The position numbers and the translations under genes are program-made. Below are positions 1 through 44,199 of a stretch of 44,199 bases of DNA, one piece after another. The stretch is from Bacteroidaceae bacterium (lineage in GTDB: Bacteria; Bacteroidota; Bacteroidia; Bacteroidales; Bacteroidaceae), in the NCBI GenBank assembly GCA_024398515.1, contig JAKSIZ010000018.1, positions 1-44,199 of the forward strand, given 5' to 3'. The notes below the pieces were generated by a model. It was not told where the DNA came from. It saw nothing but the letters and a program-made list of their open reading frames with translations, and did not search any database. Positions within the stretch are counted from its first letter, which is position 1. Each line of letters opens with the position of its first letter.

Positions 1-10
1 ATATTAGTGA

Positions 11-2731
11 TTACTCCTCAACAGCGGCCTGAGCGGCGGCGAGGCGAGCGATTGGTACGCGGAATGGTGAACAACTTGCGTAGTTCAGACCAATCTTTGC
101 ACAGAACTTAACTGATGAAGGTTCTCCACCGTGTTCACCGCAGATACCTGTGCGGAGATTTGGACGAATGCCACGACCCTTCTCAACAGCCATCTTAATC
201 AACTGGCCAACACCCTTCTGGTCGAGTACCTGGAATGGGTCAACCTTCAAAATCTTCTTCTCAAGGTATGCTGGAAGGAATGATGCGATGTCGTCACGTG
301 AGTAACCGAATGTCATCTGTGTCAAGTCGTTTGTACCGAATGAGAAGTACTGAGCTTCTGTTGCGATGCGGTCAGCTGTGAGGGCTGCACGTGGAATTTC
401 AATCATTGTACCGATTTCAAATTCAACTTCTATACCGTATTCAGCAAATACTTCCTTTGATACACGCTCAATGATGGCTTTCTGCTGCTTCAACTCGTAA
501 AGGATACCAATCAGAGGAACCATGATTTCTGGCATTGGGTTCTTGCCTTCCTTCTTCAACTCGCAAGCTGCGCTGAGAATAGCGCGTGTCTGCATTGCTG
601 TAATTTCAGGGAATGTAATACCCAGACGGCAACCACGATGACCGAGCATTGGGTTGTTTTCTGCCAATGAAGCAACACGCTTCTGGATTTCCTTAACGTC
701 AACGCCCATTTCCTTTGCCATTGTCTCCTGACCAGCAAGATCGTGAGGAACGAACTCATGGAGAGGTGGGTCAAGCAGACGGATATTAACAGGACAGCCA
801 TCCATTGCCTCAAGGATACCCTTGAAGTCTGCCTTCTGATAAGGAAGTAACTTTGCAAGTGCCTTCTCGCGACCTTCAACAGAGTCAGCAAGAATCATCT
901 CGCGCATAGCGATAATCTTCTTGTCCTCGAAGAACATGTGTTCTGTACGAGTAAGACCGATACCCTTAGCACCGAACTGACGTGCAAGAGCTGCATCGCG
1001 TGGAGTATCAGCATTTGTACGAACCTGAAGCTTTGTATATTTGTCGCAGAGTTCCATCAAAGCCTTGAAGTCACCACTGAGTTCAGCTGCCTTAGTCTGG
1101 ATTTCGCCAGCATATACCTGACCAGTAGAACCGTTCAATGAGATGTAGTCACCTTCCTTATATACGTCGCCGTCGATTTCAACAGTGCGAGCCTTATAGT
1201 CAACATTGATGCCACCAGCACCTGATACACAGCACTTACCCATACCACGGGCAACAACTGCTGCGTGAGAAGTCATACCACCACGTGCAGTGAGGATACC
1301 TTCTGCTGATGCCATACCTGCGAGGTCTTCAGGAGATGTCTCGATACGAACCATAACAACCTTATGGCCGTCGTTGTGCCACTGTTCAGCGTCGTCAGCG
1401 AAGAATACAATCTGACCACAAGCAGCACCTGGAGATGCAGGGAGACCTTGAGTGATTACCTTTGCCTTCTGAAGAGCAGCCTTGTCGAATACAGGGTGCA
1501 AGAGTTCGTCAAGCTTCTGTGGTTCGCAGCGAAGGATAGCTGTTTTCTCATCGATGAGACCTTCCTTCAACAAGTCCATTGCAATCTTAACCATTGCAGT
1601 ACCTGTGCGCTTTCCGTTACGTGTCTGGAGGAACCAAAGCTTACCTTCCTGAACTGTGAACTCCATATCCTGCATATCGTGATAGTGGTTTTCAAGTCTT
1701 GTCTGGATTCCGTCGAGTTCCTTATAGATTTCTGGCATAGCCTCTTCCATTGAAGGGTACTTAGCTACGCGCTCTTCTTCTGAGATACCAGCACGTTCTG
1801 CCCAACGCTGTGAGCCAATCTTTGTAATCTGCTGAGGAGTACGGATACCTGCAACAACGTCTTCGCCCTGTGCATTAACGAGGTATTCACCATTGAAGAG
1901 GTTCTCGCCTGTTGCAGCGTCACGGCTGAAGCAAACGCCAGTTGCTGATGTGTCGCCCATGTTACCGAATACCATAGCCATTACTGATACAGCAGTTCCC
2001 CACTCATCAGGTATGCCTTCCATCTTACGATAGAGGATAGCACGCTCGTTCATCCAGCTGCGGAATACAGCGCAGATAGCGCCCCAAAGCTGAGTGATAG
2101 GGTCTTCTGGGAATTCTTCGCCTGTCTGTTCCTTGATAGCAGCCTTGAAGAGAACAACGAGTTTCTTGAGACTTTCAACTGAAAGGTCCTTGTCAAGAAC
2201 AACGCCCTGCTCTTTCTTTACGCCTTCGATAATCTTCTCGAATGGGTCGATGTCAGTCTTGTTTACTGGCTTCATGCCGAGAACAACGTCACCGTACATC
2301 TGTACGAAACGGCGATATGAGTCGTAAACGAAGTGAGGATTGTTTGTCTTCTCGCACATTCCTTCTGCAACCTCGTCGTTAAGACCAAGGTTAAGGATTG
2401 TGTCCATCATACCTGGCATAGAAGCGCGTGCACCAGAACGTACACTGACGAGCAGTGGGTTCTTTGGGTCACCGAACTTGCAGTTCATCAAATCTTCAAC
2501 ATGCTTAACGGCAGCAGTAACGTCGTCGTTCAGAAGTTTCATAATCTTCTCCTGACCAACTTCGTAATACTCGTTGCAAGTATCAGTAGTAATAGTGAAA
2601 CCAGGAGGTACTGGTACGCCAATAAGGTTCATTTCAGCCAAGTTGGCACCCTTACCACCAAGCAATTCTCTCATGTTTGCATTTCCCTCGGCTTGTCCAT
2701 TGCCGAAAAGGTAAACTCTTTTGTTGCTCAT
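11..2731 (-). CDS. ppdK: Pyruvate, phosphate dikinase
   Basis: A 906-residue protein with the full PPDK layout: an N-terminal nucleotide-binding domain, a central phosphohistidine domain and a C-terminal PEP/pyruvate barrel. It interconverts pyruvate + ATP + Pi with PEP + AMP + PPi in the cytoplasm, as part of PEP-pyruvate cycling in anaerobes. The phosphorylated histidine is His489 in the motif GGMTSHAAVVARG. The C-terminal motif GICGEHGGEPSS is also present. Length matches the usual 870-910 residues. The start is the first Met (MSNKRVYLFGNG), which is typical of the family. It is a monocistronic minus-strand gene with its own Bacteroidetes-type promoter just upstream. Family assignment is very secure; the direction of flux is not readable from sequence. 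Confidence 0.98.
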   Translation of the reverse strand: MSNKRVYLFGNGQAEGNANMRELLGGKGANLAEMNLIGVPVPPGFTITTDTCNEYYEVGQEKIMKLLNDDVTAAVKHVEDLMNCKFGDPKNPLLVSVRSGARASMPGMMDTILNLGLNDEVAEGMCEKTNNPHFVYDSYRRFVQMYGDVVLGMKPVNKTDIDPFEKIIEGVKKEQGVVLDKDLSVESLKKLVVLFKAAIKEQTGEEFPEDPITQLWGAICAVFRSWMNERAILYRKMEGIPDEWGTAVSVMAMVFGNMGDTSATGVCFSRDAATGENLFNGEYLVNAQGEDVVAGIRTPQQITKIGSQRWAERAGISEEERVAKYPSMEEAMPEIYKELDGIQTRLENHYHDMQDMEFTVQEGKLWFLQTRNGKRTGTAMVKIAMDLLKEGLIDEKTAILRCEPQKLDELLHPVFDKAALQKAKVITQGLPASPGAACGQIVFFADDAEQWHNDGHKVVMVRIETSPEDLAGMASAEGILTARGGMTSHAAVVARGMGKCCVSGAGGINVDYKARTVEIDGDVYKEGDYISLNGSTGQVYAGEIQTKAAELSGDFKALMELCDKYTKLQVRTNADTPRDAALARQFGAKGIGLTRTEHMFFEDKKIIAMREMILADSVEGREKALAKLLPYQKADFKGILEAMDGCPVNIRLLDPPLHEFVPHDLAGQETMAKEMGVDVKEIQKRVASLAENNPMLGHRGCRLGITFPEITAMQTRAILSAACELKKEGKNPMPEIMVPLIGILYELKQQKAIIERVSKEVFAEYGIEVEFEIGTMIEIPRAALTADRIATEAQYFSFGTNDLTQMTFGYSRDDIASFLPAYLEKKILKVDPFQVLDQKGVGQLIKMAVEKGRGIRPNLRTGICGEHGGEPSSVKFCAKIGLNYASCSPFRVPIARLAAAQAAVEE

Positions 2732-2790
2732 AAATGTGTTTTTTCTCTTGAATTATAGTTAATAAAATACGTATTTTTCAAAAAGTCCGA

Positions 2791-2822
2791 CAAAGTTAAT
2801 CAAAATGTTTCAATGCACGAAA
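2791..2822 (-). promoter_or_regulatory. Putative promoter of ppdK
   Basis: Read on the minus strand there is a TAACTTTG box (2791-2798) matching the Bacteroidetes -7 consensus TAnnTTTG. A weaker TTTCG word lies 19 nt upstream, where the -33 TTTG is expected. It leaves a 5' leader of about 50-55 nt before the ppdK ATG. Confidence 0.5.
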
Positions 2823-2846
2823 TAAAATAACGAAAAATAACAAACT

Positions 2847-3338
2847 TTATTCGTTTTCTATGAGTTTTATCACTTCGCTTATGCCGTGAATGCTGAATTT
2901 CGGCAGATATTCCTTTGCCATCGTGAAGTCTTGCTTGTGTATGTGCACTCCATTGTCGAGCATACAAATCGTCACCCAACCGAGTTTATTTGCTGGGAAA
3001 AAGTCTTTTTCAAGATTGTTTCCCACGTAATAATACTCGGAATCTGGGAAAAGTTTCATTACTTGCTCGTACATTCCTGTTGCAGGTTTCATGAATTCTT
3101 CGCGGTCGGCATAGATGATATTGTTGGAACTGAACCATTTTGTCAGCTTCAGTTTCCTTAGTTTTGTCATCTGCGTATTCAAATCGCCATTGGTTATCAT
3201 GCCCAATGTGCAGCCCATGTCGCACAGTTTCTGCAGTGTGAGTTCTGTTCCCATGTAGGGTTTCAACTTTCTTCCCTCAACGAAATCTATTTCATTGTAG
3301 AGGGTGTCATCAAGGTCAAAGATTACTATCTTTTTCAT
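2847..3338 (-). CDS. HAD-family hydrolase (phosphatase-like)
   Basis: A 163-residue haloacid dehalogenase-type hydrolase. Motif I is DLDDT near residue 8 (nucleophile Asp plus general acid Asp). Motif II is the Thr in MITNGD near residue 49, motif III a Lys in MKPATGMY, and motif IV is GNNLEKDF (usual form GDNxxxD). The fold suggests a small cytoplasmic phosphatase of sugar phosphates, nucleotides or similar; the substrate cannot be read from sequence. The start codon lies inside the last 23 bases of the upstream GH43 gene, so the two are probably translated from one mRNA. The glycosidase context suggests, weakly, a sugar-phosphate substrate. Confidence 0.85.
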   Translation of the reverse strand: MKKIVIFDLDDTLYNEIDFVEGRKLKPYMGTELTLQKLCDMGCTLGMITNGDLNTQMTKLRKLKLTKWFSSNNIIYADREEFMKPATGMYEQVMKLFPDSEYYYVGNNLEKDFFPANKLGWVTICMLDNGVHIHKQDFTMAKEYLPKFSIHGISEVIKLIENE

Positions 3339-4374
3339 ATTTCTTCAATAATTTCGTTACTTCTTTCTTTGTAAGCCATATTACGGCACCGTGTTTCTGC
3401 TCTTCAAAGTTCTTGCGCGTCATCTTTCCTTGGTCGAAATAACCTATAGGAGTGTACGTGAAGAAGTCTGTCGTCTCTACAAACCCAAAGTTCATAGGGT
3501 GGCGACGATAGTTGTCGAACATCACGACATACTTCTCCTCCCCTATCCTCTTCCAGCAGTTTGGTGCTTCGTGACCTTGTTTTTCGCCGTCGTAATAGGT
3601 ATCGTCTATCTTGTACGGCCCTGTTATGTTGCTGCTGTAAGCGTGTCTTGGGGTTGCCGTGTGCTCATGGCTGACGAAAAACAGGTGATATGTATTGCCA
3701 ACCTTTATTATATCGCTGTCGATAACGTCGTATTTCTTCTCCGGAGCCTCGAACAAAAGTTTAGGTTTTGAGGTCATTTCGGTGAAGTCCTTATTCATAT
3801 ATATATAATATATCATGTTTCTTCCCTTGCCAAAACGTGTGGTAAAATGTACCATCAGCTTGCCTTCTTCGTAATTCCACACTATTTCTGGTGCCCATAC
3901 GCAAGCTACTTCGCCCCAGTCATCGCCATCAATAACGCCAAGTTTCGAGAAGTCGAGATTGGTTCTTTGCCAGTTCACGAGGTCGTGACTCTTCATAAGA
4001 ACGAGTCCACGATTGTTTCCCCAACCATACTTTTCACCGCTACGTTCCCATTCTGTGGTGCGATACCCTTCGCGTTTTCCGTATATGTGCAGGTCGGTCA
4101 TAGCCATATAGAAGTCGCCATCGGGTGCTCGGAATATGTGTGGATCGCGTATTCCTTTCTGCATTGCAATGGTGTCGCCAGCAATAATGGGCTTGTCATT
4201 CTTCAGCGAAGTCCATTCATACCCGTCGTAACTTACCGCCATGTGCAGTCCGTGGTCTTGGTCTTTGTGATAGACCATGAGGTATCCGCCCATGTCTTTT
4301 TCCCTCAACTGCCCCATACAAGGCATTGCCATCGTCAGTGTCAAGGCAAGGATTGTTGTTTTAAGTGTATTCAT
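3316..4374 (-). CDS. Glycoside hydrolase family 43-like, secreted
   Basis: A protein of about 352 residues with an N-terminal signal peptide (MNTLKTTILALTLTMAMPCMG), so probably periplasmic or surface-exposed. The five-bladed propeller character of GH43/GH117-like enzymes shows in repeated motifs: IRDPHIFRAPDGDFYMAMTD (the Asp-Pro-His element near residue 75), WAPEIVWNYEEGKLMVHFTT and HEAPNCWKRIGEEKYVVMFD. Such enzymes act on arabinose- or xylose-containing or related side chains. The exact specificity is unknown. A longer frame begins at 4410, but the Met at 4374 starts a perfect signal peptide and lies downstream of a promoter box, so it was chosen. It overlaps the downstream HAD gene by 23 nt. 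Confidence 0.82.
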   Translation of the reverse strand: MNTLKTTILALTLTMAMPCMGQLREKDMGGYLMVYHKDQDHGLHMAVSYDGYEWTSLKNDKPIIAGDTIAMQKGIRDPHIFRAPDGDFYMAMTDLHIYGKREGYRTTEWERSGEKYGWGNNRGLVLMKSHDLVNWQRTNLDFSKLGVIDGDDWGEVACVWAPEIVWNYEEGKLMVHFTTRFGKGRNMIYYIYMNKDFTEMTSKPKLLFEAPEKKYDVIDSDIIKVGNTYHLFFVSHEHTATPRHAYSSNITGPYKIDDTYYDGEKQGHEAPNCWKRIGEEKYVVMFDNYRRHPMNFGFVETTDFFTYTPIGYFDQGKMTRKNFEEQKHGAVIWLTKKEVTKLLKKYEKDSNL

Positions 4375-4399
4375 CGCATAGTAGTCTGTTATTTCTCTG

Positions 4400-4407
4400 C
4401 AAATATA
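4400..4407 (-). promoter_or_regulatory. Putative -7 box for the GH43-HAD operon
   Basis: TATATTTG on the minus strand fits TAnnTTTG and lies 26 nt before the chosen GH43 start. No convincing -33 TTTG is seen 19 nt upstream, so this is weaker than the divergent promoter at 4457-4487. Confidence 0.4.
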
Positions 4408-4456
4408 CAAAAATAAATTGTTATTGGAAATAAAATCAAAAAAAATCTTTATTTAT

Positions 4457-4487
4457 TTTGTTTTTTGTGCCTTTTACGCTACCTTTG
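4457..4487 (+). promoter_or_regulatory. Promoter of the FdtA-like gene
   Basis: Exact Bacteroidetes primary sigma-factor signature: TTTG (4457-4460), 19 nt, then TACCTTTG (4480-4487). The start codon is at 4507, giving a leader of about 15 nt. This supports the start at 4507 over the upstream frame start at 4465, which lies inside the promoter. Confidence 0.8.
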
Positions 4488-4506
4488 CCCAACAAATTCA
4501 GATAAA

Positions 4507-4926
4507 ATGATTGACGGACTTATACAAGTTGAGACTCTTGAGTTCCACGACCATCGTGGAGTTCTCTCGTTTGCCGAGGCTGAGGAACACATTCCGTTCC
4601 CGATAAAACGGCTGTTTTGGATTTACGATATCAAAGAGGGCATGTCGCGTGGTGGCCATGCACACATCAAGTGCAAGCAGGCTATCATCGCCGTCAAGGG
4701 CACTTTCGACATCTACATTACCGACCTTCAGGAGGAGACTACAATACGCATGGACAAACCTAACCAGATTATCATCATCAACGAAGGCATCTGGTGCGAG
4801 TTGAAGAACTTTTCGGCTGATGCTGTTGTACTGGTTGCAACGTCGGAACACTTCGACCGCGAGGACTACCTCCAGCCTATGTCTGAGTACAGTCAATGGG
4901 TTGAACTTAACAAGTCGAACGCTTAG
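4507..4926 (+). CDS. WxcM/FdtA-like cupin: sugar 3,4-ketoisomerase family
   Basis: A 139-residue single-domain cupin of the WxcM C-terminal/FdtA/QdtA type. These enzymes isomerise dTDP-4-keto-6-deoxyglucose to the 3-keto sugar on the way to 3-amino sugars of surface glycans. Visible family motifs are the early HDHRGVLSF, the histidine-rich RGGHAHIKCKQ (about residues 54-64) and the VATSEHFDREDYL end. No other nucleotide-sugar genes are adjacent, so its pathway partners are elsewhere. The last nine or so codons (VELNKSNA) lie in the left arm of the palindromic element at 4902-5037, so the C-terminus appears to be repeat-derived. The start is fixed by the promoter. The family is secure; the exact reaction is inferred. 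Confidence 0.8.
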   Translation: MIDGLIQVETLEFHDHRGVLSFAEAEEHIPFPIKRLFWIYDIKEGMSRGGHAHIKCKQAIIAVKGTFDIYITDLQEETTIRMDKPNQIIIINEGIWCELKNFSADAVVLVATSEHFDREDYLQPMSEYSQWVELNKSNA

Positions 4927-5037
4927 GGCTGAAAAACATTGCTCCAATGTTGACCCGAACATTGCTCCAATGTTGACCCGAACATTGCAGCAATGTTTGA
5001 ACGAGTTTAACGCTCGACTTTAGAAACGTCAACGTTC
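4902..5037. repeat. Triple-palindrome element A
   Basis: Three 17-bp palindromes AACATTG-NNN-CAATGTT lie at 4935-4951, 4958-4974 and 4981-4997, an exact 23-bp period. The 6-nt spacer GACCCG appears twice. The loop is CTC in the first two and CAG in the third. The flanks are imperfect inverted arms: the left one runs from TGAAC at 4902 into AAGTCGAACGCTTA, and the right one holds TAACGCTCGACTT and ends at CGTTC (5037). The arms are homologous to those of elements B-E. The left arm overlaps the 3' end of the upstream gene. No transposase is encoded. Function unknown. Confidence 0.85.
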
Positions 5038-5093
5038 GCATTGTCGAACGATATGCGTCATTGTATTAAAAAATATAAAAAAAACGCTTGATG

Positions 5094-5125
5094 TTGGCAT
5101 TAGTGAAAAGTTTTTTTTACTTTTG
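5094..5125 (+). promoter_or_regulatory. Promoter of the ribE leader RNA
   Basis: TTG (5094-5096), 21 nt, then TACTTTTG (5118-5125), a good Bacteroidetes promoter. Transcription would begin near 5130, about 10 nt before the first helix of the structured leader and more than 200 nt before the ribE start codon. Confidence 0.7.
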
Positions 5126-5139
5126 CATCATATAAGAAC

Positions 5140-5319
5140 AGGCCGTATCGGTTCGATCGGGATACTCATCAAATAATAATATGAAACCGAGACCGCTGCC
5201 CAGTCAATGGCGGGCCACAACCTGCAAAGGCGAACAATTCGTTGTCGGTGGATTACAAAGACTCTGTAGCTCTCAAAACTTGTAATAGTCGGAGTTTCAT
5301 CACATCATCGGTACGGTCT
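5140..5319 (+). ncRNA. Structured RNA leader upstream of ribE (candidate riboswitch or sRNA)
   Basis: Base pairing read by eye gives a multi-helix RNA. A closing helix of 13 pairs joins 5140-5152 to 5307-5319, including G-U wobbles. A second helix of 10 pairs (ATGAAA/TTTCAT and CCGA/TCGG) joins 5181-5190 to 5289-5300. Inside lie three hairpins: GCCC/GGGC at 5198-5215, ACAA-TTCG-TTGT at 5234-5245 (a UUCG tetraloop), and ATTACAA/TTGTAAT at 5252-5286. It has its own promoter and ends 25 nt before the riboflavin synthase ATG. The conserved core words of the FMN (RFN) riboswitch were not found. It could be an unrecognised riboswitch, a protein-binding leader, or a free-standing sRNA. Confidence 0.6.
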
Positions 5320-5344
5320 TCTTTTGTCAAAACTTGATACCAAT

Positions 5345-5953
5345 ATGTTTAGCGGAATCGTAGAGGAATTTGCAACGGTTGTTGCCATCAGAAAGGACAG
5401 AGACAACATTGACTTTACTTGTAGGTGCTCGTTTACGGGCGAACTGAAAATAGACCAAAGCGTGTCCCACAATGGGGTATGCCTGACGGTTGTAAGCATC
5501 ATTGGCGACACATACGTGGTCACGGCAATGAAGGAAACGCTTGAAAGGTCGAACCTTGGGCAGTTGTGCGTGGGCGACAAAGTGAACGTAGAACGCTCGA
5601 TGATGCTCAATGGTCGCCTCGACGGACACATAGTTCAGGGCCACGTTGACCAGACAGCACGATGCACAAAGGTTGAAGATGCCAACGGAAGCACGTATTT
5701 CACATTCGAATATACCTACGACCACGAGATGGCAAAGCGCGGATACTTCACCGTTGACAAGGGCAGTGTTACCGTGAATGGCGTTTCACTGACCGTATGC
5801 AACCCAACGGAGAACACGTTCCAAGTGGCAATAATACCTTATACAATGGAACATACCAACTTCTGTGACATCAAGGTCGGCACGATGGTAAACATTGAAT
5901 TCGACATCCTCGGCAAATACATTGCCCGACTTTCACAGGAGTTAGGGAGCTAA
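5345..5953 (+). CDS. ribE: Riboflavin synthase, alpha chain
   Basis: A 202-residue protein made of two lumazine-binding repeats. It dismutates two 6,7-dimethyl-8-ribityllumazine molecules into riboflavin and the pyrimidinedione, the last step of vitamin B2 synthesis. Repeat 1 starts with the canonical MFSGIVEE and carries SHNGVCLTV and GHVDQTA. Repeat 2 carries VDKGSVTVNGVSLTV and PYTMEHTNF. Length matches the usual 195-215. The start at MFSGIVEE was chosen over an upstream Met at 5324, because all family members begin there. It stands alone, without the other rib genes, downstream of the structured leader at 5140-5319. Confidence 0.95.
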   Translation: MFSGIVEEFATVVAIRKDRDNIDFTCRCSFTGELKIDQSVSHNGVCLTVVSIIGDTYVVTAMKETLERSNLGQLCVGDKVNVERSMMLNGRLDGHIVQGHVDQTARCTKVEDANGSTYFTFEYTYDHEMAKRGYFTVDKGSVTVNGVSLTVCNPTENTFQVAIIPYTMEHTNFCDIKVGTMVNIEFDILGKYIARLSQELGS

Positions 5954-5965
5954 ACACTAAGAAAA

Positions 5966-5993
5966 CTCGAATTCTCGGACAATCGAGTTCTCG
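5966..5993 (+). repeat. 28-bp intergenic repeat, copy 1
   Basis: The block starts CTCGAATTCTCG and continues AATCGAGTTCTCG. It recurs as a reverse complement at 39563-39591 with a few differences. It can fold as ACTCGA/TCGAGT. It lies in the 74-nt gap between ribE and the GH3 gene. Possibly a short dispersed repeat; the role is not known. Confidence 0.5.
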
Positions 5994-6027
5994 AAAACAA
6001 CGAATAATTAATAAAAAAGAATAAGAT

Positions 6028-8253
6028 ATGAAACGACTTGTACTATCAGCATTTTCTATGCTTGCAATGATTGCAACGGCACAGTTGCCTTACCAAAATC
6101 CAGACTTATCGGCAAAGGAACGCGCCGAAGATTTGTGCTCTCGCCTTACTGTTGAGGAAAAGGCTAAGCTTATGGTAAACTCATCCGAGGCTATTCCACG
6201 CCTTGGCATACGCGAGTTCTCGTGGTGGAACGAGGCTCTTCATGGTGTGGCTCGCAATGGTTATTCTACCGTTTTCCCAAGTTGTATCGGTATGGCATCA
6301 AGTTTCGACGACACCTTATTATATAATATATATACTGCCGTCAGCGACGAAGGGCGTGCAAAGCATACCGCAAAGCACAAGAAGGGAGCCGTAAAACAGT
6401 ATGAGGGCGTTTCGTTCTGGACTCCTAACATCAATATCTTCCGCGATCCCCGATGGGGACGTGGGCAGGAAACTTACGGCGAAGACCCTTACCAGACAGG
6501 TCGCATGGGCTCAATCGTAGTCAAGGGATTGCAAGGCGAAGAGGGTCATAAGTATCGCAAGGCCTTCGCTTGTGCCAAGCATTTCGCTGTTCATAGCGGC
6601 CCTGAGAGCACCCGTCATCATCTAAATCTCGACAACATATCGCCACGCGACTTGTGGGAAACATATCTCCCAGCATTCAAGACTCTCGTTCAGAAGGGCG
6701 GAGTAAAGGAGGTTATGTGTGCATATCAAAGGCTCGATGGTGATCCTTGCTGTGGCAGCAACCGACTTCTTACACAGATTCTCCGCAACGAATGGGGCTT
6801 CGATGGTGTTGTCGTAAGTGATTGTGGTGCCATTCGCGACTTCTATCAGAAGGGAAGACATGAGGTTTCAGCCGATGCTCCGTCTGCTGCAAGCAAGGCT
6901 GTGCTGAGCGGTACTGACGTGAATTGCGGCAAAGTCTATCTCAATCTGCCTGAAGCTGTAGAGAAAGGATACATCAAGGAGGCTGACATTGACGTGAGCG
7001 TGAAGCGTCTGCTCGAAGGTAGATTTGAACTTGGCGACTTCGATCCTGACGAACTTAACGACTGGACAAAGATTCCTGAGTCTGTTGTATGCTCACCAGA
7101 GCACAAGGCTCTTGCTCTTCAGATGGCGCGCGAGCAGATGGTTCTGCTTCAAAACAAGAAGAATACATTGCCACTCGCAAAGGACGAACGCGTAATTCTC
7201 ATGGGTCCAAACGCTGCCGACTCCGTAATGCTTTGGGGTATTTACTATGGTAAACCGACTCATTCCGTCACCGTAAAGGAAGGATTGGAGAAGAAACTTG
7301 GTTCTATTCCTTATTATAAAGCGTGCGCTCTTACGTCTTTCAACGAGGCTGCATCGAAAAACATACGCAAGGTGCTTGAATATGGCACTGACGATTTCAT
7401 CCCTGAAGTCGAAGCCGAGAGGGAGGTTTATTCAATTGAATCAATACTCAATGCAGCCAAAGACTACACCACAGTCATCTTCGTCGGTGGCATATCACCT
7501 CTTATTGAGCGCGAGGAGGCCAAGGTTGATTTGCCTGGTTTCAAGGGTGGCGACCGCACAAGTATCGAACTGCCACAGGTTCAACGCGACATTCTTGCTG
7601 CTCTTCACAAGGCTGGAAAGAAGGTTATATTCGTGAATTGCAGTGGTTCGGCTGTAGCTCTCGCTCCTGAAACAAAGTCTTGCGATGCTATTCTTCAGGC
7701 ATGGTACCCAGGCGAACAGGGGGGTCATGCAGTTGCCGACGTTCTCTATGGCGACTACAACCCATCGGGAAAACTGCCCGTAACGTTCTATAAAGACGAC
7801 AGTGTGCTCAAAGACTTCGAGGACTACAGCATAAAAGGCTATACTTATCGCTATCTCGAAACAAAACCTCTGTTCCAATATGGGTTCGGATTAAGTTATA
7901 CTTCGTTCAGGCTCTCCGCTCCTACCCTCACACCTACTGGCAAAAAGAACGGGTACAAACTGTCTCTCGACATAACTAATACTGGCAAAAAGGACGGTGC
8001 AGAGGTTGTTCAGCTTTATATGAGATGCGTTGACGACAAGGAAGGACCGCTGAAGACTCTTCGTGGTTACAGTCGTGTAGAACTCGCAGCAGGATCTACC
8101 AAACAGGTGACAATAGACGTTCCGGAATCAACATTCGAACGTTTCGACCCTCAGACAAACACCATGCGGGTTGTCCCAGGCAACTACGAACTCCTTTACG
8201 GCACGTCGTCCGACAATAAAGACCTCAAAAAACTTAAAGTCACAGTAGAGTAA
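6028..8253 (+). CDS. Glycoside hydrolase family 3, secreted beta-xylosidase/beta-glucosidase
   Basis: A 741-residue protein with a signal peptide (MKRLVLSAFSMLAMIATAQ), the GH3 N-terminal barrel, the alpha/beta sandwich and a C-terminal fibronectin III-like domain (about residues 640-730). The catalytic nucleophile is Asp265 in VVVSDCGAIRDF. The substrate-pocket motifs RDPRWGRGQETYGEDPYQTG and KHFAVHSGPESTRH are present. The SDCGA form and overall length resemble plant and bacterial beta-D-xylosidases more than the SDW beta-glucosidases, so xylo-oligosaccharide hydrolysis in the periplasm is the better guess. No lipobox or cell-surface sorting domain is visible. It follows ribE by 74 nt with no clear TAnnTTTG promoter, so readthrough is possible. 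It has no SusC/D neighbours. Confidence 0.93.
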   Translation: MKRLVLSAFSMLAMIATAQLPYQNPDLSAKERAEDLCSRLTVEEKAKLMVNSSEAIPRLGIREFSWWNEALHGVARNGYSTVFPSCIGMASSFDDTLLYNIYTAVSDEGRAKHTAKHKKGAVKQYEGVSFWTPNINIFRDPRWGRGQETYGEDPYQTGRMGSIVVKGLQGEEGHKYRKAFACAKHFAVHSGPESTRHHLNLDNISPRDLWETYLPAFKTLVQKGGVKEVMCAYQRLDGDPCCGSNRLLTQILRNEWGFDGVVVSDCGAIRDFYQKGRHEVSADAPSAASKAVLSGTDVNCGKVYLNLPEAVEKGYIKEADIDVSVKRLLEGRFELGDFDPDELNDWTKIPESVVCSPEHKALALQMAREQMVLLQNKKNTLPLAKDERVILMGPNAADSVMLWGIYYGKPTHSVTVKEGLEKKLGSIPYYKACALTSFNEAASKNIRKVLEYGTDDFIPEVEAEREVYSIESILNAAKDYTTVIFVGGISPLIEREEAKVDLPGFKGGDRTSIELPQVQRDILAALHKAGKKVIFVNCSGSAVALAPETKSCDAILQAWYPGEQGGHAVADVLYGDYNPSGKLPVTFYKDDSVLKDFEDYSIKGYTYRYLETKPLFQYGFGLSYTSFRLSAPTLTPTGKKNGYKLSLDITNTGKKDGAEVVQLYMRCVDDKEGPLKTLRGYSRVELAAGSTKQVTIDVPESTFERFDPQTNTMRVVPGNYELLYGTSSDNKDLKKLKVTVE

Positions 8254-8313
8254 GTCAACGTTACGAACCTGAAACTTGAGAGGGCATGTAAAAAAGTTTG
8301 AATTATTGAACGA

Positions 8314-9465
8314 ATGGATTTACTCAATCACGAAAACATAGACCGTTCAACAGCGGAAGTAGAGTATCATCCGCTTAAACCATTTTTGCCCAAAGAATGC
8401 AAGGTGCTGTTTCTTGGCAGTTTCCCTCCTCAAAGGAAACGATGGTGCATGGATTTCTTCTACCCAAACTTCATCAATGACCACTGGAGGATTGAGGGGC
8501 AGATATTCTTTGACAACAAGAATTACTTCGTGGATGAGGAAAACAAGTCTTTCCGCTTGGAAGAGATTGTGCAGTTTCTTGAAGAGAAAGGCATAGGTTT
8601 CTTCGACACAGCAACAGCTGTTCATCGTCAGATAGACAATGCTTCGGACAAGTTTCTTGAAGTGATAGAAGAAACCGACATTGAAGGTTTGCTCACGCAA
8701 GTTCCCGAATGTCATACTATTGCCGTAACAGGTGAGAAGGCTGCTGAAACCATTTGCAGACACTTTGGCACCAACGAACAGCCAAAGGTCGGAACATACA
8801 TCACACTGCACTGCAAGAACCTCAAACGCGACATTCGACTATATCGTCTTCCGTCATCCTCCCGCGCCTACCCTCTCAAGCTCGATAAGAAAGCCGACGC
8901 GTATCGCAAGATGTTCGTTGAATGCGGCATCATGAATGACACCAATAATGAGCAAACCAAGCGACTTATATTTCGACGTTGGCAAGAAACAGATGCCAAT
9001 ACATTATATAAATATGCAAGCGATCCTGAAGTAGGTCCTCGTGCAGGCTGGGAACCACACAAGAGTGTGGAGGAAAGTCTGGAAACAATCCGAACTATCT
9101 TTGGAGGTGAAACCATGTGGGCAGTTGTGCTCAAGGACACCAATGAACCTATTGGCTGCATTGGCTATTTACCAAAGGGCACTACAAACATCGAAGTTGG
9201 CGAAAATGAGGTAGAAGTTGGTTACTGGATAGCACGCCCATACTGGAATCTGGGTATCTGCACCGAGGCTCTCACGTGGATGATAGATTATTGTTTTAAT
9301 GTAAAAGGGATAACTGCACTATGGTCAGATTTCTTCATCGATAATCCTGCTTCTGGCCGTGTCATGGAGAAATGTGGGTTCACCGATACTGGCATTGAAA
9401 CTTTATGTCCAGACCTATACGGAGGTGCTGACAGACTGGTGCGGATAAAGAAATTAGTACGATAA
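8314..9465 (+). CDS. Fusion: uracil-DNA-glycosylase-like domain + GNAT acetyltransferase
   Basis: A 383-residue protein in two parts. Residues about 20-205 resemble the mismatch/uracil-DNA glycosylase superfamily: VLFLGSFPP near residue 31 takes the place of the usual GxxPG loop, and LPSSSRAYP near 179 the place of the catalytic-loop serine motif. Residues about 215-383 are a RimJ/RimL-type GNAT acetyltransferase: RLIFRRWQETDANTLYKYA, VEVGYWIARPYWNLGICTEAL (acetyl-CoA loop, degenerate) and NPASGRVMEKCGF. The two parts are in one uninterrupted frame. An internal Met207 (8932) could serve as a separate start for the GNAT part. The role could be base excision with an accessory acetyltransferase. 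Activity of either half is unproven. Confidence 0.75.
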   Translation: MDLLNHENIDRSTAEVEYHPLKPFLPKECKVLFLGSFPPQRKRWCMDFFYPNFINDHWRIEGQIFFDNKNYFVDEENKSFRLEEIVQFLEEKGIGFFDTATAVHRQIDNASDKFLEVIEETDIEGLLTQVPECHTIAVTGEKAAETICRHFGTNEQPKVGTYITLHCKNLKRDIRLYRLPSSSRAYPLKLDKKADAYRKMFVECGIMNDTNNEQTKRLIFRRWQETDANTLYKYASDPEVGPRAGWEPHKSVEESLETIRTIFGGETMWAVVLKDTNEPIGCIGYLPKGTTNIEVGENEVEVGYWIARPYWNLGICTEALTWMIDYCFNVKGITALWSDFFIDNPASGRVMEKCGFTDTGIETLCPDLYGGADRLVRIKKLVR

Positions 9466-9483
9466 TTATGAAAGCAAAACTCA

Positions 9484-9565
9484 TTAAAGCCCTCTCCCTA
9501 CTCCCCATGGGAGAGTGACTTTAATCCTTCATCCCACCTTGGGAGGACAGAGGAGGCTTTTACTA
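9484..9565. repeat. GC-rich two-hairpin repeat, copy 1
   Basis: An element of about 80 bp with ends TTAAAGCC and GGCTTTT, shared with 23956-24039. It has two internal hairpins: CTCTCCC/GGGAGAG (9492-9515) and TCCC/GGGA around 9532-9544. It fills the 103-nt gap between convergent genes, ending 4 nt before the stop of the lytic transglycosylase gene, and could act as a bidirectional terminator. It is probably a dispersed non-autonomous element. Confidence 0.7.
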
Positions 9566-9568
9566 CCC

Positions 9569-10486
9569 CTACTCGTCTGCAGGAATGATTATCGTATATT
9601 TCTTGCGTGTTGGATTAGGAAGTGCGTCGGAACGTATCCATAGGTTGGCTCGGCGAAGGGCTACATACGGACAGTCGTTTTCTTTTGCAAAGGTGGCAAG
9701 GTCGCTGATTGGATAGTCAACGCTAAGTCGTATCTTAGGCAACCTGTACGGATAACGGTCGGTCTCCTCAAAGCGGAAGCCAAACGATGGCGGATTATCG
9801 AACAGCATCTTTGCCGACAGGAGACGGAACATGTAGCGCGACGTCTCCTCCACAAGCCATAGATCCATAGCGTTCTCAGCAAGTTGCCGGTCGAGTTGCC
9901 TTCCTATTCCACCCATACCGGCATTATAGGACGCGGCAGCGGTCATCCAGTTGCCAAACCTACGATGTGCTTTCTTGAGGTACTCGCACGCTGCCTCTGT
10001 TTCCAGTTCTATATTGTAACGTTCGTCAACGTATGGGCTTATCTCAAGTCCGTATTCGTTTGCAGTGACAGGCATGAACTGCCAAAGCCCTACTGCTCCT
10101 GCCCTCGAAGCTGCACCTGGATTGAGCGAACTTTCAATGACGGCAAGATATTTCAAGTCGTCGGGCACCCCGTGAGCACGAAGTATCGGCTCTATGCGGG
10201 GGAATATCTTACCTGCACGCCGCAATACAAGAAGTGTTGACATTTGGTTGTAAGTAAACGACATCAGTTCACGGTCGAGCCGTTCGATCTTGTCCTCACG
10301 GTCAAGTTTAACTTCTTCACCGGCAAACGTCAGGTTCTCTGGCACAAGCGGAGGTATGGGATAGAAGTCTGTCTGTTCTATCTCGTTTTCTGATGTTTTA
10401 GGTTTCTTTATTTGTATAATACAACTATGGCAAGCAAAGCACATTGCCAGGGTTGTGATAATTGTCAATAGTTGTTTTTTCGTCAT
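9569..10486 (-). CDS. Lytic transglycosylase, SLT family, lipoprotein-like
   Basis: A 305-residue peptidoglycan lytic transglycosylase of the MltD/Slt family-1 type, cleaving the MurNAc-GlcNAc bond with 1,6-anhydro product formation. The catalytic Glu is E118 in AVIESSLNPGAASRAGAVG, followed by GLWQFMPVTA and AAASYNAGMGGIGRQ. The N-terminus is a hydrophobic segment ending in cysteines (CFACHSC), so it is exported and may be lipidated. No LysM repeats are present, unlike full-length MltD. The start ATG overlaps the purD stop (TAATG), so it is translationally coupled to the purine genes; there is no obvious functional reason for that. Family assignment is firm. Confidence 0.9.
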   Translation of the reverse strand: MTKKQLLTIITTLAMCFACHSCIIQIKKPKTSENEIEQTDFYPIPPLVPENLTFAGEEVKLDREDKIERLDRELMSFTYNQMSTLLVLRRAGKIFPRIEPILRAHGVPDDLKYLAVIESSLNPGAASRAGAVGLWQFMPVTANEYGLEISPYVDERYNIELETEAACEYLKKAHRRFGNWMTAAASYNAGMGGIGRQLDRQLAENAMDLWLVEETSRYMFRLLSAKMLFDNPPSFGFRFEETDRYPYRLPKIRLSVDYPISDLATFAKENDCPYVALRRANLWIRSDALPNPTRKKYTIIIPADE

Positions 10487-11748
10487 TACTTAAATTTTAA
10501 TGCTTGGTGGGCAATGTCGTTGCGATAGAAGAGATTGTCGCACTCTATCTTAGAGATAGCAGAATAGACCTTCCTACGTGCATCAGCAACATCGTTGCCT
10601 GAACTTACTACCATCAATACCCGACCGCCATGGGTGTATGTCTTGCCATTGTTTGACGACGTTCCCATGTGATAGACGTATGCATCCTGCAGGTCGTCAA
10701 GTCCTTTTATCTCATAACCTTTTTCGTAACTGCCAGGGTATCCTTTCGATGCCATGACGGTGCCCATCGTTGTTTCCTTGCTCCATTCGGCAACTGGTTT
10801 TGCTTTACTGTCCTTATCTGCTGCCCATAAGAAGATTTCGGCAATGTCTGACTTCAGCAACGGCAATACAACTTCCGTCTCTGGGTCGCCGAAACGAGCG
10901 TTGAACTCAATTACCTTTATGCCTTGTGGCGTCTTCATCAATCCTCCATAGAGTACTCCTGTAAGAGGACATCCTTCGGTTACCATACCATCAACCGTGC
11001 GCTGCAGTATCTCTTTCTCAGCGTATGAAATGTCTTCATCTGATATAAACGGCAGATTAGTATAAGCCCCCATGCCACCAGTGTTCGGCCCTTTGTCGCC
11101 ATCGTATGCTCGCTTATGGTCTTGTGCCAAAGGCATTGGGATTATCTCGCTGCCCTTAACAAAGCACATGAACGAGAACTCCGGACCTGTGAGATATTCC
11201 TCAATGACTACCCTACCCTTTCCGAAACTCCCGTCGAGCAACATTGATTTCAACGCAGCATCAGCCTCTGCCATCGTCTCGGCAATGACTACACCCTTGC
11301 CGGCTGCCAATCCATCATACTTGAGAACGGTAGGAAGAGTGCCCGACTTGACGTATGCGAGTGCCTCGTCGTAGTTGTCAAAACTCTTGTATGCAGCTGT
11401 CGGCACGCCGTACTTGTCCATAATAACTTTTGCAAACTCCTTGCTCGACTCAATCATTGTTGCCGCCTTCGTGTGACCGAAAATCTTTAGTCCGGCTTCA
11501 CGGAAGGCATCAACAACACCCGCAGCAAGCGATGCTTCAGGTCCTACGACGGTAAGATCTATGTCGTTCTGCAATGCAAACGACTTCAATCCCTCCACAT
11601 CGCTGTCCTTGACGGCAACACATTCTGCCTGACGTGCTATGCCTGCATTGCCTGGGGCACAGTATATTTTCTCAACTTGTGGCGAACGGCTGAGAGCATC
11701 CACAATGGCATGCTCCCTTCCGCCACCGCCTATTACTAAACATTTCAT
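10486..11748 (-). CDS. purD: Phosphoribosylamine--glycine ligase (GAR synthetase)
   Basis: A 420-residue ATP-grasp enzyme that joins glycine to phosphoribosylamine (IMP pathway step 2). Seen are the N-terminal MKCLVIGGGGREHAI, the ATP-grasp entry LKYDGLAAGKGVV, the glycine-rich DGDKGPNTGGMGAY and the metal-binding EFNARFGDPETEVVLPLL. Length is normal. It is 5 nt after purH and shares one base with the transglycosylase start, so it is inside the polycistronic minus-strand unit. Confidence 0.97.
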   Translation of the reverse strand: MKCLVIGGGGREHAIVDALSRSPQVEKIYCAPGNAGIARQAECVAVKDSDVEGLKSFALQNDIDLTVVGPEASLAAGVVDAFREAGLKIFGHTKAATMIESSKEFAKVIMDKYGVPTAAYKSFDNYDEALAYVKSGTLPTVLKYDGLAAGKGVVIAETMAEADAALKSMLLDGSFGKGRVVIEEYLTGPEFSFMCFVKGSEIIPMPLAQDHKRAYDGDKGPNTGGMGAYTNLPFISDEDISYAEKEILQRTVDGMVTEGCPLTGVLYGGLMKTPQGIKVIEFNARFGDPETEVVLPLLKSDIAEIFLWAADKDSKAKPVAEWSKETTMGTVMASKGYPGSYEKGYEIKGLDDLQDAYVYHMGTSSNNGKTYTHGGRVLMVVSSGNDVADARRKVYSAISKIECDNLFYRNDIAHQALKFK

Positions 11749-11753
11749 CTCTT

Positions 11754-13286
11754 TTAGTGCTTAAAATGCCTTGTGCCAGTGAAGAGCATACAGATGCCAA
11801 GTTCGTTGGCTTTCTTGATACAATCCTCGTCGCGGATGCTTCCGCCTGGCTCAACTATCGTAGTTACTCCATATTTTGCTGCGAGTGCAACGGTGTCGTC
11901 GAACGGAAGGAAACCATCGGATGCCAGTATCAAACCTTCTGTGAAACCTGCTGCCTTTGCTTCGTTGAGTGCTATTTCGGCAGAGCCTACGCGGTTCATC
12001 TGACCAGCACCAACGCCAAGAGTATGTCCATCCTTCGCTACAACGATTGCATTCGACTTCACATGCTTGACGATGTTCCAGCCAAACTGTATGTCGTCCA
12101 TCAATGCTGCGTCTGGTTTTGTCTCTGTTACGCACATTTCCTGAGTTATCTGCACGTTCTTAGTGTCGAGTTGTTGCACGAGCAATCCCCCATTAACGCT
12201 CACGTATTGATTGTGTGCAGCGGTGTCTTCGCTCATATCAACCTTCATTACGCGCAGATTTTTCTTCGTTGACAGTATTTCCATTGCCTCTGGAGTATAG
12301 GAAGGAGCCATGACAATCTCAAGGAAGATTGGTTTCATTCCCTGTGCAACTTCCTTCGTAACTTCACGATTGCAAGCAACAATGCCACCATAAATGCTGA
12401 CCTTATCACTTTCGTATGCCTTCTGCCAAGCCTCTTCGATAGTCTCGCCGATGGCTGCGCCACATGGATTCATGTGCTTCAGTGCCACGCAGAATGGTTG
12501 TTTGAAGTCGCGGACGATGTTAAGTGCGGCATTTGCATCCTGTATATTATTATATGAAAGTTCCTTTCCCTGGAGTTGTTCTGCCGTTGCAAGTGAGAAT
12601 GGCACTGCTTCAAGTGCTTTATAGAACTTTGCTGTCTGGTGAGGATTCTCGCCATAACGCAGACCTTGCTTCACGTCAAATTCAAGGAAAAGTTTCTCAG
12701 AAAGCTCTGCCTGCTTGCGCATGTAGGTTGCAATGCACATGTCATATTCAGCAGTATGAGTGTAAGCCTTGGCTGAAAGCTGCAATCGAGTTGCCTTCGA
12801 CGTGTTGCCGTTTGCCTTGATTTCTTCGAGAATCATGCCGTAATCGTCCGGATTGCACACTACAGTCACGTCGTTCCAGTTCTTTGCTGCACTGCGAAGC
12901 ATTGAAGGACCACCTATGTCGATGTTCTCAATAGCATCTGCCATCTCCACGCCTTCCTTTGATATTGTCTGTTTGAATGGGTAAAGATTTACGCAAACCA
13001 TGTCGATAAACTCGATGCCATTGTCTTTCAATGCCTGAAGATGTGACGGTTCGTCGCGGCGTGCGAGCAGTGCACCGTGTACTTTCGGGTGTAATGTTTT
13101 CACTCTGCCATCGCAAATCTCAGGGAAACCCGTGACTTCGCTGATGCCGATTGTCTTTACTCCCGACTGCTCAAGAAGTTTCTGAGTGCCGCCAGTAGCA
13201 ATAATTTCCCACCCACAAGACTGCAATCCTTGCACGAATTCTACGAGTCCTGTCTTGTCGCTAACGCTTACTAATGCTCTTTTCAT
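11754..13286 (-). CDS. purH: Bifunctional AICAR transformylase / IMP cyclohydrolase
   Basis: A 510-residue bifunctional enzyme for the last two steps of IMP synthesis. The N-terminal cyclohydrolase (MGS-like) part shows ALVSVSDKTGLVEF, TGGTQKLL, GRVKTLHPKVHGALLARRD and NLYPF. The C-terminal transformylase part shows YGENPHQTA and the catalytic Lys-His in VALKHMNPCGAA, then SDGFLPFDDTV and EPGGSIRDEDCI. Full length for the family. It lies between purM (19 nt upstream) and purD (5 nt downstream). Confidence 0.97.
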   Translation of the reverse strand: MKRALVSVSDKTGLVEFVQGLQSCGWEIIATGGTQKLLEQSGVKTIGISEVTGFPEICDGRVKTLHPKVHGALLARRDEPSHLQALKDNGIEFIDMVCVNLYPFKQTISKEGVEMADAIENIDIGGPSMLRSAAKNWNDVTVVCNPDDYGMILEEIKANGNTSKATRLQLSAKAYTHTAEYDMCIATYMRKQAELSEKLFLEFDVKQGLRYGENPHQTAKFYKALEAVPFSLATAEQLQGKELSYNNIQDANAALNIVRDFKQPFCVALKHMNPCGAAIGETIEEAWQKAYESDKVSIYGGIVACNREVTKEVAQGMKPIFLEIVMAPSYTPEAMEILSTKKNLRVMKVDMSEDTAAHNQYVSVNGGLLVQQLDTKNVQITQEMCVTETKPDAALMDDIQFGWNIVKHVKSNAIVVAKDGHTLGVGAGQMNRVGSAEIALNEAKAAGFTEGLILASDGFLPFDDTVALAAKYGVTTIVEPGGSIRDEDCIKKANELGICMLFTGTRHFKH

Positions 13287-13305
13287 GTTGTTTTGATTAA
13301 GAAAT

Positions 13306-14310
13306 TTATTTGATTACTACATTGTTTTCTCCCTTTACGACCTTGCCAATGATGCTTGCCTTTTCGCCATGCGAGGCAAGGATTTCCATTGCACGTGGTG
13401 CTTCCTCGGCTGGTACGACCACTACCATGCCTATTCCCATATTGAAGATATTGAACATTTCACGGTGTGGAACGCCGCCTTTCTCCTCAAGGAATTTGAA
13501 TACCGGCAGTATTTCCCATGTGCCTTCTTCGATTTCTACTGCCTGACCTTCCTTCAAGACGCGCGGAATGTTCTCGTCGAAACCGCCTCCGGTAATGTGA
13601 CAGATGGCATGAACGTCGCATTGGCGTATCACGTCCAACACTTGTTTCACGTAAATCTTTGTAGGTGTCAACAGCCATTCGAGCGTTTCTTTGTCGTTCA
13701 TCAGATTGTTGTCTGCCAAGATTTTACGCACAAGACTGAAGCCATTGCTATGTACTCCCGACGATGCTATGCCTACGAGTACGTCGCCTTCAGCCACCTT
13801 GCTGCCGTCGATGAGCTTTGACTTCTCTACCACTCCCGTTGTATATCCGGCAATATCATACTCACCACCAGCATACATGCCAGGCATTTCGGCTGTCTCG
13901 CCGCCTACAAGTGCGCATCCGGCTTGCCTACAACCTTCGGCAACGCCTTTTACTATTGCCTCAACCTTTGCAGGTATGTTGTGTCCGATAGCAACATAGT
14001 CGAGGAAGATGAGTGGTTCGGCACCCTGTGCAAGCACATCGTTCACGCACATTGCAACGGCATCAATGCCGATGGTATCGTGTTTGTCGAGTGCAAATGC
14101 GAGTTTAAGTTTTGTGCCAACTCCGTCGGTCCCACTGACGAGTACAGGTTCCTTGACGTTCAACGCACTGAGGTCGAACATTCCGCCAAACGAGCCTATG
14201 CCTCCCATGCTGCCTTTTCGTTCGGTCGATTTCACGTGTTGTTTGATTCGGCTCACCACTTCGTAACCTGCTTCGAGGTTCACGCCAGCCTTTTCGTAAC
14301 TTACTGCCAT
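13306..14310 (-). CDS. purM: Phosphoribosylformylglycinamidine cyclo-ligase (AIR synthetase)
   Basis: A 334-residue AIRS-fold enzyme converting FGAM to AIR with ATP. Motifs are [25 protein letters not shown] (nucleotide loop), [31 protein letters not shown] and [15 protein letters not shown]. Complete. It is separated from the upstream PurF-like gene by 216 nt that contain triple-palindrome element B, so expression may be reset there, although no TAnnTTTG promoter was found in that gap. Confidence 0.97.
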
Positions 14311-14362
14311 TGTATTGTTTTTATTATTTATGTTTATACTCTTTCGTTATCGTTCTATTGAT

Positions 14363-14507
14363 TGAACGTTAAGACTTTTTTAGGTGAACGCTTAAACCTC
14401 CGGAAAACTGTAGCAGTTTTGGATCGAAAACTGTAGCAGTTTTGACTTGAAAACTGTAGCAGTTTTCTTCGGAGTTAAAAGGTCGTGCCAAGAAAGCCAT
14501 ACGTTCA
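14363..14507. repeat. Triple-palindrome element B
   Basis: Three copies of the 17-bp palindrome AAAACTG-TAG-CAGTTTT at 14404-14420, 14427-14443 and 14450-14466 (period 23; spacers GGATCG and GACTTG). The inverted arms run from TGAACG (14363) to CGTTCA (14507). The inner arm ends TTAAACCTCCG and CGGAGTTAA can pair, so the three small hairpins would sit on one long stem. It fills most of the 216-nt gap between the PurF-like gene and purM; nothing else is seen in the gap. Confidence 0.9.
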
Positions 14508-14526
14508 TGTCAAAAAAAAATTACGT

Positions 14527-15921
14527 TCAGTTCACGTCATCATCAACGTCGAGGTCGTTGTGATTGTATAAGACGGTTGGGTATTCACCCGTGAAACATG
14601 CAAGGCAAAGTTCGGAGCATCCGAAAGTCGATGCCGTTGTTGATTCAGGCGAGAGATAGCCGAGTGAGTCGGCTTGAATGCACTCACATGCCTCTTCGAG
14701 CGTACGGTTCGAACACAACAGCTCCTCGTAAGTCGAAGTGTCAACGCCGTAGAAGCACGGATGTTTCATCATAGGGCTTGCAATTCTTACGTGTACTTCC
14801 TTTGCCCCAGCATCGCGAAGCAGTTTCACTATCTGAAGGCTCGTGGTTCCGCGAACTATCGAGTCGTCGATAAGTGCAATTCGTTTGCCCTTGACAATGC
14901 TGCGAAGGGCAGAGAGTTTTAGCTTCACACCACGCTCACGCATCTTTTGTGTAGGCTGAATGAACGTGCGGCCTACGTAACGGTTCTTTATCAATCCCAT
15001 CTCGTAAGGCAGTCCACTCTCCTCGGCATAACCCATTGCAGCACTCAGGCTTGAGTCAGGAACGCCCACAACAATATCGGCGTCGGCAGGACATTCACGG
15101 AACAATCTTCGTCCGGCTTCCTTTCGGAAAGCATGGACATTGCAGCCATCAATGTCGCTGTCAGGGCGTGCAAGGTAGATGTATTCCATTGCACAGAGCT
15201 TGCGACGATGGAACTGTGAGTACTTTCTGCTGCGCAATCCCTTTTCGTCAATGGTAACAATCTCGCCAGGTTCAACGTCGCGCACGAACTCTGCACCAGC
15301 CAAATCGAACGAGCAACTCTCACTACTTACCACCCAAGCATCGCCGAGTTTGCCTATTGCAAGCGGTTTGATGCCGTATTTATCGCGGCAAGCATAGATG
15401 CGGTTCTTGGTCATTATGAGGAATGCAAAGCCGCCTTCCATCATGTTCAATGCGTCGATGATGGTGAAAATACGTGGCTCGTTGCCGTCTTTTTTGATTA
15501 GATGAGCTAAGAGTTCACTCTCGTTTCCCGTCTGCAAGAGGTTGCCTTTGTTCTCAAGATAGTCAGTAATCTGCGCCGAATTAACCAGACTTCCGTCACA
15601 TGCAACGGCAAAATCGCCCGTGCGATGACGGAAATAAAGCGGTTGCACATCGTTCAGACTGGCATTGCCGGAGGCACGAAGTCCCTTGCCTGAACTGGTG
15701 TATCGAACATTTCCAAGCCCCATGTTGCCTGTCAATGTAGCAAGGTTGTCCTTGTTGAATATGTCGCTTATAAGCCCCTTACCGCTCAATCTGTGCCCTT
15801 CACCGTTGCCATTGAAGGTAACGATGCCCGCACCTTCCTGCCCTCTATGCTGTATGGCATGAAGTCCATAGTATATTACCTGCGCAGCATGTGGAGTACC
15901 ATAAACACCAAATACACTCAT
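14527..15921 (-). CDS. PurF-like amidophosphoribosyltransferase lacking glutaminase residues
   Basis: A 464-residue protein that aligns by eye along its whole length with Bacillus-type PurF, which makes phosphoribosylamine from PRPP and glutamine. The phosphoribosyltransferase half is intact: PRPP loop ALIDDSIVRGTTS (about 349-361), and iron-sulphur-type cysteines C243, C389, C435 and C439/C442. The N-terminal glutaminase half is not. The family starts (M)CGVFG, but here it is MSVFG with no Cys nucleophile, and an in-frame TAG nine codons upstream leaves no room for a propeptide. The Asn of the NGNLVN motif is Asp109, and the Asp of the SSDTE motif is Glu134; Arg73 is kept. It may be an ammonia-dependent enzyme, a regulatory paralog, or have a new role. 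It is next to a divergent purC paralog. Confidence 0.85.
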   Translation of the reverse strand: MSVFGVYGTPHAAQVIYYGLHAIQHRGQEGAGIVTFNGNGEGHRLSGKGLISDIFNKDNLATLTGNMGLGNVRYTSSGKGLRASGNASLNDVQPLYFRHRTGDFAVACDGSLVNSAQITDYLENKGNLLQTGNESELLAHLIKKDGNEPRIFTIIDALNMMEGGFAFLIMTKNRIYACRDKYGIKPLAIGKLGDAWVVSSESCSFDLAGAEFVRDVEPGEIVTIDEKGLRSRKYSQFHRRKLCAMEYIYLARPDSDIDGCNVHAFRKEAGRRLFRECPADADIVVGVPDSSLSAAMGYAEESGLPYEMGLIKNRYVGRTFIQPTQKMRERGVKLKLSALRSIVKGKRIALIDDSIVRGTTSLQIVKLLRDAGAKEVHVRIASPMMKHPCFYGVDTSTYEELLCSNRTLEEACECIQADSLGYLSPESTTASTFGCSELCLACFTGEYPTVLYNHNDLDVDDDVN

Positions 15922-15954
15922 TTTTTGTTTTGCTATTTGATTATTTAACTAATT

Positions 15955-16683
15955 TCAACCCTCGTCGGACTCGCAAATACCGCTTAATCGCCTGCACACT
16001 TCCATATAAGAAACCAGCACATCACTCATGTCGTGACGGAAACGATCCTTGTCCAACTTGTTTCCTGTGGCTGCATCCCAGAAGCGACAAGTGTCAGGAC
16101 TTATCTCGTCGCTGATGATTATGTTACCTTCTGAGTCACGTCCGAACTCAAGTTTAAGGTCAACGAGTTCCATTCCAGCCTTCATGCAAAGGTCGGAAAG
16201 CAGTTGGTTCACCTGACGTGACACCTTATATATATAGGACAATTCGTCGTAAGTGACGTGTCCAAGCGCTACTGCATGGTGGTCGTTGATGAGAGGATTG
16301 CCTAAGGATTTGTCGTTCAGATAGAGGTCGAGCACAAGAATTGGCAGCTTTGTGCCGTCTTCCATACGGAAACGATGCGCCATATCGCCTGCCACACGGT
16401 TACGTGCCACGAGTTCGAGAGGTATGATTTCAATCTTCTTACACAAGAGTTCGCGGTCGTCAACCTGACGGATGAAGTGAGTTTTCACGCCAGCATTGGC
16501 AAGATATCCGAATATTAACGCCGATATTTTGCATGTCATGATGCCCTTCTTGATGATTTTTGCACGTTTCACATTGCTGTAGCAAGTGATTGCATCGGTG
16601 AAGTGCATCAAAACCTCTTGAGGATTTTCAGTTGCATAAATCTTCTTCTCGTTGCCGTTGAAGATAATTTCTTTCTTTTCCAC
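15955..16683 (-). CDS. Divergent SAICAR synthetase (PurC) paralog
   Basis: A 242-residue PurC-fold protein. PurC joins aspartate to CAIR with ATP. The C-terminal half is canonical (LVDLKLEFGRDSEG, SDEISPDTCRFWD, LDKDRFRHDM). Some N-terminal motif residues differ from family norms. The usual GKxKxxY is GNEKKIY (Lys to Asn11). The DxTAFNG-type loop reads DAITCYSNVK. The usual RNxAAGS reads RNRVAGD, with Asp100 where the phosphate-binding Ser sits. A second PurC of a different subtype, with those residues conserved, is at 20634-21314. It is 2 nt after the PurQ-like gene and 33 nt before the PurF-like gene. It could be a SAICAR synthetase with altered residues or a changed function. Confidence 0.75.
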   Translation of the reverse strand: MEKKEIIFNGNEKKIYATENPQEVLMHFTDAITCYSNVKRAKIIKKGIMTCKISALIFGYLANAGVKTHFIRQVDDRELLCKKIEIIPLELVARNRVAGDMAHRFRMEDGTKLPILVLDLYLNDKSLGNPLINDHHAVALGHVTYDELSYIYKVSRQVNQLLSDLCMKAGMELVDLKLEFGRDSEGNIIISDEISPDTCRFWDAATGNKLDKDRFRHDMSDVLVSYMEVCRRLSGICESDEG

Positions 16684-16685
16684 TG

Positions 16686-17456
16686 TTATTTTGATAAGAA
16701 ATAATTTACTGCGTTTTCAAATATCTGCTGTCGAAGATTGCCGGAAATGTTCTTGAACAATCCCTCTTCATAACGCTCCGAATGTCCCATCTTGCCAAGA
16801 ATTTGCCCATCAGGACTTATGATTCCTTCAATGTCATACGACGATCCGTTAGGGTTTTCCGTATATTGGAAAGCAACCTGATTGTTGTCGAAGAGTTGTT
16901 TAGCCATCTCTTCGCTGCATACGAACTTACCTTCGCCATGACTTATTGGGATGGTGTGCTCCTCGCCAAGCGTGAAACTGCTCAGCCAAGGCGATGAAAC
17001 TGATGCCACTTTCGTAGTGACCATCATTGAGATATGGCGGTTTACGTCGTTGCGGAAGAGTGTCGGCGAGTATTCTGTCACCTTGCCCAAACGTCCGTAA
17101 GGCAACAATCCGCTTTTCACTAACGCTTGGAAACCATTACAAATGCCGAGAATCAGGCCTCCGCGATCAAGCAATGCATGAATAGAATCGGCTATCGTCT
17201 TGTTGTTTATCACGTTGGCGATAAACTTTCCACTGCCGTCTGGCTCATCTCCAGCAGAGAATCCACCAGAGAAAACGAGTATCTGACACTCATCTATCGA
17301 GGCTTTCATCTCGTCGATACTGTCGAAAACGTCCTGGCTTGTGAGGTTCTTGAAGATTGTTGTCTTGACTTCTGCGCCAGCCTTACGGAAGGCTTTTGCT
17401 GTGTCGTAGTCGCAATTCGTACCAGGAAATACAGGAATATATGCTAATGGTTTCAT
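16686..17456 (-). CDS. purQ: FGAM synthase glutaminase subunit (PurQ-type class I amidotransferase)
   Basis: A 256-residue class I glutamine amidotransferase that supplies ammonia to PurL. Catalytic Cys106 is in LGICNGFQALVK; the His/Glu pair is H173/E175 in SHGEGKF; the start PVFPGTNCDYDTA is the family signature. It resembles the C-terminal domain of large, fused PurL proteins (GKMGHSERYEEGL end) rather than the small Bacillus PurQ. Its ATG overlaps the PurL stop by 4 nt, as though a single polypeptide had been split in two. It is probably made in 1:1 ratio with PurL. It is the one intact glutaminase in the cluster. Confidence 0.9.
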   Translation of the reverse strand: MKPLAYIPVFPGTNCDYDTAKAFRKAGAEVKTTIFKNLTSQDVFDSIDEMKASIDECQILVFSGGFSAGDEPDGSGKFIANVINNKTIADSIHALLDRGGLILGICNGFQALVKSGLLPYGRLGKVTEYSPTLFRNDVNRHISMMVTTKVASVSSPWLSSFTLGEEHTIPISHGEGKFVCSEEMAKQLFDNNQVAFQYTENPNGSSYDIEGIISPDGQILGKMGHSERYEEGLFKNISGNLRQQIFENAVNYFLSK

Positions 17457-20134
17457 TTCACTTCTCCTATATAAATAGCGTTTTTGTAATCAAGTTCGTT
17501 CACACTTTCCACAACAATGCTTCCGAAAGGTATCTTTGGTTCGATACCTTCGAGGTTTACTTCGACCGAAAGACCATTGCCAATGCGCATTTTCTCTATA
17601 GCATCTTGCAGACCTTCGCCTTCGAGAGAGTATGCCGAGACGATGTTCTTCGCAAGAATCTGCTCATGAACATAGTTCCAATTGGTTTTCAGTTCGTCGA
17701 TGTTTGGCATCAGATTGTCCTGTGGAGTATGTTTTATCAAGTAGAGTTTGTTGCCCGTTTGCTTCAATTCAGGCGAGATGACCTCACGCGCATCAATTGT
17801 AGTAATACCAAAAGCAATCAATGTTGGTGGCACGTTGATGTCTTCAAACGTTCCGCTCATGGAATCCTTACCGCCAATTGAAGGCAGACCAAATGCAACC
17901 TGCATCTTCAAAGCTCCAAGCAATGCACTAAGAGGCTTGCCCCATGAAATGGCGTTTGCCGTCATTCGCTCGAAGTATTCCTGATATGAGAAACGCATCT
18001 TGCTCCATTCTGCACCAGCAGAAACAACCTTCGTACATGCCTCAACGACAGAATACGCCGCACCATGATAAGGACTCCACTCACTCAGATATGGGTCAAA
18101 ACCGTATGCCATGATACTTGCCGTGTTAGTAAAACCGTCAACCGGAAGTTTTTGTACGGACACTTGCGATGGTGTCTTTTGGTATTTTCCGCCAAATGGC
18201 ATGAGAACTGTAGAGCGTCCAATGGTCGAGTCGAACATCTCAATCATCTTCTGGTCCTGTGGTATAGTCATGCGTTCACGAAGTTTATACTCCGGAACAG
18301 CAGCTATCTCCGCTTTTGAATAGTGCTTTGCACCAGCAGAATCAATAAACTCACGCGACAAATCAGCAATAAGACTGCCTTTGTAGAACATCTTCATCCG
18401 TGCAGTATCGGTAACGTCAGCGACGTATGTAACCTCTACATTATCACGTCGGCAGTATTGTTCAAACTCGTTTCGGTCGTTTGCTTCAATCACTACAGCC
18501 ATTCTCTCCTGCGATTCGCTTATAGCAAGTTCCGTAGGATTCAATCCGCTATACTTCGTAGGAACCCTGTCCAAGTAAATATCAAGTCCATCAGCAAGTT
18601 CACCAATGGCAACACTTACGCCACCAGCACCGAAATCATTGCTTTTCTTGATGAGACGAGTAACCTCAGGGCGACGGAAAAGACGCTGCAACTTGCGTTC
18701 CTCAGGTGCATTTCCTTTCTGCACTTCACTGCCACATGTCTCTATCGATTCCTCTGTATGTTCCTTTGAAGAACCAGTAGCACCACCAATACCATCGCGG
18801 CCCGTGCGACCTCCAAGCAGAAGGATAACGTCGCCAGCAGCAGGAGATTCGCGTCTTACGTTCTCTGCTTTCACTGCTCCAACCACAGCCCCGACTTCAA
18901 GACGCTTGGCAGTATAGCCTGGATGGAATATCTCGCGCACTTGTGTTGTAGCAAGTCCTATCTGGTTTCCATAGCTGGAATAGCCATGTGCAGCCTTTTT
19001 GCTTATCACCTTTTGCGGAAGTTTGCCTGCAATTGTGTCTTTTACTGCCTTTGTTATATCGCCAGCGCCAGTAACTCGCATTGCCTGATAAACGTATGCA
19101 CGACCAGAAAGAGGGTCACGAATAGCACCACCAAGACATGTTGATGCGCCACCAAATGGTTCTATTTCTGTAGGATGGTTGTGAGTTTCGTTCTTGAACT
19201 GCAGTAACCATTTCTCAGTCTTTCCGTCAACATCAACGTCGATAAATATGCTGCAAGCGTTATTCTCCTCGCTTTGTTCCATATCATCGAGCAATCCTTG
19301 CTTGCGAAGATAACGTGCACCTATCGTTGCGAGTTCCATCAGGCATAGAGGTTTCTGCTCTCGGCCAAGTTCCTTCCTTATATTATAGAACAAGTCAAGA
19401 CTCTCTTGCATCTCTGCCTTCATGAAAGATTCATCGATGGTTATCTGTTGAAGTTCGGTTGTAAACGTCGTGTGCCGGCAATGGTCACTCCAATATGTGT
19501 CGAGAATGCGGAGTTCGGTTTCCGTCGGATTGCGTTTTTCCTTGCGGAAATACATCACAACCTCATTCAAGTCATCGGCATTCATTGCCAATCCCCACTG
19601 CTTGCAGAAGTCAGCATATTGCTCTGGCTGCATATCGATGAAGCCATTCATATCTGCAAGTGGCTTCACGTCAACGTCGAGTTTATTACTCAACTGACTC
19701 AAATCCTTCTCACGCGACTCAACGGCATTGATATAATAATGACGTACAGCTTGAATATCATCATCCGAAACCTCATCATCAAATATCAACAACCTACTGC
19801 TGCGAATGTCTATCTCAGCATTTGGATCAATCAAATGGACACAGTCAATAGCCGACGATGCACGCTGGTCAAACTGTCCTGGAAGATATTCAACAGCAAG
19901 AAACTTCTTGCCTTCAAGTTTATATTCTTCATAGACATTATCGGTTACGACCTCTCCAAACACCGTATATTTGCAATCATTCAGGAGTTCCTGACTGAAT
20001 CCAAAGAGGTCATACACGTTGATATAATGCAGTTGCCTGATGTTGAGTGAAAGATTTTCATTCAATTCCCTCATCAAACTCTCTGCTTCAACCTGAAACC
20101 TCGGCTTCTTTTCTACGTAAATTCTATAGTTCAC
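17453..20134 (-). CDS. purL: Phosphoribosylformylglycinamidine synthase, synthetase subunit
   Basis: An 893-residue protein covering the N-terminal, linker and two AIRS-like domains of FGAM synthase, without the C-terminal glutaminase. Motifs are DTYWSDHCRHTTF, FKNETHNHPTEIEPFGGAST, GGRTGRDGIGGATGSS, SNDFGAGGVSVAIGELADGL and GLPSIGGKDSMSGTF. The large type is normally about 1200-1300 residues in one chain; here the glutaminase is the next gene with a 4-nt overlap. The start codon is GTG at 20132-20134, as no in-frame ATG gives a better start. The 29-nt gap to purE holds an AT-rich word (TATATATATAATAAGG on the plus strand) also seen elsewhere in the window. Confidence 0.95.
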   Translation of the reverse strand: MNYRIYVEKKPRFQVEAESLMRELNENLSLNIRQLHYINVYDLFGFSQELLNDCKYTVFGEVVTDNVYEEYKLEGKKFLAVEYLPGQFDQRASSAIDCVHLIDPNAEIDIRSSRLLIFDDEVSDDDIQAVRHYYINAVESREKDLSQLSNKLDVDVKPLADMNGFIDMQPEQYADFCKQWGLAMNADDLNEVVMYFRKEKRNPTETELRILDTYWSDHCRHTTFTTELQQITIDESFMKAEMQESLDLFYNIRKELGREQKPLCLMELATIGARYLRKQGLLDDMEQSEENNACSIFIDVDVDGKTEKWLLQFKNETHNHPTEIEPFGGASTCLGGAIRDPLSGRAYVYQAMRVTGAGDITKAVKDTIAGKLPQKVISKKAAHGYSSYGNQIGLATTQVREIFHPGYTAKRLEVGAVVGAVKAENVRRESPAAGDVILLLGGRTGRDGIGGATGSSKEHTEESIETCGSEVQKGNAPEERKLQRLFRRPEVTRLIKKSNDFGAGGVSVAIGELADGLDIYLDRVPTKYSGLNPTELAISESQERMAVVIEANDRNEFEQYCRRDNVEVTYVADVTDTARMKMFYKGSLIADLSREFIDSAGAKHYSKAEIAAVPEYKLRERMTIPQDQKMIEMFDSTIGRSTVLMPFGGKYQKTPSQVSVQKLPVDGFTNTASIMAYGFDPYLSEWSPYHGAAYSVVEACTKVVSAGAEWSKMRFSYQEYFERMTANAISWGKPLSALLGALKMQVAFGLPSIGGKDSMSGTFEDINVPPTLIAFGITTIDAREVISPELKQTGNKLYLIKHTPQDNLMPNIDELKTNWNYVHEQILAKNIVSAYSLEGEGLQDAIEKMRIGNGLSVEVNLEGIEPKIPFGSIVVESVNELDYKNAIYIGEVK

Positions 20135-20163
20135 TTTCGTTTATATATATAATAAGGTGTAAA

Positions 20164-20628
20164 CTAAATAACCGTATTCTCTATTTTCTCAGTTTGTTTT
20201 CTTCTGAAATCCTCCAACTTTGCAGCGAGAGTTTCATCCTTCAGCGCAAGCATGGCAATGGCAAGCAACGCAGCATTCTTCGCACCATTAATGGCAACTG
20301 TAGCCACTGGAATGCCTGAAGGCATCTGTACAGTCGAAAGAAGCGAGTCAAGTCCATCAAGAGTATTACTGCGAATAGGTATTCCGATTACAGGTAAAGT
20401 TGTCTGTCCTGCCGTTACTCCAGCCAGATGTGCAGCACCACCAGCACCGGCAATGATGATTTCAATGCCACGTTCCTTTGCTGTACCTACCCATTCCGAC
20501 AATAATCGTGGTGCACGATGAGCGCTGATAACACGCTTTTCGTACTCTACGCCAAACTCTTCCAAAGTCTTCCAGCACGGAGTCATAACCTCCAAATCAC
20601 TGGTCGAGCCCATTACAATTCCTATCAT
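20164..20628 (-). CDS. purE: N5-carboxyaminoimidazole ribonucleotide mutase
   Basis: A 154-residue class I PurE, the enzyme that moves the carboxylate of N5-CAIR to give CAIR. Signature motifs are VMGSTSDLEVM, the catalytic-His motif VISAHRAPRLL, GAGGAAHLAGVTA and PVIGIPIRS, followed by VATVAINGAKNAALLA. Complete, normal length. purK, which makes N5-CAIR in class I systems, is not in the window. It sits between purC (5 nt upstream) and purL. Confidence 0.96.
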   Translation of the reverse strand: MIGIVMGSTSDLEVMTPCWKTLEEFGVEYEKRVISAHRAPRLLSEWVGTAKERGIEIIIAGAGGAAHLAGVTAGQTTLPVIGIPIRSNTLDGLDSLLSTVQMPSGIPVATVAINGAKNAALLAIAMLALKDETLAAKLEDFRRKQTEKIENTVI

Positions 20629-20633
20629 AGTGT

Positions 20634-21314
20634 TTATGCAAAGAAGAGTTTCGACAGTTCCATTGGCTCAATATACTCGCCATCCTTATATACACGCATG
20701 TTTCCAGAAGCGATTTCGTCGATAAGCATCACGTTGCCTTCTGCGTCATAACCGAACTCAAACTTAATGTCATAGAGCACAAGTCCCTTTTCTTTCAGGT
20801 CGTCAGCAACGATTTGAGTTATCTTCTGAGTCATTTCCTTAATGTCGTCATACTGCTTTTCAGTCATCACGCCAAGCACTACAAGTCCATCCTTCGTAAC
20901 AAGAGGATCGCCTTTTGCATCGTTCTTGAATGTCGTTTCAACGTATGCAGGAAGGTCAGCACCATTTTCAATGTACTCACCATAACGGCGAATGAAGCTA
21001 CCAACGGCCTTATGACGGCAGATAACTTCAAGTCCCTTGCCGAAAACCTTTGCTGGAAGCACCTCCATTGTTGTGTCTTCGAGGTTGGCATTCACATAAT
21101 GTGTGCGGATGCCTGCCTTGTTTATCTTCTCGAAGAAATAGATTGACATGCGAAGATTGACGTCGCCTACACCTTCTATCGTCAGTCCAACGCTGTTCTC
21201 ACCTGGGTCAAACTTTCCGTCCTTACCCGTACAGTCATCCTTAAACTTGAGAAGGTAATTACCATTCTCCATTGCAAACACGTCCTTTGTCTTTCCTTTG
21301 TAAACTAATTCCAT
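20634..21314 (-). CDS. purC: SAICAR synthetase (canonical copy)
   Basis: A 226-residue PurC of the short subtype: [13 protein letters not shown] (P-loop-like Lys motif kept), [36 protein letters not shown] (phosphate-binding Ser kept), [13 protein letters not shown] and [12 protein letters not shown]. It joins aspartate to CAIR. Because its key residues are intact, it is the likely housekeeping enzyme, in contrast to the paralog at 15955-16683. It lies 42 nt after pyrB and 5 nt before purE, and links the pyrimidine and purine parts of the run. Confidence 0.93.
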
Positions 21315-21356
21315 AACTTTGTTTAATATATTTTACGTTTTAATATTTGTTACTTA

Positions 21357-22262
21357 TTACTTCTTTTTTGCCCAGAGCAGCAGCTGATAGATGAGTGCCA
21401 TACGTATCAACTTGCCGTTGCCTACCTGCCGGAAGTATGCTGCCCTTGGATCTGCATCGACTTCAGGCAGTATCTCGTTCACGCGAGGCAGCGGATGAAG
21501 TATGCGCATCGTCGGTTTTGCTGTCTCAAGTTTCTTGCAGTTGAGCACGAAACTGTCCTTTACCCTTTCAAATTCCTCTTGGTCGAGGAAGCGTTCTTGC
21601 TGCACACGAGTCATGTAGAGCACGTCAAGTTCTGGCATAACCTCCTCTATTGTCTCCACTTCCTTCACTATATTTCCTATTTTATATTGCTGTGGAAGTT
21701 TCAATTCGTCGGGTGCAATGAGTATCACTTTCACGTTTTCGTAGCGCGAAAGGGCTTGTATAAGCGAGTGAACCGTGCGTCCAAACTTCAAGTCACCACA
21801 GAATCCGATAGTGAAATTGTCTAATCTTCCTATCTCGCGTCGTATTGTGAGAAGGTCGGTAAGAGTCTGTGTAGGATGCGCATGACTGCCATCACCTGCG
21901 TTGATGATAGGCACATTTGCCACCTGACTCGCCTCCATTGGTGCGCCTTCCGTGTGATGACGCATGGCAATAATATCGGCAAAGTTCTCTACCACGCGCA
22001 CTGTATCCTGCACAGTCTCGCCTTTGCTTACCGATGAACTCTTTGCATCAGAGAAGCCCAAGACCTGTCCGCCGAGTTCCATCATGGCTGATGTGAAGCT
22101 CAGTCGAGTGCGTGTGCTGGGTTCATAGAACAGTGTCGCAAGCTTTTTGTTGCGGCATACTTCGCAATACTTTTCGGGATATTCAATGATGTCGAACGCA
22201 GTTTTTATCAAACTGTCTATTTCTTCGACGCTGAAATCCATGATGTCGATGAGGTGTCTCAT
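21357..22262 (-). CDS. pyrB: Aspartate carbamoyltransferase, catalytic chain
   Basis: A 301-residue ATCase catalytic subunit. The carbamoyl-phosphate motif FYEPSTRTRLSF, the aspartate-side loop SSVSKGETVQDTVR, and motifs INAGDGSHAHPTQTLTDLL and HPLPRVNEI are intact. It forms carbamoyl aspartate. No pyrI regulatory chain follows, so this is probably an unregulated trimer or uses another control. The N-terminal MRHLIDIMDFSVEEIDSLI resembles clostridial enzymes as far as can be recalled. The ATG overlaps the pyrE stop by 4 nt. Confidence 0.96.
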   Translation of the reverse strand: MRHLIDIMDFSVEEIDSLIKTAFDIIEYPEKYCEVCRNKKLATLFYEPSTRTRLSFTSAMMELGGQVLGFSDAKSSSVSKGETVQDTVRVVENFADIIAMRHHTEGAPMEASQVANVPIINAGDGSHAHPTQTLTDLLTIRREIGRLDNFTIGFCGDLKFGRTVHSLIQALSRYENVKVILIAPDELKLPQQYKIGNIVKEVETIEEVMPELDVLYMTRVQQERFLDQEEFERVKDSFVLNCKKLETAKPTMRILHPLPRVNEILPEVDADPRAAYFRQVGNGKLIRMALIYQLLLWAKKK

Positions 22263-22876
22263 AGGTTATTCCTGAAATTTAATAATCCTTCGATTTGTGA
22301 TTTCTCGATATAATTCTGCTCGGCTGCCACATTGATTAGCGTGTCGAAGTCGGTAAGGCTGACGTTCTTGGCATTTGCTTCGGCAAGTCGCGTCAAGCCT
22401 TTCTTCAATCCGTAAGTGAAGATACTTACTATTCCGAGCACTTCAGCACCGGCATCTCTCAGCGTGTTTACCACGTCGATACAGCTGCCGCCGGTCGAAA
22501 TGAGGTCTTCAACTACCACAACCTTCTGTCCAGGTTCCAGTCGGCCTTCAATCTGATTGCCGCGACCGTGGTCTTTCGCACTGCCACGCACATAGCCCAT
22601 CGGCATCCCAAGAATGGTTGCAGCGATTGCAGCGTGTGCTATGCCTGCCGTACTTGTGCCCATCAGTGCCTCGCATTCTGGGTATTCGCGCCTTACGGTT
22701 TCGGCTATTGCATTCTCAACAACCTCACGCGCCTCGGGGTACGAGAGGATGATGCGGTTGTCACAATAGATTGGGCTTTTTATTCCGCTTGCCCAAGTGA
22801 ACGGCTCTTCTGGGCGAAGGAACACTGCCTTAATCTTCAACAGTTGCTCGGCAACTTTAGTCTTGATGTCTTCCAT
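22259..22876 (-). CDS. pyrE: Orotate phosphoribosyltransferase
   Basis: A 205-residue type I PRTase that attaches ribose-5-phosphate from PRPP to orotate to give OMP. The PRPP-binding loop is VVVVEDLISTGGSCIDVV; the flexible active-site loop with RGSAKDHGRGNQIEG is present; the hood motif FTWASGIKSPIYCDNR is typical. Complete. It ends in an ATGA overlap with pyrB. Upstream is a 364-nt gap that contains element C; no strong promoter was found in it. Confidence 0.96.
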   Translation of the reverse strand: MEDIKTKVAEQLLKIKAVFLRPEEPFTWASGIKSPIYCDNRIILSYPEAREVVENAIAETVRREYPECEALMGTSTAGIAHAAIAATILGMPMGYVRGSAKDHGRGNQIEGRLEPGQKVVVVEDLISTGGSCIDVVNTLRDAGAEVLGIVSIFTYGLKKGLTRLAEANAKNVSLTDFDTLINVAAEQNYIEKSQIEGLLNFRNNL

Positions 22877-22979
22877 AATTTATTGTTTTGTCTGTAGTGT
22901 TTATATTTTTTCTTATGTCTTCAGTTCCTTATAACCTTAAAACCTTATTTTCTTACGAGCTTATGTTTGATGGTTTCAC

Positions 22980-23132
22980 GACGCGAGCGTATTGCTTTTC
23001 AAGAACGACCTTTATACTCGGAGAAAAACTGTAGCAGTTTTGGATCGAAAACTGTAGCAGTTTCGGGTTGAAAACTGTAGCAGTTTTCTGCGGACTTAAA
23101 CGTTCGTTCCACAAAAGCCATGCGTTCGCGTC
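22980..23132. repeat. Triple-palindrome element C
   Basis: Palindromes AAAACTG-TAG-CAGTTTT at 23025-23041, 23048-23064 (last base changed) and 23071-23087, period 23, spacers GGATCG and GGGTTG. This copy has the best-preserved inverted arms: from GACGCGAGCG on the left to CGTTCGCGTC on the right, with the conserved inner words GCTTTT, GAACGA and TTTA..CTCGG paired across the element. It lies in the 364-nt gap between pyrF and pyrE. The rest of that gap (22877-22979 and 23133-23240) shows no feature. Confidence 0.9.
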
Positions 23133-23240
23133 ACGACAAGCTATGTGTCGAGCCGGCAAATGCCAACGTGAAAGACGAAAGTTCGTATATGTATTCATTC
23201 TTGATTAAGTGTTATCTCGCATTTAATTTTTGCTTTCAAT

Positions 23241-23936
23241 TTACTTGAAATCACTGCAGCATTTCTCGTACGCTGCCACAGGATCGTCGGCTGCAGTAAT
23301 AGGGCGACCTACCACGATAAAGTCCGATCCAATCTCCCGTGCACGTGCCGGAGTGGTGATTCTTACTTGGTCGTCCTTCTTGCTGTCGGCAAACCTAATG
23401 CCTGGAGTAACTGCAACGAAGTCACTACCCACGTTCTGCTTTATCAGTCCTGCTTCGAGTGGCGAACATACTACGCCATCAAGTCCAGCCTCTTTTGCGT
23501 TCTGCGCATATTTCACTATCGTGTCCTGCATGTTTGCATCGATGAGTAGTTCGTTGCGGAGCATGTCGTCGCTGGTCGATGTAAGCTGCGTCACTGCAAT
23601 CAGCAGCGGTCGGGTACCGTCGTCACGAGTGAGACCTTCGACAGCGTAACGCATCATCTCTACCCCACCCGACGCATGTACGTTGCACATATCAACGTCG
23701 AGTTGCGAGAGCACACACATTGCTTTCTTCACTGTGTTTGGTATGTCGTGGAGTTTCAGGTCGAGGAATATCTTGTGTCCACGCGCCTTTATCTCGCGTA
23801 CTATGTCTGGTCCACAGGCATAATAAAGTTCCATACCGATTTTTACGAAAGGTTTCACGCCCTCGAACTTGTCAAGAAAAGCCAATGTCTGTTCCTTGCT
23901 TGCAAAGTCACATGCTATGATTACGTCTCTGTTCAT
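23241..23936 (-). CDS. pyrF: Orotidine 5'-phosphate decarboxylase
   Basis: A 231-residue OMP decarboxylase of the short bacterial barrel type, the final step to UMP. Seen are the start [13 protein letters not shown], the active-site motif [14 protein letters not shown] with the Lys-Asp pair, MCNVHASGG and [16 protein letters not shown] near the phosphate loop, ending [18 protein letters not shown]. Complete. It is 65 nt after pyrD, with the second copy of the GC-rich repeat lying in between. Confidence 0.96.
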
Positions 23937-23955
23937 ATCTTATATTATTTATGGT

Positions 23956-24039
23956 TTAAAGCCCCCTCCTGCTCCCACAAAGGGGAGTGACCGGAAATCT
24001 TTCATCCCTCCTTGAAGGGACAGAGGGAGGCTCCTATTA
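23956..24039. repeat. GC-rich two-hairpin repeat, copy 2
   Basis: Homologous to 9484-9565 over its whole length (TTAAAGCCCCCTCC start, GGGAGTGAC and TTCATCCC words, GACAGAGGGAGGCT end). It keeps two hairpins with different bases, for example TCCCTCCTTGAAGGGA. It overlaps the 3' end of pyrD: the pyrD stop codon and its last nine or so codons lie inside the repeat. Confidence 0.75.
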
Positions 24040-24925
24040 CTTCTTTCACACTATCGAAGCCGAGTTCATACAGGCGTTGAGGCAGAGAATCGATGATTGT
24101 CTTGCATGTCATCGGTTCTACAAGGTTGGCAGAACCCACTTCAACAGCCGTTGCACCAGCCATCATCATCTCTATTACATCATCTGCCGACGAAACACCA
24201 CCGCAACCTATGATAGGAATACGGCACGCATTCGACACTTGATACACCATTCTCACCGCTACAGGAAAGATGGCTGGACCGGAGAAACCGCCCATTTTGT
24301 TTGCTATTACCGGTCGTCTGCGCTTAATATCAATGCGCATTCCGAGCAGTGTATTTATCAATGTCAACCCGTCAGCACCTGCATCTTCGCATGCCTTAGC
24401 CACACTTACGATGTCGGTGACGTTTGGTGTGAGCTTTATAAAGACTGGTTTTGTCGTGACTTTCTTCACGGCTGCGGTCACCATAGCGGCTGATTTGGGG
24501 TCTGTACCGAAACTCATTCCGCCATTATGAACGTTAGGGCAACTGACGTTTACCTCTATGATATCTACGTGAGAGTCTATTTTTTCGCAACATTCAGTGT
24601 AGCCCTCGACCGAAAAACCGCTGATATTTGCCACGATTGGCTGATGATAGAACTCCTTCAAGCGTGGAAGTTCGTCGGCTATTACGGCGTCGATGCCTGG
24701 GTTTTGCAGTCCTACGCTGTTAATCATACCGCCATTGCACTCGGCAATACGCGGCACTGGGTTGCCATAACGTGCCTCACTTGTGGTGCCTTTAAGCGAT
24801 ATTGCGCCCAAGATATTAGGGTCGTAGAACTCGCGAAACTCGTTGCCAAAACCGTAAGTTCCGCTTGCTGGGATGATTGGATTCTGCAATTTTACGCCAC
24901 ACAAATCAACACTAATGTTCACCAT
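24002..24925 (-). CDS. pyrD: Dihydroorotate dehydrogenase B, catalytic subunit (type 1B)
   Basis: A 307-residue FMN-barrel enzyme oxidising dihydroorotate to orotate. Motifs are NPIIPASGTYGFGNEF, the GGMINSVGLQNPGI substrate loop, EVNVSCPNVHNGG with the catalytic Cys typical of type 1 enzymes, and GCGGVSSADDVIEMMMAGA. The start at 24925 (MVNISVDLCGVKLQNP) was chosen because a longer frame to 25075 would run through pyrK; the chosen ATG overlaps the pyrK stop by 7 nt. The C-terminal tail SLCPFKEG is encoded inside a dispersed repeat and is unlikely to be ancestral. It works with PyrK, which passes electrons to NAD. Confidence 0.95.
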   Translation of the reverse strand: MVNISVDLCGVKLQNPIIPASGTYGFGNEFREFYDPNILGAISLKGTTSEARYGNPVPRIAECNGGMINSVGLQNPGIDAVIADELPRLKEFYHQPIVANISGFSVEGYTECCEKIDSHVDIIEVNVSCPNVHNGGMSFGTDPKSAAMVTAAVKKVTTKPVFIKLTPNVTDIVSVAKACEDAGADGLTLINTLLGMRIDIKRRRPVIANKMGGFSGPAIFPVAVRMVYQVSNACRIPIIGCGGVSSADDVIEMMMAGATAVEVGSANLVEPMTCKTIIDSLPQRLYELGFDSVKEVIGASLCPFKEG

Positions 24926-25674
24926 ATCACTTCCTCCCTCATAAATATTGGTCCATCCTTGCACACTCGTTGCACACCTTTTCGCGTTTCTATGCTGCAT
25001 CCTACGCAAGCACCAAAGCCGCATCCCATGCGTTCTTCGAGGCTGAACTGTCCGTTTATGCTTGCATCGAGGCAAGTATTAAGCGCACGCATCATTGGCA
25101 TAGGGCCGCATGTATAGAAGTAATCGCATGAAATTTCGCTGGACTTAATGGCATCTGTGACAAATCCACGTGTTCCCTCGCTACCGTCATCGGTTGAAAT
25201 CACAACTTTTGCACCGAGGTTTTTGAACTCGTCAACGCAGAAAAGTTCCTGTTTTGTCGCTGCTCCTATCACTACAACTGGTTGTATTTTGCGTTTTACA
25301 ACAATCAACTTGCACAGCGCAAACAGTGGAGCGAGTCCTATTCCACCGCCAACGAGAAGAGGATTTTGCATCATTGCATCAAGCGAAAAGCCATTTCCAA
25401 GTCCGACGAGAATGTCAAGTTTGTCACCGATAAGCATCTTCGACATCTGTTCTGTGCCTCCACCGACTACCTTATATAATAAGGTGATGGTTGTTTCATC
25501 CCAGTCGTTGATGCTGATAGGGCGACGAAGATAACGTCCGTCAAGCTTAATATTGACAAACTGCCCCGACGCCGTAATGGCAGAAGTGTCTCCTTCCAAG
25601 ACCATTTTATATATGCCCTTGGCGATGCAATCGTTCTTTAATATGGAATATATGCCTTGTCTCATGCTACTCAT
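24919..25674 (-). CDS. pyrK: Dihydroorotate dehydrogenase electron-transfer subunit
   Basis: A protein of about 251 residues with an FAD-binding ferredoxin-reductase fold and a C-terminal 2Fe-2S site (ERMGCGFGACVGCSIET plus a later Cys in VCKDG). It carries electrons from PyrD to NAD in type 1B DHODH. FAD motif RRPISI and NAD motif GGGIGLAPLFAL are present. The start is either 25674 (overlapping the carB stop by 8 nt) or the next Met at 25665, one base after it; the frame open to 25719 lies inside carB. Translation is almost certainly coupled to carB. Confidence 0.92.
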   Translation of the reverse strand: MSSMRQGIYSILKNDCIAKGIYKMVLEGDTSAITASGQFVNIKLDGRYLRRPISINDWDETTITLLYKVVGGGTEQMSKMLIGDKLDILVGLGNGFSLDAMMQNPLLVGGGIGLAPLFALCKLIVVKRKIQPVVVIGAATKQELFCVDEFKNLGAKVVISTDDGSEGTRGFVTDAIKSSEISCDYFYTCGPMPMMRALNTCLDASINGQFSLEERMGCGFGACVGCSIETRKGVQRVCKDGPIFMREEVIW

Positions 25675-28600
25675 CGGCATCAATCGTTGAAATACCAAGG
25701 GTGATTTCCTCAAGCACATCGAGCAAAACCTTTACGGTTTCCAATGATGTGAACGTAGTTATATTGTTCTCCACGGCAGCACGACGTATCTCATAACCGT
25801 CAAGATGGTCGTGATGCTGGTTGATATCAATGATGTTTATGACATAACGAACGTGCCCTTTCTGCAAAGAGTGAATTATATCATTGTCGCCACGTCCCAC
25901 CTTTTGCAATGTGCGAGTCTTTATTCCGTGGGCTATCATACAATCTGCCGTACTGCGTGTTGCCTCGATATTAAAACCGAGATTGTAGAATCTACGAATC
26001 AGTGGCACAGCAATCTCCTTTGCAGCATCGCAAAGACTGACAATGATAGTGCCGTATGTTGCCATCTTCATGCCCGAACTTTGCAAAGACTTGTATAGGG
26101 CACGGGTGAGAGACTTGTCGTAGCCAATGGCTTCACCCGTTGATTTCATTTCAGGCGAAAGGTAAGACTCCATGCCGCGTATCTTCGCAAACGAGAATGC
26201 AGGTGCTTTCACAAACCAGCGACCACGTTCACGTGCACAGACTTCAAAGATGCCTTGACGGCGCAAAGAGTCGCCAAGCATTACGCGAGTGGCTATGTGT
26301 GCCATTGGGATATTTGTAGATTTTGAGATGAAAGGCACTGTTCGCGAAGAACGTGGATTGACTTCGATGACATAAACCTTGTCGTCTGGGTCAACGATAA
26401 ACTGTATATTGTAAAGTCCTACAATACCTATTTCCAATCCCAACTGCACGGTATAGCTGATGATAGTGTCCTTCACCTTCTGGCTGACGCTGAAAGTTGG
26501 ATAGACACTGATACTGTCGCCGGAATGGATACCCGTCTTCTCAACATGCTCCATCACTCCTGGAACATAGACATCACGTCCGTCGCAGATAGCATCAACC
26601 TCAAGTTCCTTGCCTTCGATGTACTTATCGACGAGAACAGGACGGTCAGCATCAATCTCAACAGCAGTGTGGAGATAGTGGCGAAGTGCTTCTTCGTTGC
26701 TGACAATCTGCATGGCACGACCACCGAGCACATAACTTGGACGAACAAGAACCGGATAACCTATACGTTCGGCAACCTTAACTCCAGTTTCTATGTCTGT
26801 CACGGCTTCTGATTCTGGCTGAGGAATGCCAATCTTGTCCATAATCTTCTTGAAACAATCACGGTCTTCGGCGTTCTGTATTGCCTGTGTGTCAGTTCCG
26901 ATAATGTTTACTCCAAGGTTGGCTATTGGTTCAGCAAGGTTAATTGCAGTCTGTCCACCAAGCGAAACAATCACTCCTTTTGGCTGTTCACGGTCAATAA
27001 CATTCATCACATCTTCGACTGTAAGCGGTTCGAAGAACAGTTTGTCGCTCGTAGTATAGTCGGTGCTTACGGTTTCCGGATTGTTGTTTATGATGATTGC
27101 TTCGTATCCTGCCTTCTGCAATGACCATACAGCATGAACGGTAGAATAGTCAAACTCTACGCCCTGACCAATACGAATCGGTCCGGCACCAAGCACAAGT
27201 ATCTTGTCCTTTGAGTTCTTGCTTACGACAGGAGCATTATCTTTTGCCAGATAACTTGAATATAAATAAGGAAGATGTGCGTCCTGCGGATAACTGTTGA
27301 CGTGAATATACGATGGATATATGTTATTCTCCTTGCGCAAACGATATATATCTTCTTGCGACTTGCCCCAAAGCATCCCGATAAACTTATCCGAGAATCC
27401 CATCTTCTTTGCCTTTACAAGCACATCGTTGTCTTGTCCTGCCTTGAGTTCCGACTCCATGTCAACTATTTCCTTGAACTTTCCGAGGAAATACTTTTCT
27501 ATCTGAGTCTTCTCATAAATCTCCTCAATGCCGACACCATTACGCAGCAACTGCGCAACAGCATAAAGACGATCGTCAGGACTTTCGCTTATGTATTGGA
27601 GCAAATCATCGTTATTCCAGTTGTTGAACTTCTTATTATATATGTGACATACGCCTGTTTCGAGTGAACGAACAGCCTTGAGCAGCGACTCCTCAAACGT
27701 CTTGCCTATGCTCATCACCTCACCTGTCGCCTTCATCTGAGTGCCAAGACGGTTGGAAGCATCGGCAAACTTATCGAAAGCAAAGCGTGGAACCTTCGTC
27801 ACAATATAGTCAAGCGAAGGCTCGAAGTTTGCAGGAACACCATTGAGCATTATTTCGTCAAGCGTAAGACCAACTGCAATCTTTGCCGTAACACGTGCTA
27901 TCGGATAGCCACTTGCCTTTGATGCAAGTGCAGATGAACGTGAAACGCGAGGGTTTACTTCTATCAGATAATACTCCGACGAGTTTGGATTCAGTGCAAA
28001 CTGCACGTTGCAACCACCTGCTATACCGAGTTCCTTTATAATCTTCTTCGCTGAAGTTTCGAGCATCTTGAAGTCGTGGTCGCTTAGTGTAAGTATAGGA
28101 GCAACGACAATCGAGTCGCCTGTATGCACTCCTACAGGGTCAACATTCTCCATTCCACAGATGTCGAGTATCGTATCGTTCGAGTCGCGCATCACTTCAA
28201 ACTCTATTTCCTTGTAGCCTTTAACGCTCTTTTCAACCAAGACCTGACTTACTGGCGACAAAGAAAGAGCTACATGCATGAGTTCACGGCACTCTTCTTC
28301 ATTATATGCAAAGCCTCCACCTGTTCCGCCAAGCGTATAAGCCGGACGAAGTACAACGGGATAACCTATTTCCTTGGCGGCTTCGAGTCCTTCTTCCAAC
28401 GAGTTTGCTATGCGCGAAGGAATGACTGGTTCGCCAATACTCTGGCACATTTCCTTGAAAAGTTTCCTGTCTTCTGCCCTTTCGATACTGTGCAGAGGGG
28501 TGCCGAGAATCTCTACATCGCACTCTTCAAGCACACCTTTTCGTGCCAGTTGAACGCAAAGATTAAGTCCTGTCTGCCCTCCAAGACCAGGAAGTATTGC

Positions 28601-28849
28601 GTCAGGACGCTCGTAACGAACTATCTTCGCCACGTATTCCAACGTCAGAGGTTCCATATACACCTTGTCTGCCATCTGCGGATCGGTCATTATGGTTGCC
28701 GGATTACTGTTTACCAGCACCACTTCGTAACCTTCTTCACGCAAAGCAATACATGCTTGTGTGCCTGCATAATCGAACTCTGCTGCCTGACCGACAACGA
28801 TTGGACCTGAGCCAATCACCAATACTTTCTTAATATCTGTACGTTTCAT
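25667..28849 (-). CDS. carB: Carbamoyl-phosphate synthase, large subunit
   Basis: A 1060-residue protein with two homologous ATP-grasp halves and a C-terminal MGS-like allosteric domain (about 935-1060). The first half starts VLVIGSGPIVVGQAAEFDYAG and the second ILVLGAGPIRIGQGVEFDYS; ATP-grasp motifs RPAYTLGGTGGGFAYN and RPSYVLGGRAMQIV are intact. It makes carbamoyl phosphate for PyrB. The small glutaminase subunit carA, which usually sits beside it, is not in this window, so it must be encoded elsewhere or the enzyme uses free ammonia. The ATG overlaps the pyrC stop by 4 nt. Confidence 0.97.
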   Translation of the reverse strand: MKRTDIKKVLVIGSGPIVVGQAAEFDYAGTQACIALREEGYEVVLVNSNPATIMTDPQMADKVYMEPLTLEYVAKIVRYERPDAILPGLGGQTGLNLCVQLARKGVLEECDVEILGTPLHSIERAEDRKLFKEMCQSIGEPVIPSRIANSLEEGLEAAKEIGYPVVLRPAYTLGGTGGGFAYNEEECRELMHVALSLSPVSQVLVEKSVKGYKEIEFEVMRDSNDTILDICGMENVDPVGVHTGDSIVVAPILTLSDHDFKMLETSAKKIIKELGIAGGCNVQFALNPNSSEYYLIEVNPRVSRSSALASKASGYPIARVTAKIAVGLTLDEIMLNGVPANFEPSLDYIVTKVPRFAFDKFADASNRLGTQMKATGEVMSIGKTFEESLLKAVRSLETGVCHIYNKKFNNWNNDDLLQYISESPDDRLYAVAQLLRNGVGIEEIYEKTQIEKYFLGKFKEIVDMESELKAGQDNDVLVKAKKMGFSDKFIGMLWGKSQEDIYRLRKENNIYPSYIHVNSYPQDAHLPYLYSSYLAKDNAPVVSKNSKDKILVLGAGPIRIGQGVEFDYSTVHAVWSLQKAGYEAIIINNNPETVSTDYTTSDKLFFEPLTVEDVMNVIDREQPKGVIVSLGGQTAINLAEPIANLGVNIIGTDTQAIQNAEDRDCFKKIMDKIGIPQPESEAVTDIETGVKVAERIGYPVLVRPSYVLGGRAMQIVSNEEALRHYLHTAVEIDADRPVLVDKYIEGKELEVDAICDGRDVYVPGVMEHVEKTGIHSGDSISVYPTFSVSQKVKDTIISYTVQLGLEIGIVGLYNIQFIVDPDDKVYVIEVNPRSSRTVPFISKSTNIPMAHIATRVMLGDSLRRQGIFEVCARERGRWFVKAPAFSFAKIRGMESYLSPEMKSTGEAIGYDKSLTRALYKSLQSSGMKMATYGTIIVSLCDAAKEIAVPLIRRFYNLGFNIEATRSTADCMIAHGIKTRTLQKVGRGDNDIIHSLQKGHVRYVINIIDINQHHDHLDGYEIRRAAVENNITTFTSLETVKVLLDVLEEITLGISTIDADE

Positions 28850-30012
28850 TTATTTATTATTTTGCCATATAATTCCATTCCGTCAAACGGACACGAGCGG
28901 CCTTTGCTCTTAAAAGTCGTTGCATCCAACGTAAAAGGTGTCGCGAAATCTACCTTTATATAATAAGGTGGTTGCGTCATTCCGAGTATGCGATAGTCAT
29001 TGCGACTCATGAGGTCAACCATTCTTTCCATCGTGATGATGCCTGTCCTCACGAAAAATGTATATACAACAGGCAATGCACTCTCCAAACCGACGATGCC
29101 ACAAGCACTATCCCTGAACCCACGCGACTTCTCTTCCTCGGTGTGAGGAGCATGGTCGGTGGCGATTACGTCAATTGTTCCGTCGATGAGTGCGGCAATC
29201 AGGGCCTTTTGGTCAGCCTCTTCGCCTATCGGAGGGTTCATTCTGAATGCTCCGGAGTCGGGCACTGGACGGCTGAACAGAAGGTAATGCGGTGCTGTCT
29301 CGCACGTCACCTTCACTCCATCTGCCTTTCCTTTCCTTATATAATATAGGCTTTCCTTTGTCGAGATGTGGCAAAGATGCAGACGACATCCCGTCTTTTT
29401 TGCCAGTCTTATATCCCTTTCGACTTCTGTATATTCCCTTTCGCGGTCGTCGCCCGTGCCTTTTTCGCAGTGAGCAACAATCAATCCGCCAAGCGAAGCG
29501 ACGCGTCTCATGCACTCTTCCATCAGTTCATCGTCGTCAATTCCACTGCCGTCGTCGCTAAATCCAGCCACGTATGGCATCATTTCCGCGTATTCTGCCG
29601 GTTCCTTTCCTGCCCTACCCTTGGTGATACAGCCGTATGGAAGCACCTTCACACGGGCATTGCGTTGAATAATATCAAGCTGAACCTTTAGGTTTTCGAG
29701 GCAATCTGGCGCTGGATTCAGGTTTGGCATTGTGCATACCAGACCATAACCTGCAGCCTCGGCAGCCATGCTTCCTGTCAGAATTGTCTCTTTCGACTCG
29801 TATCCAGGTTCGCGAAAGTGTACGTGAAGGTCGGCAAGAGCGGGTATAAAAAAAGACGGATTGCTTATAGGGCAATCCGTCTTTATATCATTAACGACAG
29901 GTGAAGGGGCAATGGAGCCTACTTTATGGCGGCTATCAGCGCAGCCACAAACACATTGGCTCTCAGCCAACTCACACACCTTTGTTCTTATGATTTCTGT
30001 AAAACTTAGCAT
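28846..30012 (-). CDS. pyrC: Dihydroorotase (type I)
   Basis: A 388-residue amidohydrolase that cyclises carbamoyl aspartate to dihydroorotate. The metal-site motif DLHVHFREPG (His63, His65) starts the barrel; MPNLNPAPDC, the HCE and HLCHIST histidines, and ATDHAPHTEEEK complete the site. The N-terminal 60 residues (MLSFTEIIRTKVCEL..) do not look like the usual opening beta segment, and residues 44-55 (KTDCPISNPSFF) are encoded by a perfect terminator hairpin. It is the first gene of the nucleotide run, starting about 14 nt after the predicted transcription start. carB follows with a 4-nt overlap. Confidence 0.92.
   Translation of the reverse strand: MLSFTEIIRTKVCELAESQCVCGCADSRHKVGSIAPSPVVNDIKTDCPISNPSFFIPALADLHVHFREPGYESKETILTGSMAAEAAGYGLVCTMPNLNPAPDCLENLKVQLDIIQRNARVKVLPYGCITKGRAGKEPAEYAEMMPYVAGFSDDGSGIDDDELMEECMRRVASLGGLIVAHCEKGTGDDREREYTEVERDIRLAKKTGCRLHLCHISTKESLYYIRKGKADGVKVTCETAPHYLLFSRPVPDSGAFRMNPPIGEEADQKALIAALIDGTIDVIATDHAPHTEEEKSRGFRDSACGIVGLESALPVVYTFFVRTGIITMERMVDLMSRNDYRILGMTQPPYYIKVDFATPFTLDATTFKSKGRSCPFDGMELYGKIINK
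29848..29884 (-). terminator. Intrinsic terminator / attenuator inside the 5' part of pyrC
   Basis: On the minus strand, AAAGACGGATTGC (29884-29872) pairs perfectly with GCAATCCGTCTTT (29864-29852), 13 bp with a 7-nt loop. A run of seven T (29854-29848) follows at once. This is a complete Rho-independent terminator, yet it is in frame within pyrC codons 44-55, about 140-175 nt after the predicted transcription start. A translating ribosome close behind RNA polymerase would prevent the hairpin, so an attenuator is plausible. Confidence 0.75.
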
Positions 30013-30032
30013 CCCGAACTTGATTTCGACTA

Positions 30033-30063
30033 CAAAGGTACAATAAATTTTTCATTCCACAAA
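30033..30063 (-). promoter_or_regulatory. Promoter of the pyrC-carB-...-purD run
   Basis: Read on the minus strand: TTTG (30063-30060), 19 nt, TACCTTTG (30040-30033), an exact Bacteroidetes promoter. The predicted start of transcription is near 30026, giving a very short leader before the pyrC ATG. It is the only clear promoter found for the 19.5-kb minus-strand run. Confidence 0.8.
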
Positions 30064-30086
30064 ATAATTTTCTACAATTTTTTTAT

Positions 30087-30094
30087 TACTTTTG
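30087..30094 (+). promoter_or_regulatory. -7 box for pgeF (possible leaderless mRNA)
   Basis: TACTTTTG ends only 4 nt before the pgeF ATG at 30099, so transcription would start at or next to the A of the start codon. No clear -33 TTTG is seen 19-21 nt upstream. It is back to back with the pyrC promoter in an 86-nt divergent region. Confidence 0.5.
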
Positions 30095-30098
30095 CAGC

Positions 30099-30791
30099 AT
30101 GAATTGTAAGTTACTGAGATATAACATCGGTCTTGGTGCAGAGGCTTTCTCTACCGAAAAGGATGCTGAACTGCCTTATCACGTCATTCAGGCTCACCAG
30201 ACTCATACGGATCGTATTGCCGTAATCACCGACCCAACTACCACACGCGAACAGTTGGAGGGCATTGATGCTCTGATTACTCGGCTGCCAAACTGCGCAA
30301 TAGGTGCACGGACTGCCGACTGTGTACCAGTGTTATTATACGACCCCGTGCGGCGCATCGTTGCTGCTGTCCATAGCGGATGGCGCGGTACGGTATTGAA
30401 AATCTCGCAAAAGACCATTCGCCGCATGGCTGATGAGTTTGGCACCCAAGCACAAGACCTCCGTGCCGTCATTGGTCCAAGCATTGGCATGGATGCGTTT
30501 CAAGTGGGCGAAGAAGTGGTCGAAGCATTCCGAAACGCTGGTTTCCCATTACACCTTATATATAAATATAGGGAGGGTGAAACTATACCATTATATAATG
30601 GTCACCATATTGACCTTTGGAAAGCAAACAAGTGGTTGCTCACCGAGGCAGGAGTGAATGCCGAGAACATACAGATTGCCGGCGTGTGTTCATACACTCA
30701 CCACGACCGTTTCAACTCTGCCCGTTGGGACAAGAACAATAAAACCCAACGCACTATCAACGCCATTAAGCTTAGTTGTTTGGAAGATTAG
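30099..30791 (+). CDS. pgeF: YfiH/PgeF-family purine nucleoside phosphorylase (laccase-domain protein)
   Basis: A 230-residue protein of the former 'multicopper polyphenol oxidase' family. The family is now known for purine nucleoside phosphorylase/adenosine deaminase activity and linked in E. coli to peptidoglycan editing. The metal-site residues are visible in QAHQTHTD, GARTADCVPVLLYD and AAVHSGWRGT, with SYTHHDRFNSAR near the end. Length is normal. It is divergent from pyrC, and a purine-salvage role would fit the neighbouring nucleotide genes. The start codon is almost on the predicted transcription start. Family sure; physiological role less so. Confidence 0.9.
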   Translation: MNCKLLRYNIGLGAEAFSTEKDAELPYHVIQAHQTHTDRIAVITDPTTTREQLEGIDALITRLPNCAIGARTADCVPVLLYDPVRRIVAAVHSGWRGTVLKISQKTIRRMADEFGTQAQDLRAVIGPSIGMDAFQVGEEVVEAFRNAGFPLHLIYKYREGETIPLYNGHHIDLWKANKWLLTEAGVNAENIQIAGVCSYTHHDRFNSARWDKNNKTQRTINAIKLSCLED

Positions 30792-30861
30792 TCGTTTAGT
30801 CGTTTGGGAAATGGTCGTTTCGTCGTTTGTGAGATGGTCGTTTCGTCGTTTCTATTTCATG
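30791..30861 (+). repeat. Imperfect 23-bp tandem repeat downstream of pgeF
   Basis: About three units built of GTCGTTTCGTCGTTT plus a variable tail ending in ATG: 30791-30813, 30814-30836 and 30837-30861. The unit itself contains a doubled GTCGTTT. It begins at the last base of the pgeF stop codon. The period is not a multiple of 3, so it is not coding. Probably a small minisatellite. Confidence 0.75.
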
Positions 30862-30887
30862 GAGATTACAAGTATAATTTTGACGGT

Positions 30888-30990
30888 TGAACGAATGGCT
30901 TTCGGAAGACGAGCGTTTAACTCGGAAAAAAGTTGTACAACTTTCAGTGAAAAGTTGTACAACTTTTGCTCGAAAGTTGTACAACTTTTT
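30888..30990. repeat. Triple-palindrome element D (right arm missing)
   Basis: Three perfect 16-bp palindromes AAAGTTGTACAACTTT at 30929-30944, 30951-30966 and 30973-30988, period 22. The left arm (TGAACGAATGGCTTT...CGAGCGTTTAACTCGG) is clearly homologous to the arms of A-C and E. No matching right arm follows: the sequence instead turns into an unrelated ACCCCCT/AGGGGT hairpin near 30993-31022. The palindrome word differs completely from the other elements. Confidence 0.85.
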
Positions 30991-31133
30991 TCACCCCCTA
31001 ACAGAGAGTATTCTGAAGGGGTTCGAAGACTTCGCCAAAAACATCCCTTCAACATGGCAAACAAACAAGCAGGAACCGACGTTCAAAAAAAGAGATTTTT
31101 TACGATTTCTTGCAAAAAAACTAAAGAAAAATG

Positions 31134-31163
31134 TTTGTGTTTGGAAAAAAAGTATTAACTTTG
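31134..31163 (+). promoter_or_regulatory. Promoter of rplU-rpmA
   Basis: TTTG (31134-31137), 18 nt, TAACTTTG (31156-31163). Transcription would start near 31170 and produce a leader of about 97 nt before rplU. The stretch 31061-31133 between element D and this promoter shows no other feature. Confidence 0.7.
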
Positions 31164-31164
31164 C

Positions 31165-31266
31165 AGCCGATTTTGGAAAATAGTCCGATTTAGGCTCAAT
31201 GAAGTAGGCGCGGAAAGCCGCGACTCGCCTTGCGGAAAAACCCGTTTAAAAATAAGAAAAAACAAA
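31165..31266 (+). promoter_or_regulatory. 5' leader of rplU with GC-rich hairpin
   Basis: A leader of about 100 nt in which CGCGG (31209-31213) pairs with CCGCG (31218-31222) and the outer AGG/CCT extends the stem; AGGCG (31206-31210) with CGCCT (31226-31230) is an alternative pairing. It may be a ribosomal-protein autoregulatory leader, as known for L21 leaders in several bacteria; the match to any defined family was not checked. Confidence 0.45.
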
Positions 31267-31584
31267 ATGTACGTAATTGCAAACATGAACGGTCAGCAGA
31301 TGAAGGTTGAAGAGGGTAAGAAACTCTTCGTGCATCACCTCAAAGGTGTTGATGCAGGCCAGACTGTTGAATTTGATGAAGTATTGTTGGCTGACAACAA
31401 CGGTGCAGTCACAGTAGGAACTCCTTACATCGAAGGAGCAAAGGTAGTGTGTGAAGTAAAGTCGCCACTCGTAAAGGGCGATAAGGTTATCATCTTCCGT
31501 ATGAAGCGCCGCAAGGACTCAAAGAAGAAGAATGGTTACCGCGAACAGTTCACTGAGGTAGTAGTTAAACAAGTTATCGCTTAA
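31267..31584 (+). CDS. rplU: 50S ribosomal protein L21
   Basis: A 105-residue ribosomal protein with the standard start [20 protein letters not shown] and the basic C-terminal [21 protein letters not shown], which is the 23S rRNA-binding tail. Length is typical. It is followed 24 nt later by rpmA, the conserved L21-L27 pair. It is preceded by a structured leader. Confidence 0.99.
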
Positions 31585-31608
31585 CTTAATTTAAAAGGAG
31601 AAAACATT

Positions 31609-31887
31609 ATGGCACATAAAAAAGGTGTTGGTAGTTCAAAGAACGGTCGTGAATCACACGCACAACGATTAGGCGTTAAGATATGGGGTGGACAGGAAGT
31701 TACAGCAGGTAACATCATCGTTCGCCAGCGTGGAACAAAGCACAATCCAGGTCTCAATGTAGGTAAAGGTAAGGACGATACACTCTATGCACTCATTGAC
31801 GGAACAGTAAACTTCCGCAAGACTCGCAACGACAAGAGCATCGTTTCAGTCATCCCTTTCGAGGCTAAAACAGAAGCAGAAGCATAG
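31609..31887 (+). CDS. rpmA: 50S ribosomal protein L27
   Basis: A 92-residue protein with the family signature [20 protein letters not shown] followed by LGVKIWGGQ and [15 protein letters not shown]. Its N-terminus reaches the peptidyl-transferase centre. There is no N-terminal cleavable extension of the Firmicutes kind: the protein starts directly at MAHKKG. It is second in the rplU-rpmA operon, followed by a terminator. Confidence 0.99.
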
Positions 31888-31929
31888 TTTCATTATTTCA
31901 TAAATAAGATTTTTAATTTATTTGACAAG

Positions 31930-31959
31930 GTGCATCAATACAAATTGGTGCACTTTTTT
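31930..31959 (+). terminator. Terminator of the rplU-rpmA operon
   Basis: GTGCATCAAT (31930-31939) pairs with ATTGGTGCAC (31944-31953), ten pairs including one G-U, with an ACAA loop, then six T. It ends the ribosomal-protein operon 43 nt after the rpmA stop. Confidence 0.9.
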
Positions 31960-31970
31960 GTTGAAAAATG

Positions 31971-32001
31971 ATTGTAGTTTGAAAAATTTTGTGTAAGTTT
32001 G
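31971..32001 (+). promoter_or_regulatory. Promoter of the outer-membrane-like gene
   Basis: ATTG (31971-31974), 19 nt, TAAGTTTG (31994-32001), 28 nt before the chosen start at 32029. It lies just after the rpmA terminator and excludes the longer frame that opens at 31999. Confidence 0.65.
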
Positions 32002-32028
32002 CAGTCGGAAACTATAAACATCAAGAAT

Positions 32029-33039
32029 ATGAAACGTATTATCACAGGAATAGCAATCGTTGTGTTAAGTGTATCTTACTGTTTAGCACAAGGCACAGCA
32101 GGCCTCATCGGAGAGAACGACAAGAAAATTCTTAACCACCTTGACCTATCGTTCACGGCAGGAACAACAGGCCTCGGCTTTGACCTTGCAGCTCCTATTG
32201 GCAATATAGTACAGATCCGTGCAGGCTATTCTATTATGCCTCACTTCAAATATAATATGGACTTCGGCATACAAGTAGGCGACGATCCGGCAACAAGTCA
32301 AACTAAATTTGAAAAACTATCGGGCATGTTGACACAACTGACAGGCAACAAAGTTGACAACCATGTGACTATGGAAGGACGTCCACGCTACTATAACTTC
32401 AGTTTGCTGATTGACGTTTTCCCATTCAAGAACAATAAGCACTGGCACTTTACAGGCGGATTCTTCGTTGGTCCAAGCAAAGTTGCCGATGCAATAAACA
32501 GTATTGGCGACATGCAATCGCTCATGGGCGTGAACATTTACAATAACATCTACGACAAAGTCTATAGAGGCGAACCACTGATAAAATGGAACGAAAACGA
32601 CATTTACCTTGACCCTGCATACGAGGACAAGATACTCTCATACGGACGAATGGGCATACATGTCGGCGATTTTAATAAGGACATCTATGCCGACGTAAAT
32701 GGACAGAGCACCCTAATTCACAAAAAAGGTGACCCATATATGATGGAACCAGGCGAAGACGGCATGGTAAGTGCCGATGCAACAGCAAATTCTTTCAAAC
32801 CTTATATAGGGTTCGGATATGGCGGAAGGCTTATCAAGAACAACGACAAGTATAAAATTTCATTTGATTGTGGCGTAATGTTCTGGGGCGGAAAGCCTGA
32901 TGTCATCACTCACGATGGCGTGAACCTGACACAAGACTTGGACAATATCTGGGGCGATTTGGACAACTATGTCAAGTTTGCAAAGAAAGTTACGGTCTTT
33001 CCAGAGCTCAATCTTAGAATTTCAAGGACAATATTTTAA
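32029..33039 (+). CDS. Secreted protein, probable outer-membrane beta-barrel, unknown function
   Basis: A 336-residue protein with a clear signal peptide (MKRIITGIAIVVLSVSYCLAQ). The body alternates short polar turns and amphipathic strands (FDLAAPIGNIVQIRAGYSI, PYIGFGYGGRLIKNNDKYKI), and the chain ends in Phe (LNLRISRTIF), as beta-barrel outer-membrane proteins do. It has no known enzyme motif. The start was chosen at the signal peptide rather than ten codons upstream, because the promoter overlaps the upstream option. It is monocistronic, between the ribosomal operon and proS. Function is not recognised. Confidence 0.75.
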   Translation: MKRIITGIAIVVLSVSYCLAQGTAGLIGENDKKILNHLDLSFTAGTTGLGFDLAAPIGNIVQIRAGYSIMPHFKYNMDFGIQVGDDPATSQTKFEKLSGMLTQLTGNKVDNHVTMEGRPRYYNFSLLIDVFPFKNNKHWHFTGGFFVGPSKVADAINSIGDMQSLMGVNIYNNIYDKVYRGEPLIKWNENDIYLDPAYEDKILSYGRMGIHVGDFNKDIYADVNGQSTLIHKKGDPYMMEPGEDGMVSADATANSFKPYIGFGYGGRLIKNNDKYKISFDCGVMFWGGKPDVITHDGVNLTQDLDNIWGDLDNYVKFAKKVTVFPELNLRISRTIF

Positions 33040-33047
33040 CAGTTTAT

Positions 33048-33078
33048 TTTGCGATTACCGTTTTTTTTAGTAACTTTG
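33048..33078 (+). promoter_or_regulatory. Promoter of proS
   Basis: TTTG (33048-33051), 19 nt, TAACTTTG (33071-33078), followed by a leader of about 35 nt that contains the AT-rich word TTATATATAATAAGG (33088-33102). Confidence 0.8.
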
Positions 33079-33118
33079 CCGACCAATTATATATAATAAG
33101 GTATCTTTTTATAATTTT

Positions 33119-34600
33119 ATGGCAAAAGAACTAAAAGATTTAACGAAAAGAGCGGATAACTACAGCCAGTGGTACAATGACCTTATAGTCAAGGCCGACC
33201 TTGCTGAGCAGTCTGCTGTGCGTGGCTGCATGGTAATCAAGCCATACGGCTATGCTATCTGGGAAAAGATGCAACGTCAGCTCGACGACATGTTCAAGCA
33301 GACTGGTGCAGTTAATGCTTACTTCCCATTACTTATTCCAAAATCATTCCTTTCACGCGAAGCAGAGCACGTTGAAGGCTTTGCAAAGGAGTGTGCTGTT
33401 GTGACGCATTACCGTTTGAAGACAAACGAAACTCACGATGGAGTAGTTGTTGACCCTGAAGCAAAACTCGAAGAAGAACTAATCATTCGCCCGACTTCCG
33501 AGACAATAATATGGAATACGTATAAGAATTGGATACAGTCATGGCGCGATCTGCCTTTGATGTGCAATCAGTGGTGCAACGTGATGCGCTGGGAAATGCG
33601 TACTCGTCCGTTCCTCCGCACGTCTGAATTCCTGTGGCAAGAAGGTCATACAGCCCATGCAACACGCGAAGAAGCTGAGAAGGAAGCACAGCAGATGCTG
33701 AAGGTTTATGCAGACTTCGCCGAGAATTATATGGCAGTTCCTGTAGTACAAGGCGTAAAAAGCGAGACTGAACGCTTTGCCGGCGCTCTCGACACATATA
33801 CAATCGAGGCAATGATGCAGGACGGAAAAGCATTGCAAAGTGGTACAAGTCATTTCCTCGGACAGAACTTTGCAAAGGCTTTCGACGTGAAGTTCCTCAA
33901 TAAAGACAATAAAGAAGAATATGTTTGGGCAACAAGTTGGGGTGTAAGCACACGACTCATCGGTGCCCTCATAATGACACATAGCGACGATAACGGTCTC
34001 GTTCTTCCTCCTGCACTTGCACCTATTCAGGTTGTAATAATCCCAATTGCAGGCAAGGGAGAGCAGAAGGCGGCTGTCGATGCAGCATTGATGCCTGTTA
34101 TTGACAACCTAAAGAAGTCTGGCATTAGTGTTAAGTATGACGATGCAGACAACAAACGTCCAGGATTCAAGTTTGCTGATTACGAGTTAAAGGGTGTTCC
34201 TGTACGACTTGTACTCGGTGCAAGAGACTTGGAGAATGGCACAATTGAAGTTATGCGCCGTGACACTCTTGAAAAGGAAACAGTTCCATTCGTAGGAATT
34301 GAAGAATATGTTAAGAATCTTCTTGATGACATCCAGAAGAACATGTTGGCAAAGGCAAAGGCATGGCGCGACAGCATGATTTACGAATGTGATGACTATG
34401 AGGAGTTCAAGGAAAAGGTAAAGAACGGTGGTTTCTTCCTTTGCCACTGGGATGGCACAGCCGAAACAGAAGCAAAGATTAAGGAAGATACACAGGCAAC
34501 AATCCGTTGCGTACCATTCGGCTATGAGCAAACTCCAGGCGTTGATATGGTAACTGGCAAGCCAAGCAAGGCAAGAGTTATAATTGCAAGAAGTTATTAA
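33119..34600 (+). CDS. proS: Prolyl-tRNA synthetase (short, archaeal/eukaryotic-like type)
   Basis: A 493-residue class II synthetase that charges tRNA-Pro. It is the shorter type without the bacterial editing insertion (INS) and with a C-terminal extension. Class II motif 2 region reads [27 protein letters not shown] (motif around residues 141-167), preceded by [11 protein letters not shown]. The anticodon-binding domain starts near residue 300 ([15 protein letters not shown]), and the chain ends in the typical aromatic RVIIARSY. It is monocistronic with its own promoter. Confidence 0.97.
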
Positions 34601-34649
34601 TAGAACATTGTAAATAAAATATTAAATTGTTAAATTGTAAATTAAGATC

Positions 34650-35351
34650 ATGATTTATTCAACAGAAGTACAAAACATGTGCTGTGTTGCCAAAGGTCCA
34701 AACCACGGACCAGCTCCAATTCCTGAAGAAGGAAAGTGGGTAAAGGCAAAAGAGATAAAGGATATCTCTGGTATGACACACGGAATCGGTTGGTGCGCTC
34801 CTCAGCAGGGTGCATGTAAACTCTCACTGAACGTAAAGGACGGTATCATCGAAGAGGCTCTCGTAGAGACTATCGGTTGTTCAGGTATGACTCACTCAGC
34901 CGCTATGGCATCTGAAATCCTTCCTGGTAAAACCCTCCTCGAAGCATTGAACACAGACCTTGTTTGCGATGCAATCAACACTGCAATGCGTGAACTCTTC
35001 CTTCAGATTGTCTATGGACGCACTCAGTCTGCTTTCTCTGAAGGCGGTCTTACTATAGGTGCTGGCCTCGAAGACCTTGGTAAGGGATTCGTTTCACAGG
35101 TAGGAACACTCTATGGCACAAAGGCAAAGGGTACTCGTTACCTCCAGTTGACAGAAGGATACATCACAAAGATGTTCCTCGACAAGAACGACCAAGTATG
35201 TGGTTATCAGTTTGTCCACATGGGTAAACTGATGGATGCTCTCAAGAAAGATATGAGTAATGCCGACGCTATAAAGGCTGCAACCGGAACTTACGGTCGC
35301 ACGACTGAAGAGCAAGGTGCTGTTAAATCTATTGACCCACGTAAAGAATAA
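34650..35351 (+). CDS. NifU-like iron-sulphur scaffold-type protein (partner of GGGtGRT)
   Basis: A 233-residue protein resembling the N-terminal scaffold domain of NifU/IscU. The conserved core is GACKLSLNVKDGIIEEALVETIGCSGMTHSAAMASEILPGKTLLEAL, with cysteines in GWCAPQQGACK and TIGCSG available as metal ligands (written here in parts: residues about 48-95). The C-terminal half (AGLEDLGKGFVSQVGTLYGT onward) is less familiar. It is immediately followed, after 5 nt, by a GGGtGRT-family gene; this pairing recurs in Bacteroidetes and Clostridia. The cargo or client is not known. The name reflects fold similarity only. Confidence 0.75.
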   Translation: MIYSTEVQNMCCVAKGPNHGPAPIPEEGKWVKAKEIKDISGMTHGIGWCAPQQGACKLSLNVKDGIIEEALVETIGCSGMTHSAAMASEILPGKTLLEALNTDLVCDAINTAMRELFLQIVYGRTQSAFSEGGLTIGAGLEDLGKGFVSQVGTLYGTKAKGTRYLQLTEGYITKMFLDKNDQVCGYQFVHMGKLMDALKKDMSNADAIKAATGTYGRTTEEQGAVKSIDPRKE

Positions 35352-35356
35352 CGACT

Positions 35357-36364
35357 ATGCGCGAAGTAAAATTTGAATCTCAGGACCGTCGTATGAAGCA
35401 GGTACTCGCTGCTTTAAACGCAAACGGCATTGCTTCAGTTGAAGAAGCTGAACAGATATGTGAACAAGCAGGCCTTGATCCTTACAAGACTTGTGAAGAA
35501 ACTCAGATGATATGCTTCGAAAATGCAAAGTGGGCATACGTCTGTGGTAGTGCAATTGCAATTAAGAAGTGTTGCAAGAATGCTGCTGATGCTGCCGAGG
35601 CAATCGGTATTGGTCTTCAGGCTTTCTGCATTCCTGGCTCTGTTGCTGACGATCGCAAGGTTGGTCTCGGCCATGGAAACCTTGCTGCACGCCTTCTCCG
35701 CGAAGAGACTCAGTGCTTTGCATTCCTTGCAGGCCACGAAAGTTTCGCTGCTGCTGAAGGTGCAATCAAGATTGCAGAAATGGCAAACAAGGTACGCAAG
35801 AACCCATTGCGCGTTATCCTTAACGGTCTCGGAAAGGATGCTGCAATGATTATCAGCCGTATCAATGGCTTTACATATTGCCAGACTCAGTTCGACTATT
35901 ATACAGGTAAGGTTGAAGTCATCAACCGCACAGCTTATAGCGATGGACCTCGTGCAAAGGTTAATTGCTATGGTGCCGACGATGTTCGCGAAGGTGTTGC
36001 AATTCTTTGGCTTGAGGATGTTGACGTGTCAATCACGGGTAACTCTACAAACCCAACTCGCTTCCAGCACCCAGTTGCAGGTACTTACAAGAAGGAACGC
36101 ATCCTTGCTGGTAAGCCATACTTCTCAGTAGCATCAGGTGGTGGTACGGGTCGTACACTTCACCCAGACAACATGGCTGCAGGTCCTGCATCTTATGGTA
36201 TGACTGATACTCTCGGCCGTATGCACTCTGACGCTCAGTTCGCTGGTTCTTCTTCAGTTCCTGCACACGTTGAGATGATGGGCTTCCTCGGTATGGGTAA
36301 CAATCCAATGGTAGGTTGCACAGTTGCTTGTGCCGTAAACGTTGCTCTTGCACTGTCTAAGTAA
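35357..36364 (+). CDS. GGGtGRT family protein, unknown function
   Basis: A 335-residue protein carrying the motif that names the family, ASGGGTGRTLHPDNMAAGP (around residues 257-275). It is rich in cysteines for a cytoplasmic protein (EQICEQAGLDPYKTCEETQ, VCGSAIAIKKCCKN, VGCTVACAVN), which would fit metal or iron-sulphur binding, and it has no signal peptide. It lies 5 nt after the NifU-like gene and is followed by a strong terminator, so the two form a closed operon. No catalytic assignment is possible from sequence; a role in metallocofactor handling is inferred from the partner gene. Confidence 0.85.
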   Translation: MREVKFESQDRRMKQVLAALNANGIASVEEAEQICEQAGLDPYKTCEETQMICFENAKWAYVCGSAIAIKKCCKNAADAAEAIGIGLQAFCIPGSVADDRKVGLGHGNLAARLLREETQCFAFLAGHESFAAAEGAIKIAEMANKVRKNPLRVILNGLGKDAAMIISRINGFTYCQTQFDYYTGKVEVINRTAYSDGPRAKVNCYGADDVREGVAILWLEDVDVSITGNSTNPTRFQHPVAGTYKKERILAGKPYFSVASGGGTGRTLHPDNMAAGPASYGMTDTLGRMHSDAQFAGSSSVPAHVEMMGFLGMGNNPMVGCTVACAVNVALALSK

Positions 36365-36386
36365 GTTTAGGCTATACATCAATACC

Positions 36387-36424
36387 AATCTCCTACAGCC
36401 TTTTGGTTGTAGGAGATTTTTTTG
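36387..36424 (+). terminator. Strong intrinsic terminator after the GGGtGRT operon
   Basis: AATCTCCTACAGCC (36387-36400) pairs with GGTTGTAGGAGATT (36405-36418), 14 pairs with one G-U, loop TTTT, followed by a T run to about 36423. Confidence 0.95.
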
Positions 36425-36480
36425 TTCCTTCGCGTTTCATACCGTTGTTTGCGCTGATGTGAAGCAGTGTTTGCTATGAG

Positions 36481-36628
36481 GCGAACATCAGACTTTCATG
36501 GGACGAGCTTTATAACCGAGGGAAAACTGCTACAGTTTTCGAGTGGAAACTGCTACAGTTTTCAAGTCAAAACTGCTACAGTTTTTTTCCTACTATAAAG
36601 GTCGTTCTTAAAAAGCATTACGCTCATG
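36481..36628. repeat. Triple-palindrome element E (inverted orientation)
   Basis: Palindromes AAAACTG-CTA-CAGTTTT at 36523-36539, 36546-36562 (first base changed) and 36569-36585, period 23. The loop is the reverse complement of that in B and C, and the arms are also swapped: the right arm read on the minus strand (GCGTAATGCTTTTTAAGAAC) matches the left arm of element C. So this copy is inserted in the opposite orientation. It lies in the 525-nt gap between the GGGtGRT gene and the acyl-CoA synthetase; 36629-36780 shows nothing else. Confidence 0.9.
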
Positions 36629-36791
36629 CCATGAAAGCAAACAACTCAAGCATTGCCATCGAGCTATTGTTACTTGCCAAAGCAAGAAATGGTGAAAAAC
36701 AGGTTCATGTATTTCCCAAGAAAAGGATGCCATTTCATCTCACATTGTATATTTTTTTTGTTTTTGTGTTCAAAAAGTTAAGATGATATAC

Positions 36792-36848
36792 TTTTTTGCA
36801 CAAAAACATTTGGTTTTGTGCAAAAAAAGTAATAATTTTGCACAAAAA
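36792..36848 (+). promoter_or_regulatory. Promoter with three TTTTGCACAAAA operator-like sites
   Basis: The word TTTTGCACAAAA occurs at 36794-36806, inverted at 36814-36826, and again direct at 36836-36848, with centres 20 and 22 bp apart (same helix face). A promoter TTTG (36809-36812), 20 nt, TAATTTTG (36833-36840) is woven through them: the -33 box lies between sites 1 and 2, and the -7 box runs into site 3. This looks like a repressor operator controlling the acyl-CoA synthetase. The regulator is not in the window. Confidence 0.6.
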
Positions 36849-36889
36849 TAAGAAAAACGTGCATATTACATTATTACAAATTGACTAAA

Positions 36890-38566
36890 ATGGCTATACC
36901 TAAGAAAGAAGATATCGGCAGTCTCAACCAATTGATTGAACAGAGTATTAAGTTGAATTGGAACCGTCAGGCATTGACAGATTATCAAGGCTCAACTTGC
37001 TGCTATTGCGACGTGGCGCGTAAAATCGTGAAACTTCACATCCTGTTTGAGGAATGTGGACTTGAGCGTGGCGACAAGGTCGCACTTTGCGGCAGGAACA
37101 GCGTCAACTGGGCTGTAGCATTCTTTGCAACGCTGACGTATGGTGCTGTCGCAGTTCCACTGCTACATGAGTTCACGGCAGAACAAATTCACAACTGCGT
37201 GAACCATAGCGATGCTAAGATATTGTTTGTAGGCGACTTTGTAAAAACGATTATTTCTCCAGACGAAATGCCAAAACTTGAAGGCATTATCAACCTACCC
37301 GACTTCTCATTACACACATGCAGAACGGAGAAATTACACGATGCACGCGAACATCTGAACGAACTTTTCGGCAAACGCTGGCCAAAAGAGTTTACCGAGG
37401 ATTGCTTTAATATATATAAGGAACAAGATCCTGATGAATTGGCACTGATAAACTATACAAGCGGTACGACGGGACATTCAAAAGGTGTAATGCTCCCTTA
37501 TCGTGCCCTTTGGAGCAATTATATCTTTGCAGACAGTGTCATGGGCAAATATCTACATGCTGGCGACAAGATAATCAGCATACTTCCACTGGCTCACATG
37601 TATGGCATGGCGTATGAACTCATCTACGAAACTATAGTAGGTTGCCATATTTCATTCCTGAACCGTACACCTTCACCAGCTATTATACTTAAGGCTTTCA
37701 GTGAAATAAAACCACGCATCATTATCTCCGTACCACTTATATTGGAGAAAATAATAAAGAAAAAGGTTCTGCCGTCGTTACAGACAAACAGAATGAGAGT
37801 GCTTCTAAACACACCTGGCATCAATAAAAAGATTCGCGACAAGATATGCGAACAGATGAAAGAGATGTTTGGTGGCAATTTCTACGAAATAATTATTGGT
37901 GGTGCAGCCATGAGTCAAGAGGTAGAATCGTTCCTTTGCAAAATCAATTTCCCTATGACAATTGGTTATGGAGCAACGGAATGTGCACCGATTATATGCT
38001 ATGAAGACTGGCAAGAGTTTGTTCCAGGCAGTTGCGGAAAGTGTGTAATCAACATGGAATTGAAGATTATAAGCAGTGACCCACAGAATATTCCAGGCGA
38101 AATTCTTGTACGAGGCTTGAACGTAATGCTCGGTTATTACAAAGACGAACAGCTTACAAAAGAGGCTATCGACGAAGAAGGATGGTTCCACACGGGTGAC
38201 CTCGGAGTTATCGACAGCAAAGGAAATGTCTTTATTAAGGGGCGCAGTAAGAACATGCTACTTGGCGCAAACGGACAGAACATCTATCCAGAAGAGATAG
38301 AAGACAAACTTTCTTCGATGGCTCTCGTTGCAGAATGTGTTGTAGTTCAACGTGAAGATAAGTTGGTTGGACTTGTTTTCCCTGATTTCGACGAAGCAAA
38401 GAAACTTGGACTTGAAGACTCTGACCTTGAAAGCGTGATGAAAGAAAACATGGCTGAACTCAACAATGAGCTTCCTTCATACTGCAAGTTGTCGAAGATT
38501 GAAATACGCAACGAGGAGTTCTCGAAGACTGCAAAGAACAGCATCAGGCGATTCCTTTATTCATAG
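36890..38566 (+). CDS. Long-chain acyl-CoA synthetase-like AMP-binding enzyme
   Basis: A 558-residue member of the ANL adenylate-forming superfamily, which activates a carboxylate (likely a fatty acid) as acyl-AMP and then thioesterifies it to CoA. Signature motifs are the P-loop-like NYTSGTTGHSKGVMLPYRAL, GYGATECAPIICYEDW (A5), GWFHTGDLGVID (A7), and FIKGRSKNMLLGANGQNIYPEEIE (A8, at about residues 445-468). The final catalytic Lys is probably in FSKTAKNSIRRF. The start ATG at 36890 was chosen over a TTG three codons upstream. It ends 5 nt from the convergent DUF4296 gene. Its promoter carries an operator-like array. Confidence 0.9.
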   Translation: MAIPKKEDIGSLNQLIEQSIKLNWNRQALTDYQGSTCCYCDVARKIVKLHILFEECGLERGDKVALCGRNSVNWAVAFFATLTYGAVAVPLLHEFTAEQIHNCVNHSDAKILFVGDFVKTIISPDEMPKLEGIINLPDFSLHTCRTEKLHDAREHLNELFGKRWPKEFTEDCFNIYKEQDPDELALINYTSGTTGHSKGVMLPYRALWSNYIFADSVMGKYLHAGDKIISILPLAHMYGMAYELIYETIVGCHISFLNRTPSPAIILKAFSEIKPRIIISVPLILEKIIKKKVLPSLQTNRMRVLLNTPGINKKIRDKICEQMKEMFGGNFYEIIIGGAAMSQEVESFLCKINFPMTIGYGATECAPIICYEDWQEFVPGSCGKCVINMELKIISSDPQNIPGEILVRGLNVMLGYYKDEQLTKEAIDEEGWFHTGDLGVIDSKGNVFIKGRSKNMLLGANGQNIYPEEIEDKLSSMALVAECVVVQREDKLVGLVFPDFDEAKKLGLEDSDLESVMKENMAELNNELPSYCKLSKIEIRNEEFSKTAKNSIRRFLYS

Positions 38567-38571
38567 CACAT

Positions 38572-39531
38572 CTACAACTTTTTAGGCAGAACGACATCTT
38601 TGGGTGCTCTCTTCCTTGGAAGAGTGTTAGTTGGTGCTTTCAGCATTTTGCGCATCATCTTTGAACTGTCTTTGGCATTCAAATTCTTGATGGTGTCTTT
38701 CTGTGGTTCTTCCCTTTTCGATGGCAAAGTTGTTTCAGTAGAATCGTTATCGGCCACTTGTTGAGATGGAGTTGTAACTTGATGGCAACGAATAAGACGT
38801 ATATTGTTTAAGAATATAAGTTTAAGTGTTGTTGTGGTTTCATTAAGATTCTTGTTCTGAAGGATGAACCCAGATATCGATTTTATCTTCAAGTCGGGAC
38901 TTGCTTCGAGCGTTATGCTTTGATAGGCATCCATTGAAAATGTAGTGACGGTATGAATAACACTGTCATTGTTATACTTGATGGCAAGCATCGCAGTAGC
39001 ATTTCGAAAACCGTCTTGATAGTGGAACTTGGGATTAAATTCAAGGATGAACTTATCTCCTGCATGATATGATGAGTCGGCAGCATACTTGAAAGCGATA
39101 TAATTATAAGGTTTGTAACTCGTCAGTACCGAGAATTTATTCTCACGCCAAATGTTTGACGTATCACCATTTGCACTAAAGTCCGAGTAACGATTAAAGT
39201 CAGAGACATCTGCACCAAGGCTCAAAGCCTCATTGCTAAGGCGTTCATGTATGTTTTCGTAAATCTTATGCAATTCGTCAGAATGGCGTAGATAATAGAT
39301 CATCGAACTGTCAAATTCCTCTTGCGTAACACCATATTTCTGCAATACTGCCTTAGAATATACATATTCATTATAGTCGTATTTGTCCTCACCATAAGAA
39401 CTTGCATACTGCGCTTTATGCAAGTCGTAGAGCAAATCTTCCATCGTTCCGGCAGTGAGATGTGGAATGTCGCGAACACATGAGGCAAATGCAATGAGTG
39501 CCAATGTGATGACGGTGAGGATTTTCTTCAT
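38572..39531 (-). CDS. DUF4296-type lipoprotein
   Basis: A 319-residue exported protein with a lipoprotein signal (MKKILTVITLALIAFASC, Cys at residue 18). An N-terminal helical domain of about 110 residues (MEDLLYDLHKAQYASSY, LQKYGVTQEEFDSSMIYYLRH) fits the DUF4296 family, which is often found beside lspA in Bacteroidales. The middle resembles a beta-sandwich, and the last 70 residues are low complexity and strongly basic (KREEPQKDTIKNLN..RKRAPKDVVLPKKL). It is likely anchored in the outer or inner membrane. Function unknown. It is convergent with the acyl-CoA synthetase and downstream of lspA. Confidence 0.8.
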   Translation of the reverse strand: MKKILTVITLALIAFASCVRDIPHLTAGTMEDLLYDLHKAQYASSYGEDKYDYNEYVYSKAVLQKYGVTQEEFDSSMIYYLRHSDELHKIYENIHERLSNEALSLGADVSDFNRYSDFSANGDTSNIWRENKFSVLTSYKPYNYIAFKYAADSSYHAGDKFILEFNPKFHYQDGFRNATAMLAIKYNNDSVIHTVTTFSMDAYQSITLEASPDLKIKSISGFILQNKNLNETTTTLKLIFLNNIRLIRCHQVTTPSQQVADNDSTETTLPSKREEPQKDTIKNLNAKDSSKMMRKMLKAPTNTLPRKRAPKDVVLPKKL

Positions 39532-39562
39532 TGTACTTTATGGTTTTGAGGTTTTTACTACC

Positions 39563-39591
39563 CTAAGAGTTCGATTATTCGAGAATTCGAG
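39563..39591 (-). repeat. 28-bp intergenic repeat, copy 2
   Basis: On the minus strand it reads CTCGAATTCTCG followed by AATAATCGAACTCTTAG and matches the block at 5966-5993. It sits in the 63-nt gap between lspA and the DUF4296 gene. The role is unknown. Confidence 0.5.
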
Positions 39592-39594
39592 GTG

Positions 39595-40224
39595 CTAACT
39601 CGTCAACTCCTTTCTCAACGATATTTTGGAAAGTTCTTTCCTATAAAATATAAGGAGTGCGACGATTCCACACGAGATTGACGCGTCGGCGAAGTTGAAT
39701 ACAGGCGAGAAGAAAACAAAATGTTCGCCTCCGACCATTGGCATCCACGTTGGCCACGTCGTGTCAATAATTGGGAAGTAGAACATATCAACAACCTTTC
39801 CCATAAGCATCGGCGCATATCCATTGCCGAAATCAACAGTGCTCGCGATTTCAAATGGAGTTGACATTGTGAATATCTGCCCATAGACCAAACTATCCAC
39901 AATGTTACCTGCTGCTCCGGCAAGCACCAACGAGAGACAGACGATATATCCTGTCCGTGCATGTGACTTTATCTGTTGCACGATGTAATAGCCTACAACG
40001 ATGACAGCAACTATACGGAATATCGAAAGGAACAGTTTCCCAAACACTTCCATTCCGAATGCGGCACCGTTGTTCTCGATAAATGAAATATAAAACCAGT
40101 CAAAGACGTGTATGCTTTCATGCAAATGCATATTCGTCTTAACCCAAACCTTTATGATTTGGTCCACAAAAAGCACGGCAATAAAGATTATTATTGCCAG
40201 CACTGCCTTGTTTCTTTTGCTCAT
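39595..40224 (-). CDS. lspA: Lipoprotein signal peptidase (signal peptidase II)
   Basis: A 209-residue inner-membrane aspartic protease that cleaves prolipoproteins before the lipidated Cys. Four hydrophobic segments are visible. Catalytic aspartates fall in the family motifs GAAGNIVDSL (first Asp) and FSPVFNFADASISCG (second Asp). The start at 40224 (MSKRNKAVLAIII) was chosen because the longer frame to 40287 runs back into the dksA-like gene. Compared with many LspA proteins it has a longer loop (FDFG..PIIDTTWPTW region), as is usual in Bacteroidetes. It follows the dksA-like gene by 7 nt. Confidence 0.95.
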   Translation of the reverse strand: MSKRNKAVLAIIIFIAVLFVDQIIKVWVKTNMHLHESIHVFDWFYISFIENNGAAFGMEVFGKLFLSIFRIVAVIVVGYYIVQQIKSHARTGYIVCLSLVLAGAAGNIVDSLVYGQIFTMSTPFEIASTVDFGNGYAPMLMGKVVDMFYFPIIDTTWPTWMPMVGGEHFVFFSPVFNFADASISCGIVALLIFYRKELSKISLRKELTS

Positions 40225-40231
40225 GCCACTA

Positions 40232-40612
40232 CTATCTTTTCTCGCCAAGTTTATCCTCAATGCAAGTTGTAGCATGAGGCACGGCACGAAGTCTTTCCTT
40301 TGGAATCAGTTTTCCTGATATGCGACTGATGCCGTAAGTCTTGTTGTTAATGCGAACCAATGCTGCTTCGAGTCCTTGGATAAACTTCTGCTGGCGTGCA
40401 GCCATATTCATCAGTTCTTCCTTGGTCTGCGCTGTACTTCCCTCTTCAAGAATCTTGTAAGTCGGAGAAGTGTCAATCACATCATTGCCATCCTTGTTCA
40501 TAAGGACGTTCTTCATTTGTTCGTAGTCGCGTTTTGCCAAGGCAATTTTCTCATTTATCAACTGCCTGAACTCCTCAAGTTCAGCGTCGGAATACCTTGT
40601 CTTCTCTGCCAT
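40232..40612 (-). CDS. DksA/TraR-like protein without the zinc-finger cysteines
   Basis: A 126-residue protein with the coiled-coil N-terminus (about residues 8-75, ELEEFRQLINEKIALAKRDYE) and the C-terminal DksA signature SGKLIPKERLRAVPHAT. DksA-type proteins bind in the RNA polymerase secondary channel and tune transcription with ppGpp. Of the four zinc-finger cysteines, none is in the expected place: the usual YGIC reads YGIS, and only a single Cys (TTCIEDK) follows. The fold may be held without zinc, as in Cys-poor DksA variants. It is 11 nt after ileS, in the conserved ileS-dksA-lspA order. Confidence 0.88.
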   Translation of the reverse strand: MAEKTRYSDAELEEFRQLINEKIALAKRDYEQMKNVLMNKDGNDVIDTSPTYKILEEGSTAQTKEELMNMAARQQKFIQGLEAALVRINNKTYGISRISGKLIPKERLRAVPHATTCIEDKLGEKR

Positions 40613-40623
40613 AATTGTAGGAA

Positions 40624-43600
40624 TTATAATTTGACAATATGTATTTTCAGTTTGAATCCATCGAATTCGATTTCATCACCTTCATTATTTTCAACGTCAA
40701 TATAATCTGCCAGGACTTGTGTCTTGATGTATTCTCCAAACGATTCAATGGCTGCATCAGTTTCTGCGTTCGGTTCTATCTTCACCCGAATACGGTCAAC
40801 TATCTCCATTCCCTTGTCCTTTCTCATGTTCTGGACACGGTTAATAATCTCACGAGCCATGCCCTCCCTCTTGAGTTCTTCGCTGATTTCAACCTCAAGG
40901 GCAACAGTGGCAGAGCCTTCGTTTGAGACGAGCCATCCTGGAATATCCTCGCTGATAACCTCAACGTCTTCAAGGTCAATGGTTACTTCGTCAGGTATTG
41001 CGATTGCAAGTTTGCCTTCAGCTTCGAGTTGAGCTATCTGTTCCTGCGTTAAGGCTGCAACAGCATTGGCTACATCCTTCATCTGCTTGCCAAACTTCTT
41101 ACCCATTACACGGAAATTACATTTCACTTTCTTAACGAGAATACCATTGCCTTCGATGAACTTCAGTTCTTTCACATTGACTTCATTCAGTATCAAACCC
41201 TTTACTTCCTCAATGTACTTCTGCTGTTCTTCTGTTGCAGGAATCATTATGCAATGCAGCGGCTGACGCACTTTGATGTTGACTTTCCTGCGCAAAGCGA
41301 GTACCATACTCGTTATCTGCTGGGCAATTTCCATCTTTTCTTCCAGTTGCTTGTCTATTGCTTCTTCGCAAACCTCTGGGAACAACTGCAAGTGAACGCT
41401 CTTTTCGTCGCCTGTCAAATCCTGATAAAGTTGGTCGGCATAGAATGGAGAGAATGGTGCAAGCAACTTTGAAATTGTCACAAGACAAGTGTAAAGTGTC
41501 TGATAAGCACTCTGCTTGTCCTTGCTCATTGCACTTCCCCAGAAGCGTTTACGGTTAAGTCGTACGTACCAGTTACTGAGATTGTCGTTGACAAACTTGT
41601 CAATAAGTCGTCCTGCCTTCGTTGGTTCGTAGTCCTTGAGAGCGGCATCGACATCCTTTATCAACGAATTCAGCTCGCTGACAATCCATCGGTCTATCTC
41701 CGGACGTTCATTCAAAGGTATCTGTTCTGCCTGTGGATCGAAGTCGTCCACGTTTGCATAGAGTGCAAAGAATGAATATGTATTGTATAATGTGCCAAAG
41801 AATTTCCTTCTAACCTCGTCAACTCCATTCGGGTCATACTTCAAATTGTCCCATGGAGCAGAGTTTGTTGCCATGTAGAAACGCACTGCATCACTGCCGT
41901 ATTGTTCGATTTGGTCGAATGGGTTGACTGCATTGCCGAGTCGTTTACTCATCTTTTCGCCCTTTGCATCAAGCACAAGACCTGACGAAATGACGTTCTT
42001 AAACGCCACGCTGTCCTTTACCATCGTTGCAATTGCGTGCAGAGTGAAGAACCATCCGCGTGTCTGGTCAACGCCTTCATTGATAAATTCTGCTGGGAAT
42101 ACCTTGTTTTCGTCGATTGCCTTTTGGTGTTCGAATGGGTAATGCTGCTGTGCAAATGGCATTGCACCCGAGTCAAACCATACGTCGATAAGGTCTGTCT
42201 CACGCTTCATAGGCTTTCCTGATGGGCTGACCAGGATTATTTCATCTACGTATGGACGGTGAAGGTCTATCTTATTGTAGTTTGCATTACTCATAGAACC
42301 TGAGTGGAAGTCCTTGTCACGGAACGGATTGCTCTTCATGAAACCTGCTTTTACCGACTTATCCATCTCGTCGTACAGCTCCTGCAGACTGCCTATACAT
42401 ATCTCTTCGCCCGTATCTTCGTTGCGCCATATAGGCAGAGGTGTGCCCCAATAACGTGAACGGGAGAGATTCCAGTCGTTAAGATTTTCGAGCCATTTGC
42501 CAAATCTGCCGGTTCCGGTACTTGCCGGTTTCCAGTTTATGGTCTTATTAAGTTCCACCATTCTGTCCTTGACTGCAGTAGAACGAATGAACCAAGAGTC
42601 CAAAGGATAGTATAGGATTGGTTTGTCCGTGCGCCAACAATGAGGATAATTATGCACATGCTTCTCTATCTTGAACACTTTGTTCTCTGCTTTCATGTCG
42701 AGACAAAGCGAGATGTCGAGTGTTTCGTCCTTATCGGTAAGCTCTGGATCGTATGCATTCTTCACAAATCTGCCCGAATAACGTCCCCATAATGCTGGGT
42801 CAACATAGTTTTTAGCGAAGTCCTTATCCATTTTGTGAATATGGAAATACTTGCCTTCGAGGTCAACGATAGGGCGTTTGTTGCCCTTGCGGTCGATTAC
42901 AACTATGCCGGAAATACCTGCTTTCTGAGCCACCATCCTATCATCTGCACCGAAATTCGGGGCAATGTGAACTATTCCGGCACCGTCGTCGGTTGTCACA
43001 TAGTCGCCTGGAATGACGCGGAATGCACGTGTTGGGTCGAGTGGTTTAATCATTGGGAGCAGTTGTTCGTACTCCATTCCAACGAGATCTGTGCCTTTAT
43101 AGTGCCCAACAACACGCCAAGGAATCACCTTTGCGCCCTTTTCGTACTCCTCAAGTGGTTGGTCTTTGCCTGCTTCATTAAAGTATGCACTGACTCTCGC
43201 CTCTGCAAGAACGGCTGTGATTGGCAGTGATGTGTATGGGTTATAAGTCTGTATTGCGACGTAATCTATCTTTGGACCGACGCAAAGTGCCGAGTTTGCA
43301 GCCAGTGTCCAAGGCGTTGTGGTCCATGCGAGGAACACTGGTGTGCCCCACTCTGACATTTCTGGTTTTGGGTTTTTCATCTTGAACTGTGCCGTACACG
43401 TCGTATCTTTCACGTCGCGATAACATCCAGGCTGGTTCAATTCGTGCGAACTAAGTCCTGTTCCTGCTGCTGGTGAATACGGCTGAATAGTGTAACCCTT
43501 GTAGAGGAGGTCCTTCTTATAAAGTTCCTTCAACAGCCACCAAAGGCTTTCAATATACTTGTTGGTGTATGTGATGTATGGATTGTCGAGGTCAACCCAA

Positions 43601-44022
43601 TAGCCGATACGCTTCGTAAGGTCGGTCCACTCCTTGGTGAACTTCATTACGTTTGTGCGGCACTTCTGGTTGTAGTCCTCAACGGAGATCGTTGTACCTA
43701 TGTCCGACTTCGTTATGCCGAGTTCCTTCTCCACGCCAAGTTCTACAGGAAGTCCGTGAGTGTCCCATCCTGCCTTGCGATGAACCTGAAAACCTTTCAT
43801 CGTCTTATAGCGGCAGAATATGTCCTTTATTGTACGAGCCAACACATGGTGAATGCCTGGAAGACCATTTGCCGACGGCGGACCTTCGAAGAAAATAAAA
43901 CGAGGGCTGCCTTCACGTTCAGTAATCGACTTGCCGAATACGTCGTTGCTCTCCCATTTGTCCAACACTTCTTTGTTAACCTGAGTAAGATTCAATCCTT
44001 TGTGTTCCTTAAACTTTGCCAT
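40624..44022 (-). CDS. ileS: Isoleucyl-tRNA synthetase
   Basis: A 1132-residue class I synthetase. The HIGH motif is GIHHVLAR near residue 55, and the KMSKS motif is KGEKMSKRLGN. The editing (CP1) domain has TTPWTLAANSAL and TDDGAGIVHIAPNFG. The anticodon-binding domain (WYVRLNRKRFWGS region) is followed by a long C-terminal part without an obvious Cys4 zinc knuckle, as in the eukaryote-like IleRS2 type that is often mupirocin-tolerant. Typing by eye only. It is the first gene of the ileS-dksA-lspA-DUF4296 run, with its own promoter at 44070-44100. Confidence 0.97.
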   Translation of the reverse strand: MAKFKEHKGLNLTQVNKEVLDKWESNDVFGKSITEREGSPRFIFFEGPPSANGLPGIHHVLARTIKDIFCRYKTMKGFQVHRKAGWDTHGLPVELGVEKELGITKSDIGTTISVEDYNQKCRTNVMKFTKEWTDLTKRIGYWVDLDNPYITYTNKYIESLWWLLKELYKKDLLYKGYTIQPYSPAAGTGLSSHELNQPGCYRDVKDTTCTAQFKMKNPKPEMSEWGTPVFLAWTTTPWTLAANSALCVGPKIDYVAIQTYNPYTSLPITAVLAEARVSAYFNEAGKDQPLEEYEKGAKVIPWRVVGHYKGTDLVGMEYEQLLPMIKPLDPTRAFRVIPGDYVTTDDGAGIVHIAPNFGADDRMVAQKAGISGIVVIDRKGNKRPIVDLEGKYFHIHKMDKDFAKNYVDPALWGRYSGRFVKNAYDPELTDKDETLDISLCLDMKAENKVFKIEKHVHNYPHCWRTDKPILYYPLDSWFIRSTAVKDRMVELNKTINWKPASTGTGRFGKWLENLNDWNLSRSRYWGTPLPIWRNEDTGEEICIGSLQELYDEMDKSVKAGFMKSNPFRDKDFHSGSMSNANYNKIDLHRPYVDEIILVSPSGKPMKRETDLIDVWFDSGAMPFAQQHYPFEHQKAIDENKVFPAEFINEGVDQTRGWFFTLHAIATMVKDSVAFKNVISSGLVLDAKGEKMSKRLGNAVNPFDQIEQYGSDAVRFYMATNSAPWDNLKYDPNGVDEVRRKFFGTLYNTYSFFALYANVDDFDPQAEQIPLNERPEIDRWIVSELNSLIKDVDAALKDYEPTKAGRLIDKFVNDNLSNWYVRLNRKRFWGSAMSKDKQSAYQTLYTCLVTISKLLAPFSPFYADQLYQDLTGDEKSVHLQLFPEVCEEAIDKQLEEKMEIAQQITSMVLALRRKVNIKVRQPLHCIMIPATEEQQKYIEEVKGLILNEVNVKELKFIEGNGILVKKVKCNFRVMGKKFGKQMKDVANAVAALTQEQIAQLEAEGKLAIAIPDEVTIDLEDVEVISEDIPGWLVSNEGSATVALEVEISEELKREGMAREIINRVQNMRKDKGMEIVDRIRVKIEPNAETDAAIESFGEYIKTQVLADYIDVENNEGDEIEFDGFKLKIHIVKL

Positions 44023-44069
44023 ACATCTTTATTTATATACTTTTATATCTTTATTTTTATAATAGTTTG

Positions 44070-44100
44070 CAAAGTTAATGCAAATCGAGGACAATACAAA
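44070..44100 (-). promoter_or_regulatory. Promoter of the ileS operon
   Basis: On the minus strand TTTG (44100-44097), 19 nt, TAACTTTG (44077-44070), an exact Bacteroidetes promoter with a leader of about 40 nt. The remaining 44101-44199 is AT-rich and shows no gene. Confidence 0.8.
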
Positions 44101-44199
44101 ATAAAAGACAAAGTTTTTTTATTTTTATTGGTTTCAATTATCGGATTGTAGAGTCCAACAGCAAATGCAAATTTATATAAAATGTTTGAAGAAACAATA

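Follow-up and report, generated by a model that had tools for sequence, protein, structure and literature searches.

The elements described here, in which three tandem palindromes are flanked by inverted arms, would best be read as DNA-level binding arrays that are maintained for one or more sequence-specific proteins and that probably act in chromosome organisation. Judged from the DNA sequence, this reading stands at about an even chance, and its main rival is an old mobile element with target immunity. Interspersed bacterial palindromes are usually viewed as transposition relics; the present elements point to a maintained device. The case for such a genome-wide DNA device is built on their regular spacing, their fixed number of units and their half-sites, which are kept amid drifted neighbours. 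The strictness of this conservation suggests that the elements are landing sites for a putative chromosome-organising protein.

Triple palindromes form a large family in the host genome

The host is an uncultured gut bacterium, and its assembly is 87.8% complete. In the 44,199-nt stretch of DNA that was analysed (the window), a scan that presupposed no particular palindrome found exactly five triples, at the positions given in the original prediction, and none in five Markov shuffles. A looser scan of the window added one match, A/T-rich, at 36792. The scans detect only arrays that repeat one palindrome. The five elements are composed as follows.

4887..4934, forward strand: element A, left arm, overlapping the 3' end of the ORF at 4465-4926
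4935..4997, no strand: element A, core, palindromes 4935-4951, 4958-4974 and 4981-4997; AACATTG-nnn-CAATGTT, subfamily 2, period 23
4998..5047, reverse strand: element A, right arm, inverted
14356..14403, forward strand: element B, left arm
14404..14466, no strand: element B, core, palindromes 14404-14420, 14427-14443 and 14450-14466; AAAACTG-TAG-CAGTTTT, subfamily 1
14467..14516, reverse strand: element B, right arm
22977..23024, forward strand: element C, left arm
23025..23087, no strand: element C, core, palindromes 23025-23041, 23048-23064 and 23071-23087; subfamily 1
23088..23137, reverse strand: element C, right arm
30880..30927, forward strand: element D, left arm (right arm absent)
30928..30988, no strand: element D, core, palindromes 30929-30944, 30951-30966 and 30973-30988; AAAGTTG-TA-CAACTTT, subfamily 3, period 22
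36473..36522, forward strand: element E, arm
36523..36585, no strand: element E, core, palindromes 36523-36539, 36546-36562 and 36569-36585; subfamily 1, orientation opposite to B and C
36586..36633, reverse strand: element E, opposite arm

In elements A, B, C and E, the palindrome units are 17 bp long with a period of 23 bp, and the left and right arms are one sequence of about 48 nt in inverted orientation. The units of element D measure 16-18 bp with a period of 22 bp, and only the left arm is present. The imperfect inverted arms that had been described, with the exception made for D, are real. The elements had also been called intergenic. Since the left arm of element A overlaps an ORF, this element is only partly so; elsewhere, the description holds for longer ORFs. 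The gene calls were crude (longest ORFs) and core-crossing ORFs below 600 bp were excluded (below 450 bp in the test of loop orientation and placement), so that the statement that elements do not lie inside genes is valid for longer ORFs only.

Detection of elements relied on their palindromes and allowed at most 2 mismatches per unit. The final set comprised 95 elements, of which 56 were counted on contiguous host contigs (578 kb, giving 51 gaps between elements); a genome-wide number of about 257 was extrapolated from these 578 kb. The presumed family agrees with the evidence and has four palindrome subfamilies, the fourth represented by 6 copies only. The five copies of the original prediction were a sample, and the subfamilies, the regular spacing and the half-site constraint did not figure in it. 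Exactly three units were present in 93 of the 95 pooled elements and two units in the remaining 2, the search having demanded at least two. Of the 137 exact palindromes in the 578 kb, 136 fall within elements and the remaining one is at a contig end. For a single palindrome type, 182 exact sites were counted across the genome, and none for the same pattern read backward. The elements are A/T-rich, and their units are direct tandem repeats, not alternating ones.

Half-sites are kept while spacers and arms drift

Between copies of one subfamily, half-sites are 91-100% identical, values that are inflated by the detection through palindromes with at most 2 mismatches and by the choice of the orientation with the best core match. 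The spacers interleaved with them are 58-64% identical in three subfamilies and 87% in subfamily 4 (6 copies). That half-sites were kept while spacers drifted counts against whole-tract copying or conversion, which would homogenise the spacers too. Identity in the arms is 33-63% overall (inner arms 54-63%, outer arms 33-42%); it fades outward and there is no conserved terminus. Between elements, arms are about 50% identical and no pair exceeds 75%, each subfamily having its own arm flavour. A search with the arms alone recovered 96 of the 112 known arms, in 53 of the 56 elements, and gave 8 matches elsewhere, of which the one strong match was the contig end holding the lone outside palindrome. 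At this sensitivity, decayed elements that had lost their palindromes were not apparent in the 578 kb.

Spacing and gene context

Spacing in the host is quasi-regular: the 51 gaps between elements have a median of 9.2 kb, a minimum of 4.7 kb and a coefficient of variation of 0.40, whereas elements placed at random between genes gave 0.83-0.93. Under each of five intergenic null models, 0 of 5000 placements were as regular as this. Voids reach up to 28 kb.

The gaps between genes that hold elements are codirectional, divergent and convergent in 32, 13 and 8 cases (n=53), and the other intergenic gaps in 50, 33 and 22 cases (n=105). As the two mixtures are close, the elements show no tie to transcript ends or promoters. 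A terminator or promoter placement bias was rejected, since elements occur in all gap types with a small orientation bias. Subfamily domains along the chromosome were rejected as well: like neighbours numbered 17 of 52, against 16.6 by permutation, in a set in which one element was counted twice.

Predicted folding of the elements

The five window elements are each predicted to fold into a single extended hairpin (z -4.0 to -8.5), in which palindromes pair with each other (1 with 3 in elements B to E, 2 with 3 in element A), and not into the three capping hairpins that had been proposed. The palindromes covary, with two-sided changes in 8 of 21 pairs versus 1.3 after shuffling; this signal rests on elements A and D and fits DNA dyads and hairpins equally. 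In a 23-copy alignment, arm-arm pairing within an element amounted to 56.0%, versus 56.3% when arms were shuffled between elements, and arm pairs with two-sided changes numbered 39 for 34.8 expected, a level reached by 27 of 500 shuffles. When arms and palindromes were combined, 47 two-sided changes were counted versus 36.2, above all 500 shuffles, of which the palindromes contributed 8 versus 1.3. As arm pairing was no better than shuffled, a base-paired long arm stem, which the original prediction had envisaged, was rejected as a selected feature.

Such strong predicted folds and the covariation in A and D would suit an RNA-level element, namely an intrinsic terminator, a transcript-end stabiliser or a structured small RNA made from the long hairpin. 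We consider this unlikely in view of the arm pairing, of the 13 elements out of 53 in divergent gaps and of a loop that occurs both ways round. Furthermore, an RNA function offers no rationale for helical phasing or regular spacing, and Rfam gave no match on the elements at gathering score. The sole Rfam match in the window at that score is a 6S RNA at 5141-5324.

Related genomes carry arrays of different palindromes

Further copies were numerous in the host's own genome, but a sequence model of the host element found none in 59 relatives. In three related genomes, G064, G001 and G065, palindrome-agnostic scans brought out arrays built on different palindromes. In G064, which carries hundreds of palindrome units, the 6 measurable gaps run from 18.7 to 23.8 kb (mean 20.6 kb) and are more regular than chance. 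In G001, 16 gaps with a mean of 33 kb are more regular than chance among the matches listed; these arrays are exact matches among those listed plus one TRF array, so that the gaps may hide imperfect arrays. Four units were detected in G065, and the AACAT half-site is common to the host, G064 and G065. Over 331 bp, one pair of G064 copies shares 84% identity, which indicates that copies can multiply. In addition, double-palindrome scans returned nothing from a genome contig collection (subfamily 1) or from viral contigs, collections outside which the host record possibly lies.

A possible ladder of nucleoprotein arrays

If the elements are maintained binding arrays, each would offer three identical 7+7-bp dyads, and a sequence-specific protein would bind each dyad as a dimer. 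As the 22-23 bp period is close to two helical turns, the dyads would lie on one face of the helix. In the earlier idea of three protein sites spaced by two helical turns, the phasing fits and the binding is what we infer; that of a structured regulatory DNA agrees with the evidence. The inward-pointing 22-bp direct repeats of the flanks (words like CGAnCGTTT), whose conservation fades outward, could be weaker cooperative sites, and the four palindrome types could have paralogous proteins as their partners or share a single tolerant one. Together, the arrays would form a chromosome-wide ladder with a nucleoprotein rung per ~9 kb, in any intergenic setting, kept by selection. The rungs would most likely organise the chromosome, as borders of loop or supercoil domains, through tethering, or as marks for segregation or nucleoid occlusion.

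Several observations weigh against this binding-array reading. ParB_N (PF02195) was not found in the host (87.8% complete), G064 or G065, and an expansion of TetR_N was rejected (2 in the host versus 0-5 in nine other genomes), so that these searches yielded no candidate binding protein. A search with SMC_N returned many ABC-type ATPases. In G064, more than 60 kb of one contig lack any three-unit array and another contig, of 37 kb, is devoid of them, which is odd for an essential ladder.

More tentatively, the ladder could be an undescribed chromosome-organising system of Bacteroidales, quasi-periodic and built of phased palindromes, with species-specific palindrome sets (several per genome) and fast-evolving binding proteins. 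It may have replaced ParB in some lineages: the array-bearing host, G064 and G065 have no ParB match, whereas the ParB model matches 33 of 33 other genomes of the same genus that are at least 80% complete. G001, where sparser arrays are present, retains ParB. The literature searched, mostly outside subscription journals, contained no description of such a ladder. If the arrays are a maintained device, they would provide a physical ruler (~9, 20 or 33 kb) for testing sequence-encoded domains of bacterial chromosomes, and a chromosome-wide binding code would turn over rapidly between related species.

Mobile element or chromosome mark

Regular spacing can also result from target immunity. A non-autonomous MITE-like element could have spread in the lineage, its spacing set by target immunity or by selection against crowding, with a transposase that recognises palindromes and arms; we regard this as possible but doubtful. 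In its favour, the purF-purM gap, occupied by element B, measures 216 bp in the host; among 53 relatives it ranges from -1 to 40 bp in 51 and is 110 and 136 bp in two, so that one orthologous site lacks the element. This empty site and the similar pair of G064 copies count both for mobility and against maintained arrays. The arms are inverted repeats common to the copies, and the four subfamilies, each with distinct arms, resemble copy lineages. However, no flank offset gave a duplication common to many of 92 elements: among thousands of offset pairs, the best were a 5-mer in 4 of 92 (0.4 expected) and a 3-mer in 10 of 92 (2.9 expected), although old copies could have lost their duplications. 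Conservation fades outward rather than peaking at the ends, leaving no sharp end, and the palindromes were kept while the arms drifted. In the 578 kb, neither an arm-flanked gene nor arms without palindromes (decayed copies) were found, at a sensitivity of 96/112 arms. The host has no intact transposase of the Y1 type, to which the search was directed. The non-autonomous mobile element proposed originally keeps some probability, with one empty orthologous site but none of the shared duplications, sharp ends, decayed copies or arm-flanked genes looked for.

Quite improbable, in our opinion, is a ladder of self-marks or roadblocks, in which arrays would halt a DNA-tracking machine or pass it a signal (a Chi-like nuclease signal or a block to loop extrusion), so that any chromosomal DNA, unlike foreign DNA, would bear a mark within a certain distance. 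The regular spacing and the little weight of gene orientation would suit it; viral contigs lack the exact tandem patterns of subfamilies 1-3 and of G064, and element B matched nothing in phage or plasmid collections. Nevertheless, any host-specific repeat would also be absent from viruses, and the voids, up to 28 kb in the host and more than 60 kb in G064, are at variance with such a role.

Comparison with known systems

A ~22-bp period, with two helical turns per site, is also known from the iteron arrays of plasmid origins and from transposon ends with TnsB sites, where direct repeats occupy a single locus or one end of an element. The host elements share this period but differ in being hundreds of chromosomal palindromic triples.

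A REP/REPIN/BIME family propagated by a RAYT is very improbable here. REPs, BIMEs and REPINs of enterobacteria and pseudomonads, for which protein binding and chromosome roles have been proposed, are, in the accessible part of the sources, also extragenic, present in more than 100 copies and made of palindromic units, which form small groups with regular spacing (PMC2817692, PMC3733652). REPs are defined there by a GTAG/CGTC tag at one palindrome end (PMC3733652). In the host elements there is no such end tag, GTAG being found only across loops (subfamily 1 and some subfamily 2 units). Moreover, they are direct tandem triples, A/T-rich, with phased arms and chromosome-wide regular spacing. The Y1 model gave one weak match in the host (E 3e-6, a 133-aa frame with one internal stop), one match in G001 and none in G030 or G064. 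With no intact RAYT/Y1 in the host and no end tag, the REPIN-like character once suggested is unsupported.

BrickBuilt, a MITE of Porphyromonas gingivalis, resembles the host elements according to the accessible part of its description: it is an intergenic element of Bacteroidales in which a leader and a tail enclose tandem repeats of 23 nt, long stem-loops are predicted and dyad symmetry is mentioned (PMC4596501). It occurs there in 19 copies with 1 to 22.8 repeats and IS5-like terminal repeats GAGACCTTTGCA; leader and tail differ from each other, whereas the host arms are the same sequence inverted, and that part of the text describes no regular spacing (PMC4596501). No copy of the terminal repeat with fewer than 2 mismatches was found within 150 bp of any of the 95 elements, the best match having 2 mismatches in 5 elements and at least 3 in 90. 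Given this absence and the fixed unit number, membership in BrickBuilt is unsupported.

Nucleoid occlusion relies on ~70 NBS of 14 bp for Noc and 24-52 SBS for SlmA, sites that, as far as the accessible text goes, are fewer than the host elements and without arms or fixed triples (PMC4726725). Noc belongs to the ParB family, of which the model finds no member in the host genome. In the same partial account, the Noc and SlmA sites are chromosome-wide palindromes for a sequence-specific protein, as the host elements would be (PMC4726725).

Five elements in the window

The five intergenic elements of shared design that had been noted were all present, and a strict scan found them to be the sole triple tandem palindromes of the window. 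The core of each consisted of one palindrome in three copies:

4887-5047, element A, AACATTG-nnn-CAATGTT
14356-14516, element B, AAAACTG-TAG/CTA-CAGTTTT
22977-23137, element C, palindrome as in B
30880-30988, element D, AAAGTTG-TA-CAACTTT
36473-36633, element E, palindrome as in B

Inverted arms, originally put at about 40 bp, were found at about 48 nt on both sides of the A, B, C and E cores, and D was indeed single-armed. They are built of a 22-bp unit in 2-3 direct repeats, which contain CGAnCGTTT-like words and keep helical phase with the core; arm conservation declines outward, to about 64 bp from the core. Immediately before element D, GTCGTTTCGTCGTTT-like units form a short tandem repeat (30790-30855), and a 6S RNA (Bacteroidales-1, Rfam RF01693, 131 bits; 5141-5324) starts about 95 bp past element A.

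Copy number and conservation

In the host genome (2.65 Mb), 182 exact sites of one palindrome type were counted, and none of the reversed pattern. A covariance model built on 23 copies gave at least 150 scored matches there, a single site often being reported on both strands. Contiguous contigs totalling 578 kb (the window, C1, C12, C23 and the opening 100 kb of C34) contained 56 elements, or about 257 by extrapolation to the whole genome. In a search requiring at least two units, 93 of 95 unique pooled elements had exactly three and the remaining two had two. The three-unit elements fell into four palindrome subfamilies (51, 25, 11 and 6 for subfamilies 1 to 4), in proportions biased by a pooled set partly picked via subfamily 1 matches.

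Within subfamilies, identity among copies was 91-100% for half-sites, 71-100% for loops, 58-64% for spacers (87% in subfamily 4, with six copies only), 54-63% for inner arms and 33-42% for outer arms. Whole arms averaged 50-54% within and 43% across subfamilies, against 28% for random genomic stretches, and no pair exceeded 75%. The copies are thus old, with mainly the dyads retained. Detection tolerated at most two mismatches per unit, a bias toward conserved units. Against such bias as the source of unit conservation, a search with arms only recovered 96 of the 112 known arms, representing 53 of the 56 elements, and its single strong match off a core in the 578 kb lay at a contig end.

Regular spacing and a possible role

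The 51 measured gaps averaged 10.3 kb (median 9.2, interquartile range 7.8-12.4, minimum 4.7, maximum 28 kb; CV 0.40). When positions were restricted to intergenic gaps at five thresholds, which left between 101 and 250 gaps eligible (5000 draws each), the null CV averaged 0.83-0.93 and 0/5000 draws per threshold reached the observed value; 15-19 gaps below 4.7 kb were expected and none was observed. Subfamilies were not clustered along the contigs. The 28-kb void contains two TonB-receptor (SusC-like) genes among large same-strand ORFs. Ends of C12 and C23, and of six contigs (C2, C3, C5, C8, C9, C10) of the related genome G064, lie no more than a few hundred bases from an array; short-read assemblies thus seem to break at arrays, partly masking the spacing.

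Elements lay in codirectional, divergent and convergent gaps in 32, 13 and 8 cases (n=53), against 50, 33 and 22 for other gaps of at least 100 bp, showing little dependence on gene orientation. No ORF of at least 600 bp contained a core, shorter core-crossing ORFs being excluded by construction. Dyad symmetry was retained through compensating changes, and the arms showed no covariation. Together with the period, these features suggest a protein that would bind the dyads as DNA. The regular spacing across four subfamilies points to elements that would serve a chromosome-scale role.

As to mobility, no common target duplication, sharp end, decayed copy or arm-flanked gene was seen; two G064 copies, in inverted orientation, shared 84% identity across 331 bp. 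The suggested REPIN-like/RAYT link found no support, no intact Y1 transposase being detected in the host genome or G064. REP/REPIN, BrickBuilt and Rfam identities were rejected on the features tested; the elements resemble BIMEs and Noc/SlmA sites in possible mode of action. The literature searched, whose coverage leaves out most subscription journals, gave no description of such elements.

Arrays in related genomes

The covariance-model search for further copies found none in 59 relatives (35 of the same genus) under strict filters with 49 candidates scored per genome, nor in 5 genomes found via the pur locus. Palindrome-agnostic scans did reveal arrays of the same kind with different palindromes. 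G064 carries TGTTASTAACA in 148 tandem pairs in 1.7 Mb (backwards, 0), and two of its arrays are flanked by 22-bp repeats carrying CGCGAGCG or CGCTCGC words. Its six measurable gaps, a second palindrome type counted in, span 18.7-23.8 kb (CV 0.09; 0/20000 random placements); over 60 kb of one contig has no three-unit array, and a 37-kb contig has none. In G001, GTAATYARGnnCTRATTAC gave 62 and 47 strand matches and, among 60 genomes of the genus, recurred only in G021; gaps among the matches listed (n=16) had a CV of 0.56 (exponential null, P 0.008) and a minimum of 14.4 kb. G065 has four units resembling AACATYTAAGATGTT, at a 23-bp period, in 60 kb. The AACAT half-site is common to the host, G064 and G065.

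Such arrays are otherwise rare: 587 kb from 22 same-genus genomes yielded two arrays of at least three units, one belonging to G001, and Bacteroidales pur loci (477 kb) yielded none. A five-unit array in G030 is palindromic only in part. By median protein identity (57% to G064, 50 matched ORFs; 52% to G001, 25 ORFs), the host is about equidistant from the two.

ParB_N (PF02195) was not found in the array-bearing host (87.8% complete), G064 or G065, the absence being weak for the latter two; it is present in 33/33 further genomes of the genus with a completeness of 80% or more, and in 36/39 overall. G001, where arrays are sparser, also carries it. This absence may serve as a lead only.

The pur locus and minor observations

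The purF-purM gap measures -1 to 40 bp in 51 of 53 relatives, 110 and 136 bp in two, and 216 bp in the window, so element B was probably added within the host lineage. At this site G064 has another kind of tandem array, whose units are about 9 nt long, TCCGGGTAG / TCCGGCAAA (L029, its pur locus, 5400-5470). The purF, purM-like and purH products of window 11754-15921 share 85-88% identity with their G064 counterparts; across 39 further genomes of the genus the best purF match has 36% identity, one genome having no match. The operon's distribution is consistent with horizontal transfer or differential loss.

Further 22-bp tandem arrays, some palindromic, occur at three same-genus loci (L202, 12531-12635; L195, 6481-6591; L144, 5405-5528). 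Among TRF periods, 22 is one of the commoner in the genus sample (14 rows) and 23 the commonest in the host genome (37 rows).
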